Assembly (NCBI GenBank): GCA_947568835.1
Contig: OX387611.1
Location: forward strand, 7,196,001-7,260,000
Direction: 5' to 3'
DNA: 64,000 nucleotides
Origin: Protonemura montana
Lineage: Eukaryota; Arthropoda; Insecta; Plecoptera; Nemouridae
This document shows positions 1-64,000 of this stretch, in pieces (the stretch's first letter is position 1; each line of letters begins with the position of its first letter). Position numbers and translations under genes: made by a program. Below the pieces are notes generated by a model, which was not told the DNA's origin, did not search any database, and was given only the letters and a program-made list of their open reading frames with translations.

Positions 1-667
1 AGCATTCTCTAATTTTGTGGGTAAACAAAAATTTGACGGCTATTTTTCTCAAAGACATTTTCACATTAGCGCTATGGTAGGACACAAGAAGCCATGTTTT
101 ATTTCTTAATTCAAAACATATTTTAGATCTAGCAAATTCAACTTGGGTTACATTTAAAGGGGCTCAGAGATAAAGTTAAAATATCACTGAATAGCTAATA
201 TCAAGCCAATTATTTCCTTGGACACTTGTAAGCTTATGGCCATTTGAAAATAATTCGAGTGCAAGCAAAATAAGCTTAGCAACTGTAGTATTAGAATCCT
301 GTTGTAAATTTCAAATACAGCAATGGTTAAGTATATTTAATAATAACATCGCTGAGCCTACTCGTGTGAAGTAGCTGGTATGCGACTGAAGATTTTAACG
401 TGGTTACATCAGAAATTAATCCAAAACAATCAGAGAACAACAAACCACAGACTATTTCGACAACTGGGAAAACAATATTACTAATTTTAAGTGTAAATTA
501 CGAACCTAGTCCAGGTACGTTCATGGTTTTGAAGCATGCTCGAGCTGAGCGCTCGGTGCTTAGTGTTTAATCACAGCGCTCAGCACAACTTAAGTCTGGT
601 ACACAACGATGGAATCGTTCACGTTGCGTGAGACCACAAGATTGCGTAGAACTCTCTCGACATAAAC
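1..667. other. A+T-rich stretch, no gene seen
   Basis: No convincing coding frame. A 10-bp perfect inverted repeat, GCTGAGCGCT at 544-553 and AGCGCTCAGC at 574-583, lies just before the first minisatellite; each arm contains the palindrome AGCGCT. Confidence 0.5.
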
Positions 668-1336
668 TGATGTGTACAGACTTGCGTGGATAACGCTTTA
701 CGTACATTGGTTTCTACGCTAGTGTGGTCTTCGATCTCCTCTATTCCACCCGTGTAACCCACTGGTCTGTACACACTTGCAGGGATAGCGCATCCCGTGG
801 ACTGGTTTCCAAGCCATTGGGGTCTTCGATCTCCCCTATTCTACCTGTGTTACCCACTAGTCTATACACACTTGCATGGATAGCGCATCCCGTGGACTGG
901 TTTCCAAGCCAGTGGGACCTTCGATCTCCCCTATTCTACCTGTGTAACCCACTGGTCTGTACACACTTGCATGGATAGCGCATCCAGTGGACTGGTTTCC
1001 AAGCCAGTGAGATCTTCGATCTCCCCTATTCTACCTGTGTAACCCACTAGTCTATACACACTTGCATGGATAGCGCATCCCGTGGACTGGTTTCCAAGCC
1101 AGTGGGGTCTTCGATCTCCCCTATTCTACATGTGTAACCCACTGGTCTATACACACTTTCATGGATATCGCATCCCGTGGACTGGTTTCCAGGTCAGTGG
1201 GGTCTTTGATCTCCCCTATTCTACCTGTGTTCCCCACTGGTCTGTACACACTTTCATGGATAGCGCATCCCGTGGACTGGTTTCCAGGTCAGTGGGGTCT
1301 TTGATCTCCCCTATTCTACCTGTGTTCCCCACTGGT
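668..1336. repeat. 95-bp minisatellite, array 1 (about 7 units)
   Basis: The motif GGATAGCGCATCC or a close variant recurs at 688, 783, 878, 973, 1068, 1163 and 1258, exactly 95 bp apart. The first unit is the most diverged and the last two share private changes. The same unit forms a second array at 36.3-36.8 kb. The 84- and 107-codon open frames here are by-products of the repeat. Confidence 0.97.
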
Positions 1337-3124
1337 ATGAAATGTTTAAATGATTTTATCAATTTTATCCTATCTGTTTGCCTACAACAGTTCAAATCAA
1401 CTTGAAAAACGACGTTTTACCATTTTCCATAAAACGAACGTTAATTTGTTCTACAAACTCAATGCAAATCTTGTTCTTCATTGCCATCCTATCCATATCC
1501 TAACCTTTAAATCCTGTCTCATTCCAATCCCGACCGCCATCCGACCCACTCCAATCATCCCATCTCTATCTCTCTCTTCCTCATCAAAACTCTATAAAAT
1601 CCCACTTCATCTCTCCCACTCCAGTTATAATCCACCGTGATCGAGTAATTCCAATTACTGCCGCGACAAAGGGCGTAGAAGCGCTATCGTCGTCTCGTGT
1701 TATCGTTCATCCGGCCAGCACAAGCCTTGATAATCCCGTGGGAGACTAATTCTAAAGATATGGAACCATTTGTCTGCGTGGCTTACCCAAGCGGGCCAAA
1801 CAAAAGAGAGGATGTCTGCGTAGCGATGACGTATGCACGCCACGCACAGGGTGCTTGTCGAACGTAGAATGCGTGCTGAGAGAGCACTCTAGTGGGGAAG
1901 TGAGTAAGTGCGCGTGATGCTCTTTGTCGTGCTATCCTTATCGTGGATATCAACGTGGATTAGCAAGTTTTACAGGAAATTATGACAATTTTTAAGAAGC
2001 GTTTCCACGGTTTGTTGGATTTAAAATTAAGTGTATTATTTTGAATATCTGGTTTTTTATTAATGGAAAGGAATTTTTTCACCAACATAGTATAAAATTA
2101 GCGCTGGAGGTACAATGCAACTTTTCATGTTGTCAAACAAAATGGCGATGGACACGGCCACAAGATCACAGTTGACAGAAATATAAGTTTCCATTAAAAC
2201 ATTGTTTTTACTTTCAAAATAGAATTAAAGATGTCAATGTAGATTCAGTAGATGTAAAGGATCCCAATCTTTTTTCCTTATTGACATAAAGTTACTGTAG
2301 AACGCACATATTTCTTACCAATCACAATATGAGAGCAAAGAGGAAGGAAATACATGACTTTATTTATAGTTTTGCAGAAAAAAATGTATATATCAAGTTT
2401 TGAAAATTAAAGACACAATCACGAGTCGTTTTTTTGAAAATCCTCTAAATTAAACGTCATTTTGAGAGTCAGAAAATGGTTCTTTTGACGCTTTTCAAAC
2501 GTGACTTAACGAAACTAAGATGTCCTGCCCATTGAATTATGCACACACATACATAAAACATCTACGGCCAGTGATGTAATCAAACAAGAAATGCTCTCCA
2601 CATGCATCGTTCTACTATTCCGTTTATCTACATCTCCCCACCACCTACCAAGTCATCGCCCTCTCTTCTGGTCGTTGTAGAGTAATATTTTACGACATGT
2701 CGAACTAGCGAGCGCCTCGGGGATCGATTCATAAGAAAGTGGGGTCCCGTCGCACAACAGCTTTAACTGGGAAAGACGATTTCTACGGCACACTACACTG
2801 AGAAGACGAGATAGATTTCTTTTTATAGCCAATGGTTATTTTTATCTACAAATGTAATATACATGTGTCGACGAGTTCGCTATTGAATGTATGTTGACAC
2901 GAGTTTGGAATCTTGTCGCTATCAATATATTATTGGAGATTTATCATGTTTTTTTTTTGCAAGAGGATTTGTCATTTTGGCAAAATTGGAATGAAATGTT
3001 AAGGTTTGTGAAACTGATGTTGGTGGTTTCTGTGCATTGAGGATTTTACTAATTTTTCAATTGATTTGCACTGTTTTTATATTGGCTGCATGGAACTAGT
3101 GTTAATTAATAAATGCTTATGAGG
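1337..3124. other. No gene seen; pyrimidine-rich tract
   Basis: Strong C/T strand bias at about 1500-1635, then a G+C pocket to about 1930, then A+T-rich DNA. The 96-codon frame at 1350-1640 follows the C/T bias and has no protein-like composition. Confidence 0.4.
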
Positions 3125-3326
3125 ATGCCCGTTGCTGAACGTAGCTACTTCCTATTAAAGAGCACCAAGGGGACAACTGACCTAAAGTCCCTTCCGAAAC
3201 GGTTCAACGCAAAAACAACATGATTCCTCCACAAATCCATGCTGTCGAGAGGTTGATAAGCAAGGCGAGTGAAGCTTTTGTACTAACTTTTATCGCTCCA
3301 ACCTCTCTCCCGAACAGAACTAGTCG
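3125..3326 (-). repeat. 5S-headed SINE fragment (copy 1)
   Basis: Matches the central body of the family on the minus strand, including the parts read here as GAGCACCAAGGGGAC and CATGCTGTCGAGAGG. Both the 5S-like head and the 3' tail are missing. It is one of the more diverged copies. Confidence 0.8.
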
Positions 3327-3708
3327 GGGTAATCAAAAGAATTATACAAATAAAAAAGGTTCTTTCACTACGCTTGCAGCTGGTCTAAGTGATATGAGTA
3401 AAGTTGAGATAGAACTTATAAGTTTCGTCCCGCAAAACAACCAGTTTGAGATTTTTCTAAGTAAACTTTAAACAATTGAAAAAACGCGAATCATTGATCG
3501 ACAACTGTTACTGTGGCAAAAATTAACACTAAATTAAATTTGTTTTCAGATAGCTATTTATTACTATTTACTTTTTCGAAAATTCGTTTCAGTTCAGAAA
3601 ATCGAACCCTGGTTATTATTACATGTTACTTGTGATAAAGTATTTAAATGAGCTAAAAGGAAGCTTTTCGAAGGTTATTATTGCATTTGATAACTTTCAT
3701 AGATCGTT

Positions 3709-3767
3709 TGAAATCTGATTTAAATTGCAAACGCTTGCAATGCGCGGCCTATTTTATTATTATGAAC
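3709..3767 (-). repeat. Tail fragment of the tRNA-bearing element
   Basis: Carries the diagnostic tail: TTGCAAACGCTTGCAA, then TGCGCGG and TATTTTATTATTAT. Nothing of the tRNA-like part remains. A tail-only remnant fits loss of the 5' part during insertion. Confidence 0.75.
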
Positions 3768-4957
3768 TGCGCGCTCAAAAATATTTGTGTTACTAGAAAT
3801 AACAGCTGAAATTATAGGAATGATTATGATTGAACAAAATTGAATACATTTAAGTGTATTTGAAAGTTGAAGAAGATTTTAAACACTATACTTTAGCTTC
3901 TTGTAAAGCTGATTGATTAAGATGAAAAAAAAATCCGCCAATTCTTTAAAAACATCAGATAGACAGAAAATAATTGTAGTCAATATCAATTGTTCCTATC
4001 TTCTAAATCAAATGACAAATCATTATAAATTTAACAGTCACATTTCGACGCTGTCTACAGTTGCACAACATGACACAAAACGGTTTAGACAAACACACTG
4101 ATTAAATACCCACTCACTTCGAAATTCCAACGAAGGAAGAAATAAAACCACAGCCAACCAGTCAACCAAGTAAACTGATAGAGCTCAGTCCCCAAAATTC
4201 AATAGCTTTGCAGCACTAAAAGCATTCCACGGTGGAAGCCCCATCACCTAAAGAACCATAACGCTCACGTATATCCCATCCGACGACGTCACAACCAGCT
4301 ACCCGATTCTCTCAGAAACGACGCTTTTCAAAAGCTACACGTCTTTAATTAATCATTGATGACGTATCATTGACGCGTCGTTAATTAGAGAAGTTCTAGA
4401 GAAGTCTTGTACCCTTTGCCGCACTCACTTTTTTAGTATTACGTTCGTAAGGGTGAAGCGTTTGTGTATAGGGAGTAATCCACCGAAAGGGTTGCTTCCT
4501 TTTCGTGGCTGGTGTTAAGTGGTCAAAGAAAAGACGCCAGTGCATTCATTGGTCGAATGAGTTCTGTGACGTAGACGGTTATGAAGTGAAAAGAGCTTTT
4601 GGATTGAAAACTTTAGGATTCGCGTTTGGGGATGAAATGAGTTTCGATCTTATCTGGAGCGAGCAGACGGAGGGGTTGATTAATTAATGAAATTTGCGCC
4701 GAAGTTGCTATTTTCTAACATTGAAATGCTTTTTAGATGGGACGGAGGGGTGAAGATGCTGTATACTTGAAAAGGATTGCATATTTGACCGAACCGATCG
4801 CAGGATTTCTTGTCTTAAGATGTGAAAATTATTAAAAATTTGAGATTCTTTCTGATGCATCCTAATAAAAAAATAAAAAATCTATACGTTTTAATGCAGA
4901 GTTTGACAAAATACTTTTGAGACACTTTGCTGTTTTCTTAGTCAAATGGTGTATTTA
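3768..4957. other. No gene seen
   Basis: A+T-rich to about 4130, then a mixed stretch to 4700 with CRE-like GACGTCAC near 4284 and TGACG motifs near 4350-4375. The 60-62 codon open frames have no recognisable features. Confidence 0.35.
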
Positions 4958-5318
4958 ACTGGCTGCCCCAGTGCACCCCGTATGTGCACTGGAGGCGATC
5001 TGCGTGTTCGACTGGGCATGTGACTCTGTCCCAGTGCAACGTTCACGTGTTCGACTGTGCATGGACTCTGTCCCAGTGCAACTTTCACGTGTTCAACTGG
5101 GCATGTGACTCTGCCCCAGTGCAACTTTCACGTGCTCGACTGGGCATGTGACTCTGTCCCAGTGCAACGTTCACGTGTTCGACTGGGCATGTGACTCTGT
5201 CCCAGTGCAACTTTCACGTGCTCGACTGGGCATGTGACTCTGCCCCAGTGCAACTTTCACGTGCTCGACTGGGCATGTGACTCTGCCCCAGTGCAACTTT
5301 CACGTGTTCGACTGGCAG
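4958..5318. repeat. 43-bp minisatellite, array A (about 8 units)
   Basis: GACTGGGCATGTGACTC recurs every 43 bp, and most units contain the palindrome CACGTG. The first unit at 4958-5010 is diverged. The same unit builds the larger array at 9372-10066. Confidence 0.96.
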
Positions 5319-6226
5319 AGTTTTTTTAGGCAGACTATTTTTTTATTTAGTTCAGAATTCTTGAAAAAAAATTTGATCGAGGACTTACTGGGGTTTCTTT
5401 TTACTTCAAGCATTGATATCAAAGTTCTGATCAGGAAAATAAAAAAGCAATAGAAAGTTATTCTTGCTTTTCTTTAAAGCGTACGCCAAATCGAAATCAA
5501 AATCAATACAATGTCTATGATTTTAATAAAACTTACTAATATGGAATAAATAGTGGCTAGAAAACTCTACATAATTTCTTTAAAACTGTTTAGAAAATGG
5601 TATGAAGGAACTAACGATAAAAATAACCAAAAAAAATTATATTCAGAAGTGTGTTGTTCAATTCCCTTGGGGCAGCTTGTGGCGCCCCTATAGCGGCCAA
5701 CGCGCACACTAAACTATCTCCAGAGCACACTCTAAACCACATCTTAAGCGATCTCCACCCCGACATTCGACACTAGCGCTGCGGTTTACGCGCCTTGCGT
5801 CAAGCACCGTAACTACAAACTGAAGCCTACACGTTACCCACCCAAACCCATACACTGCCGACTTGATGTAAACTCAGTAACGATGACGGGTATTCAAGAG
5901 GTCGTGATTCGATGAATTCAATTACTAACGCATTAAACATTTAAGTTTTGGTGGAGATTTCGGTGAGAGGTTGCAGGCGCCATCTTGTTTTATTGAAACT
6001 TGGCTAAGGGTGTTGAGAAGTGAGTGAACAAGGTGGCGTTGGATTTATGCTAGAGTTTGTGTGACAGTAGTGTGGTTTGTCATACAAATATGGACCTAAA
6101 CGAATCATTTTAACTGGTCCATCTTTTTTTTGGGAGTCATTTACAAATAAGTTTTGCTCTAGGATACCTAGTCAGTTTTTTATCTTGATTTTATTAAAAA
6201 CTTTAAATAGCAAATATGAAGTAAAC
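5319..6226. other. No gene seen
   Basis: A+T-rich DNA, with a more G+C-rich pocket at about 5660-5880 that has no lasting open frame. The 98-codon frame starting at 6077 runs into the tRNA-bearing element and is an artefact. Confidence 0.35.
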
Positions 6227-6636
6227 AACGTGAAATGTTTTATTATTAACAACACTATAACCGTCTCAAAAATTGATGCCCAAACGCGGACTCGAACCCC
6301 GATCTCCACCTTTCGCGGGTGTTGCTCTGAACCATTGAGCTATCTGGACACTGGCTTTTTGAGACGATTTTAGTGTATTTGATGAGAATGTTCTCATGAA
6401 TGTTCTCATGTTCTCAATGAAAAAATTCTCATCAAATACACTAAAATCGTCTCAAAAAGCCAGTGTCCAAGTAGCTCAATGGTTCAGAGCAACACCCGCG
6501 AAAGGTGGAGATCGGGGTTCGAGTCCGCGTTTGGGCATCAATTTTTGAGATGGTTTTAGTGTTGTTAATAATAAAATACCCCGCGCATTGCAAGCGTTTG
6601 CAATTTAAATAAGAGTTCATCATAACGTGAAATGTT
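6227..6636. repeat. Palindromic pair of tRNA-bearing elements with 13-bp target duplication
   Basis: A minus-strand copy (tRNA-like part about 6278-6350) and a plus-strand copy (tRNA-like part 6465-6536) face each other and are joined through TGATGAGAAT / ATTCTCATCA and a short TTCTCATG-repeating loop. AACGTGAAATGTT flanks the whole pair at 6227-6239 and 6624-6636. The plus arm keeps the full tail; the minus arm is cut inside its tail. Each tRNA-like part has a 7-bp acceptor stem (GTCCAAG with TTTGGGC), a D-arm GCTC/GAGC and a GGTTCGAG T-loop. Confidence 0.93.
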
Positions 6637-7514
6637 ATTATTATTTTTATTAATCTCAGGACTCACTGTTACGTCTATTTTATCATTAATCTTAGTCTGA
6701 TTATAAAACTCTGGTTTTTAAAGTGATAAGAAAATATGTATACTACTGTTGTCCATTGACATTAAAGATATAAGCGGTCATTTTTTGAATAATTGCCAAA
6801 CCTATTTCGGAAAATCATTTAAGTGACGAATTACAGAATATTAACACAAGGATGCCGCCGACCTTCTCTCACCGAAAAGGAATCCGTTGTTGCAAGAGTT
6901 AGAAGCTAGAAGTGGTTTACAGTAGACATGAGTCGAAAAGTTATCAGCTAGAAAACAATATTCCTCTACCTTAACGATTTATAAATTGAAAGTCAATCGA
7001 ATAATTCGTTAAATAACTGACACAGAAATCGTTCTGCTTCACTGATAAGGATTTAAACACCTTGCTAGTGGACAGATAACTTTCTGTCCTTATTTCCAAA
7101 CGCTTATCCTCAAAACTTTAGATCGAGTGGAGGAGCCAAGTTTGAACTGCGGGTTGCGTTTCGGTGGTTAAAGTGGAGGTGCCATGTTTGCTCTGCGGGA
7201 TGCGTTCAGGAGCTCTAAAAACCTTGTTCGACATTTTTGTCGTAGAGAATTTAAGACAATAACGATCCATTAAAACCGATTATGATGTAGTTTTGCAGAA
7301 TAATAACAATTTTATTTATTTATTTATTTATTTATATTTTAGAATTTAGAATTTAAAAGTATGTTTCATTTAAAACAGTCATAATTATATGAAATTCTGC
7401 AAAAATTATCTAAGATTCTATGGTTTTGCATTGAGAAATCAACGAAAAACAATAGTATATGAAATACTAATGATAATAAAATACTAAAATACCATTAAAT
7501 ACCAAAAATATTCT
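6637..7514. other. No gene seen; TTTA microsatellite
   Basis: A (TTTA)n run lies at about 7308-7334 in A+T-rich DNA. No splice-supported coding stretch. Confidence 0.4.
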
Positions 7515-7548
7515 AAAACTAAGTTACTAATTTTGGTAACTTAGTTTT
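7515..7548. repeat. Perfect 13-bp hairpin
   Basis: AAAACTAAGTTAC (7515-7527) and GTAACTTAGTTTT (7536-7548) are exact reverse complements around an 8-nt loop. It stands at the edge of a G+C-rich pocket (7549-7750) that holds a 68-codon frame of unknown meaning. Confidence 0.85.
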
Positions 7549-7836
7549 GCGATCAAGATCTCAGCTCATGTTGTGGACGCCGGTTCGCCTCCTTAAATGT
7601 TTCTCTCGACCCGAACACTTTAACGCCTCTCACCCTTCACCACTTGGGCGATGTTTGTGGGTGGATCGAGGTCTACTTTACGATCTTGCCGCTGCCAGTA
7701 AACCCTGGCATCGGCTTGGGTCGCTCGTTTGGTGCAAGACCCGGGTATTTTAGTAACGATGAGTTGTGCACAGAAAATCATGCCGTGGAAAGAAACATAT
7801 ACATTACAGTGTAATATAATATTACATTACATTATA

Positions 7837-7902
7837 GTGTTCACAATAATAAAATACCCCGCGCATTGCAAGCGTTTGCAATTTATATGAGATTTCATCT
7901 TA
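7837..7902 (+). repeat. Tail-only copy of the tRNA-bearing element
   Basis: Starts in GTGTTCACAATAATAAAATACC and continues through TTGCAAGCGTTTGCAA to GATTTCATCT. It is 5'-truncated with the constant 3' end intact. Confidence 0.88.
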
Positions 7903-8267
7903 ACAGAACGTATTGACAATATGTAAGCTTAAAATAACCCAGTAAATAAATTACTGGTCTCACGAACTTATAAAATGAGGGCTGAATACGTTTTATAAAG
8001 GGCTATTTTAAAATCTCATTTGCTTAATAATTTAAATGTGTGCATTTAGATTAGCGTTACCGACTGGTCTGCACTAGGACGGGCTTCGAATTTGTGCGAT
8101 GACCTAATTTTATTCCACCTAAACATGTGCCACTAGCGGTCAGTGCATTGATTTATATCTCAATCGTACCGTCGAAATTCTTGGAGCAAGAAAAATGCGT
8201 CGGGAGTGACCCAAAAGCGAGATTTTTTTTTTTTTAGAAAATAATAAGAATACCTGTTTAGGATTAT

Positions 8268-8385
8268 TAGGATGAAATCTTATTTAAATTGCAAACGCTT
8301 GCAATGCGCAGGGTATTTTATTATTATCAACAATAAAACCGTCTTAAAAATTGATGCCCAAACGGGGACCGTTTGGGCTGTTCAG
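8268..8385. repeat. Tail plus folded tRNA remnant of the tRNA-bearing element
   Basis: Minus-strand tail GGATGAAATC through TTGCAAACGCTTGCAA and the 3' part of the tRNA-like region. The sequence then turns back on itself: GCCCAAACGG is followed at once by CCGTTTGGGC. This is an inverted copy with a very short second arm. Confidence 0.8.
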
Positions 8386-8793
8386 CTCTCGGACATAAAA
8401 AAAAATCCTTTTCTTATAATTCTTAACTATAAATAATTATGTAAAGTATATATATTTTTTGTGGCTAATATTAAAAGTTTCATGAATACAACTTATTATG
8501 ACTTCAAAAAAACTCAGCAATTGTGTTTTTAGTAACGATGGGTATCAATTTTCTCTATCAAATTCTTACACTCAAGTCTTAAACAACTTTTTAAGTATGC
8601 TTTTTTAGTAGTTTGAGTCCAGGCTTCTAACAATAGATTCAACAAGGACACGACATCCTACTATCACTTATTCTGCTTGCTTAGCTGTTGCCTAGAATAC
8701 TACCGTCTCACTCTTTTTAACCTTTCATCAAGTCTCTTAGTACGCTCATCCTTTAACGGTACACTGCATACAATTTTCACATATTTTAAAATA

Positions 8794-8956
8794 GCAAGTA
8801 TGCAATATTTTTCTATTGGGAACACTATTACTCTCTCAAAAATGTATGCCCAAACGGGTATACCAATTTTTGTGAGGGAAGTTGTGTTTTTAATAATAAA
8901 ATACCCCGCGCATTGCAAGCGTTTGCAATTAAAATAAGATTTCACGCAAGAATGCA
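8794..8956. repeat. Short inverted pair of the tRNA-bearing element
   Basis: Minus arm AACACTATTACTCTCTC to GCCCAAACGG, then a plus arm AATTTTTGTGAGGG with the full tail to GATTTCAC. Flanked by GCAAGTATGCA (8794-8804) and GCAAGAATGCA (8946-8956), a target duplication with one mismatch. The tRNA core is lost between the arms. Confidence 0.75.
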
Positions 8957-9371
8957 TTCTTCACAGCGGTTAGGCATGTTAAGCGTTCTATGAAAACTAG
9001 ACAAACACAAACAAACCGCTACTAAAATACGCTTCTTTCCGAAGATTCGTAGTCGGTCGTTGGTGGGCGGGTGGGAGAAGAGCTGGCGGGAATGCTCTTA
9101 AGTAGGCAGCTAGCTTGTGACAGGTGGTAACAGATGGCAGTTGCAAGTTGCAACATTCGGGCTTGTTCGAGGCTAGAATACTATACTTTGATGCATGCTC
9201 GCACCTTTGCAACAGTGACGCAAAGATTTGAATGGTTTCCACTGTCTTACAAAAAACAAAGGACAACAGGTAATAAAGCATCTCAATACGATATTTTTTT
9301 AAAGCAATACTAACTTGCATAGAGTTTGTTGTGAAATATTCTAAATAAATACTTTCTTGGACAACTGTGAT
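8957..9371. other. No gene seen
   Basis: Mixed-composition DNA. The 134-codon minus-strand frame at 8997-9401 runs into the 43-bp array and shows no domain, splice signal or biased codon use that I can detect. Confidence 0.35.
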
Positions 9372-10066
9372 GACTGGGCATGTGACTCTACCCCAGTGCA
9401 ACTTTCACGTGTTCGACTGAACATGTGACTCTGTCTCAGTGCAACTTTCACGTGTTCGACTGGGCATGTGACTCTGCCCCAGTGCAAATTTCACGCGTTC
9501 GACTGGGCATGTGACTCTGCCCCAGTGCAACTTTCACGTGCTCGACTGGGCTTGTAACTCTGTCCCAGTGCAACTTTAACGTGTACGACTGGGCATGTGA
9601 CTCTGCCCCAGTGCAACTTTCACGTGCTCGACTGGGCATGTGACTCTGCCCCAGTGCAACTTTCACGTGCTCGACTGGGCATGTGACTCTGTCCTAGTGC
9701 AACTTTCACGTGTTCAACTGGGCATGTGACTCTGCCCCAGTGCAACTTTCACGTGTTCGACTGGGCATGTGACTCTGTCCCAGTGCAACTTTCACGTGTT
9801 TGACTGGGCATGTGACTCTGCCCCAGTGCAACTTTCACGTGTTCGACTGGGCATGTGACACTACCCAATACAACTTTCACGTGTTTGACTGGGCATGTGA
9901 CTCTGCCCCAGTGCAACTTTCACGTGTTCGACTGGGCATGTGACACTACCCAATGCAACTTTCACGTGTTCGACTGAGCATGTGACTCTGCCCCAGTACA
10001 ACTTTCACTTGTTCGACTGGGCATGTGACTCTGCCCCAGTGCAACTTTCAAGTGTTCGACTGGCAG
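9372..10066. repeat. 43-bp minisatellite, array B (about 16 units)
   Basis: Same unit as array A. Two units near 9857 and 9943 share the private variant CACTACCCAAT, so multi-unit blocks were probably copied together. Both arrays end with CGACTGGCAGA instead of CGACTGGGCATG. Confidence 0.97.
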
Positions 10067-11261
10067 ACTTGTTTGCTTTTGGTCGCTCCCGATACAAATT
10101 TCTTGCTTCAAGAATTTGGCGATGCAATTTGAAAACATATGAAAACACGGACAGCTAGTGATCACGTGTTCGGGTGGGAGCGCTTCCGCTCGGAGCTGGT
10201 GCAAACCCGGTGGAGAGCATGATGACATCGAGCAAGTTTCAATTATGCACTGGTGCAGGCCAGTCGAAAACGCCACTAAACAATAACTATTGGAGAAACT
10301 GATTTATCAGAACAAATAACAGAAGTATATGGCTTATTTTCTCACAACTAAACATTATTTTCTCTTAACAATAAGGTATACTAACTGTTATGTTGCTTTA
10401 TAAAAGCAAAGTTGTACATTTCAATACATATTTGAATTAAAAAAGCTGAACATCCAACCTAAATTCCAGGTCGTTTCTCTCTCAACAACTTTACTGTTTT
10501 TGTTTCTTCCACGCTCCTTCAACTGTAACCTACCTTGATCATCACTGTGCAACGTGAAACTCAGTAAGCCGTGTTTTATTCAGGCAGAGTTAAATTCCAA
10601 AACACTTTCAAATTAAAACTAATTATCCAAAAACCAACCGACCGAAAGTAAACGAGGGGAAGAGGCATCACCATGGCAACGCCACTTTGTTTACACACGC
10701 GTGTATGTGTGTGTGTGCGTTTTAGTGGATAGGTTTGGGAGTGAAAACAAGATACAGAGAGAAAAAGAATGGGAATAATGCAAAGAGAAAGAGAGAGATA
10801 GAAATGGAGAGAGAGAGAAAGCTTTTTGTTACAAACGGATCTACTTAACAATCCCTTAATCAGTCGACGAATTATTTAAAGACAGACGAGAAACGATACG
10901 CCATTCCCCCTGTCACCCCCCCCCCCAACCCCAAGCCACCCCCTCACGGTTCACCCCCTAAAAGCATACGTTCACACAAAAGCGCACGACTGCCCAATTA
11001 GTTCGGAGCTAATTTCTGCCCATAAATACGGCGCGATCTGTTGAATATTTCATCGAGCTTTTCCGAATGAAAAGCGAGGCCATCGCTTTTAGATTTCGAT
11101 TTACGGATTTGCACTGCTATTGAGAAGAAGATACATTTTTCGTGTGATTTCTGTGATTTTTAATTGAATTTATGCTTGTATAAATTTTGGTGTATGCTAC
11201 AAGGTTCTGGTTCGGTCGATTTGAGCATGCCAGGGAACCTAGAGAAAGCTTTGTGGCCATG
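10067..11261. other. No gene seen; low-complexity tracts
   Basis: Contains a GT/AC run at about 10690-10722, a purine-rich GA tract at about 10755-10822 and clustered C-runs at 10906-10957. The minus-strand frame at 10576-10851 is the complement of the GA and GT tracts. At about 11000 the short palindrome AATTAG...CTAATT is visible. Confidence 0.45.
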
Positions 11262-11930
11262 TGTCCAACAGCACCAAGGACCGGCCACCGCTTAGCCTTG
11301 TCCCTTTGACACACTGTGTTGCCTGCTCCTGTCCAACAGCACCAAGGACCGGCCAACGCTTAGCCTTGTTCCTTTGACACACTGTGTTGGCTGCTCCTGT
11401 CCAACAGCACCAAGGACCGGCCACCGCCTAGTCTTGTCTCTTTGACACACTGTGTTGGCTGCTCCTGTCCAACAGCACCAAGGACCGGCCACCGCTAAGC
11501 CTTGTCCCTTTGACACACTGTGTTGGCTGCTCCTTTCCAACAGCACCAAGGACCGGCCACCGCTTAGTCTTGTCTCTTTGACACACTGTGTTGGCTGCTC
11601 CTGTCCAACAGCACCAAGGACCGGCCACCGCTTAGCCTTGTCTCTTTGACACACTCTGTTGGGTGCTCCTGTCTAACAGCACCAAGGACCGGCCACCGCT
11701 TAGCCTTGTCCCTTTGACACACTGTGTTGGCTGCTCCTGTCTAACAGCACCAAGGACCGGCCACCGCTTAGCCTTGTCTCTTTGACACACTGTGTTGGCT
11801 GCTCCTGTCCAACAGCACCAAGGACCGGCCACCGCTTAGCCTTGTCTCTTTGACACACTGTGTTGGCTGCTCCTGTCCAACAGCACCAAGGGCCAGCCAC
11901 CGCTTAGCCTTGTCTCTTTGACACGCTGTT
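11262..11930. repeat. 68-bp minisatellite (10 units)
   Basis: CACCAAGG recurs at 11272, 11340, 11408, 11476, 11544, 11612, 11680, 11748, 11816 and 11884, exactly 68 bp apart. Units alternate between TTGTCCC and TTGTCTC versions. Stop-free units make several minus-strand frames of 60-120 codons, which I do not treat as genes. Confidence 0.98.
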
Positions 11931-13186
11931 TTGCTGACCAATGAATCTCAGTCCATGGTTATTTGTCTGGCTGGAGAAAAAGTTTTAGATTGGTTTTTAG
12001 TTAAGATTCAAAAAATTCACGAAAACTTTATTTTTACTGAATCGCTTTGCCCAAAAATATGGAAAGAACTGCTCCTAATTTATGAAGCCCGAAAAATTGC
12101 TGGAACAAGAAAAGCTAGCTCAAAAACATGTTTCATCATGCATTTTGATTCTTATATTGATTAAATTTGGTTTCAGATATGTACGACATTGACATTCAGA
12201 CATTCAGACATTGCTAAGAACTGACGTCAAAGCTGCGGATTTAAAGAGCAAATTTTTTCCCCCAAGCTTAAAAAGAACTTCGTTTTCAAGCTCCTATAAA
12301 AGAGAAATAAAAATACATTGGCTTAACATCTAAATGTTCAAATATAGCCTGTAATAAAATAAAATCGCGCAGTCGTAAAATTGCCAAGATATTCATGGAA
12401 GCATATCTTTGAGAGATAATTCTATTGCTCCTTGCAAATGGGCTTTTGGCTGAAATTCGGAACAAAGAAAGAGAGAGAGCTAGTGAGTGAGCGAACGCTT
12501 TTGAGAAAGAATGAAAAGAAGCATGGAGGCGATCATGGAGTCGTAAAAGAAACGTTGGTTGAATGTCGAAGAAGATTTAATATTACCAATTTGTATGGCA
12601 AGAGACGTGGTATTATTGAACTGCTGGTTTCGTGTAATAGGAATGTGAGATATGGGTTTTTTTCAGGCAAATGCGTTCATATTTGATGTTGTGAGATTGA
12701 ACAGAAATGTTTTGTTGCCGCAAAAATTTTTAAATTCCACACAAAATCGTTTCTGTAAGATTTAATTGATCAATCTAAGCAAATAGATTCTAACACATAC
12801 TAAATTCTTTCAGTTCATTTTTGGTGGTGCATAAAATCGATACGTTTGTAAAGTAGAGAAATGGTCACTCAAAGTTGTACACAAGCCTTAAACCAGGGAG
12901 CATACTCTCCCGGCAGAAGCGCCACTGGTCGTTTTAGGGTGTCATGCTGGCCAACCGTAATTTATTTTACCACAGAAAATCTTCCCTGCGCTATATTCTC
13001 TAATCTTTTGTAAACCATTTTACTTCTATTCTAAAGCTTTTGTTATCCCAAAATGTTTTGACTTTCGAACTTTTTTAAGAATTTTTTACCAATTATAACA
13101 AACCTGAGATTTATTTTTTTAGACATTGTTAGTGTTTTAAAATCCCATTTCTGAAATCATGACTGTATTTTAATTCATGAGTTCGT
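11931..13186. other. No gene seen
   Basis: The 77- and 84-codon plus frames (11931-12164, 12432-12686) lack splice context, start context or recognisable motifs. The rest is A+T-rich. Confidence 0.35.
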
Positions 13187-13612
13187 AGCAGTGCTGGGGG
13201 CAGTCCTTGTACTGGTATCTTCTCTCACGGGCTAGACTGTAGCAATGCAGGGGACAGTCCTTGTGCTGGTATCTTCTCTCACGGGCTAGACTGTAGCAAT
13301 GCAGGGGACAGTCCTTGTGCTAGTATCTTCTCTCACGGGCTAGACTGTAGCAACGCAGGGGACAGTCCTTGTGCTGGTATCTTCTCTCACGGGCTAGACT
13401 GTAGCAATGCAGGGGACAGTCCTTGTGCTGGTATCTTCTCTCACGGGCTAGACTGTAGCAACGCAGGGGACAGTCCTTGTGCTGGTATCTTCTCTCACGG
13501 GCTAGACTGTAGCAATGCAGGGGACAGTCCTTGTGCTGGTTACTCCGCTCACGGGCTAGACTGTAGCAATGCAGGGGACAGTCCTTGTGCTGGTTACTCC
13601 GCTCACGGGTGT
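13187..13612. repeat. 54-bp minisatellite (8 units)
   Basis: AGCAATGCAGGGGACAG recurs at 13241, 13295, 13349, 13403, 13457, 13511 and 13565, after a diverged first unit at 13187. The last two units share TTACTCCGC in place of TATCTTCTC, so the right end was copied locally. Confidence 0.97.
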
Positions 13613-13640
13613 GTGAACTAGCACTTAATTAAATCAGCAC

Positions 13641-13955
13641 TTAATGTACCGTACCACCATAGCAATAATGTTGAGCTGTCTTCACGAAAAACGTCTGCCA
13701 AATGAGAACTTTGCCAACAAAAATGGAGGATTCTAATGATAAAGTCATCTTCGATTCGAACGTAAAAAATTGAATTGCGTTATTTCTCGCAGATTAGTTA
13801 AATTTGATTTTGGTTAACGCTCAACCAATCTTGATATTCAGAAATCGATATTTTGAGTCGTATTTAATTGAAGAGGTTTAATAAAAAAAAGGACATGCGC
13901 CTTTGGGTGGCACCTACCATTACCACGTGTTGCCGGCTCGTTTGCTCAGCACAAC
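13641..13955 (+). repeat. Unclassified dispersed repeat U (copy 1)
   Basis: Shares four ordered modules with other copies: TGTACCGT..ACCATAGCA; CTTTGCCAACAAAAATGG; ATCGATATTTTGAGTCG; and a G+C-rich end with GGGTGGCACCTACC and GGCTCGTTTGCTCAGC. Spacing between modules matches the copies at 24.3 and 55.0 kb. No coding capacity or recognisable promoter. Confidence 0.75.
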
Positions 13956-14231
13956 GGTTTCCATCGACAATGATCATCTTAAGCCAGTATGCCTAATAAA
14001 TAATGCTACCTTAAATAAAAATTGGGGCTTATAGATGCGTCAAATGCTACCTATGTAGCACCATGGTGCTGTAGGTAGCACCACCATAATACCAGAGCTG
14101 AAATTATAAAACTAGTATCCCTGGATTCTTTATTCAAGCATTCTAGCATTATAGTAAACAAATTAATGATTGGAAATAATAGTATGATATGTTTCTACAT
14201 ATATTTTTTTATATTTGTTTCTCTTTTATAG

Positions 14232-14400
14232 AACAAGGTACTCACGTGTTGAGCTCGAGGTCCAGCCGGAATTTGTGGTTGAACGCCTTGATAAGCAGGC
14301 TCGTGGAGTGGAAATGTTTGCCCGTCTGCAAAAACACAAATCAGATATTGAGACGAAAAGTATCCCAGAGTTCCCTACGCCAATAAGCTCAAATAAATGA
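14232..14400 (+). CDS. Likely 3' terminal coding exon of an unrecognised gene
   Basis: A pyrimidine-rich tract ends in the acceptor TTTTATAG at 14231. The frame after it runs 55 codons to TGA at 14398-14400; the first exon base is the third base of a codon, so the intron would be phase 2. The peptide is hydrophilic and protein-like: it opens [16 protein letters not shown], continues [24 protein letters not shown], and ends [12 protein letters not shown]. Composition is more G+C-rich than the DNA around it. AATAAA occurs at 14392 (overlapping the stop), 14569 and 14581, which suits a short 3' UTR. I do not recognise the protein and see no upstream exon nearby, so the rest of the gene would lie across long introns or outside the window. 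A chance open frame remains possible. Confidence 0.45.
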
Positions 14401-14744
14401 GAACATTATCAGGAGATGGCACCATGGTTTTGTAGGTCTGTCTCACTGGCACTACCTTTCATTACCATACAGTTATCTCTCTTCCTCTTATGACTTTTCA
14501 CAAAGTTAACGCAAGCTCTAGTTTCCACTATATATCACCATTAAGTCTATAAGAACTCTTTGGTAGGAAATAAAATGTAAAATAAAATTGACTGTTTGCA
14601 CAAAACCTTCAATCAGTACAAGCAGAGTCCATAAATCGAGTCAAATTGAGTCAGTTAAATATGCCCGACAGTAACGATATAAAAATAGATAAGTTATTTT
14701 AAAAATATTTTTCGCTTTTTTGTACCCCTAAAACTAATATCAGA
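14401..14744. other. Possible 3' UTR and A+T-rich DNA
   Basis: Follows the candidate terminal exon and carries two AATAAA signals at 14569 and 14581. Otherwise nothing recognisable. Confidence 0.35.
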
Positions 14745-14835
14745 ATTTGTTGGTAGAGCAATGGTGGAGAGCAATTGGGAGATTCCGGGTTCGCATCCCG
14801 GTTTGGTTGCACATTTGTCCAGTCTATCTTCCTTT
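14745..14835 (+). repeat. tRNA-derived SINE, second family (copy 1)
   Basis: TTGGTAGAGCAATGG resembles a D-arm with A box and CCGGGTTCGCATCCCGG is a T-arm with B box. GTTGCACATTTGTCCAG follows. The same order occurs on the minus strand at 17.6 and 40.9 kb. The 5' acceptor arm is eroded, so this is not a working tRNA gene. Confidence 0.85.
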
Positions 14836-15040
14836 CCAGCATTAAAGAACTTTTATATTTTCAACGTCTCTTTAGAACAGAACTGGTCATGAGTATGATA
14901 GTCCCCTGTGGAACACCTCAAAGGAATGCACACCTTACTGTTTTGCTCACAAATTGTTTGCTTACAGAACATTTTTCAGGATGCCAAATAAGCATACCTG
15001 TCTACTGTGCTGTTGTCTTTCTCAAGAGATATTGCTTAAA

Positions 15041-15335
15041 TAGATATTTCATCCTTATGGGGCAAAGTCTACCACAAATAAAGCTTGCACAGATATTCCA
15101 TCCTTATGGGACAAAGACTACCACAGATAAAGCTTGCACAGATATTCCATCCTTATGGGGCAAAGACTACCACAAATAAAGCTTGCACAGATATTCCATC
15201 CTTATGAGGCAAAGACTACCACAGATAAGCTTGCATAGATATTCCATCCTTATGGGGCAAAGACTATCACAAATAAAGCTTACACGGATATTTGAACCTA
15301 ATGGGGCAAAAGATACCACAGATAAAGCGTACACT
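15041..15335. repeat. 49-bp minisatellite (6 units)
   Basis: GATATTCCATCCTTATG recurs at 15043, 15092, 15141, 15190, 15238 and 15287; one unit is 48 bp. ACCACAAATAAAGCTT and ACCACAGATAAAGCTT variants alternate in the first units. Confidence 0.95.
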
Positions 15336-15815
15336 CTTTTTAAGAACCCGGTTTTTTTTTTTTTTTTTAGAAAAATCCGATGGAGCAGAGCACAGAGCAC
15401 ATGGCGTATTTTTGTGGCCAAAAATCACGTGTTTCTTCTGTAAACTAGAGTTATTTCAATGTTTGCAACGTTGAAAAAGTTTTCTGACTTAAAATTGTTC
15501 TAGTTTATCACATCTTTTATGATTTAGACTGTAAAATTGAACCGGTTTTCAAAGTTAAGACAAAGTTTACGGTGCCTAGCTCTTAGATGAATTAAGACAT
15601 TTCTTGGCATAAGATAATTATGTTATGTTTTAGTTGTTAAAGGGAATTAATTAATTTTACCGTGATGGTACTGAATTGCACGCTGTACTTGCCGCTGTAC
15701 CACTCTATACAGGCTGAACGTTTATCTCATAATTGCTAAGCAATGGAGTGCAAAAATTTGGCTTAAGACGAATTTACGAGCAGTGTTTTCTTCTTCCTCA
15801 TTCTTCTTCTTACAG
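15336..15815. other. No gene seen
   Basis: Begins with a long poly-T tract at about 15351-15368. The rest is unremarkable A+T-rich DNA leading to a strong splice acceptor at 15815. Confidence 0.35.
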
Positions 15816-15929
15816 AAACAAGTTTGCGAAGAGGGTTTACAGAACTTTATTACACAAAGCTTGGCTTCGTATTATTTTGCTAACCCAATTTTTTGTCAAT
15901 ACGAGGAATGGTTAGCAATTTTCTCGTGA
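15816..15929 (+). CDS. Possible 3' terminal coding exon, unrecognised
   Basis: A long pyrimidine tract (about 15786-15812) ends in TTACAG at 15815. In one frame 37 codons follow to TGA at 15927-15929: KQVCEEGLQNFITQ, SLASYYFANPIF, CQYEEWLAIFS. AATAAA at 15994-15999 would give a 3' UTR of about 90 bp. Reasons for doubt: the other two frames are also fairly open, the segment is short, and the protein is not recognised. It lies 1.4 kb after the other candidate terminal exon on the same strand, so it could be an alternative last exon of the same gene, a separate gene, or chance. Confidence 0.27.
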   Translation, partial: KQVCEEGLQNFITQSLASYYFANPIFCQYEEWLAIFS

Positions 15930-15993
15930 AACCTTTTGAGTTAAGTGAATCAACAAAGATCTTTGTGCTACTTAAAAGATATGTTTTAGTTGT

Positions 15994-15999
15994 AATAAA
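15994..15999 (+). promoter_or_regulatory. Candidate polyadenylation signal
   Basis: AATAAA 65 bp after the stop of the candidate exon. A+T-rich DNA makes chance matches common, so the support comes only from its position. Confidence 0.25.
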
Positions 16000-16540
16000 G
16001 TTGGTTTGTTGAGAAATGTGGTGTTTATTTCAATTTGTTTTTCGATATTTTGAGATCTTTGGTTTCTTGAGGTATTCTAATTGTTGCTCAGCCGGAGTTC
16101 AAGGTGTTCTTATTTAATAGTGATGCTCATTCATTTTACAATGATTACCAACAGGAAATTTGCGAAGGTATTTTGAGTAGATTTTTTTATGGTTAAATTG
16201 AGTTTCTTACTAAAATTTCGAGAAAATTTAATTGTTTTCTCCCATATGAAGAGCACGTAGAACCTGTATAACCACTTTGCATATAACTGAGAGGCATTAT
16301 TTTTTCATTAAAATAAAATGACAAGAGTAAAAAAAATAAAAGCAAAAGATATAAAAAGATGTGGAAATTTTAGACAATTTCTAGGAAATTTGTCACAAAA
16401 ACCAAAATGAAGAAAAGATAAAAAGTCGTGAAAAGCTTTAAGCTGTAACGTGTTTTTTTGTTGTTGTGTTTTTATAAAGTGTGACTTGCGTTATGAATTT
16501 GCGAACTCAATTCGAATTTCTTTGAAAATGAAAGAGCAAC

Positions 16541-16655
16541 ATCCGTGACAGGTGGAAATCGGGGTTTGAGTCTCCGGCTGGGCACAAACATTTTAGGCAG
16601 GTTATTAGCGATACTGAAAGTAAAGCACTCTTCAAATTGCAAGCATTTGCAATAA
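16541..16655 (+). repeat. Diverged tRNA-bearing element, 5'-truncated
   Basis: AGAGCAACATCCGTGACAGG, a GGGGTTTGAGTC T-arm and GGGCACAAACATTTTAGGCAGG match the 3' half of the tRNA-like part and the tail, ending in TTGCAAGCATTTGCAA. An old copy by its divergence. Confidence 0.8.
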
Positions 16656-16856
16656 AAACTAGGACTTAAAAATTTAAAAACTAAAATCTAAAAATCTAAA
16701 TTTAAAAATCTAAAAACTATTAAAAACTAAAATCTAAATGCGTTGTATGTATGAGCAGAGTTTATTTTGTTATTTGGTCCAGTATTTTTTTTTTTTAGAA
16801 AGGGGCACCCATTTGGGTTTTTTCAGTATTTTCTGTAAATTAAATTATTGTTTAAA

Positions 16857-16930
16857 CTAGCAGTACCCGCTGCCTACGGCCGCTTAAGATTTTGAGGGAG
16901 TGGGCATTTTGGTTTCAAATGTAAAGCCTT
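16857..16930 (+). repeat. Short dispersed repeat with CAGTACCCGCTGCC (copy 1)
   Basis: TAGCAGTACCCGCTGCC, ACGGCCGCT, then GAGGGAGTGGGCATTTTGG. The same order, imperfectly, is at 40483 and 40830. Family unknown. Confidence 0.65.
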
Positions 16931-17561
16931 TAATCGGACCACAACCAAAAGTACCCCCATTAATTGAATTTGAAATTTGCCGCTTATGTCACTCGGGGTC
17001 ACTGCATTGTGGAAACTCTGTGGTATTCCAAAGTGACCACGATGACAATTTCGAAAACATCCATAAATAAAACATCCATAAAAATGCCAATTGAATAAAC
17101 TTTGCTGTCTAGAAAAGCAAACCAACTTGCCAGCACACAAAAGTCAACTCAAGACGCAACATTCAGAGTCATCTTTATCAACAATCCATCTCAAGTTACC
17201 TTTACTCATCGTCTCCTATATTTTGCCTGCGTGCTCTGGCAATAGTTACTCGAGGCAAATTAGGAGCCGGCTTCAATTGCAAACTTTGTTGTTGACTTTT
17301 GTCGTCAGGGCAACGGAGCTGCTGGAAAATGTATACACCCAGTGAAACTTTTAGTTTTAAATACCTTACCTAGCTAAGTAGGTGTACAAGAAAGTTTGCT
17401 AAGCATATTTACCCTAATGAAATAGAGACAGATAGGTATTTAATATTGCCTTGAGACCTTGTTTTCAGCTTGATTTTCATTGCTGCTACTTTATTATTAG
17501 ATTACTAATTGCTAATTAATTATTACCAATTAATTACTGATAGGAATGCAGTGTTTTTTTT
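16931..17561. other. No gene seen
   Basis: A 47-codon plus-strand stretch at about 16917-17072 translates to a peptide with CRLCHSGSLHCGN, but it has no complete domain and no splice donor. The 84-codon plus frame at 17091 has no recognisable features. Confidence 0.3.
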
Positions 17562-17745
17562 TTTGGTTTTACTGGCATTTCCATTAGGGAGCTTAAACCA
17601 GCAAGCGGATGATGATAGCAAGCTAGACTGGAAAAATATGCAACCGAACCGGGATAAGAACCCGGGACCTCCCAATAGCCGGCCAGGTGCTCTACCAACT
17701 GAGCTATCCGGACACACATATACCAACTTTCGCGGGGGTGGGATA
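17562..17745 (-). repeat. tRNA-derived SINE, second family (copy 2)
   Basis: Read on the minus strand: GTCCGGATAGCTCAGTTGG, TAGAGCACC, then CCCGGGTTCTTATCCCGG and GGTTGCATATTTTTCCAG, followed by an unrelated body of about 75 bp ending in A-rich DNA (poly-T at 17552-17561 on plus). Both pol III boxes are recognisable. The anticodon loop is not that of a standard tRNA. Confidence 0.9.
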
Positions 17746-18244
17746 AGCTTCCTTCCACTAATAAGAATGTGTTTTTTTTTTTTTTTAGGTAAGCCGTGTT
17801 TGTGATATAAAATATGATCAGCTATTTATGATAATTCGTAATTAAAGACGAAGTAAAACTGTTCAAACTTTTCGTCCCGCCAGCAGAATTTTTATGAGTT
17901 ATAAAACACTACCCCACACCATCTAGTAAAATATTGTTTCACAAAGTAGCCACTACTCTACGAGATACGGTCTATCACGACCACCACGATGCATCGATTA
18001 GTCTACGTCACCGTGGATTGATGTCGTCATCGTTGGACAAATCGTGCAATCGTGGTTAGGTGTTGATCTTTACGTCGGAGAGGCGGTGGGATTTTTTTTT
18101 TCTGTGCACCCATAGATGTCCTACAAGCGCTGGGTATAGATACACCGATACTTGCGACCATTTTGGCAACTTATACATTTTTTTTGACGTGACTACGTCT
18201 TAGAGCGCATTATATAGGGAGGCATGTACGAATTTGCTCTCCAA
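17746..18244. other. No gene seen
   Basis: Mixed-composition DNA with poly-T tracts at about 17769 and 18092. No recognisable feature. Confidence 0.3.
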
Positions 18245-18488
18245 AATGGCAAATGTTTAACGAGTCCTACAGCCTACAGGAAGCGAAGGACAGAGTGCGA
18301 TTTATTATCATTCAATAGTTCAGATAATTATCTAGAGTTGGTTTTTTTTTTATTTTCGCTAAACTAAATACTGGAGGCGTGAGAGGGGTTGGCGTTTTTA
18401 ATGCTCTCCATAAGACCAATGTTAACATACGCATAATGGCAAATGTGTACCAAGCCCTACAGCCTACAGGAAGCGAAAGACATAGTGC
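18245..18488. repeat. Local direct duplication, 190 bp apart
   Basis: AATGGCAAATGT to CATAGTGC / CAGAGTGC (about 52 bp) occurs at 18245 and 18435 with roughly 85% identity. The shared core is CCTACAGCCTACAGGAAGCG. No coding role is visible. Confidence 0.8.
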
Positions 18489-19094
18489 AACTGGAATTGT
18501 AACCAATACTTATATAAATTTCACACGGTTCGACCGAAAAATAAAAATACATATTCCAGTCACTTAAAAGCTTTTGTTAAATCTAATCCTGCATATCAAA
18601 ATTGTTCTCCATCTTCAAGATGCACAACAAAAACGCGGCGACCTCTTGCTATGGTAATTGCAATCCAAACGGAACCCTGCAAGTCTACTAAACAACGTCG
18701 ACAACCTGGCGACATCTACCCCGGCATTGTGGTTGATTTATGCGCTGTTTATTTCTCCATTGGACAGTGACCAACCAACCTCCCTACATCCCTTACCACC
18801 CCAACCCGCCCGGAATCCATGACTGACCCTTCTTGAGAGCCTTGATGCTGTGAGAGTGGCTGGTCTGGCATATCACTTAAATTTGATTTTACAATCGTAA
18901 CTTTGAGGTTAGGTGTAAGACATAGCTCACGTTTTTTAGACATCAACTTCAACGATCAATCTCAAGTCCCAGCTGAAAATCAACCTAAAGCTTGGTACTT
19001 TGTCGGTATTTCTACAGGAAGGATGTATTTAACTTATAATGTATTTCTTGTTGCTGGGTTTCCTTGCTTATTTTCAGGTAAAGCTTCATGAAGT
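18489..19094. other. No convincing gene
   Basis: A TTTTTTAG acceptor-like site near 18938 is followed by an open stretch to about 19078 that ends in CAGGTAAAG, donor-like. The peptide (AENQPKAWYFVGIST) is not recognised. I regard an internal exon here as unproven. Confidence 0.2.
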
Positions 19095-19215
19095 TCATTA
19101 CGTGTTATTCTCCATTAGGGAGAACCTAAAAGAGCACCGCCTTACAGTCCTTTAAGATACAGTGACTTAAAGTTGACCCACGTGTTATTCACTATAAACG
19201 AGAACTAAAACGGTT
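19095..19215 (+). repeat. 71-bp repeat (2 units)
   Basis: ACGTGTTATTCTCCATTAGG at 19110 and ACGTGTTATTCACTATAAAC at 19181 are 71 bp apart. CAGTGACTTAAAGTTGACC lies between them. The same unit is at 34745-34975. Confidence 0.75.
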
Positions 19216-19257
19216 AATGTTTAACTATTAAAAACGCTTATAGCCTCTCACCTGTTT

Positions 19258-19345
19258 CCATTTTTTTAGAGGTTAGTAGTGTTTCTAATCATAAAATACT
19301 CTGTCTTCTGTAAGCACGTGTATTTAAGAACAGATTTCACACAAA
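19258..19345 (+). repeat. Degenerate tail of the tRNA-bearing element
   Basis: TAGTGTTTCTAATCATAAAATAC and a closing CAGATTTCACA match the tail pattern. The TTGCAAGCGTTTGCAA core is eroded to TGTAAGCACGTG. Confidence 0.45.
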
Positions 19346-20639
19346 GAAAACCACTTTAAAGTCCTAAGAAACTAAAAATCCAGTTCTAATTTCTCAGACA
19401 TCTACAATTTGGATGACACCAACAATGAAGAGTTGAGCAAAAATGGTTTCCTATCACAAAATTCTAATATTCAGTTGGGGTTTACGTTACCAGGCTTACC
19501 AATTTTAGTTGTCAGTTTTGTTTGAACTTGGCTGTGGGTTGGTGTTCAGAAAAATATCTTCCAACCAGAGCATGACTTTTCCGGTGAGTGTTTAGAAAAC
19601 AGTGTTACCGTCAGTGGATAGCAGTGGCATATTTTTTATCAAAGAAATTCACAGAAATTCAAGAAAAATCATAATGAATAATGAATGTAATGAATAAATG
19701 TAATGCTACATGACGTCTTGAGAAAGGCTCCTTGAAGAAGGTTTGCAGCTATTAGATACTTTGTCAATGTACTTTAAAAACATTTTTGCAAAATGTTTTA
19801 GGTTCCTTCGGCAATTGCGGACCGCAGTGTCAATTTCACCAACACCAAGCAGAACTTGTTTTTTTTTTCGTCTCAATTTAGGCTCACGATTTTATATTTC
19901 CTAAATCAATTACATTTTGCGAACGTCAAGCAAAATAATTTAGGCAAAACAAGGGAGAACGAAAAAAAAATTGTTTTTATCACTGAGTTTTAAACTAATA
20001 GAGAATATTTTGTGACATAGAAACAAGTTTCGGTTGTTTTCTGACAAAGTTTTCTTTGAATTTAAGGAGAGGTTTTAAAATTTAAACCCTCACCGATCGA
20101 GATTTAAATTTAAAGCGAACAAAAACACATGAAAAAATAAATATTATTTCATGTGAGAGAACAGTGCCTTTTTGAATTAACACAACTATTGCATGTAAAT
20201 TTCCTCTATTTTTTAGATCTGTGTCATAATCCTCCTTTTTAGTTGTTCAAAACATCAGAAAATAATTAAAAATTACATTAAAACCATTCAATTGAGTTTA
20301 GCTCATTGTTTGCGAAATCGCGCATTAAAATTAGGATCTCAATGAAAATCAGGAGACAATATATGAATTTCATTTTTCTGTCACGTGGTATCATCCATCC
20401 TGTTCTTTGCTGAGTTGTGTCATACTGTCAAACTTTACATAATTAGTGTCATGAGTCTGACAACTTTGAACCTAAACAGAAATGTATTTATCCTCGCATT
20501 TTCAGTTTAAAATTACCAGATTAAGTATCCGTAGAAACATTTTTACAGTGCAAATGTTTAAGAGATTTAAGCAAACCGAACATTTTAAATGATGCGCTAC
20601 CTGTTAATAAATAAATTAAAAATAAATAGAAATCAAATG
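19346..20639. other. No gene seen
   Basis: A+T-rich DNA without open frames of note. A segment near 19890-19935 (GATTTTATATTTCC...ACGTCAAGCAAAA) resembles 22740-22790, hinting at an old unclassified repeat. Confidence 0.3.
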
Positions 20640-20955
20640 GAATGGGATGAAATGATGAAAGAAGAATGAAATCAGCGCAGATGAAGTTTATAAGAAGAAT
20701 TAAAGGCGTGACAAAGTTGGACAAGATTACAAGAAAAGTTGGGAAAACTAATAAATATAGTGAGAATCGGTTTAAAAATTGGGAAAGAAAGATTGAAATT
20801 AATTGGACAAATTTTAAGAATGGATGAAGAAGATAGACAAAAAAATTCCAGCTTGGAAAATGAGAGAAGTGTAAGAGAAAGACTATGACAAAAGATGGAT
20901 ACAAAAAGTACACGACAAAATGGAGGAGAGAGGAGGAAAATGGATTTATGCATTC
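20640..20955 (+). pseudogene. Decayed non-LTR retrotransposon (LINE) 3' coding end
   Basis: Across plus-strand frames the translation shows pieces typical of the C-terminal end of LINE reverse-transcriptase proteins: MKFIRRIKGVTKLDKI from 20681, then GQILRMDEEDRQK (family pattern GHvxRMdexR), then WIQKVHDKMEERG near 20897. The frame changes and stops appear, so the copy is long dead, and everything upstream of the C-terminal region is missing. The pattern is common in RTE-type LINEs, but the clade is a guess. The 130-codon hydrophobic minus-strand frame here is merely its complement. Confidence 0.6.
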
Positions 20956-21340
20956 AAATTATATAACTCTTCTTTTTGGATAATACTCAAATTGCGTTCG
21001 CAAGGCTCTAGTAGGTAGATTCATACTCTCTGGGCTTCAGCGCTCTCTTCCACCCCCACCCCATCATTCCTCAACACCATGACAGCAAGGGTAATTTGTC
21101 CAGCAGCGTAGGGTGGTCTTATCTAGACGACCTGTGACCACCTCTGACGTCACAGGGCGACACGAGGACAACATGTTTCTTCATTCTAGACCAAAAGATT
21201 GCCGTTTAACTGCTAGTTTACGGTCATCAAGCAAATTTAACAAATCAGATAGATAATAGAACTTTGTTTAATTTTTTGCAATGTGTATTTTTGAAGCATT
21301 TTAAAGTGTGAAATGTGTAATTTTCATCACGTATTACCTA

Positions 21341-21580
21341 AAGGAGGTGGGGAAACCTTGAAACCGACACTTGTTGTAGAGCGTTGGCTTAACATCTCTT
21401 CCGAAGGACGGTACAACGGGAACAACAGGATTCCTCCGCAAATCCATGCTGTCTAAAGGTTGATAAGCAAGGCGGGTGAAGTTGCTGTGCCAACTTTCAT
21501 CCCTCCAACTTCTCCGAACAGAACTGGTCATGTGTATGATGGTCGCCCATCCAATACCTGACTCAGCGCAGTTTTGCGTA
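21341..21580 (-). repeat. 5S-headed SINE, partial (copy 2)
   Basis: Covers the body and the distal part of the 5S-like head (CCCATCCAATACCTGACTC on plus). It stops before the 5' half of the head and lacks the 3' tail. Confidence 0.88.
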
Positions 21581-24328
21581 CAAGTAAACTAAAATTGTTG
21601 GTTTGATGATGCCAAACAATGATATCTTACAAAACATTTTAAAAATAATTTGTATTTGTATTTGTTTAAAAAGATCAATTTTAAAAAAGCTTGTGATTTT
21701 TTATGTAAGATTTCAGTAGTATGTAGCTAGGTTTTACTCTTATCATTACTTTGAAATATATGGGAATATTTCTGAGAGTTGCTTTATAAAAAATAAGAAA
21801 TAAAAATAAAATAAAATTGGATGAGAACAAAACCATTTCTTTACAATGGTGGCAGCGTTCAATAAAAATGGTGACAGGGGTGGGATGATTAATTTTCACT
21901 CATATGTAAAAGCCGTTTGATTATTGTATACCAGTAGGATGTAAACACACAGCCTTACTGCTGTCAAAGACTTGTTTAAACGTAACATCAAAGAAATAAT
22001 CAACCGTTTTTATTTTTAATTTAAAAATTGACCAAACGAATTTCCTTTTTTTAATTTTCTACTCATCAAGCCATACGAAACGTCTAAACGTAAAAAAAAA
22101 CTAATCTTCAATAAACTCTTTTTCCAAGCTATTCATGTTTGTTTCTCGCCCGTTTTCAAAATCCCACTCAAAAAGACCACAAGTCACAATTAAATATTTT
22201 TTTTAAAGTAGATTTTTTTTTCAAATTAGCTTTAGATAGGGCAAAAAAAAAATACCCGTGCAATATCTGTTGGTGTATACGCGCTGATCGCACACTGCAA
22301 GCTCGACCATTAATCATTTCCGGGGCACGAGTGCGCCGCTTTTGATGTAATGGGCCCTCTCGATCCATCTCACATGCTCCCCCAACCCCCCCTTGAAAAA
22401 AAAAAATGCTTTGTTCCTCAAATGAAAACCGCTGCCCTGCTATACGGTCTGCCAAAACTGATTATCGCTCTTGTACCAATGTCCGGGAAATTTCAACCCA
22501 ACGATGTACCGGTTTTTTATGGCCTTTTTCAAAAACTATTGTGCTTTTCGTGTCAGGTCTAAAAAAAAAGTTTGCTTAAAATTTTGTAAAGAATTAATCC
22601 CTTTTCTTACAAAAATAACATTTCTAATGCGAATAAACGTTTAAGAAGATTTAAATCTTAAATGTTTAAGTCAATTTATACATTTTACAAGTTAACAGCT
22701 GATTTCTTAAACAGCATCATACACAGAATTGAAGCTTAAGATTTTATATTTTTTAAATCGGTGACATTTTACAAACGTCAAGCTAGAAAATGTCAGCAAC
22801 ACGCATAAAAAAAAAAGGAATTTTAAAATACAAAAAAAAAAAACACAGACAAATAGAGCACAGCGTGGTAAGCAAAAGAGTATGTTTTGGGATACAAAAT
22901 TACGCCGGGGTTTTGAATCAATTTTTTCTAAGCTTAAAGAGTGGCTTGAAATTCAAACCTTATTATGGTCTTGATGATAAAAAATTTGAAACAGAAAGTT
23001 AAAATTAGAGAAAATACTGACAGCTACAAAATTAAACTTGTTTGGAGTGATAGAACATTGTATTCTTGAATAAAGTACCATATTGAAAATTTAACTACCT
23101 TTGTTGAGTATTTTTAAAACTGTTTTGAGCCTTTTAAAATACAAGAGAATTAATAAAAAAAAAAATATATATAACTTTAAACCGAGTTTAAAACTAGTTC
23201 AGCTTGATTTTTGGTGATTTGGCTGATTAAAGCGCATTTGCATGAACGATTGCCATGTAAAGGAAAAAGATAATGTATATGTATTACGTTTCTGTTTGAT
23301 TAGTAGATAACTATACCTACCTAGAAAGAAACTGGATCTTGCTATGAGATGAAAATACCTTTCCGCAAAGTGCACCGAACAGCTCTAGCACATGAAATGA
23401 AATGCAAAAATGAGCATATAACATTGAAGCGAACTGTTCTCATGCCTGAGAACACCTGCCATGAATGAAGTCAACTAGGACAGTGAAAGGTTTATTGGAG
23501 ATTTGACTGGTCAAAAGCAGCAAAAATAAAATCAATACAATATCAACGTATACATCGGTTTATTGCAGATATTTCGGAGCTAACTCCAATGAACATTTAG
23601 ACTTAGCACCATGTTAATTGTGACTAAGGCCATCAACCTCGATTTGGCCCTTAAATGACCTATCAAAGTTCTATATTTGCAACATCAGAGTTACCGAAAG
23701 TTTTTCATAAGTTGGTTCTTGCAGAGCATAGCAGTTTTAAGCGGTATTTTTGTATAAAAAAGTACTACAACACTACACGAAAAAAGCATTGCACAAGTAA
23801 ACACAAGTAAGCACAAGCGGGTTCTCCGAAAAGAAACCACAGTAAACTAACGTTTACAACCTACTCAGGACTGCAAAATACGAAAACCCTCGATGTGTAG
23901 CTACCCTCGTTGGATAGAGCACGTATACATTATTCAAAAACCAAATACTGACGGTTTCGCCGATGGCTACACCCATCAGCGCACCACAGAACGTAACCGA
24001 ACTGAGAACAAGCGAACAGTTGCTAACAAAGGAGGAGAGATGTGTAGCTCATTTTGTTCGACATTTGCTTCGCGACCACGCAACTATAAAATACCACAAT
24101 TGGCCGTGCTCTCACGGCCTTCTGTAATAGGCAAGCGTATTTGTTGAAGTCAGATTTATCCAGTTCTGAAAAGCCTTTTTTTTTTAATTCAAATATGAAA
24201 GACTACAAGTTGTTTTTCTAAACGCTCAAAAAAAAAGTATTAATTATGGTTTATTGTAATACATCAAGTGTCAGAGCCTTAGCGCAAGTTTAAAAAAGTT
24301 TTTAGAAAAAATGAATGATCAGATTACC
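21581..24328. other. No gene seen
   Basis: 2.7 kb of A+T-rich DNA with many homopolymer runs. At about 23570-23605 the phrase GATATTTCGGAGCTAACTCC resembles foldback-repeat ends of the CGAAA type (see 31.6 kb). Open frames of 60-95 codons lack any recognisable motif. Confidence 0.35.
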
Positions 24329-24600
24329 ACTTTACCGACAAGGCCAGAGATGGCGACACTGACATGTCGAGTTTTGATAAATTTAGGTTTTTCGTTTTGT
24401 CGCTGATAACTCACATTTAAGACTAGTTTACACGTAATTCATAATTATTTTTGCTAGCTTCAGCTGTTTTCAGACATGTATTTATATTTTAATTAGTGAT
24501 TATTTATTTCTAGAGGTTTATTTAAAAGGACGGCCGCAATCGTCATCGGGTGACACCTGCCGTTAACGAGCATTGCCGGCTCGCTTGCTCAGCAGAAAGC
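24329..24600 (+). repeat. Unclassified dispersed repeat U (copy 2)
   Basis: CTTTACCGACAAGGCCAGAG at 24332, then TAGAGGTTTATTTAAAAGG about 175 bp later and TTGCCGGCTCGCTTGCTC. The module spacing is nearly the same as in copy 1. Confidence 0.7.
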
Positions 24601-24762
24601 TTAACAATACTGCCAAGGCTCTAAATATAATCATATAAACATAATAGTAAAATAATTGACATCGTAAATAATAACAATAAAGCAAAAATGCTGATCGACA
24701 TTTACATAACCTAACAAAACACCCCTGTGACCTGCAACTGAGAATATGTAAGCATATCCAAA

Positions 24763-25165
24763 ACTACTGAATTTCCCAACATTTCGTAACATATACTAGT
24801 TACTTCTTCAAGGGTTAAAGCAGTCCTGACAATTTTCCAATAATAAAAGAACCACATAAAATTATAACAATTACCTAGTTCAAGCTTCCTAAATGCATCC
24901 TAAAGATCCTAAAGATGCATTTAGGAAGCTTGAACTAGGTAATTGTTATAATTTTATGTGGTTCTTTTGTTATCCGAAAATTGTCAGGACTGCTCAAACC
25001 TCTGAAGAAGTAGCTAGTATATGTTACGAAACGCCGGGAAATTTAGTAGCCCTTTACTTAGCATTCAAAAGCCAGTTCAAATAGTTTTTCTAAAAAACTA
25101 GTGCTAAGGATAAATCAAGTAGACATGAGTCTAAAAACCATCATATCACAAAACTGTCTCTTAAA
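24763..25165. repeat. Foldback element with about 137-bp palindromic arms
   Basis: Arms 24763-24899 and 24914-25051 are reverse complements around a 14-nt centre; the innermost ~57 bp are perfect. Outward of the right arm come TTAGCATTCAAAAGCCAG and AAGTAGACATGAGTC, found also at 31.8, 54.8 and 59.5 kb. The right arm includes TCTGAAGAAGTAGC and TTACGAAACG, a CTGA..GA / CGAAAC pairing like that of hammerhead-bearing retroelement repeats. The 63-codon frame within it is an artefact. Confidence 0.9.
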
Positions 25166-25756
25166 TTTTCAGCCAACTAGCGGCGACTCTCCCTATTCAT
25201 GTACCACTTCCAATATAATCCAATATAAACTCGGTACGTGACGTAAACTAGGTGAACTGCCGTACGTGTTTACAGCTTCGCGATGTGACCGCTGCTGGCG
25301 CGGTAATCAAGATGAACGATCCAACTCTCTGTCGTCTCTGTCGTCACTGTCCCCTGGACTGATGTAGGATAATTCATTTAAATTCAACAATTAGCGCACT
25401 CTGTCGACGAACTAATTGAATCAATTGGTGCAGATGGCTGGGCATTAGAAACGTCCAGGGGGATTGTTTCGGCGGCACGGACGTCAGGTCCGGTTATTTG
25501 GAAATTCGTAAAGTTTGATATATTCGCGGGAGTGCGAGATTGAATTTTGCATGGTAATCTGAATTTTAGCCGAGGTAGGGTGCTTTGATTTGATTTGGTT
25601 TGCATTTTGATGGCGTTTAAGTGTTTAGCAGGCTTGTTGCTGGCGTATTTAACAAACACAAGTTTTAATGTGTCTCCTTAAAGTCGCATAGGTTCTTATA
25701 TAATATTAGCACGGGTAATAATATTGTAAGTTGAAGTCAAAGCGTGTCATACTTTT
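25166..25756. other. Single-copy-looking pocket, no confirmed gene
   Basis: More G+C-rich than its surroundings, with CpGs retained. A 91-codon minus-strand frame (25384-25659) begins MFVKYASNKPAKHLN. It has balanced composition but no domain, splice support or poly(A) signal that I could tie to it. Confidence 0.25.
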
Positions 25757-25870
25757 CTGCAAAGAGCAAACGAGGCCGGTAACGCGTGGTAACGGTGGTG
25801 ACCACTCGATGGCGCTTGCCATTGTCCTTTTTAACAAACCTCTAAATGTATTAACCATCCATTTTTGTTG
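25757..25870 (-). repeat. Unclassified dispersed repeat U (copy 3, internally deleted)
   Basis: On the minus strand: CTTTTTACCAACAAAAATGG is followed after only ~15 bp by TTTAGAGGTTTGTTAAAAAGG, then CAAGCGCCATCGAGTGG. The central ~160 bp of other copies is absent. Confidence 0.7.
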
Positions 25871-26585
25871 GTAAAAAGGTCATTTATCGACCATTTTTCG
25901 TAAAGTATGTTTAAAATTAGCGCTGTGTTTATTTCTAACTGAAAGATTTCATGACAGTTCACTCAATTTATTTTGTTTTATTTAAATAACCAACAATTAA
26001 TAATCGTTTTGAGCACAAAATTACTCAAAAAGAAAGATACAAGAAATGAAAGAGCTACAACTTTAAACAAATAAATTGCTAATGATGCGTGACCTCATGC
26101 GTATCACAAACAAAATAGCATCTGTATTTCACAAACACTTAAAAAAAAAAATACTCATCGCAGATCACAACCTCATTAGCAATGTGAATCGTGAATGCCT
26201 TGGAAAACAAAACCAAAAATACGACGCCTCCGTGTTCACTAGTGAAAAAAGAACATTCTGCAAAACATGCGCTAATTCGGTTAATTGCTTTGGTCGCCAT
26301 CGCGCCTGCGCAAAGCGTAATTAATTGATCACCACGTGCAAGCTAATCATTTCACCCGTTGCTTTTCAAAAAGGCGGTTAGATAATTGCAAGCCACCTGG
26401 AAGAAAATAATGAGCTGGATGCCAAAGGGCTTTGGCTTGATGTGTGTTTGTTTCAGTTTCAACCAGTTTTGTAATTCAATACAGCCGTGATGTCACTTAG
26501 TTTTTTTTTCATTCTAAAAATGAACAGAAAATAAAAGTGGTTTTCTCTCTGCCTTATTGCAGTGTTCCCTACAATTAATTGATTT
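25871..26585. other. No gene seen
   Basis: A+T-rich. The 82-codon plus frame at 26076 carries no recognisable motif. Confidence 0.3.
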
Positions 26586-27007
26586 GTGGTCTTTAACGAC
26601 GGACTGTTTTGACAACGGGCCATGAGGCACTGGTCTTTTAGCGTTTGTGAATGATTGAATGATAATGATGAATCTAACCTAGTCTAGAAGAGAGGAGGGG
26701 AAACCCGGTGCCGCCACGTAGCCTACTCCTGTCGAAGAGCACCAAGGGAACCACCGGCTTAACGTCCCTTCCGAAGGACGGTACAACGCGTACATCAGGA
26801 TTCCTCTACAAATCCATGCTGTCGAGAGGTTGATAAGCAAGGCGAGTGAAGTTGCTGTACAAACTTTCATCCCTCGAACCTGTCTCCCGAACAGAACTTG
26901 TCATGTGTATGATGGTCACACATCCAATACTTGACTCAGCGCAGTGTTGCTTAACTTCGGTGATCTCAAGAGAACCGGTGTTTCCAACACGCCGAACCGT
27001 TTGGCTT
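26586..27007 (-). repeat. 5S-headed SINE, near full length (copy 3)
   Basis: Reading minus: 5S-like head (ACACCGGTTCTCTTGAG, ACCGAAGTTAAGCAAC, TGGATGTGTGACC), body, GACGTTAAGCCGG domain, a CATCATTATCATTC stretch and the tail CCGTCGTTAAAG. In 5S rRNA the region CCGAAGTTAAGCAAC..GGATGGGTGACC holds the internal pol III promoter, so the head is probably the SINE's promoter. Confidence 0.95.
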
Positions 27008-27033
27008 AGAGGTCATAAAGATTGATTAATTTA

Positions 27034-27260
27034 ATGTCACTGTTTAACGACGCACTGTTTTTATAACTGGGACATTGACACTAGTTTGTGGCGTAGATAA
27101 ATAATCGACAGTGCTGCTACCGGGTATCCTCTCGTCCCTTCTCTGCTAGATTCGCTTTGAGGTCATCCTCATTATCATCCACTTATTCACAGACGCCATA
27201 TGATCTGTGCCACACGTCTAGTTGTCAAAACAGTGCGTCGTTAAACACAACAAATTTAGA
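27034..27260. repeat. Inverted tail-out pair of the 5S-headed SINE (copy 4)
   Basis: A short minus-strand tail (TGTTTAACGACGCACTG, 27041-27095) faces a longer plus-strand tail piece ending CAGTGCGTCGTTAAAC at about 27247. Both 3' ends point outward, the same arrangement as in the tRNA-bearing element palindromes. Confidence 0.75.
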
Positions 27261-27849
27261 AATCTTAGTTGTTAACCCAACGGCATCACCAAAGACACAT
27301 CTTTTATATCGTCGACCCACATGCGTGCCCAGCGGCGTCAACCAACAAGTGGACCATCAACCCCGTCATACCAGCCCACCTACGCCACCGTGTTACCCCT
27401 GGTTACCACACTTAATTGAAATCCAACCAGTGGACGAATCGATACCAGTCCACCATCTCCATCTCACTCTACCTCATAGGGAACAGCAACTTCCTCCAAC
27501 TCTCTCCCTCTTCCTCTCGCTACATCATCATACTCCATCCGTCGTCCATATTTATATTCTCTCAGTTCTTTCACACAAAAAAAAAAACCAAATCTGAAAC
27601 CATTTCCTAATTATTATTGTTTTCCCAGCGGCATCAGTTGTAGAAACCGCCAGACAGCGTTGGCGTACATGGTTTCGGTTTTAGCTCTCACCTGTGTTGT
27701 TGTAACACACGTGTTATGTGTGTTGTAAAGGGGATGTTGGCCAGTTGCCGTCGAGTCGCACACGGATGTACCTCGGTATGTTGAACAAGCTCCAACGAGG
27801 ACAGGAACTCAGATTCGCAAAGTTGTCGCTGTTCGCTATCCATGTGGTA
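27261..27849. other. C/A- and C/T-rich stretch, no gene seen
   Basis: Strong pyrimidine bias at about 27290-27560 opens a 146-codon plus frame rich in P, H, S and L. Composition explains it, and it starts inside a SINE. Confidence 0.4.
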
Positions 27850-28505
27850 ACGGACACTCGCCGTCGCCTCTGTGCTGGTCATTCCGTGACAGGGTGCTTG
27901 TTTCGCTTCACGCAAAGGAGCGGACACTCGCCGTCGCCTCTGTGCTGGTCATTCCGTGACAGGGTGCTTGTTTCGCTCCACGAAAAGGAGCGGACACTCG
28001 TCGTCGCCTCTGTGCTGGACATTCCGTGACAGGGTGCTTGTTTCGCTCCACGTAAAGAAGCGGACACTCGCCGTCGCCTCTGTGCTGGACATTGCGTGAC
28101 AGGGTGCTTGTTTCGCTCCACGCAAAGAAGCGGACACTCGCCGTCGCCTCTGTGCTGGACATTGCGTGACAGGGTGCTTGTTTCGCTCCACGCAAAGAAG
28201 CGGACACTCGCCGTCGCATCTGTGCTGGACATTCCGTGACAGGGTGCTTGTTTCGCTCCACGCAAAGAAGCGGACACTCGCCATCGCCTCTGTGCTGGAC
28301 ATTCCGTGACAGGGTGCTTGTTTCGCTCCACGCAAAGAAGCGGACACTCGCCGTCGCATCTGTGCTGGACATTCCGTGACAGGGTGCTTGTTTCGCTCCA
28401 CGCAAAGGAGCGGACACACACCGTCGCCTCTGTGCTGGACATTGCGTGACAGGGTGCTTGTTTCGCTCCACGCAAAGGAACGGACACTAGCCGTCGCCTC
28501 TATGC
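27850..28505. repeat. 70-bp minisatellite (about 9 units)
   Basis: TTTCGCT recurs at 27901, 27971, 28041, 28111, 28181, 28251, 28321, 28391 and 28461, exactly 70 bp apart. Read on minus the unit is stop-free in all three frames, giving overlapping frames of 202, 187 and 156 codons with a 70-residue period. Confidence 0.97.
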
Positions 28506-28809
28506 TGCAAATTCTTAGACAGGGGAAATGTTTGACTTCAATATCGACTCTATTTGTGTTGCTCGTTGCTAGGAAACATAATGAAATACACGTGTCATTG
28601 CCATCAAAGTTTTGTTTATTGTTTTAAGTGTTGACATTTCTTTTTCTCTTGTTGTCGTTTCTATGGTGACTAATAACAGGTTTAGGCCAGAATAAAGGTG
28701 TTGCAAAACAGAGTTGTGCGAAAATATGGACTTTTCTTCAACTTAACCGGAATGACTCATTGAAGACATCTGCACGGTGAGTCTCAGCACATTCAGTTAT
28801 GTCGACACC
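28506..28809. other. No gene seen
   Basis: Flank of the 70-bp array; no recognisable feature. Confidence 0.3.
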
Positions 28810-29156
28810 AAATGGTATGGCCTTTTGGAAACACCGGTCCTCGTGAGATCACCGAAGATAGGCAACACTACGCTGAGTCAGATATTGGAGGGGTGACTTT
28901 CATACACATGACCAGTTCTGTTCGGGAGAGAGGTTGAAGGGGTGAAAATTAGAGCAAGAACTTAATTCGCCTTGCTTATAAACCTCTCGACAGCATGCAT
29001 TTGTGGTGGAATCCTGCTGTTTGAGTTGAACCGTTCTTTGGAAGGGACGTTAAGCCGGTGGTCCACTTGGTGCTCTACGACATAAGCAGGCTTCAAAGCG
29101 GCACCGAGTTTCTCTAAATCCCTTCTAGAATAGGTTAGGTTAATCGTCATCCTCCA
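28810..29156 (+). repeat. 5S-headed SINE (copy 5)
   Basis: Plus strand, full head (GGTATGGCCTTTTGG, ACACCGGTCCTCGTGAG) through the GGGACGTTAAGCCGG domain to GGTTAGGTTAATCG. It lacks the last ~80 bp of the tail. Confidence 0.93.
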
Positions 29157-29448
29157 AAGATTATTCGATCAGTGTCACATGGCCTATCAATCAGTTATGT
29201 GGACGGTCATTTGTAGCTTTAAATTCTTTCCCTTTTTGATGAGCTCCAATCAGATTTTGGGATAATTTTTGAACTTAAATACGCAAGTTATATTATTAAA
29301 TGCTTTTATTGCCATCTTGCTGTCGTTACACCAAACTATTTATATCTGAAACGTTTTTGCAATTTTATTCAACCTTACATTAACCTGTAATTTATTTTAT
29401 ATTTTAAGTGACAATGCGAGGCAAAAGCAGAGTTCGATGGCATAATTT

Positions 29449-29682
29449 ATGGTGTTTAACGACGCACTGTTTTCAAAGTGGGCTCTGTGATGCTGGTCTG
29501 GTGACGTTGGTTAATGAGTTGTTGATTAGTAATGATGATGTACCTAACGTGATGGAGGGTGACTTAATACGTTACTTTTGTCGAAGAGCACCAAGGGGAC
29601 CACCGGCTTAATGTTCTTTCCGAATGACGGGTGTTTTCGAATAGCGTATTTCATCTAAAACTCCATGCTGACGAGTTGATTA
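29449..29682 (-). repeat. 5S-headed SINE tail and domain (copy 6)
   Basis: GGTGTTTAACGACGCACTG, then GAGCACCAAGGGGACCACC, then an eroded body ending near CTCCATGCTGACGAG. The 5S-like head is missing. Confidence 0.88.
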
Positions 29683-30552
29683 TTTGAGAGGTAAATTGAG
29701 AGGTAATTTACGTTTCTTTTTTTATATACTTTTATGTCAATTCATAAAATATTTACATTGAAATTCCCAAACATTAATAAACAAAAATATGGCAAGGAAA
29801 TTGATCTTAGAGATGCATTTTTAAGTAGTTATTGATTTTTTAAGATGTTCTTTACATCGACATGTCAGCATATAAGAAACCCGTCAACTACAAAAAAAAA
29901 AATCTTTTTTATGTGGTCCTAATGAAGACATTTTTTCAAACATAACACCGAACAGGTAAATTTCAATTTATTTTAATTTAAAAATCAAAAGATATGTATC
30001 TATATCTATAAAAGCTAGATTTACCTGAACGCATTCAATATTTTTTATAGTGCCACAACACTAATACCGATCCCATTACTCCAAATAAATCTATAAAATT
30101 GCTTTTAAGCAGTAGTTTGTGGTTTTAAACATCCCATCATGTATCATTTCAACATTTTTACTACCGCTAACGCAACACAGTTAGCGGTAAATAATATACT
30201 TTGGCCAGCGTAATAGTCGTTTTTACAGTTGATAAAATGCCATAGCAAGCAGCATTTTCTCATTTTTATCGTTCATTGAAATGTGTGTACCTATATCTAC
30301 GGAGTATATTTTTACACCCTGTACATTTCTTGTACTTTTTTTTTACGAGTCGCTTTTAGCTGGTCGTTATTGCGGCGTGTGCGTGCCTAGTGAAGCCGGA
30401 TCGGTTTCGTAAATAAATATTTATTAAACCAACCCTCAGCTTCGGGCGTTGTATATGTACTGACCGGTGACTACGGTGAAAAATAATATATAGCTTCAGG
30501 AGAAATCACTGATATGTAGCGACTTGGTTTGAAAAAAGAAATGATTGGTTTG
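29683..30552. other. No gene seen
   Basis: A+T-rich DNA. A 10-bp inverted repeat (CCGCTAAC..GTTAGCGG) stands near 30167-30187. Confidence 0.3.
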
Positions 30553-30967
30553 TTGATTTTAACGATGCACTGTTTTGACAAGAGAACCTGAGATACTGGT
30601 ATAATGGAGTCGGTGAATGAGTGGATGTTAATGAACCTAACCTAAACTTGCTTAGAAAAGGAAACCCCGGTACCGGCACGTAGCCTACTCCTGTCGAAGA
30701 GCTCCAAGGGGAACACCGGCTTAGCGTCCCTTCCGAAGGACGGTAAAACGCAAACAACAGGATTACTTCACAAATCCATGCTGTCGAGAGGTTGATGAGC
30801 AAGGCGACAAAATGTGTACTAACTTTCATCCCTCCTACCTCTCAAAATGCATAATTGGCAATGTGTATGATGGTCACCCATCCAATACCTGACCCATCGT
30901 ACTCGTAGTGCTGCTTAACTTCGGTGATCTCACAAGGACTGGTGCTTTTAACACGCCAAACCGTTCG
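30553..30967 (-). repeat. 5S-headed SINE, near full length (copy 7)
   Basis: All parts from tail (TTTTAACGATGCACTG) to head (GCCAAACCGTTCG) are present in minus orientation. A local replacement of about 15 bp near 30845 disrupts the body. Confidence 0.94.
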
Positions 30968-31589
30968 ATTTGGTACATAGTTAACAATAAAGGTGACAAG
31001 GTACGAATTATATGTGTATTTATAATTTTTTAATAAAAAAAATTCTGACTCAATTTGTAGCAAATGGCTTTTAAAAGTAAGAACACGAGATATAGTTTAC
31101 CAGTAACCGTAAAAGTACCGTAAAAGCAACCCTTTTTTCGTAGAACTCAAATAAATACAAAGATAACAAAAAAACATGTTTGTTTTGTTTTTCCTGTGTA
31201 AAATAATTGGCCTGATTCCATGTCACATGTATTATTGAATGAGAATTCAATTCTTCTCGTGTCGTTTTTCTATATGGTGTTTTTCCGATTTTTTTTCTTG
31301 TTTTTTTAAAAAACAGTCAAAAAAAAACAATGAAGATATTTTGATATTGTGAAGAACTGGAGAGGTTTGTTACATAATACAGCAATCATTGTTGAGAAAT
31401 GCTGGAATTTGATCTTGCCTTCAAATAATTGTGTCCACGATTTTTAGTTACCCAGCCGTCATGAAAAGATTGTCATTTGGCAATTTCGTGTTTTGCAAAA
31501 TAATAATATGGTTTACTGGCTCATTGTTCACTTCCAGCTTATCCATTTATTGCAAGCCCTTATTTTTGTATTTTTTTTTATTTTGACTG
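30968..31589. other. No gene seen
   Basis: A+T-rich with poly-T and poly-A runs; no recognisable feature. Confidence 0.3.
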
Positions 31590-32110
31590 ATGGTATAAAA
31601 AAATCTTGAATATCTTGTGATTGTTTTGAGATGTGTTTTGCGGTTTTGCTCAGTGTTGAAGAGTTTTCTGGTTCTAAAAAGGGACCTAACATCTCGACGT
31701 TTTGACGTGCCACGGATCGTCATCTTCAGGAGGATGGTGCTTATTTTTAAAAGCAATTTTAATTAAAAATTTGAATTAAACATTTTTAAAAGCAATTTAA
31801 AATAAAAAAAAATATATATATATAATTTTTGAAAAAACTATTTGAAATGGGTTTTGAATGCTAAGTAAAGGGCAACTAAATTTCCCGACATTTCGTAACT
31901 TGTACCATCGTGATAGTCTAATAGTTGAGACATGATAGTCTAAAAACCACCATAAAAAGTATCATTCTCCTGAAGATGACGAGCCTCGTCACAACGTCGA
32001 GACGTTAGGCCCTTTTTTGGACCAAAAAACACCTCAACGTAGAGCAAAACTGCAAAACACATCTCAAAATCACACCACGGCTCTGAAAAAAACCACTCAA
32101 CCAAATGTCA
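31590..32110. repeat. Foldback repeat with inverted arms of about 130 bp
   Basis: A minus arm at about 31590-31740 and a plus arm at about 31965-32100 share CTGAAGATGACGA, ACGTCGAGA, GTTAGG and GCAAAACACATCTCAAAA. Between the arms (31826-31950) lie pieces of the foldback family at 24.8 kb (TTTGAATGCTAAGTAAAG, ATTTCGTAACTTGTACC). Arm identity is roughly three quarters, so this copy is old. Confidence 0.8.
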
Positions 32111-32913
32111 TGTCATTTTTTGGTATAGAATAAAATTAAAAAACACAACTACTTTGGTGTCAGTGGGTGGGATCAAACAATAAAATCACGAATTTTATGT
32201 GGAAACTAAATTGTTTATAACGTTAAAGAGAACACATCCCCACGCAATAAATTTCACCGATAACTTAATTATCACTCAAATTAACCTCCCCACGTTTATA
32301 AGATGGAATTTCCAAACATCACCGCAGTCAACGCAGCCTGGTGAGAAAACTCACAAAGTGCATGACACGATTATAACGGATTTCACAGCCATCTTAGTTT
32401 TCGGCGGACGTTCTAACCAGACATTATATACCTGGCGGTGATTTTGTGACGTAAGCACAACGAATTTTAAGTTTAAATTTTGACGTCTAGTGCTAACGAG
32501 ATGAAGACTCGAAAGTCATTGAAGTAAATGATTCATTTTGGGCTGCTAACGGTTGGGTGCGGAGAGAGGGTGTGGGAGATGAAATTATCGAAGATATCTG
32601 TGGAAATTTGAATCGCTTGGTGGTCTCGGTTTTGGGACATGAATACGATTCTACTGACCGTTTAATTTGCCAAAATAAAACACAGTTTATTTCTTAATTT
32701 ATGCAGCTAACTTTCTGCAAAAATATTTTTACATATTTACAGTGTGAATTGCAAAGTCATGGCAAAAAAAAAAATCGTAACGGCGTTTGCGTTGCAGTGC
32801 GAAATGATTCAAATCAGTTGAATTTTACCATTAAATAATACCAACCTTACAATAAAGTTTTGACACATTTGAAATGTTTTTAATAAAAGCTAGGTCATTG
32901 ATGATTAATTATC
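32111..32913. other. No gene seen
   Basis: The 80-codon plus frame at 32199 has no motif or splice support; no other feature. Confidence 0.3.
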
Positions 32914-33489
32914 AGGACTTAACGACGCATTGTTTTGATAACGGGCCATGTGGAACTGCGGAACTCGTCTAATGGCGTCGGTGAATGAGTGTATGATGAT
33001 GAGGATGATAAAGAATCTAACCTAGCCTAGAAGAGAGGAGAACCCTTGTCCCGTCACATAGCCTGCTCCTGTCGAATAGTACCAAGACCACCGGCTTAAC
33101 GTCCTTCCGAAGGACGGTACAACGCGAACAACAGGATTCCTCAACAAATCCATGCTGTCGAGAGGTTGATAAGCAAGGCGAGTGAAGTTGCTGTACTAAC
33201 TTTCATCCCTCCAACCTCTCTCCCGAACAGAACTGGTCATGTGTATGATGGTCACCCATTCAATACCTGACTCAGCGCAGTGTTGCTTAACTTTCATCCC
33301 TCTAACCTCTCTCCCGAATGGAACTGGTCATGTGTATGATGGTCACCCATCCAATACCTGACTCAGCGCAGTGTTGCTTAACTTTCATCCCTCTAACCTC
33401 TCTCCCGAATGGAACTGGTCATGTGTATGATGGTCACCCAACCAATACCTGACTCAGCGCAGTGTTGCTTAACTTCGGTGATCTCGGCA
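32914..33489 (-). repeat. 5S-headed SINE with a 3-fold 91-bp internal repeat (copy 8)
   Basis: Full tail, domain and body in minus orientation. The segment TTTCATCCCT...GTTGCTTAAC is present three times, starting at 33201, 33292 and 33383. Each unit spans part of the 5S-like head and part of the body. Units 2 and 3 share TCCCGAATGG, which unit 1 lacks. Confidence 0.96.
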
Positions 33490-34597
33490 CCAATTAAATA
33501 GGCAAACGGAGGTAAATATTAAATTTGGGGGTTTTGATAAGCTGTCACCTCGGAGAAAATTATTTATCTGGCAGAGATCTTATAAACTGGTAACTGTTTA
33601 ACTGCCCCCTGAAATAAATGCCACTGTTCTGTAGAACTTTTAATTTTATACAAGCTTTATTGTGACAATAAACTGTTGATCAGTGAACTGAAATAAATAA
33701 GCAAAAAGTTAGGAAAATTTGGGAAATTTTACAGAACTCAAAAAGAAATTAAATTTTTTTTTTGGTAACTTAAATTTTTTTTGAGTCAACTCTTATATTA
33801 CTTGCTGTAAAACAAATGCCAGCGGTCGACTGTGTTGAGATATCGAATGATTTGTCATTTTTTGTCATATTTTTGGCACAGCCCAATGGATCACCGGAGT
33901 GACAAGTAAAATCGCTGCAAATTTTCGAAAATTCTAACCGAACCATCCTCCACTGAAACATTTGCAAATCGGGACATCCGGCATTCGGCGCACGGCCGAA
34001 TGGAACATCAAGACAAACAATTCACTGGCAAAGCTTAAACACGTGACTACGCAAACGTTTGACGGATCACAAGCATCCATTTGGGGTAGAGGCACAGTCC
34101 AAGGGATTGTTTAATATTCACTTGAAATCCGCTCCCCAATTTCACAGTTGTTTTCTAGTTATGTTCTTCGGGGATGGGCAAGCAAACTTTCGAGTGAACA
34201 CGGATGAGAATTTCTGACGAGATTCCTGGCGGACATTTTGTGTACTACCGTTTTTGTTAAAAAAAAATCTGTGATTTATTTATTTTAGTAATTTTTTTTT
34301 TATGAAAAGTCAAGCGTATCTGCGATTCTGTTTGATTTAATCTGGTACTCTGCTTTACACGTCATGTCTGCACATTATTTATAGTGAAAATAAGCTAGCT
34401 GAGACCATTGTGCTTATAGATCTAGGTCCAGCGCCAGTATTAAGCTATTTTAATGAAAAATTATAGTAGGTACAAGGTGGCAATACCGTAAGTTTGACAT
34501 AAAAGTAATTGCACTTATATATTTATCGCATTACTCGAATATAAATCAGAAAAAGGCGAAAATATTCTTCATTGATGATAATCCTGACAGTTTATTT
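33490..34597. other. No gene seen
   Basis: Mostly A+T-rich DNA with a more G+C-rich patch at 33960-34200. No recognisable feature. Confidence 0.3.
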
Positions 34598-34722
34598 GAA
34601 ATTATCGATATTTTTAGTCGTTATTATTTAATTGTAGAGGTTTCTTAAAATAGACTGCAGCAAGCGCCATCGGGTGGCAACTACCATAACCTCGTGAAGC
34701 CGGCTCGTTTGCTCAGCAGAAC
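34598..34722 (+). repeat. Unclassified dispersed repeat U (copy 4)
   Basis: ATTATCGATATTTTTAGTCG, TGTAGAGGTTTCTTAAAA, CAAGCGCCATCGGGTGG and GGCTCGTTTGCTCAGCAG match the 3' half of the family. Confidence 0.75.
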
Positions 34723-34744
34723 ACCTTGCACATGTTGGTCGAAA

Positions 34745-34975
34745 AGAAATAGTGACCCAAAGTTGATCAACGTGTAATTCGACATGAGTGCGAACCAAAA
34801 ATATAACTTTTATGGTCTTCAGCCTATGGTGCACTTTTAATTACGAAACTATGTAAAAAGGACAACCACTTTTCAGATTTATAAGAAACAGTGACTTAAA
34901 GTTGACCCATGTGTTATTCACCATAAGGGAGAACCAAGAAAATACCCACTTTACAGCCCTATAACACTATCAGAA
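34745..34975 (+). repeat. 71-bp repeat, second locus
   Basis: GTGACCCAAAGTTGATCAACG at its start and AGTGACTTAAAGTTGACCC at 34890 are about 141 bp apart, close to two periods. Matches 19095-19215. Confidence 0.65.
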
Positions 34976-35329
34976 CATCTCTGCCGTATTATCCTAGAAA
35001 ACAAATCTACGTCACAGCAAACAGCTGTATGATCCAAGCAAATCGGAATTGCCAACGACGCAGAAATGTAACGGGATGGATGGTGGGGGTTGGGTTTTGG
35101 GGTTACACCGAAAGAACCACGACACCCTCAAAGCGTTACCATATGTAAATCAGCATCAACCATACCCCAGCATAGAAATTCACCTACACCCAACCTGGAT
35201 TTCTATGCTGTATGGATGTCAACTAGAACGGAAGGTGGTAAATATGTCAGCTTGATGGAAATAAAGTTTTCGGTTTACCTTGTTATATTTTTTTAGTTTT
35301 GTTTTAGCCAAATTGACGAGCTTAACTCC
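34976..35329. other. No gene seen; small inverted repeat
   Basis: CAGCATAGAAAT and ATTTCTATGCTG form a 12-bp inverted pair at about 35172-35213. The two 68-codon frames here overlap it and look accidental. Confidence 0.35.
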
Positions 35330-35855
35330 TGTATTGTATGAGTGACCATCACATATATGACCAGTTCTGTCCGGGAGAGAGGTTGGAGGGATGAAAGTTA
35401 AGCAACACTGCGCTGGGTCAGGTATTGGATGGGTGACCATCATACATATGACCAGTTCTGTCCGGGAGAGAGGTTGAAGGGATGAAAGTTAAGCAACACT
35501 GCGCTGGGTCAGGTATTAGATGGGTGACCATCATACACATGACCAGTTCTGTCCGGGAGAGAGGTTGGAGGGATGAAAGTTAAGCAACACTGCGCTGGGT
35601 CAGGTATTAGATGGGTGACCATCATACACATGACCAGTTCTGTCCGGGAGAGAGGTTGGAGGGATGAAAGTTAGTAAAGAAACTTCATTCGCCTTGCTGA
35701 AGATGGTGGTTCCTTATTCGACAGGAGTAGGCTACGTGCCGGCACCGGGTTAGGTTAGACTAGATGAGATTCATCATCATCCTCATCATCATCCACTCAT
35801 TCACCGACGCCATTAGACCAGAGCCAAAGATCATAACAGTGCGTCTTCAAGCTAC
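35330..35855 (+). repeat. 5S-headed SINE with a 91-bp internal repeat (copy 9)
   Basis: GTGACCATCA starts at 35342, 35433, 35524 and 35615, exactly 91 bp apart. The unit and junction are the same as in copy 8, but on the opposite strand. The central GACGTTAAGCCGG domain is deleted; the tail CATCATCATCC..CAGTGCGTC is present. The copy is 5'-truncated. Confidence 0.95.
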
Positions 35856-35924
35856 AATCATCAATCAGCTAAGAATTACAGATCTGTAAAGAGTTAGATA
35901 TAGGTTACTTCTTTTAAATGTTTT

Positions 35925-35990
35925 AAGTGTTCCTAATAATAAAATACTCTTAAGCAAGCTGGCATTTGCAATTTGAATCAGATTTCAAAG
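35925..35990 (+). repeat. Diverged tail of the tRNA-bearing element
   Basis: AGTGTTCCTAATAATAAAATAC, then GCATTTGCAATTTGAATCAG and ATTTCA. Tail only. Confidence 0.7.
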
Positions 35991-36261
35991 TAACTGAACA
36001 GGCTTTTAATTGAAACATCACTATCTAGGTATGCACTTAAAAACGAACATGGCTTAAAATAAGACAATACAAAAGCTTGCTTGTTTTTACACGGTCCAAT
36101 TTTACTTTAGCTTCAAAAAGTTATGTCACTGTCAAAAATAACAAGCCAACAAAGTCGTTTCGAATACACGTCGCTCACTGTTTTCATCTCTTGTAGACAC
36201 TAAGGTATACTGACAACCTTCTCTGTCGCACCCTATACATATTACTGGTGTAGATAAACTA

Positions 36262-36800
36262 ATATGTGTATCCTTGCGTGGATAGCGCATCCCGTGGACT
36301 GGTTTCCAAGCCAGTGGGGTCTTCGATCTCCCCTATTCTACCTGTGTAACCCACTGGTCTGAACACACATGCGTGGATAGCGCATCCCGTGGACTGGTTT
36401 TCAAGTCAGTGGGGTCTTCGATCTCCCCTATTCTACCTGTGTAACCCACTGGTCTGTACACACTTGCGTGGATAGCGCATCCCGTGGACTGGTTTCCAAG
36501 CCAGTGGGGTCTTTGATCTCCCCTATTCTACCTGTGTAACCCACTGGTCTGTACACACTTGCGTGGATAGCGCATCCTGTGGACTGGTTTCCAAGCCAGT
36601 GGGGTCTTCGATCTTCCCTATTCTACCTGTGTAGCCTATTGGTCTGTACACACTTGCGTGGATAGCGCATCCCGTGGTCTGGTTTCCAAGCCAGTGGGGT
36701 CTTCGATCTCCCCTATTCTACCTGTGTAACCCACTGGTCTGTACACACTTGCATGGATAGATCATCCTGTGGGCTGGTTTCCAAGCCAGTGAGGCATTTT
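36262..36800. repeat. 95-bp minisatellite, array 2 (6 units)
   Basis: GGATAGCGCATCC starts at 36280, 36375, 36470, 36565, 36660 and, altered, 36755. The unit equals that at 0.7-1.3 kb but is more homogeneous. Both arrays begin after an ATAAACT..ATGTGTA sequence that replaces the usual unit start. Confidence 0.97.
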
Positions 36801-37300
36801 ATCGCAATAAATCAATCTGTCTTACTATTTTTGTAGCGACAGGTTAACACTTTCATTGAAAATATCTTGATATGGTTTTAAAAGCTGAAAAAAAGCTAAT
36901 TAAGAAACAGATTTCAAAAAAAAATTGGGCACTTAAAACCACTGATCTTAGTCAAATTACTAATGTCTGTGCTATCTTTCGAACTTATACTAGACCGTTA
37001 TTTTATTTTATTTTATTTTCTTCAAACTAGATCATAAACAACGTGATATCCACGTAAGTATCCACCGATCAGTGCGTGGGAGCCATCTGGGGGAAACGCT
37101 GAGGCAATCCAGAATGAAACATATTCCAATGGGCCGGGACAGAGATTGTCAACAAATATTTACATTTGCCAACGAGCGAGTGGCGCGGTCTCGAGCTAGA
37201 GATCGTTACTAACGGTCATGGAAACATCAGTATCGAGTATCAGGATCTAGTTAGCTAGATCAAGACTGCAACGGAAATGACAAACTTGCAGCCATTTTGG
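36801..37300. other. No gene seen
   Basis: Mixed DNA with a (TTTTA)n stretch near 36998-37018. No recognisable feature. Confidence 0.3.
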
Positions 37301-37728
37301 ATATGTTTAACGTTTTATATTATAACCGTCTCAAAAATTGATGCCCAAACGCGGACTCGAACCCCGATCTCCACCTATCGCGGGTGTTGCTCTGAACCAT
37401 TGAGCTACTTGGACACTGGCTTTTTGAGACGATTTTAGTGTATTTGATGAGAATGACAGTTCTCCAAGGAGTAGAACCAAGAGGCTGTGAATACTCACAG
37501 TCGGAGAACTGTCATTCTCATCAAATACACTAAAATCGTCTCAAAAAGCCAGTGTCCAAGTAGCTCAATGGTTCAGAGCAACACACGCGACAGGTGGAGA
37601 TCGGGGTTCGTGTCCGCGTTTGGGCATAAATTTTTTAGACGGTTATAGTGTTGTTAATAATAAAATACCCCGCGCATTGCAAGCGTTTGCAATTTCAATA
37701 AGATTTCATCGCAATATGTTTAACGTTT
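37301..37728. repeat. Palindromic pair of tRNA-bearing elements with 15-bp target duplication
   Basis: ATATGTTTAACGTTT flanks the pair at 37301-37315 and 37714-37728 without mismatch. The minus arm starts abruptly at ATAACCGTCTC (tail lost); the plus arm ends with the full tail to GATTTCATCGC. The central loop (37449-37513) contains GACAGTTCTCC / GGAGAACTGTC and CTGTGAATACTCACAG, leader pieces that fold on themselves. Confidence 0.95.
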
Positions 37729-39326
37729 GTTTGCTGATCGAACTAGAGTTTTAGGGAACAGAAAAAATTTTAGGCTTAAAAGAATCGATCAAAGCTCGAG
37801 ACAGACAGTTGATTAAGAATCTAAAATGGCGGGGAATCTAATTAACGTTCATGTCTTTTCGAAAAATGGCCACCAAATGACAACTTTACCGACAAAAATG
37901 GAGGTTGCTAATTGATTTTTGAGAAGGATTGTGAGAATCGTGGTTTCATGTGATGTAACTATTTTGGCGGAAGGGTTTATAGTCACAGTAAGATGGACAG
38001 CTTTGAAAACTGTCGTTTGAAAATATGGCAACGTCGACAGCGGCCATTTTAATGATCTTAATTAAATCCCATCGGAGATAATCTGTTCTTTAGACTGATT
38101 TTGTTTTCTTAAAATAGAAGTAAGTACTTGCACTTATTTCTATTCTTCTCCAATGTCTACGTTTACCTGTATTGTGCCAGCTTAGCTACAGAATACCTGT
38201 CTTTCTGCGTTCCACAACTTGTTGACATTTAGCAATCGGCTTGCAAAACTTACCTGAAACAGAAAAAATACAACGTCGATAAGTCAATTGTTACAAGGAA
38301 AAAATGCATGTTTTAGAATAAACTGTATTTGCAAAAAAAAAAAAATAATAAATCCAGTTTCACAGTCTCTTTCCAGCAAAAAACCAAAAAAATACTGTAG
38401 AAAAATATTTCAAGAGGTGGTGGCAGATGTTTTTTTTGTACATTTGCAATTTATCAGGAACTTAGTAAGCTTTTTCAAGTCAATTTTTTTTTTTTTTTTT
38501 TTATATGACTTGAGATGTGTCACATATCTTCGATTTTTACAAATAATATATTAATTTTAATGGAATACCGCTGGACTTTTTTTTGTAATGTAATATATCA
38601 AAATCAGCTCTTCGCCAGCTTAAAAGTAAAAATATAATTTTTGTTGGAATGGAAATGAACGAGTATGACTGGCTGTACTAACCAAGAAAATGAATTTAAC
38701 TAAACATTGTAGAATCATATAAATATGATCGGATTCATCTTCAAATGATTCTACGGTATTACAAAAAGAATCAAATCATAAATATTAGGCACTAAAACAA
38801 ACAAAGAAAGTAGAATGAAATAGCATTCATCGTAAGCAAGCTGAGCCCCAATTGAGGAAACGATTGACCACCCACGTTCCAGGAGTTTTCACAGTTACGT
38901 TCGCCCACCACTGGTGGTAAAGTATTTCCTCTCTGGAAACAGGTCAGCGCTCGAAGCGACGAAACCCAATTATCCACTATGAGCCGCTAGGTGGTAAGGA
39001 GGTGGGAAGGAAACTCTGAGGGGGGCGGGGAGGGAATGGGTTCCCGGGCTGAGAAACGATGGTGAAAAGCGATGAGAGATGGGTTTAAGGTTTAAAAATA
39101 ACATGCAACGCATGATAACAAAAAAAAAACTGATCGCCAATCACTTTGAGTGTGAAAGTGTCGATGAAATTGCAAAAATTGCTAAAATAACTAAAATTGC
39201 TAAAATTGCTCTGTAACTTTGACTGTCACATTCTAACCTTGATGTTAATTTGAGAATTTAGATAGTGTTTTTAGAACTGCCAACTATTCCGAGGTTTTAT
39301 ATTCAAAAGGTTAAATAGTTTTTGAT
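37729..39326. other. No gene seen
   Basis: AACTTTACCGACAAAAATGG at 37879 is a fragment of repeat U. A G-rich stretch is at 39020-39040. Poly-T at about 38486-38503. No coding evidence. Confidence 0.4.
39020..39040 (+). other. G-quadruplex-type motif
   Basis: Four G-runs of 6, 4, 3 and 3 with loops C, A and AAT. This satisfies the usual G3+ N1-7 pattern on the plus strand. Confidence 0.7.
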
Positions 39327-39680
39327 CAATCAAAACTTACCATAGAATTTAGGTACCTATAGCAAAATTTAACTTAAAGTTAAATTTTACTTTACTTAGA
39401 GCCAAAACTACTACAAAAGTTTGCATCAAACCAAAAGAATTATACGTTTAACTTAAAAAAGTAAAAAAAAAATAAGTTTTCGAATTCTTTCTCGCCTTCT
39501 TGGTTTAATTTTGTTTTTGACAATTTCAAAAAAATTTAAGTAAAATCAAAACTACTTGGATTGAAGTTTTGACCAATCAAAACTTACGATAGAATCGATT
39601 TGCAGCAAAATTTTACTCAAGTTTAAATTTTACTTTACTTAGAGCCAAAACTGCTACAAAAGTTTGCATCAAAAGTTTGA
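39327..39680. repeat. Local direct duplication of about 105 bp
   Basis: CAATCAAAACTTAC starts at 39327 and 39574 (247 bp apart); ACTTTACTTAGAGCCAAAAC and AAAAGTTTGCATCAAA recur in both copies. No coding role seen. Confidence 0.85.
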
Positions 39681-40430
39681 AATACTATTTCAGTATTATT
39701 TCTGAGCTTCCTAACGTCAAGCTTCCTTTTTTACTAACGACCTCAAATAAGTCAATCTTATTTTAACCACAAGGTTTTCATAATGTTGCAAAATGTAAAT
39801 ATAAGTCAATTTTGAGCCTGTTTATTTTTAGCAGTTGAACAATGTCTAATAACAATGCTTGTTAAAAACCTATCTTCATGGTCATCGCAAATCAGATACT
39901 TCCATTTTCATCTCGACCTCCAATTAAATTCAATTTGTTTATTTTTCGGTTTAATTCATGTCACCTACATGCATGGGTTTTGTCAGAAACAATCCTTTAG
40001 TTAAACACAAACAGTTCAAACAGTCTTTAAGAATTGTCAATTATACACAATTATATATTATATATATACAGGAAACCATAAAACTGACCATAAGAAAATG
40101 AAAGTTGAATTTATAAATAAAGAATTACCAAAAAAATAACACTTTGGATAGCGAAAATGTCCACTTTCCTTCACTTTCAAATGTGAATTTTTTCTACCTT
40201 TCCATGGCAGGTTGTACTTTACTCAGTATTTGCAGAGATGACATCGTCCCTTTTTTTTTCAACCTCCAGTAATCTACTGGGATTATGCGCGAGCACTTCC
40301 AGTATTAGACTAATCCAACAGCTGCCGCATAGCTCGCCCTATCGTGAATTTACTCAACATTAATTTTATCAGTTTCATTGAAAATCTTATAAACAAAGTG
40401 TTAACATTGAAAGATAATTGAAAGACAAGA
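39681..40430. other. No gene seen
   Basis: A+T-rich with a short TA run near 40050-40068. No recognisable feature. Confidence 0.3.
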
Positions 40431-41180
40431 AAGATAAGGCGTCCTATCTTCGATATCGAAGGTTAAATTTTTTATAGAACCACTAGCAGTACCCGCTGCC
40501 TGACGGCCGCTGTTGGTGTCGAGGGAGTAAACATTTTAGTTTAAACGTTACTCGATTTAAATTACATTTTAAAAAGATTTTCGTGTTTTGCCAGATGCCC
40601 TTTTCAAAGCCCTTATGGGACCACAACGAAGAGAAGTAATAAAGTGCTAAGAAAATATAGTTTTGTGACCTTAAGACTTGATATTGCCCCCTGCCTCTAC
40701 GTCAGTACCTTATGCCCTGCGGGCATACCCGATGGCCGGATTATTACTCAAATATGGCCCTAGGCCAAAACCTAGGTCCTAAAACCCGGTGCCGAACCTG
40801 GACATTATAGGAGCTACTTTATAACATGTAGCAGTACCCGCTACCCAACGGCGCTGTTAAGATTTAACATTTTGGTTAATGGAAAAGAAGAGACTGGAAA
40901 AATGTGTAACCGAACCGGGATACGAACCCGGGACCTCCCAATTTCCGGTCGGGTGCTCTACCAACTGAGCTATCCGGACACACATATTCCACCTAACGCG
41001 GGGGTGGGATAAGGGATCCCCTGAAGGGGATCAAACGGGGATCATGGTTTCCAACGTCTAAAAAAAAATATATTAACATTCTTTCCGAGTGTTGTCAGAT
41101 GCCATTTATTGAAAGACATGAAAGACAAGGCGTCATATCTTTGATCTCAAAGTTTAAATTTTATTTAGAACCACTGGGCT
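40431..41180. repeat. Composite repeat block with CAGTACCCGCTGCC (copies 2 and 3)
   Basis: AGCAGTACCCGCTGCC starts near 40486 and, as AGCAGTACCCGCTACC, near 40832. GAAAGACAAGAAAGATAAGG (40419-40438) and GAAAGACATGAAAGACAAGG near 41119 open two related segments ending TAGAACCACT. A second-family tRNA SINE lies inside. Order of events unresolved. Confidence 0.6.
40875..41011 (-). repeat. tRNA-derived SINE, second family (copy 3)
   Basis: Read on minus: GTCCGGATAGCTCAGTTGG, TAGAGCACCCGACCGG, CCCGGGTTCGTATCCCGG, then GGTTACACATTTTTCCAG. This is the best preserved of the three tRNA heads: A and B boxes are intact and the anticodon-arm stem CCCGA/TTGGG pairs. U33 of the loop is replaced by C, so it is not a normal tRNA. 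Confidence 0.92.
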
Positions 41181-41189
41181 GTGAATACT

Positions 41190-41769
41190 CACAGTCACTC
41201 TGATTCTTGTGACGCAATACTGCGTCAGAAGAACAAATGAATGTTAGGATGAAATCTTATTTAAATTGCAAACGCTTGCATTGCGCGGGGTATTTTATTA
41301 TTATCAACACTATAACCGTCTCAAAAATTGATGCCCAAACGGGGACTCGAACTCCGATATCCAACTATCGCGGGTGTTGCTCTAAACCATTGAGCTACTT
41401 GGACACTGGCTTTTTGAGACGATTTTAGTGTTTTATAGTGTATATACGAATCCAACGTCAAATTGGAGTTATTCGAGTTTGACAGGTTGTGACGTGATAT
41501 AGCGTCACTAGAATCAGAGTGACTGTGAGTATTCACAACCTCTTGGTTCTACTCCTTGGAGAACTGTCATTCTCATCAAATACACTTAAATCGTCTCAAA
41601 AAGCCAGTGTCCAAGTAGCTCAATGGTTCAGAGCAACACTCGAGATAGGTGGAGATCGGGGTTCCAGTCCCCGTTTGGGCATCAATTTTTGAGACGGATA
41701 TAGTGTTGTTAATAATAAAATACCCCACGCATTGCAAGCGTTTGCAATTCAAATAAGATTTCATCCTAA
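41190..41769. repeat. Full palindromic pair of the tRNA-bearing element with complete leader
   Basis: The minus copy (41244-41430) and plus copy (41437-41769) both retain complete tails. The plus copy shows the whole element: leader 41450-41600, tRNA-like part 41609-41681, tail to 41769. The leader holds GTGACG..CGTCAC and CTGTGAGTATTCACA hairpins. A detached leader piece precedes the pair at 41190-41235. No clear target duplication. Confidence 0.92.
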
Positions 41770-42887
41770 TCTCGTGTAATCGGCCATATTAACTATTAGT
41801 TCCAAACCAGCTAAAGTCACTAAAGCCAGAGCTGATCTGGCAGCTCAGCACGTAGCAACAGCATGCCACTGGATCAAACATTCACGTACGAGAATATTAT
41901 ACATCTCGACTAATTGGATATATGTAACATTACATGCACACCCTCGTCTAGTGTGCACTCGATGCAACGCTGCTAAATGCAACTGGCGTCCCGATGGCGT
42001 GCAAGTGCATACGTGAAATGCATTTGTCTGTGCTAATGCATGATAAATGCATTAGGGGTGCATCAGAGTAATTCCACATGGACGGTTGCCCGTGTTACGT
42101 GGGGTCATGCTGTCGAAAACGATGCAATTGATGGTTGAAAATTCGGTGCTGCGACAGAAGTTGATGAACTAGTTGCTTTGGAATATGAAAAGGAACCGGA
42201 AAGTGCTAGTTTATGCGTGACTTATTTGTAATTGACAGCATTGTTTTGAAAGGAAAACAGGAAACGTTTGAAACGCTATTTCTGGTATATTTCAGGAAAC
42301 CGAACATCTGCTTGTGACAACGAAAACCAAAAATCAAAGCGAATACATTTTGCAATTGAACTTTTGATGTGCAGATGAGCGTAGCAAGCCATGTCAAAAT
42401 CTTTTTTTTGTGAAATTATTCGCGTTTTACTACTTTTAAGTTCAAAGCGTTTTGCAAGAATATTTTCTTACTAGCTTTTATGGCAATAATTAATTTAGGT
42501 GGCTTGGACATCGCCGAATCATGGCTTAGTCATTTTACATGTAAAATATTTTTGTGTTTTTTGTTTTACAGTGCTTGATGAACCAAAGGTATCGATATCA
42601 TTTTGACACAAAGCGGGCGTAAAAGCGCAGCCCAAGCTGAAGAAAAACAAAGAAGAAAAAAACATCTTCCCTTGTCTACCACTCAGTTATGTCGGCTTGT
42701 CTTTAATAATTTCCACCTGATTTTTCGATAAATACCAGTGTGATCAATCACTCCACGGGTGGCCAATCAGCGGTGCTACCATGGTGCTAGATAATATGAC
42801 CAGTTTTATAAAATCGACCTAGAGTAGCGCTTTTCAACAATCCTAGACTTTTTTTATTTCACCACCACTAGCAACCGGTAATCATTA
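41770..42887. other. No confirmed gene; TGCA-rich cluster
   Basis: Ten TGCA tetramers lie between 41935 and 42062. A splice-acceptor-like TTTTGTTTTACAG near 42571 precedes a 16-codon frame, too short to judge. The rest is A+T-rich. Confidence 0.35.
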
Positions 42888-43227
42888 TCAAGAAGATACA
42901 TGTTCTGTTCGGGAGAAAGGTTGGAGGGGTGAAAGTTAGTACAGCAACTTCACTCGCCTTGCTTATCATTATTAACCTCTCGACAGCATGGATTTGTGGA
43001 GGAATCCTGTTGTTTGCGTTGTACCGTCCTTCGGAAGAATTGTTAAGTCGGTTGTCCCCTTGGTGCTATTCGCCAGGTGCTATTCGCCTATTCCTTTCAT
43101 CTACGATAGGTAATGTTCATCATCGTTCTTATCATCATTCTCTCATTCATCGATGCCATTTGACCAGTGACTCTTGGCCAGATGTCAAAACAGTGCGTCG
43201 TTAAATCCCAATAATCAATCAAGAAGA
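42888..43227 (+). repeat. 5S-headed SINE, 5'-truncated, with target duplication (copy 10)
   Basis: TCAAGAAGA flanks it at 42888-42896 and 43219-43227. Starts at TGTTCTGTTCGG, so the 5S-like head is missing; body, domain and tail (CAGTGCGTCGTTAAATCC) are present. It also holds a duplicated GTGCTATTCGCC. The 91-codon frame is an artefact. Confidence 0.93.
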
Positions 43228-43329
43228 CATACTGGGTTTCAGTTGATCATCACAGTGCAGTGAGGACAAAGCAACCAATTGCATGAAGCGTTACTGAAGC
43301 CAGAGTCCCTTAAAATGGCGGTAATAAAT

Positions 43330-43760
43330 ACTGCCGCTCTAGGTCGGGGTTACTGCTTGGTGCTATGGTGGTGCTAGTAAGCACGGTGCTACTGACAGTA
43401 ATACTAGAGTAACGAATCACCGCTCTAGGTTGGGGCTACTGCTTGGTGCTACGGTGGTGGAAGTTAGCACAAAGCTACTGACAATAATACCAGGGTTACG
43501 AATCACCGCTCTAGGTCGGGGTTACTGCTTGGTGCTATGGTGGTGCTAGTTAGCACGGTGCTACTGACAGTAATACCAGGGTTACGAATCACCGCTCTAG
43601 GTCGGGGTTACTGCTTGGTGCTATGGTGGTGCTAGTTAGCACGGTGCTACTGACAGTAATACCAGGGTTACGAATCACCGCTCTAGGTCGTGGTTACTGC
43701 TTGATGCTATGGTGGTGGTAGTTAGCACGGTGCTACTGACAATAATAACACAATTACCAC
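43330..43760. repeat. 86-bp minisatellite (5 units)
   Basis: AGGTCGGGGTTACTGCTTGG or a variant starts at 43341, 43427, 43513, 43599 and 43685, exactly 86 bp apart. GGTGGTGCTAGTTAGCACGG within the unit holds an inverted GTGCTA/TAGCAC pair. Confidence 0.96.
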
Positions 43761-44794
43761 TCTAGATAAGGCTCCATTATTCTGTATATTTTAACGACTT
43801 GGTCCAACCACTAAATGAATATCATTATCACCGAGCGGGAAACGACACTACATTTCGAATCGACGTCACTTGAGAGCGGCCGTTTCTATCGAATCCGCTC
43901 CAAATGAAACATGGCAGCTGCAAACGGCCACGCTGCGACGGCAAATGAAATAAAACGGCTTTGTAGCGAAAGAGAGAGAAAGATGTCACGATGTACGATG
44001 CGGAAAAGGGAGAGGGCTGAATGATTCTCGTCCGTCGAGTTGATTAGACTTGCGCCCCTAGATTTCGGGTCGGTCGCACAAAATGATGGGATGTGTTTGA
44101 ATTTCGACCTAGATTGCTAGACCTGCTTCTTGTCTTTCTGTTAGGTCTTGCAGATATTTTTTTTTAGCTGTAGTGAATAATTTTTTGATCAATAAATATG
44201 TTCTCGGAAAGGTTAGCAGATTAGTAAGTTGTGAAATGTTTGTTTCACAGCATGTTTTTGTACTGCTTTTTTCAGATATTGCATTGTATTTATGTTGGAA
44301 AAGCGTCCAAGACAAAGCGGTTAAGATTTTCTCTAATTTCGACTCAAAATGAGGCTATCGTAATATCGTCATAACTTTAAAATATTTTTGGATTTATCGT
44401 ACATTTTCCATCATTTTTGGTAACTGATGATGTCTGATTTGCCATGCTGCTAGAATTCACAAAAACATTTTAAATGTTATATTTACATTTAAATTTTAAA
44501 GAAGATAATCAATGTTTCATTACCAAGTAGGTATTTCATATTTTACTTTGTACTCAAACATGTATAACAAAACAAAAACACAATAACAAAAAAAAATTAA
44601 AACCGTTCATCTTTGTGGGTCACTAAGTTTCACAAGGGAAATACGTGTTCGAGAAATGTTGATTTAAAAAAAAAATCACCAAAACAGGATTGGAGCAAAA
44701 TAATATCTAAATTGCTCTCTCAGATTTTTATAGCGTATGAACAATCAATGAAAAAAAGTACCTAATACATCAAATAAACTCAAAATACACTTAT
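43761..44794. other. No gene seen
   Basis: A more G+C-rich, CpG-bearing pocket at 43830-44090 without a coding frame, then A+T-rich DNA. Confidence 0.3.
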
Positions 44795-44975
44795 ACACTA
44801 AAATTGTCTGAAAAAGGCAGTTTCCAAGTAGCTCAATGGGTTAGAGCAACACCACGTTAGGTTGAGATCGGGGTTCGAGTCCCCATTTGGGCGTCAATTT
44901 TTGAGACGGTTATAGTGTTCATAATAATAAAATACCCCGCGCATTGCAAGCGTTTGCAATTTAAATAAGATTTCA
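44795..44975 (+). repeat. Single tRNA-bearing element
   Basis: An unpaired copy: ACACTAAAATTGTCTG, tRNA-like part from about 44823 to 44893 (GGGGTTCGAGTCCCC T-arm intact), and full tail to GATTTCAAC. The leader is absent apart from its last bases. Confidence 0.93.
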
Positions 44976-45705
44976 ACTAATATCGAACATGTCCCAGGTT
45001 TTTGACAGTATGACAGATGTGATCTTGAAACATTTTAATTGACTTAAGCAATTAAAACACGTCATTCAGTCATAAACCAATTTGCAAAGAAAATTCACCG
45101 AAGTGGTCATCCAAACACCTCACTCGAAATAAACACAAAATCATATCATTTCAACTAACCCCTATTCACGCGATAAATTCCCAATCCCACACTCAGAATA
45201 CACGGCGAGGCGTGAACAAACCCACGATTGCCCCGCACTTCAAAGCCGTAGCGTGCAAATGCTGCGGAAATCGTTTTCCCAGGACTCGATCGCGAGCGCT
45301 GTCTAGGTTTCATATTATCTAGCGTTCCCTTTGATAGATTCAGGGAAAATATCCGGCGTAGCGTGAACGAAAATGCCGGGAAATCGCAGGTTGGAAAACA
45401 CTAATTAAGTGCCTGCAATGCAATATCGTTTAAATCCAGAGGAAAACCCAAATGGGATTTGAGTGAAGTTATATTAAAAGAGATCGCAGTGGCTCGGTGA
45501 ATGTTATTGGCGGTTTTCAAATTACTTGTGGAATAATCAAAATAAAGAAAAAAAAATGCTAATAAAGGTATTCTGTAATGAAAAAAAATGTGTCGGAGGC
45601 AAGAATTACTGGGGTTTCATCTCTAAATTAGCAGTTCAACTGTTGCGAATGTGGCTTATATTGTGATTCCAGTTGTGCGAGTGATGTCAGCTGGATTGTT
45701 TGATT
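44976..45705. other. No gene seen
   Basis: G+C-richer pocket at 45190-45420 with two GCGTGAACGAAA/GCGTGAACAAA-type phrases; no coding evidence. Confidence 0.3.
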
Positions 45706-46133
45706 ATTGGGGTTTAACGACGCCTTGTTTTGACAACTGGCCCTGCGGCACTAGTCTAATGGCATCGATAAATTGTTAAATGATTCTGAGGATGATGATG
45801 AACCTAACCTAGTCAAGAATAGAGGAGGGTTAACCCAATGTAGGCAAGTAGCCTACTCCTTTCAAGTAGCATTAAGGGGACCAACGGTTTAACGTCCCTT
45901 CCGAAGGACGGTACAACGTCAACCACAGGATTTCTCCACAAATCCATGCTGTCGAGAGGTTGATACGCAAGGCGAATGAAGTTGCTGTACTAACTTGCAT
46001 ACCTCCAACCTCTCTCCCGAACACAACTAGTCATGTGTATGATGGACACCCATCCAATACCTGACCCAGCGCAGTGTTGCTTAACTTCGGTGATCTAACG
46101 AGAACCGATGTTTCCAACACGCCAAACCGTTCG
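45706..46133 (-). repeat. 5S-headed SINE, near full length (copy 11)
   Basis: Minus orientation, tail GTTTAACGACGCCTTG through head CCAACACGCCAAACCGTTCG. All domains are present in order. Confidence 0.95.
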
Positions 46134-46494
46134 TTAAATGTAAGCTTTACAAAAGTTGTAAAATGTTATAGCAGAAAAACTAGAAATATATTTGAATGAC
46201 GCAGTGGTTCAGAGTCGCAATTTTTTTTGTGGTGTAGTTGACGTTTATGTTCTGTATTGATTGACTTTTGATCCCAAAATAAACCCTAGTCGACGTTTCG
46301 TCAGCGTCGGCAGATAGCAATACAATTTTGAACATAATTTAGTTTTATTTTGTTACTAGATACACTACTTCTCTCTCAAAAATAGGTGAACCTTAAAAAA
46401 AACGAACAAAAAATTGTAAGAAATTTTTAGGAGTTCCCAAACTTGCTTGTTTATTAATTCCGGACGGTTTGTTGGATTTGAAGTAAAAACTAAA
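46134..46494. other. No gene; foldback-type signature
   Basis: CTAGTCGACGTTTCGTCAGCG near 46287-46307 resembles the CGAAACGTC ends of foldback or Penelope-like repeats. Otherwise A+T-rich. Confidence 0.35.
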
Positions 46495-46957
46495 AACCCT
46501 GACGTATTAGGATGAAATCTTATTTAAATTGCAAACGCTTGCAATGCGCGGGGTATTTTATTATTAACAACACTATAACCGTCTCAAAAATTGATGCCCA
46601 AACGCGGACTCTAGCCCCGATCTCCACCTGTCGCGGGTGTTGCTCCAACCAATTGAGCTATTTGGACACTGGCTTTTTGAGACGATTTTAGTGTATTTGA
46701 TGAGAATGACAGTTCTCCAAGGAGTAGAACCATGAGGCTGTGAATACTCACAGTCACTCTGATTCTAGTGACGCTATATTACGTCACAATCTGTCAAACT
46801 CGAATAACTCCAATTTGACGTTGGCTTCGTTGCTTTTTTAGGATGAAATCTTATTTAAATTGCAATCGCTTGCAATGCGCGGGGTATTTTATTATTAACA
46901 ACACTATAACCGTCTCAAAAATTGATGCCCAAACGCGGACTCGAACCCTGACGTATT
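46495..46957 (-). repeat. Direct dimer of the tRNA-bearing element with 14-bp target duplication
   Basis: AACCCTGACGTATT flanks the insertion exactly at 46495-46508 and 46944-46957. Inside are two minus-strand units in the same direction: a full one with leader (46509-about 46835) and a second truncated in its T-arm (about 46840-46943). Confidence 0.95.
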
Positions 46958-47369
46958 TTTCTATGTTAAGAAACAAAACTCGCTAATATCATACATTGAT
47001 GTTAAATGGATTACAAACAATCGACATCCAAAATTTCCACTTAAGTGATTTCAACAATGCGAACGCCAGTGAATTGAACTGCAAATTCAGACCGCAATAT
47101 GCACTAGACGTAAAGTCACTAGACGAAAATTACTTTACGGTTGGCAGAATTTGATTGCAACTAAAGCACCGGTAGTTTACACTGCATTTCACGCGATACG
47201 CGATTTGTTGCCAACTTCACAGAGCAAAAGTCATGATAGAAAACAGCTGATCAAGCAACGACCTACTTATGAAGATGTTTGATTTTGTGTGACGATCCTA
47301 TACTTGTGAGTCGATCGGCTCATACGGTATCATCGAAACTGAACATAATATGGGTTATCCGATTGATGG
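46958..47369. other. No gene seen
   Basis: A+T-rich; no recognisable feature. Confidence 0.3.
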
Positions 47370-47500
47370 TTACAGCGGTTCTTGTGAGATTACCCAATTT
47401 AAGCAAATCACCTATCGCGGTATGGTATTGGATGGGTGACTATCAAATGGTTTGGCGTGTTGGAAACACTGGTTGTCGTGAGATCACTGATGCTAAAAAT
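47370..47500 (+). repeat. Two diverged 5S-like SINE heads in tandem (copy 12)
   Basis: A first head (GCGGTTCTTGTGAGATTACC ... TATTGGATGGGTGAC) is followed directly by the start of a second (GGTTTGGCGTGTTGG, ACACTGGTTGTCGTGAG). No body or tail. Old by divergence. Confidence 0.7.
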
Positions 47501-48495
47501 TTGAGATTACTCATTTTTCAATATCCATTTAAAAAAAAAAAAAAAAAAAAAACGGTTAAGCATTATTTTTTCCGTTATGATTTTTGGTTCATTTCATATT
47601 TAAAGTGTATCTGAACGCAGCCCGCAAAGCATTAGACCTGGCACCTCCATTTAAAAATAAGTAATGCGCTTAGAGAATATATATTTTTGTATTTAAATAA
47701 TTTGGTATTACTGTTTTAATGGTACTACATTTTAAAACTAACGAGCCGTTAAGTTATCAGAATCTTCGATTAATCCTAGCGAACAACCTGAAACCTCGTT
47801 CAAAAAGTCGACCGTTATTTTTCCGCCACATTTCACACTAGTGACGCCAACTTGACGAACCAAAAACCTTGGCAAACGTGCCGAGGCGTCGACCTAGTTT
47901 ATCGTTACACGGCTGGCAGCAGCGCTAGCGATTGCCACTGAAAAGGGGGGAGGGGGTGAAAGCAAGTCAACCCACGTAGTACATTACATTTACAGCAAGC
48001 CGCGTATTGCCAACTGCTGGCTCTCGAAATTGGTTATCGGAATTGAGTTTCGAGAGGTTGGTAGAAGGTGAAGCGTTAAGGGTTTCTTACTTAATTCGAT
48101 GGTGACGTAATAGGGAGAAGACCAAAATAGAGATGATGTTTGTTGCGATTTGACACGATGAATTTTTATAATTTTAAGAGGTTTAGGAGTTTGTCGAAAA
48201 AATATTACATTAACTTGTCGTAGGCTGAAGAAACAATAAAAAACACCGTAAAGTGAGACTGCTTAAAATATTTTAGTTGAGATTATTTTAGTACTACAAA
48301 AAATTTTGTACCTCATCTAAAAACTGCTCTACACATTTCTTAATATCTTATAATTTTTTTAATTCTACGTTCAGTTTCATTCTTCGACATGAAACAATAT
48401 TTTAATTTGTATTTTACTTAGTAAAGTACCTTTTTGTGCTGTAATTAGTGACAAGGAACGATCCGAGCGACTGTTTTACCTTTCTGATTATGACT
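47501..48495. other. No gene seen
   Basis: Poly-A tract at about 47531-47551; G-rich run AAGGGGGGAGGGGG near 47942. Nothing else recognisable. Confidence 0.3.
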
Positions 48496-49005
48496 TCAGA
48501 TAGCAGAATTGAGAAGCTCTGACAGGCGATCTTAGCATCTCCATGGCTAACAAACGTTGAATCTACCATTGAACCTCCTATGCTAGGCCAGGATACACCC
48601 GTGGTAACATAAGATAGCTGAATTGAGAAGCTCTGTCAGGCGATCTCAGCATCTCCATGGCTACCAAACGTTGAATCTACCATTAAACCTACTATGCTAG
48701 GCCATGATATACCCGTGGTTACATAAGATGGCAGAATTGAGAAGCTCTGTCAGGCGATCTCAGCATCTCCATGGCTACCAAACGTTGAATCTACCATTGA
48801 ACCTCCTATGCTAGGCCATGATATACCCGCGGTAACATAAGATAGCAGAATTGAGATGGTTTGTCAGGCGATCTCAGCATCTCCATGGATACCAAACGTT
48901 GAATCTACCATTGAACCTTCTATGCTAGGCCATGATATACCCGTGGTAACATAAGATAGCAGAATTGAGAAGCTCTGTCAGGCGATCTCAGCATCTCCAT
49001 GACTT
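48496..49005. repeat. 114-bp minisatellite, array 1 (about 4.5 units)
   Basis: GAGAAGCTCTGTCAGGCG or a variant starts at 48511, 48625, 48739, 48853 and 48967, exactly 114 bp apart. The same unit is at 52.0 kb. Confidence 0.97.
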
Positions 49006-49885
49006 TCCAAATTAGAATAAACTGATGATTTTCCCATGTTTTACATTTTTAATTTGTGTCCAAAAACTATTTTAGAAAAAATGTCCGTACATTTACAACA
49101 ATATTTATTCGGCAATAAATGTGCATTAAGAAATCAAAATTTTAGAAATGTATTAAAACTATTGTAAGCACGAGAAAAAAACGTCTTACATTCTGCTTTG
49201 ATCTTGAAAGGAGAAGAAACATCTTGTAAGCATCTTGAAACCCTCGTCAAAGATTTCTTGAGTATTTCTTCTCTGTTTTTCAGACTACGACTTTAGGTTA
49301 TAAGGGTTAGCTTGGCTGTGTATAATAATCTCCAGACTGCAGACTTAGTGGATCCTCTGCGTAAATCCAGGGCGCGTAGTTTAAAGCCTTCTGCAAAGTA
49401 GCACCTTCCATTTCACTTCGTCTTGTGCCGAGAGCCAAGATGTTTGCCGGTGTCTTTCTCTGTAGGCATAGGGTGGACCAAAAGATGGTATCTAGTTTTC
49501 TACATGTACAAGATTATTCCTTGCTTTAAATTTATTAATATTATTGGTTGGACATCGGATTTTGAGTAGTAATAAGTATATCTTATAAAAATCTCTGCAA
49601 ATCAGCTATAAGTTATTAAAAAAAAAACAATGTGTCCAAATATATGATTTTTGATTACGACTTAAAAATTCCTTTTGATTTTTTTTTTTTTAAATATGAA
49701 TCCTATTTTAGGTAAAATGTGGTAAATGTTGTCAAATGAGAAAAAGCTGGTTTATGTTTCGTTTATAAAGAATAACTTGGCGTTTTGAAGAATTTTTGAA
49801 GCACTCTTAGTGCCAGTTTTTTTAGTGAACTGTTGAATAAAAAAAATCTGATTGCTGTTAACGAGCAAAAAACCAATAAACTTCC
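49006..49885. other. No gene seen
   Basis: A+T-rich; no frame, promoter or repeat recognised. Confidence 0.3.
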
Positions 49886-50190
49886 GATTTAAGGATGAAA
49901 TCTTATACAAATTGCAAACGCTTGCAATGCGCGGGGTATTTTATTATTATCAACACTAAAACCGTCTCAAAAACTGATGCCCAAACGCGGATTCAAACCC
50001 CGATCTCCACCTATCGCGGGTGTTGCTCTGAACCATTGAGCTACTTGGACACTGGCTTTTTAAGACGATTTTAGTGTATTTGATGAGAATGACAGTTCTC
50101 CAAGGAGTAGAACCAAGAGGCTGTGAATACTCACAGTCACTCTGATTCTAGTGACGGTTAAAGTGTTGATAATAATAATAAAAAAAAACT
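49886..50190. repeat. tRNA-bearing element with short inverted second arm
   Basis: Full minus-strand unit from GGATGAAATC to the leader hairpin (CTGTGAATACTCACAG, TCTAGTGACG). Then without a gap a plus-strand tail piece, GGTTAAAGTGTTGATAATAA. The switch falls at GACG, shared by both arms. Confidence 0.88.
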
Positions 50191-52019
50191 TTATGTTATT
50201 TATTTGAAATTCCGCCGAGAAACCTGTATTAATTGTTTAAATTAACGCTTAAGTGAAATAAACAACAGTATTTATATTTGTAGTAAAATAAATAAACAAG
50301 TGAAAATATTTGTAACTGAGTGGGCCAACTTTTGACCCACTCGGTTGCAAAGGGAGATGTTTAAATTTGCGTTACCTGCCAGACGAAGAGAGAAAGAAAA
50401 CTTGTTGTTACTTGTTCGAAAGAGAAGGAGAGATGCAGAGAGGCAAAGTTATTGGCAATAGAGTTGATGTTACCTACTTCTCCCTTTTTTCTTTTACCGA
50501 GCACCGTTGTTTTTGGGAAAATTACGAAGGATAGAATGTTTTCTCGTTGGATGCTGAGAAAATAAGAAAGAATAGGAAGCGAGCAAGAAAATAGAGATAG
50601 ATACCGGGATGATCTGTGTGCTTTTGCTGTGAACGTTATTTTGGCTAATATTTATTCTTGTCTAGTTTAGTCTTGGGTTATCTTTATTTTATCTCAATTG
50701 ATTTTATTTTAGTTTTTGTAACAATTTAAAACTATTATAACATTGACGTGTTACATATTGCATTACAATTGTTTAATTAGCTAATAATATACTCGTAAAT
50801 ATTTAGCATTATTAACATGTTGTGGCAGTTGAATATGTATTTTCTGAGTTTCTTTAGTTTTTGAGGCGGTTATTATGTTCATAATAATAAAAAAAAAAAA
50901 CTATTGATCTGTATTTTGAATGCTAAGCGAAGAACAACTAAATATCCCAACGTTTCGTAACTTGTACCTGTTACTTTATCAATGGTTAGAGCAGTTCTGA
51001 CAATTTTCCGATAACAAAAGAACAACATAAAATTATAACAATTACCTTTTCAATTTTTTTTTTTTATAAAAGCCATCCTGATGATGTAGTTTTCATGTAA
51101 AAAGCTATATGTCACTTTGACACCTTGAGAAAAATTGCAAAAATCGTTAAAAAAAACACCAAGAACGGGTTTGTTTGTAAATTATTGGAAAAATTGATAT
51201 AAAACAACATTGTGTTGTACCATTATTTGTCCATAATCCCAGGGCGTACATTCGAATAGTAAAAAAATGTAGACTCGTCATTCTCTTAACAGTTAAAGAA
51301 GATTTGGATACAATTAATTTAAACTTAAACTCGGTGCTTTAAGATTTTCCCCTTGCAACTATATACCAAGGAGCCAGCAAGATGTGTTTCACCCCTTCAT
51401 TCCTGCAAACAATCTCAACGTTACTCGCTTAACTCACCGCGTCACCTTAACCACAACAACAGCCCACAAACTGAGTTAAGTTCCACTTAACCCGCTCAAT
51501 TGCGCAAGGCAAAGCACTACGACAGATGACGTCATATAAATTACCCGTCGACGCACCAAAACTCGTTTGCCAGCAAATGATGCGCACTCTTGCGGTACGA
51601 ATAATGAAGTCATATCTGTGACGTCACATACGAGCTGTGACGTGACTGGTTGTGATGGGGAGATGGGAGGGATGCAAGCACACACACACACACAATGTGC
51701 CTTCTTGTTTCATGTTGGATATGCGAGGTGACAGAAGGCGGTGCTTTGTCAGCCATGACACAAGTTGCTGTCATCCGTAACGGTAGTCGCTGTAGCCATG
51801 GTGATATAGTCTGTTTAGTACAAGATGGAGGCTAGAGTTCGTGGGAGAAGTTGGTTAAAAATACACATTTTGCAGTTTAATCAGCGTGTAGTTAAGAATT
51901 CAATGAATAATATCAATTACCATGTTGTATTATACGTTTAGAAATTCAAATAAGGACGTAAGAGATGGATAGCTGATGTAATTGGCATTTTGAACTTGAC
52001 GCTATGTATACCTGCGGAA
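50191..52019. other. No confirmed gene; CRE-like pair
   Basis: At 50865-50900 lies a tail-only piece of the tRNA-bearing element ending in an A-run. At 50905-51045 is a foldback-family piece (TTTGAATGCTAAGCGAAG, TTTCGTAACTTGTACC). A G+C pocket at 51355-51700 has TGACGTCA twice and an (AC)n run at 51680-51694. The 71-codon minus frame there is not supported. Confidence 0.4.
51527..51626. promoter_or_regulatory. Two CRE-type TGACGTCA palindromes
   Basis: TGACGTCA at 51527-51534, directly followed by TATAAA at 51535-51540, and TGACGTCA at 51619-51626, with TGACGTGA close after at about 51637. In a G+C pocket. TGACGTCA is the known CREB/ATF binding palindrome; a promoter here is inference only. 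Confidence 0.3.
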
Positions 52020-52440
52020 GAAAGTAGAATTGAGAAGCTCTGTCAGGTGATCTCAGCATCTCCATGGCTACCAAACGTTGAATCTGCCATTGAACCTCCT
52101 ATGCTAGGCCATGATATACCCATGGTAACATAAGATGGCAGAATTGAGAAGCTCTGTCAGGTGATCCCAGCATCTCCATGGCTACCAAACGTTGAATCTA
52201 CCATTGAACCTACTATGCTAGGCCATGATATACCCGTGGTAACATAAGATAGCAGAATTGAGAAGCTCTGTCAGGCGATCTCAGCATCTCCATGGCTACC
52301 AAATGTTGAATCTACCATTGAACCTCCTATGCTAGGCCATGATATACCCATGGTAACATAAGATGGCAGAATTGAGAAGCTCTGTCAGGTGATCCCAGCA
52401 TCAACATGGCTACCAAACGTTGAATCTACTATAGAACCAT
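52020..52440. repeat. 114-bp minisatellite, array 2 (about 3.7 units)
   Basis: GAGAAGCTCTGTCAGG starts at 52032, 52146, 52260 and 52374, exactly 114 bp apart. TCAGGTGATCCCAGCATC variants in units 2 and 4 show that this array diverged on its own. Confidence 0.96.
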
Positions 52441-53017
52441 ATTCAAATAGTATTTTTTTATTTTCAATGTAGGAAACTAAAAGAATTCGATTATAAAAAT
52501 GGCAGCATATCCACATTTATCTCAAACTCACTGTTTCTTTACCTTTATCCAATTTTCCCATTTCCCCATTTCTACGCAAAATGGCGTCAGTGTGTGTGTG
52601 AGAATTTTTTTTTATTATTTTTTTTTGATTATCTTTTCCAGAAACAGATGAACGAAAAACGGGCGCATGCAGCTGTCAGTTCAGTTCTCACGGCATGAGA
52701 TAAGCGCACATACGTGAAACAAAAGGAAGCCGAGTCTAGGTTCCCACCTACCATGAGGCCGTGACAAATGCTTTCGCTCACGTCAGAGTCGCCATCTTGC
52801 TCACGGCTAGTAATGGATCGGAGATATAAAATCTAAAATCTTGCTTGAGAAACGTAAGATCTCTTCGGCAAAAAGAGCCAAGACTGGTAAAATATTGAAG
52901 AGCGAATTTTATTTTAGCAACGAAAGCCGACATAAGGAATGTCTGTATGTCAGTTATTACTGTTTAAGTTATCCTCCATACATTTTGAAATATTTGCTTA
53001 TTGTTTCATTGATTCTA
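52441..53017. other. No confirmed gene
   Basis: A pyrimidine tract ending TTTTCCAG near 52642 precedes an 18-codon frame (KQMNEKRAHAAVSSVLTA), too short to call an exon. The 67-codon frame at 52841 lacks features. Confidence 0.25.
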
Positions 53018-53389
53018 AGTGGTATAACAACGGCACTGGATTGATGAAGTAGGTGAACGAGTGCTTGAGGATAAAGCTATGAAGTTAATCCAATTTTGAC
53101 AGGTAGTCAAAAACTCCTGTCGAAGAGTACCAAGGAGACTACTGGCTTAACATTCCTTCCGAAGGACGGTACAACGCAAACAGCAGGATATCTACACAAA
53201 CCTATGCTGTCGAGAGGTTGATAAGCAAGGTGAATTTAGTTTCTGTACTAAATTGTAACCATCTAACCTCTTACTCAAACAGAGCCGGTCACGTGTAAGA
53301 CGGTAGCCAATGTAATTCTTGACCCAGCGTAGTGTGGCTTAACTTTGGTTATCTCAAGAGAACAGGTGTTTTCAAAACATCTGAACCGC
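53018..53389 (-). repeat. 5S-headed SINE, diverged (copy 13)
   Basis: Domain (CCGAAGGACGGTACAACGC on plus), body and head (CCCAGCGTAGTGTGGCTTAAC) in minus orientation. Tail eroded. Many substitutions mark an old copy. Confidence 0.92.
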
Positions 53390-53884
53390 GGCTTTATTGT
53401 TATGTTTTATGTCTTTTAAAAGCAAAAGCAAAATGAAAAAACAAACGTCGACACCAATTTTAGATCAAAACAGGATAAGTTACTATTGTTGACCACGTTT
53501 TGTGGATACTTAAAGGCGATACTTAACAGTCTGTTAATGTGTTATTGACTTGGCAACAGCCAATCAAAAGATGTTTTCAGTTTGTTAACCGCCTGTTAAT
53601 CTCCTAGCATGTCGCTAACCGGCATAAGGTGTGTTTCAGGTGTTGTTAAAACCTTCGGGAGCACCTTTTAATTGCAATATCTTCCCAGCATTTGCACAAA
53701 GATAATAATTACCAACAAATTGTTACTGAATCGCGGCTTGTTCAAAAGGATTTCAATTTAGAAACCTATTCCCCCGAGCGAGCGGTCGGTCGATCTCAAA
53801 TCATTAAACAAATTAAACCCAGTTCTAAGACCTTTCACAATCCACCTTTTTTTTTGCCGACAACGCTCCTTTCCAATCGTTTTT

Positions 53885-54065
53885 TTTTTTTGTGAATCCT
53901 TGCCGTTGGGGAAGTTTTTCGCGTTGAAAGGCTCCCGGGTTCGAAACCCCCTACCCTTGCAATCGATGGATAAATTGTTGCAAACTTGTTCGGAAACTCA
54001 TTTAAGGATTGGTATCCCCCATGCCACGCCCGGCAAACGCCCAGGGTAGCCGGGAGCATCCTGTT
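53885..54065 (+). repeat. Possible tRNA-derived SINE of a third type
   Basis: GGGTTCGAAACCCCC is a strong B-box/T-arm match, and TTGCCGTTGGGGAAG about 35 bp upstream is a weak A-box match. The G+C-rich stretch CCACGCCCGGCAAACGCCC follows. Only one copy is in the window, so family status is inferred. Confidence 0.4.
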
Positions 54066-54123
54066 CGCTCGGGCTTACATCCGCGGAAAGCTTTCATTAA
54101 ATCGCCGGCGATTTAAGAATCCA

Positions 54124-54660
54124 GTGGCGGATTTGTGACTTTATCGTTAACTAGAGCGAACCGTAGATCGAATTACTGATGACAGTGGGGCTTGATATTT
54201 ATATTTATTTGTGGTGTTTAACGACGCACTGTTCTGACATCTGGCCATGCGGTACTGGTCTATTAGCCTAGGAGGGAGGAGGGGAAACCCGGTACCGGTA
54301 CGTAGCCTACTCCTGTCGAAGAGCACCAAGGGGACCACCGGCTTAACGCCCCTTCCAAAGGACGGTACAATGCGAGCAACAGGACTCCTCCACGAATCCA
54401 TGCTGTAGAGAGGTTGATAAGCAAGACGAGTGAAGTTGCTGTACTAACTTTGATCCCTCCAGCCTCTCTCCCAATCAGAACTGGCCATGTGTATGATGGT
54501 CACCCATCCAATACTTGACCCAGCGCAGTGTTGCTTAACTTCGGTGATCTCACGAGAACCGGTGTTTCCAACACGCCAAACCGTTCGGTGGCAGATTTGT
54601 GACTTTATCGTTAACTAGTGCGAACCTCAGATTGAATTACTGAAGAAAGTGGGGTTTGAT
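54124..54660 (-). repeat. 5S-headed SINE between 73-bp direct repeats (copy 14)
   Basis: The SINE (about 54210-54588) has tail, domain, body and head in minus orientation, with a deletion between tail and domain. Its flanks 54124-54196 and 54588-54660 are direct repeats of 73 bp with 8 mismatches, far longer than usual SINE target duplications. Confidence 0.95.
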
Positions 54661-55014
54661 GTGAGACTATCTTCATTATATTTTGCCTCGTTGTGTAAAC
54701 AATTAACTTTACATCTTACCTTAACTTTACCAATCAATAATAATCAATGGAAACTTTAGTTTTTCTTTACTAAGCGTTCAAAGCCCAGTTCAAATAGTTT
54801 TTGTTAAAACTAGTGCTAAGATTACATCAAGTAGACATGAGTCTAAAAGCAATCAAAACCAATCATATGCAGTAAAAGTCAGTTGTTTTTGTGAGTTAGG
54901 AGCCTAAATGTGAGCTGGAAAATATTTTAATAGTAATTCTTGTAATTCTTAGCAAGTTTTAAGAAGTATCTATACAATAACAGTTTCACAGAAAAAGTAG
55001 ATGTATTTGAACAA
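54661..55014. repeat. Foldback-family fragment
   Basis: AAGCGTTCAAAGCCCAG, AATAGTTTTTGTTAAAACTAG and AAGTAGACATGAGTCTAAAA at 54770-54870 match the flank of the palindrome at 24.8-25.2 kb. The rest of the stretch holds nothing recognisable. Confidence 0.6.
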
Positions 55015-55335
55015 TTATGTACCGTTCTACCATAGCACGTATGTTAAACAAGCTTCGGTTTCTTGTCAAAAGTAAAGGATCTTAAAAGGTGTACTAACCA
55101 TCGTTTCGATGGTTAAGAAATTTTATTCTGTGATTCATCGCAGAAAACTTGCTGAGACTCGATTCATCTTTATTAATGCTCACCACAGCTATTGGAGTGG
55201 TGTATCGATATTTTAAATTATTAAATAGTAATTAGTAAAATTGTGTGATTGGATTGCTTAAGAGGACAGCCGCAAGCGCCATCGGGTGGCACCTACCGTT
55301 ACCACGTGCTGTCGGTTCGTTTGCTCAGGAGGAAA
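55015..55335 (+). repeat. Unclassified dispersed repeat U (copy 5)
   Basis: TTATGTACCGTTCTACCATAG at its start, TATCGATATTTTAAATT in the middle, and CAAGCGCCATCGGGTGGC with ACCTACCGTTACCACG near its end. Overall length and order match copy 1. Confidence 0.75.
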
Positions 55336-58300
55336 GTATTTATCAACGATGGCCCCTCTGACTTTACTTAGAAACTCAACGGTATCATTAAAGTTATTTA
55401 TAAGTAAGGACTTTGTAAAGTTTCGCTCCAGATTATTAATGATTGAAGTGATGTCGAAGAGACGCCCAATTTTTCCGCTAGAGACACATTGATTAACACT
55501 TACTTTTGTCGCAGCACGTTTTAATCAGACTGGCGTCATCGGAACTGGGATCGCGCCCGGGCGCTCGGAAACCGGAAGTCATTACTGAGCAAAGCGAGCG
55601 AAAACGGAAGTAATAGCTTGTCGATTTGCGCATGCGAATATCGAAGTGATTTTTTTTTTCGTAGCCTTCTAGGAATTGATGGGAACGGAAATTATTTTTT
55701 ACCACTATGACGATGTTCTCGGTGGAATGACGTTGAGTTAGCGGTTTTTTTTTTAAGCTTTCATCGTATGGAGAAGTTTTTTTAAACATATCAAGATTTT
55801 GATGTTTTTTTTTTAAATGTCAGCCAAAAAAAAAACGACACTTTACGTTTTTGTTGGACTGTGACATTTTTTGAGTTTTTAAGAGACCGCTATCTTAAAA
55901 ATGACATTTTAGAACGTGTCTAAGAGATGATTTAATTAAAAACACTGTTTTTGCCGTTTTTTGGCTAAGGTACCACTCTTTTGGTAACCAACACGCATGC
56001 CCAAATTTTTTGAATGATGAAACCGTTGGTAAAGTGTAAAATTCTTCATGCAGAGATTTTTTTTTGTGGTTACTTGAGTTTTAAAATCAAATTTTTGTCG
56101 CTCTTTTTATTTGAGTTTGGATTTTCAAGTGAACATTTACCAGTTAATTAGATAAATCAATTAAATCTTAGTACTGAACACAATTTAAAAACTTCTACTG
56201 TTATTTGAAAGATTTTACCTGAAGAAACAATTTGGGAAATTGTATCGAGGCCACGGAGCTATCAGGTAATTTGAATATGATAACAAGCAATAAAGAAACA
56301 GGTTGGTGTACTGTACTCAATGTAGATGAGATTTTTTAAAGAAACTTGTAGGGGGTGTACTTAAAAACTTCAAGTCTAGGGAAGAAAAAAACCTCTGAAT
56401 GGCTGAAAATTGAGCTTAAGAAGCCCCTAGTAGCTTTGCAATGTAAAAAAAAAAAAAAAAAAATCTGGCTGCCCTGAAACATTATTTACAGATCGCAGAA
56501 ATAAAAAGTTCCTTTGAATTAACTTGCATCAACTTGCAAATTAACTTGTATGAACAATAGACGAGAATGACAAGAACAATGCAAATTATTAACATTCTCA
56601 GTTAACTATACCGTGAAACCCACTTTACTATTGACGCTTAGCAATACTAGAATTGTAGAATAATTTACAACACTGACGATACGTAGATTTTTTTAAGTCC
56701 TTTTTAGGACTGCAAGTCAATTTTAACAGAGGAAAAACGTTAAAAACTCCATCTATCCACGGCTCTGAATCACTTTGCTATTCATGTACTAGATCATTAT
56801 TACAAAAAAAACACATTTTTATAAATGTATGGGTATGCGTTTTGAAACTTTCGAATATTAACGAATTATCTGGATAAAGTATCGCTGAGTATTTTTTGTA
56901 TTGCCAGAGAACCTGAGCTAATAATTAAATTTCTGCTCGGCAAACGAGCAGGTATAGGTACCACTCAATGGCTCGTGCAGTTTTTATTTTTAACATTTTT
57001 TTTTCAATTTTGACTTGAAATATCGATGAACTTTTGTGTATTTCTATCTATGAGGTAAGCATAATAACAGATTAATTGATTGTTTAACCAATCGTTGCAA
57101 GAAGTAATGAAATTAAGGTTTTTTAACATTCAAAACGATGGTGACTCCACCTAGCAGCGTCCTCTATTTTATATCCGTAAAGTAGTTATTCATCGAAAAA
57201 AAAAACAGTTTAAAATGAGTATTTTGTGGAACTATAGTAAAATTAATAAGTTTATTGCAAAAAGACGAGAGATATTTGTTTTCAAATAGTTTCCACAACA
57301 AAAAATGAAATAACAACACAACAGCGTAGCACATTTGATTAGGCAATTCACCATTAAATTCAGTTTTGTTCGCGGATGCATGTGAGCTTAAAATTAATCC
57401 TATTTCGCTTCCGTTCCCCTGGTAACCTCTCGGTACATTCAACTGGAAAATAGGAATTGGCATTCCACCTTTCCACCGAATTGCCGAAACAAGTACGTGC
57501 TCTGTTCCCCAAATTGAACACCACAAAAAAAAAAAATAACACGACTAGAAATAATGCTGTTCGTCGAGAAGTACGTGGCAACGTTGAAGTAAGATCTCCA
57601 TTTTCTGTCTTGGGTACAGTGCGTTTAGATGAAGACAGTCGCAAAATGGAAAAATATCAACCTTTACAAATATTTTAAATTGCCTTTCTGGGCTTAGGAA
57701 CTATACGATCATGTTCTTATATTTCTAGTATTAATGAACCAAATACCCTATAATAGGTCCTATGAAATAATAAAGAATTATTATTATTATTATTATTATT
57801 GTCATTATTATCGTTTACAAATGAAAAAACGCTGGATCGTCGTCGTTTCGAATGCTAAGAAACTGTATTTCGTTATTGATAGCACTCTCATTTGAAACTG
57901 GTCAACATTTAAATAACTATCAACTCAAATGTGGTACAAACTTAAATAAATATCAGCTTATCAAAAAGCCAAAACTCAATAATATTCATGTGTTGACGTT
58001 ACAATTAAAAAATGACAGTATTTTTTATAGATCGTTGTTTAAACTGTGACAGAAGGAAGCTTCGTTAAACGGTTGATTTAGATGTATTTAAGTTTGACCC
58101 TGGTCTCAGATAATAAAAGAGAGAACATAAAAACCGACTGTAGTCATAGAAACACAAAACGTTTTGACTAGTGCTGCCGCAAGGTCGTTAAACTCAACTA
58201 AACAGACGCGAGGAGTCGTAAAAAGAGAGCGCCAGTTTCGTGTCGGGGGCTAATTTTACTGTTAAGACAGCGCTCGTCTTGAGTTACACGTCTGTTTCGC

Positions 58301-59277
58301 CACCACTCAGCAGCGGCTCGTTTTACACCTAGGGTTAAACTGAAAGAGGTGGTGTTGTTTAGCTGTGGAATTTGCAAGCGTAGTTGACAATTAATTTGAT
58401 GTTGGATTACAATTTTAATTAAATGGTTCGCCTAAAACGTGTAGTTAGCTAAAAATTAGTAATAAAACTTTTCATTATATCATAGTTTGTTACTTAATTG
58501 ATATATTAAAAAAATTAATAATTGGAAAAGTATAGATCTTGCCAGTTGTTTTGTTAATTTATTTAAATGTATTTCTTGTAAATAAACTTAACCAAAACTT
58601 TGCGCAACATGAGAGAAACACTAAACCATTCAAAATTTGCACTTAAGGGCAATAACAATTCAACGTTTTAGCTATAAATTTGCCTTCAAACGCGCTTAAG
58701 TGCCCCCAGAAATTATCAAGCACCGACCACTAACGCCAAGAAATACCAAAAATAGAACCAACCATTCCAAAACTAGACTATATATATATACGAATAGCCA
58801 ATTGCTTTGTTCGGTAAAACTGTTCAGAAGTTTCGATTCTCAACTATCTCACTTGCACTGACAGTAATCATGCACGCACAATATTTAACTAATTAAGAAA
58901 ACTTCTCATACATTTCATACTCTCTCTTTCTCTCTAGATACACTAATGACCCAATTAATTAAGTACTAAGTAACATTAGAGCTTACTTCTCTGAAAACCA
59001 CAACAGAGCAGCCAACAATAACATCTACGAAATACACAAAGAGCTGGAAAGCATAGAACGTCTTGTTTGTAGTTCCTTAAGCTGACATAATTTAGATGCT
59101 GCAGCATAGTGAGGCAAAACGGACAAAGTCTCGTTCAGTGGCGATATTCGGGGGCAAAATTTCCAAGAAAATCACTATTTATTTTGTAGTCCTGAATAAA
59201 ACCGTGTGCTTTTTTTTTTTATATATTTTTGAAGAACGTCTTGTGTTTACTTGAAAGAATTATACGAAATTTGAGTG
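55336..59277. other. Nearly 4 kb without a recognised gene or repeat
   Basis: A+T-rich with long poly-A (about 56446-56462) and an (ATT)n run at 57779-57800. The 57360-57680 region is open on both strands but split by a poly-A tract, and I see no splice logic. CpG-bearing pockets at 55510-55640 and 58190-58330 have no coding support. Confidence 0.35.
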
Positions 59278-59475
59278 AAAAAAATCAGAACGCTTTTGAT
59301 GAAATATTATTTAGATTGCAAACGCTTGTAATGCGCGGGGTATCATATTATTATGAACACTATAACCGTCTCAAAAATTGATGCCCAAACGGGAACATGT
59401 ATAACCTTTTTATCTCCGTTCCGGCATTCATTTTTGAGACGGTTATAGTGTTCATAATAATAAAAAAATCAAAAC
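59278..59475. repeat. Short palindromic tRNA-bearing element with target duplication
   Basis: Minus-strand tail (GATGAAATATTATTTAG, TTGCAAACGCTTGTAA) to GCCCAAACGG, a ~40-bp loop, then a plus arm ATTTTTGAGACGGTTATAG cut in its tail. Flanks AAAAAAATCAGAAC (59278-59291) and AAAAAAATCAAAAC (59462-59475) differ once. The constant 3' end is on the left here, so the orientation is opposite to 6.2 and 37.3 kb. Confidence 0.85.
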
Positions 59476-60719
59476 TAAACCTTATTATGAAAGATCAAGC
59501 AAATAATGGAAAAAAGTGACTTGATGATGGTTTTTAGACTCATGTCTACTTGATTTATCCTTAGCACAAGTTTTTAGAAAAACTATTTGAACTGGGTTTT
59601 GAATGCTAAGTAAAGAGCTACTAAATTTTAGTGACTTTAAATTTAAAATAAGTGACTTGATGCTGGTGTTTTCATCTAAAGCACCATGACGAGTCACAAA
59701 ACGTGAGTTATAGTAGATTAAATTAGCAAATTTTTACTGATGGAACAATTTTTAACTGGACAATAACAATTGAGTAGGATTTTAAAAAGAAAAATTAAAT
59801 TATCACTACGACGAAAAACGAAAAGCGAACTGGGTTTTAAATGCAAAGTCACAATCGCGGTGTTTTTAAAAACGATCGCAATGTGTTTTAGTAAACCAGA
59901 AATAGACAGAGAGAAATGAAATGAAATGCAGTTCCCGTTTCATTTCAGTTTAGCAGTTCCCTCCCATCAGATACTGTTTTCTTTACCAAAATAGCGAAGC
60001 CATCACGAACCACGAAATCCACCACTGTGTTTATTTATTTTTTTGTTACAAAACACTACTACCCCAGCAACACACAAAGCAAACAACCAAACGACTTTTT
60101 CAACATCTAAGTCTTCATAATTCAGCAGACACCACGCATTGTCCTGGCAGCGCTGCGATCGTAAGCAAAAAAACACAAAATAACTTGCACTACAATTGGT
60201 GTCTGGTGGTGGGATTTCTTGGACAATGTCACGTGACTAATGATCGTGCACTGGCATTGTGTGCGATGACAAATAGTTATGACCGGTACAGCGATGTGTT
60301 TGATCTGTCTGCGTTATGTGTGGGAATGTAATGTATAGGTATGTGTGGTTAGGCATGGTTGGGGTGATATGTTATCGCCGGTGGTAAGATATCGTGCAGT
60401 TGTAATAACACCGTGGCTTAGTGGAGTGTGCAAAGACGAGTCAACTGGGTGGTGTTCACGGGAGATTTACCTTTACTTTTGCCGATTGATCGATTACTTA
60501 TCGTCGCCGGTGCTATTGATATCATACATAAAAAAATTTACTTCCAAGATTTTTTTCAAAAATAGCGGTAATTTAGACTATTTACATTAAACTTAATTTA
60601 ATTTCGATGTTTCACCACTTAAAACTCTTTCTAACCAACAAAAAAAACAAAAAGTGCATTGCAAAAGTCCTAGTTATATAAAATAATGTGGTAAAAACGA
60701 TTTTTTTTTTACATTTTTT
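59476..60719. other. No gene; one foldback fragment
   Basis: 59508-59640 is a minus-strand piece of the foldback family (AGACTCATGTCTACTTG, TTTTGAATGCTAAGTAAAG). The 81-codon plus frame at 60345 has no motif. Otherwise A+T-rich. Confidence 0.35.
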
Positions 60720-61010
60720 TATGATAAGCAACGCTATCAACCTTTCAAAAATTGATGACCAACTGGGGACTCAAACCCAGATATCCATCGGTCGTGGGTG
60801 TTGCTTTAACTAATTTAGCTAATTAGATACGCTCTTGTTGTGTTTATTTTAATGCGCTTTATGAAATTGACGTATCTCTATGGAAGCCAATATGATTCCA
60901 GTGACGCTCAACTGCGTAACATCCATTCAATCTCTTTTAATTCCAAATTGACGTTGGATGCGTTTTAATAAACGTCGCATTAGTGTTTCTAGTAATAAAA
61001 TATATTTCCT
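60720..61010. repeat. Old inverted copy of the tRNA-bearing element
   Basis: A diverged minus unit with tRNA-like part (GGACTCAAACCCAGATATCC, GTGGGTGTTGCTTTAAC) and leader to CCAAATTGACGTTGGATG, followed by a plus-strand tail piece TAGTGTTTCTAGTAATAAAA. Strong divergence marks it as the oldest pair seen. Confidence 0.7.
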
Positions 61011-61298
61011 TACAAAAGCATTTCGGAATGAACATTTCTTTCTAACATTTCCTAAATTATTCATTATAACCTTTCTTAAACATGAGGTAAGAATTGGGAA
61101 TAAAGATAGCCACCAAATAGCTTCAACAACGACGACTCACATCACATATCCATTAAACTTCACGAAGTTCGTTGGTCCACGACCACGCTATGTAATCACA
61201 GACATCAAATCGCCAACGCCGTCCTGGGAGATCGATGAGACTCTGAATGGGGGATTGGGAACACGGGTCTGGAGAGGGGAAGGGATGGTGGAGAGAAA

Positions 61299-61492
61299 TT
61301 AGTATGCAGACCGAACGCTCAATCGGGAGCCGCGCACTATGGCTGGCTGGATCCAGACGTTGCCTTGTTGATCTCTGGTCTCGCGACCGACTACCTGGAA
61401 AGCTGCGGCAAAGATACGCGAAGGGAATTTCTGTTTCTTGTACATAACCAGGTTATCCGGGAGAATGTCGCTATAGTTGAAATTCGGGATTG
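61299..61492 (-). CDS. Weak candidate terminal exon, unrecognised
   Basis: On the minus strand an acceptor-like CACTAG precedes 64 codons to TAA, with an 84-codon open frame overall. The peptide (IPNFNYSDILPDNLVMYK, KQKFPSRIFAAAFQVVG, IQPAIVRGSRLSVRSAY) looks protein-like, and third codon positions are clearly G+C-richer than the surrounding DNA. Against it: the polypyrimidine tract is poor, no nearby poly(A) signal stands out, and the plus strand is also open here. Not recognised as any known protein. Confidence 0.18.
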
Positions 61493-61553
61493 CTAGTGTC
61501 GCTCGTGTGAATTGGGACGTTTGGTGGTGATGAAAATGAAAGAAGGTATACAC

Positions 61554-64000
61554 AAGACTTTAGAATCTAGAACAATCTCTGGAAAAATAAAAATAAATAA
61601 AACTAAAAAACACATTACATTTGGTGACGTGCTGTGGGATCAAACAAATTACTTGTCCTATTTGGAATTTTAGCAAATGTTTTATGATAATGTTTATAAC
61701 AGTTAAGTTTTAAGTTATTAATCAGATCGGTTGAGTTGCTAATAACAAATAAAATATCACTTTTTTTTAGCACCGTTAGTTCAATCAATGTCTAGCTTCC
61801 AGCTTATTTAAAACAAGTGAACGAAACCAGAATCACTTCATCCTGACAGCTTGATGGAACTTAGATCCGTTGACATCTCAAATGACGAGACAAGCAACTT
61901 GTTCGATACTTTCAAAAGCGATTGGTAATTTTGTAAAAATAAAAACCATGTTTTTGGATCAATATTCTAATTTTGGTTACAAAGATCGGCCAAATAAAGT
62001 CTCGTCTCTACTTTCTTCTGTACCTACATTGCGGGACATTGTAAAATTGGTCTTTTTAAGATAAATATAAATATGGTTTATTCAAACTATATGCAGCACA
62101 CTTTGGATTTTTTTTTGTTATTTGCTCAAAAAGCTAACGGCCTTGCTAAAACTTTTTTTTTCATTTTCAGTCCTACTCTAAAAAGTATAACTGCAGAAGA
62201 ATTTATACTTTTTTGGATTAGATTGCAACATTTTTAGCAATTTTATTTCCTTTGGCCAGTTAGATTTTCACCTGACTGTACGTACCTTGGAAATAATGTA
62301 TCCGCTAGGCCGATGAGCGAATTGATTGGGCCGTGAGAGCGAGCGTTCGACGGATGGAGTGGGGGGTAAACCGGGCGAAGGGAGGGAAGGGTCGGGAGGA
62401 AATTTGCAGTCCCTAAATAACGGGAACGTGCCGAAACTTAATCAGGGTCGTCACTCATTAAAACAGGGCCTAGTGGATTCAGACTGGGAATGCCGCAGTT
62501 TTTTTTTTATCCAGTCATAGAAAATCGTGGGTTTGTGTCAATGTATGTGTCAATTGGTTGTGACAATAATGTATTCTGTTGTTTTTACGTCTGTCCTAGT
62601 TTGAGTCCAACGATTTCGGTTCATCGTCACCGTGCATTTTTTTATCGTTTTAAAAATCGAATTTTTAAGCAGTTTAATTTTTTTTTATGAACCAATAATT
62701 TTAGTACATACCAGTGAAGTATTTTAAAGATCAGCATTTACGATCACATATAAAATTTGTCAGACAAACCATTCTCGAAACATGTTAATTTTAGGATTTA
62801 AAATGTTTCTAAATAGTTAAGTTTAAACGCTTTTAAGGAAATTTTCTGAAAAGATTGTTTAAAAACGATTGCGTAGCTTAAATTCTGACAGTTGAAATAA
62901 GGTTTAAATAAAGGCGTGGCAGAAGAAACCCAATCGACCCGCTTTTTTTGCTTATTGTTTAAATAAAAATGACAGAAAAGTCTTGAAAAGTACTATTCAC
63001 GATTAGCATAGAAGGTTCGTTGTCTCTTTAAATATACATTTTTTTTAATTCTTTAAACTTCTTAACTATCTTTGTAGGAGGGCTGAAAAAAATAACTTTA
63101 AACAAAGTTTCAAAAAATCACACCTAATAAAAACTTACCAATATTTAAGCAACCTTGTTTATAACCACATGCAAGCTTGTAAATTGGAAGCACAACGTTA
63201 AAAGGTGTGCTTACTTAGAGAGGTTACGAGGACTTAATCCTTCAATTCCCATTTTCCATTCAAATATAATTCTAGGCCAAAAAGAAAAACATTTCTAGAT
63301 TAGCATAAAGATCAGATTCAATCCACCATATGCAAACGTGTTAAGTTCGTAATTAAAATCCCGCTGTCTGAAGTCCAATTATAGTTTTGAAGTCGCCCAA
63401 ACGGTTTTATCAGCAGACACGCCAGACCACTCTATTCTATTCACTAACCATAACTTTAAATGCAAATAGAAGCCCGAATAGAAGATGAAGTTGTCTAGGA
63501 TATCAGCTATAGCAAGCGTGCCAGATAAAGAGAGAAGAAGAAGTAAACACGAGAAGAGAGAAGCTTCCAGCGCTCAAATAACGGTATGTAGATGCAGAAT
63601 TCGGGAATTAGTAACAATTAAAATGATCGAGACTGACGGCAAAACGGTCTCGCCCGAATTGATTCTGTGGAAATCCAATTATATTACGTGCCACTGCATA
63701 TTCTATTTATTTTAGAATTCGAGAATTCGAGCAGATGCTGTTCGGGCGAGAACCAGTTAGGTTTTGGCAGTTAACGAGGTGGGAGAAGTTTGAATGTTTA
63801 TGACGATGAAAGCTATGTCGTTTACAGCTTTATATGCAATTTAAAGGTGATTTACCTTTAAACGTGATCCTGGTGCAATTTTAAACCTTTAATAGGTAGT
63901 ATAATATTAATTTCAAACCTTGTCTAGTTTTAAATAGATAAAATTCCAAGCGTATTGTGTCAGTAAGTCCTAGATATTTATTATTATTTATATATATATA
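61554..64000. other. No gene seen
   Basis: A+T-rich DNA with homopolymer runs and a TA run at the end of the window. The 62326-62690 and 63485-63715 frames lack recognisable motifs, though the latter is rich in charged residues. Confidence 0.3.

What the first reader, a model, noticed from the sequence alone, without database searches (positions are those of the whole stretch)
3709..61010. A tRNA-bearing element that is usually palindromic
Sixteen loci carry the same element. At eight of them (6.2, 8.3, 8.8, 37.3, 41.2, 49.9, 59.3, 60.8 kb) an inverted second arm follows with tails pointing outward. The constant end is always the tail (GATTTCATC), and the other end is cut at varying points, as expected for target-primed reverse transcription. 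Independent insertions would not give so many head-to-head pairs. The inference is that the reverse transcript folds back and copies itself before integration, or that a palindromic RNA is the mobile form. I know of no SINE family for which this is the normal state.
Basis: partly seen in the sequence, partly recalled or inferred. Interest (0 to 1): 0.78.

Follow-up and report, generated by a model that had tools for sequence, protein, structure and literature searches.

The report
tRNA element inserting Penelope-style, head-to-head
A short tRNA-carrying repeat in an animal-like genome is often inserted as two mirror-image copies, and its ends look like the work of a Penelope-type copying enzyme rather than the LINE enzymes usually credited with moving such elements.

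Summary
The repeat is real: a 324-nt unit (5' module, tRNA-like domain, A-rich tract, 47-49-nt tail) at 17 places by my count. Seven of 17 carry an inverted second arm; an eighth pair (41.2 kb) has no target duplication that I could find; one locus is a direct tandem dimer; eight are single. A duplication lies outside both arms clearly at 6.2 and 37.3 kb and probably at 59.3 and 8.8 kb. One claim is wrong: the second arm's outer end is not cut at random. Ten of 26 arms lack the tail and stop near FL 275 (37.3 kb at 257 or 272, by scoring); 16 run to FL 316-324. Penelope-like elements (PLEs) show this: reverse transcription starts at two adjacent RNA sites, both target strands are extended, and the stretch between is an optional tail (PMC11167929). 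Two other window families have a hammerhead-like core; one forms a palindrome with its own outer duplication. Best reading: a non-autonomous tRNA-bearing element copied by a PLE-type enzyme. A palindromic mobile RNA and classical twin priming fit poorly; self-priming and LINE dual priming are not excluded. No genome was held and no PLE protein found, so the enzyme is inferred.

The parts
46507..46830 (-). full-length unit (FL 1-324): 5' module FL 1-124, stem flank FL 125-157, tRNA-like FL 162-239, stem flank FL 240-273, A-rich tract FL 268-278, tail FL 278-324
   Evidence: consensus folds 4.94 sd below shuffles
46838..46951 (-). 5'-truncated first unit (FL 211-324) of a direct tandem dimer with 46507-46830
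46944..46957 (-). target duplication copy (AATACGTCAGGGTT), outer side of dimer; partner copy 46495-46508; its last bases overlap the unit by microhomology
   Evidence: 14/14, 1 of 400 random pairs as good
6238..6390 (-). left (tail-less) arm, FL 123-275
6425..6625 (+). right (tailed) arm, FL 124-324
   Evidence: shares variant C201A with the left arm, seen in no other aligned copy
6227..6239 (+). target duplication AACGTGAAATGTT; partner copy 6624-6636
   Evidence: 2 of 400 random pairs as good
8806..8856 (-). left arm FL 227-277
8864..8944 (+). right arm FL 238-318
   Evidence: probable target duplication 8794-8804 / 8946-8956 (10/11)
   Evidence: 6 of 3000 random stretches as good
19259..19339 (+). 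right arm FL 238-318
   Evidence: its tail is weak (151 of 3000 as good)
37321..37502 (-). left arm FL 76-257, or to FL 272 with a gapped end
37503..37710 (+). right arm FL 113-320
37301..37315 (+). target duplication ATATGTTTAACGTTT; partner copy 37714-37728
   Evidence: 1 of 400 random pairs as good
41244..41434 (-). arm A FL 134-324, full tail
   Evidence: no target duplication found for the pair or for either arm
41446..41769 (+). arm C FL 1-324, full length with tail
49892..50156 (-). right arm FL 58-322
50145..50178 (+). left arm, FL 240-273 by BLAST (FL 252-273 outside the overlap with the right arm), joined through CGTC microhomology (read by eye)
59298..59396 (-). right arm FL 222-320
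   Evidence: probable target duplication 59465-59475 / 59281-59291 (10/11)
59417..59465 (+). left arm FL 227-275
60717..60963 (-). old arm FL 1-275, without detectable tail
60981..61002 (+). second arm FL 256-277
50858..50892 (+). single tail-less copy (FL 241-275), abutting family F2; possible target duplication 10/11
   Evidence: (12 of 400 random pairs as good)
46346..46388 (-). single old tail-less copy FL 235-277
3709..3767 (-). single copy FL 260-318
7832..7903 (+). single copy FL 253-324
8267..8369 (-). single copy FL 222-324; its 9-nt inverted repeat is not significant
16533..16667 (+). single old copy FL 185-316
35912..35987 (+). single copy FL 243-318
44793..44975 (+). single copy FL 135-318
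24764..25049 (.). family F2 (PLE-like, hammerhead-like core in one arm): head-to-head palindrome, arms 24764-24906 / 24907-25049; longer right arm runs to about 25144
   Evidence: target duplication 24753-24765 / 25142-25155 (one gap)
31624..32069 (.). family F3 (hammerhead-like core in one arm): inverted arms 31624-31745 and 31954-32069, head-to-head by my reading, with an F2 fragment between

Best explanation
A short non-autonomous retroelement built around a tRNA-like domain, whose RNA is copied into target DNA by an enzyme that behaves like a Penelope-like (PLE) reverse transcriptase. Copying starts at one of two places on the RNA, FL about 275 (A-rich tract) or FL about 320 (tail end). 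At 7-8 of 17 insertions both nicked target strands are extended, each by a cDNA that runs toward the RNA's 5' end. The two cDNAs meet head to head and are joined at variable points, sometimes with microhomology or small fillers. The staggered nicks give one 11-15 bp target duplication outside both arms. The stretch of about 48 nt between the two start sites is the 'tail' seen on one arm. Shown: tailed and tail-less arms, head-to-head arms, one outer duplication (clear at 2 pairs, probable at 2), shared variants, a tandem dimer. Inferred: the PLE identity of the enzyme, both-strand extension, and transcription from the tRNA-like part.
For: 10 of 26 arms lack the tail (0 of 10 reach the 1% level; 6.2 kb left arm is nearest, 79 of 3000), 16 have it (15 of 16 at 1%; 19.2 kb right arm 151 of 3000). 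With strict scoring the ends are 9 at FL 272-277, 1 at 257, 0 at 278-315, 16 at 316-324. Outer duplications at 6.2, 37.3 (clear), 59.3, 8.8 kb (probable) and round the 46.5 kb dimer. Pair arms share derived variants (48 of 40320 permutations as high). Arms overlap by 22-160 nt at all 7 pairs, which non-overlapping twin priming does not predict. PAc, a PLE protein, extends both strands and starts at two adjacent internal sites that define the genomic tail (PMC11167929, abstract and main text read). In A. vaga, Penelope inverted pLTRs with an optional 31-bp tail on one, partial tandems and 8-10 bp duplications are described (PMC3846280). In this window family F2 has the only hammerhead-like core on the + strand, a palindrome with a 13-14 bp outer duplication (score 11.5 against a 99% null of 9.5), and 3 of 6 arms with, 2 of 6 without a tail of about 50 nt.
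Against: No hammerhead in the element itself (0 on both strands; none among Rfam matches). No PLE reverse transcriptase or GIY-YIG found, but only 10 ORFs were scanned (0 of 10 hit). No sequence match between this element's tail and F2's was shown. The exact stop near FL 275 depends on scoring: looser gap costs with 70 nt of flank push 1-4 of 26 ends into FL 278-315, and nhmmer puts the 6.2 and 8.8 kb left ends at model 284 and 281 and 16.5 kb at 309. The sixth F2 arm (25.0 kb left) stops before either F2 end. Site 1 abuts T-runs, so annealing of T-rich target DNA to the A-rich tract could set that end without a PLE; PAc start sites were not homologous to the target. Tail length differs (about 48 against 30-40 nt). 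A T5 run right after the tRNA-like part should stop Pol III. 37.3 kb arms share no derived variant and differ at position 201, a site variable among copies. The hammerhead core is a recalled motif. Only one window was seen.
Confidence: 0.57

Rival explanations
1. A LINE-mobilised SINE with dual priming: one RNA is copied from the bottom-strand nick via the tail, a second RNA from the top-strand nick, which is T-rich and anneals to the A-rich tract near FL 275.
For: Dual priming is proposed for L1 (PMC2837659, passages). The junctions at site 1 lie at T-runs at 6.2, 8.8, 50.0 and 59.3 kb, although four of those Ts belong to the element itself. Duplications of 13-15 bp at the clearest loci resemble L1's 15 bp (PMC4245944, passages).
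Against: Three tail-less ends are not second arms (60.8 kb longer arm, 46.35, 50.86 kb). In PMC4245944 5' inversions were seen with L1 in human cells and, of the other LINEs tested, once. The hammerhead-like families nearby show inverted arms and an optional tail too, which a LINE would not explain.
Confidence: 0.21
2. Self-priming: the first cDNA folds back at its 3' end, copies itself into a second arm, and the hairpin is integrated.
For: Arms share variants; inner ends of the two arms lie within 11 nt at 4 of 7 pairs (mean 1.7 in permutations, 144 of 5040 as high); the CGTC microhomology at 50.0 kb and the repeated filler at 6.2 kb (sequences); self-priming was proposed for Penelope (PMC3846280).
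Against: It does not predict that second arms stop near FL 275 without tail. At 37.3 kb the second arm reaches 37 nt further and at 8.8 kb 11 nt further than its supposed template, unless the centre was deleted later. 37.3 kb arms share no derived variant.
Confidence: 0.17
3. The mobile form is a palindromic RNA with fixed ends, and reverse transcriptase skips parts of the hairpin.
For: Outer ends are nearly fixed and the centre varies.
Against: The inner ends differ from pair to pair; tail-less single copies (46.35, 50.86 kb) and a full-length single-arm unit (46.5 kb) exist; each tRNA-like promoter would transcribe outward (inference).
Confidence: 0.04
4. Independent insertions that happen to lie head to head.
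For: 41.2 kb: arms differ at the marker T264A and no common duplication was found.
Against: One duplication outside both arms, clear at 2 pairs and probable at 2; shared variants.
Confidence: 0.01

Closest known systems
Penelope-like elements with GIY-YIG endonuclease (Penelope/Poseidon; PAc of Anolis, A. vaga Pen families)
   Same: Head-to-head inverted terminal parts, a tail on one arm, two adjacent 3' ends, partial tandem, 5' truncation, short target duplications
   Different: No protein, no hammerhead found, carries a tRNA-like domain; tail about 48 nt against the published 30-40; duplications 11-15 bp against 8-10 bp in A. vaga
tRNA-derived SINEs mobilised by LINEs
   Same: tRNA-like domain, short, non-coding, 5' truncation, target duplication
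   Different: tRNA-like part starts 162 nt inside the unit, not at the 5' end; a T5 run follows it; inverted arms at 7-8 of 17 loci; two kinds of 3' end
Metazoan retrozymes (hammerhead, proposed PLE passengers; PMC7229834, passages)
   Same: Short non-autonomous element proposed to use PLE machinery; tandem copies
   Different: Retrozymes have type I hammerheads and tandems up to 62-mers; here a tRNA-like part, one dimer and no hammerhead
Helenus/Cassandra TRIMs (tRNA or 5S in LTRs; PMC10886601, passages)
   Same: Small-RNA-gene sequence inside a retroelement that is not a SINE
   Different: LTR elements with PBS and PPT; here 11-15 bp target duplications and head-to-head arms
L1 5' inversions (twin priming; PMC2837659, PMC4245944, passages)
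   Same: Inverted part inside one target duplication, junction microhomology
   Different: Twin-primed arms are separate parts of one RNA with an internal deletion; here they overlap at 7 of 7 pairs

Membership tests
Penelope-like elements | reverse transcriptase plus GIY-YIG ORF in the element | tested here: not met
   324-nt unit is too short and its 3' part has stops in all three frames; 0 of 10 window ORFs hit Pfam. It could only be a non-autonomous passenger
Penelope-like elements | two adjacent 3' ends giving an optional tail | tested here: met
   10 of 26 arms without and 16 with tail; strict scoring gives 0 ends between FL 278 and 315, looser scoring 1-4
Penelope-like elements | head-to-head inverted terminal parts within one target duplication | tested here: met
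   clear at 6.2, 37.3 kb, probable at 59.3, 8.8 kb
Penelope-like elements | tandem or partial tandem copies | tested here: met
   46.5 kb dimer in one duplication, 1 of 17 loci
Penelope-like elements | hammerhead motif in the terminal part | tested here: not met
   0 in the unit on both strands; none among Rfam matches
Penelope-like elements | AT-rich targets | tested here: inconclusive
   no composition test of targets was run; the window itself is 33-44% GC
LINE-dependent SINE | small-RNA-derived Pol III promoter at the 5' end | tested here: not met
   tRNA-like part is present but starts at FL 162 of 324; three copies reach FL 1
LINE-dependent SINE | 3' tail shared with a partner LINE | not testable with these tools
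   no genome held
L1-type twin priming | inverted and direct parts are non-overlapping | tested here: not met
   overlap 22-160 nt at 7 of 7 pairs
Helenus-type TRIM | direct LTRs with PBS/PPT and short fixed duplication | tested here: not met
   duplications of 13-15 bp at the clearest loci, head-to-head arms; PBS/PPT not searched; the TRIM duplication length is recalled

The most novel reading that the evidence does not exclude
A tRNA-bearing SINE-like family that depends on a Penelope-like element: a small-RNA-gene-derived passenger of the third class of eukaryotic retroelements, beside SINEs (LINE-dependent) and Cassandra/Helenus (LTR-dependent), with head-to-head insertions as a normal product of both-strand priming.
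Probability: 0.48. Interest if true: 0.75.

Novelty: new variant of a known kind. Interest (0 to 1): 0.61.

Why it matters
PLE transposition is poorly understood; both-strand extension and two start sites are reported for one protein in vitro (PMC11167929). A short passenger family whose copies record both start sites, both arms, the joining points and the target duplication would make that mechanism testable by counting genomic copies. If the partner is a PLE, the rule that tRNA-derived short elements ride on LINEs needs an exception. My searches of the held library listed no report of a tRNA-bearing PLE passenger (listings of 20, 15, 12 and 10 papers); most subscription journals are not in it.

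Tried and rejected
Copies elsewhere: 0 exact matches of a 22-nt tail pattern in viral contigs; one 20-nt match in a bacterial contig (L001) looks like chance, since BLAST of the window against it gave only 21-29 nt hits. Classical twin priming was dropped because the arms overlap. A palindromic mobile RNA was dropped because centres differ. A ribozyme in the element was sought and not found. An RNase Z or m1A58 stop as the cause of 5' truncation near FL 222-243 is only an idea, from recalled tRNA biology. Protein genes: 0 of 10 ORFs matched Pfam; these are 10 of the 43 ORFs of 90 aa or more, and the other 33 (tandem-repeat ones and others) were not scanned. Tail stretches of this element and of F2 do not fold better than shuffles (z -0.31, -0.36, -1.14).

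With 70 nt of flank strict scoring gives 9 at 272-277, 1 at 257 (37.3 kb), 0 between and 16 at 316-324, but three looser schemes give 1-4 ends between and 17-20 at 316 or more, by gapped runs into AT-rich flank. I therefore tested for tail sequence directly: absent in 10 of 10 tail-less arms at the 1% level, present in 15 of 16 tailed arms. A uniform model put all 7 second-arm ends within 5 nt in 0 of 200000 draws, and within 20 nt (the spread if 37.3 kb ends at 257) in 74 of 200000. I lowered the leading odds from 0.60 to 0.57 for this and for the weaker duplications at 59.3 and 8.8 kb.

Rows dropped: weak matches at 3.85, 13.1, 14.75, 22.9, 27.8, 32.85 and 58.4 kb and the tRNA of another family at 40.9 kb were not counted as copies; 41166-41230 (FL 42-106) is counted under no locus; 41.2 kb was left out; 6.2, 37.3 and 41.2 kb were not because their arms are plain. 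Left arms at 19.2 and 50.0 kb were first picked by eye, then tested. 'Left' and 'right' are set by tail presence, so a fixed left end is best read as two kinds of end used by either strand: of 8 pairs, 6 have one of each, 60.8 kb has two tail-less ends and 41.2 kb two tailed ends. In the shared-variant test some shared variants are subfamily markers also seen in other copies (for example C250G and T254A of 8.8 kb in the 46.35 kb copy).

Full report
What is there. The window is eukaryotic by content (tRNA-like and 5S-like repeats, minisatellites); the species is unknown and no genome is held. One interspersed repeat has a 324-nt unit (FL coordinates; best copies 46507-46830 minus and 41446-41769 plus, 97% and 96% to a hand-made consensus): a 5' module (FL 1-124), a tRNA-like domain (FL 162-239, called by ARAGORN in 4 arms as cga and in one as aga, and by Rfam in 6 arms), flanks that can pair around the tRNA-like domain (FL 125-157 with 240-273; the unit folds 4.9 sd below shuffles), an A-rich tract (FL 268-278) and a tail ending GATTTCATC(CTAA).

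How many and in what form. I count 17 loci: 7 with an inverted second arm (6.2, 8.8, 19.2, 37.3, 50.0, 59.3, 60.8 kb), the 41.2 kb pair, a direct tandem dimer at 46.5 kb, and 8 single copies (3.7, 7.8, 8.3, 16.5, 35.9, 44.8, 46.35, 50.86 kb). The arms at 6.2, 37.3 and 41.2 kb are plain.

One event per pair. Duplications lie outside both arms at 6.2 kb (AACGTGAAATGTT, 13/13) and 37.3 kb (ATATGTTTAACGTTT, 15/15), and probably at 59.3 and 8.8 kb (10/11 each); 2, 1, 14 and 15 of 400 random pairs score as well. The 46.5 kb dimer has AATACGTCAGGGTT (14/14; 1 of 400) outside both units. 19.2, 50.0, 60.8 and 41.2 kb gave nothing significant. Arms of a pair share 11 derived variants where permuted pairings share 4.4 on average; 48 of 40320 permutations reach 11, and without 41.2 kb 16 of 5040 reach the observed 9. 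The clearest is C201A, seen only in the two arms at 6.2 kb. Against: 37.3 kb shares none and its arms differ at position 201, and some shared variants are subfamily markers.

The new observation. It is not. Of 26 arms and copies, 10 show no tail sequence (0 of 10 at the 1% level) and 16 have the tail (15 of 16 at 1%). With strict scoring and 70 nt of flank the ends are 9 at FL 272-277, 1 at 257 (37.3 kb left), 0 at 278-315 and 16 at 316-324; three looser schemes push 1-4 ends into the gap by gapped runs into AT-rich flank. The 7 second-arm ends lie within 5 nt (gapped 37.3 kb) or 20 nt (ungapped), reached by 0 and 74 of 200000 uniform draws. Three of the 10 tail-less ends are not second arms (60.8 kb longer arm, 46.35, 50.86 kb). 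What varies is the centre: first-arm ends at FL 1-238, second-arm ends at FL 76-256, with a CGTC microhomology at 50.0 kb and a stuttering filler at 6.2 kb (sequences). The arms overlap by 22-160 nt at all 7 pairs.

What that resembles. Penelope-like elements. Frangieh and colleagues (PMC11167929; abstract and main text read) show that a PLE protein cleaves and extends both target strands and starts reverse transcription at two adjacent internal RNA sites, with no difference between strands; the stretch between is the 30-40 nt 'tail' present on a fraction of genomic copies. In A. vaga, Penelope elements are bounded by inverted pLTRs, most often head-to-head, with a 31-bp tail optionally on one, form partial tandems, and have 8-10 bp duplications; self-priming was proposed (PMC3846280; passages and sections 6 and 11). 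These architectural features have counterparts here.

Local support. Two other families have a hammerhead-like core (recalled motif CTGANGA, stem II, GAAA-like; one match per strand in the whole window, in one arm of F2 and one arm of F3, not in their other arms; Rfam named no hammerhead there). F2 forms a palindrome at 24764-25049 (143-nt arms, 90%, no spacer) inside a 13-14 bp duplication with one gap, and its copies at 59.6 and 54.8 kb have candidate duplications too (scores 11.5, 18.5, 11.5 against a 99% null of 9.5). Of 6 F2 arms, 2 stop at a T-run (31.8, 50.9 kb), 3 run about 50 nt further (25.0 right, 54.8, 59.6 kb) and 1 (25.0 left) stops earlier. Two of the three tailed copies keep an open frame there, the third does not, as could be if a PLE ORF starts there. 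F3 has inverted arms that I read as head-to-head.

Mechanism. Likely: nicks on both strands of the target, RT start at FL about 275 or about 320 on either strand, two cDNAs running to variable points, joined head to head. Shown: the products. Inferred: the enzyme and order of events. T-runs flank site 1 at several loci, so annealing of T-rich target DNA to the A-rich tract may help, and a LINE with dual priming (PMC2837659, passages) stays possible. Self-priming fits the close inner ends (4 of 7 within 11 nt; 144 of 5040 permutations) but not the outer end.

Membership. The element is not filed as a PLE: it has no ORF and no hammerhead. It is not a plain SINE either: its tRNA-like part sits inside the unit and is followed by five Ts, which should end a Pol III transcript (established Pol III biology, not tested). 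The reading 'works like a PLE insertion' is stronger than 'belongs to PLEs'.

Verdict. Observation partly confirmed, interpretation partly supported, main mechanism revised. Interest 0.61.

Noticed in passing
24764-25144, 31826-31906, 50896-51047, 54749-54855, 59524-59628: Family F2, PLE-like, with a hammerhead-like core in one arm and an optional tail; a palindrome at 24.8-25.0 kb inside its own target duplication.
   Followed up: partly
31624-32069: Family F3: inverted arms, one with a second hammerhead-like core, and an F2 fragment between the arms.
   Followed up: partly
41166-41230: A piece similar to FL 42-106 (88%) just beyond the tail of the 41.2 kb left arm, about 190 nt from a tRNA of another repeat family; the 5' module may be shared between families.
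   Followed up: no
14749-14838, 17614-17747, 40880-41013: A second tRNA-bearing repeat family (ARAGORN calls Ala and Ser) with conserved flanks upstream of the tRNA in two copies.
   Followed up: no
26886-27004, 46015-46135, 54469-54589 and 33197-33475, 35331-35673: 5S-rRNA-like sequences (Rfam 5S) inside a dispersed repeat, and 91-bp tandem arrays that look derived from it.
   Followed up: no
666-1336, 5003-5315, 9372-10063, 11262-11933, 13185-13609, 27851-28514, 36273-36791, 48498-49001, 52026-52438: Many clean minisatellites with units of 43-114 bp, some with the same unit at distant places (0.7 and 36 kb; 5 and 9 kb; 48 and 52 kb).
   Followed up: no
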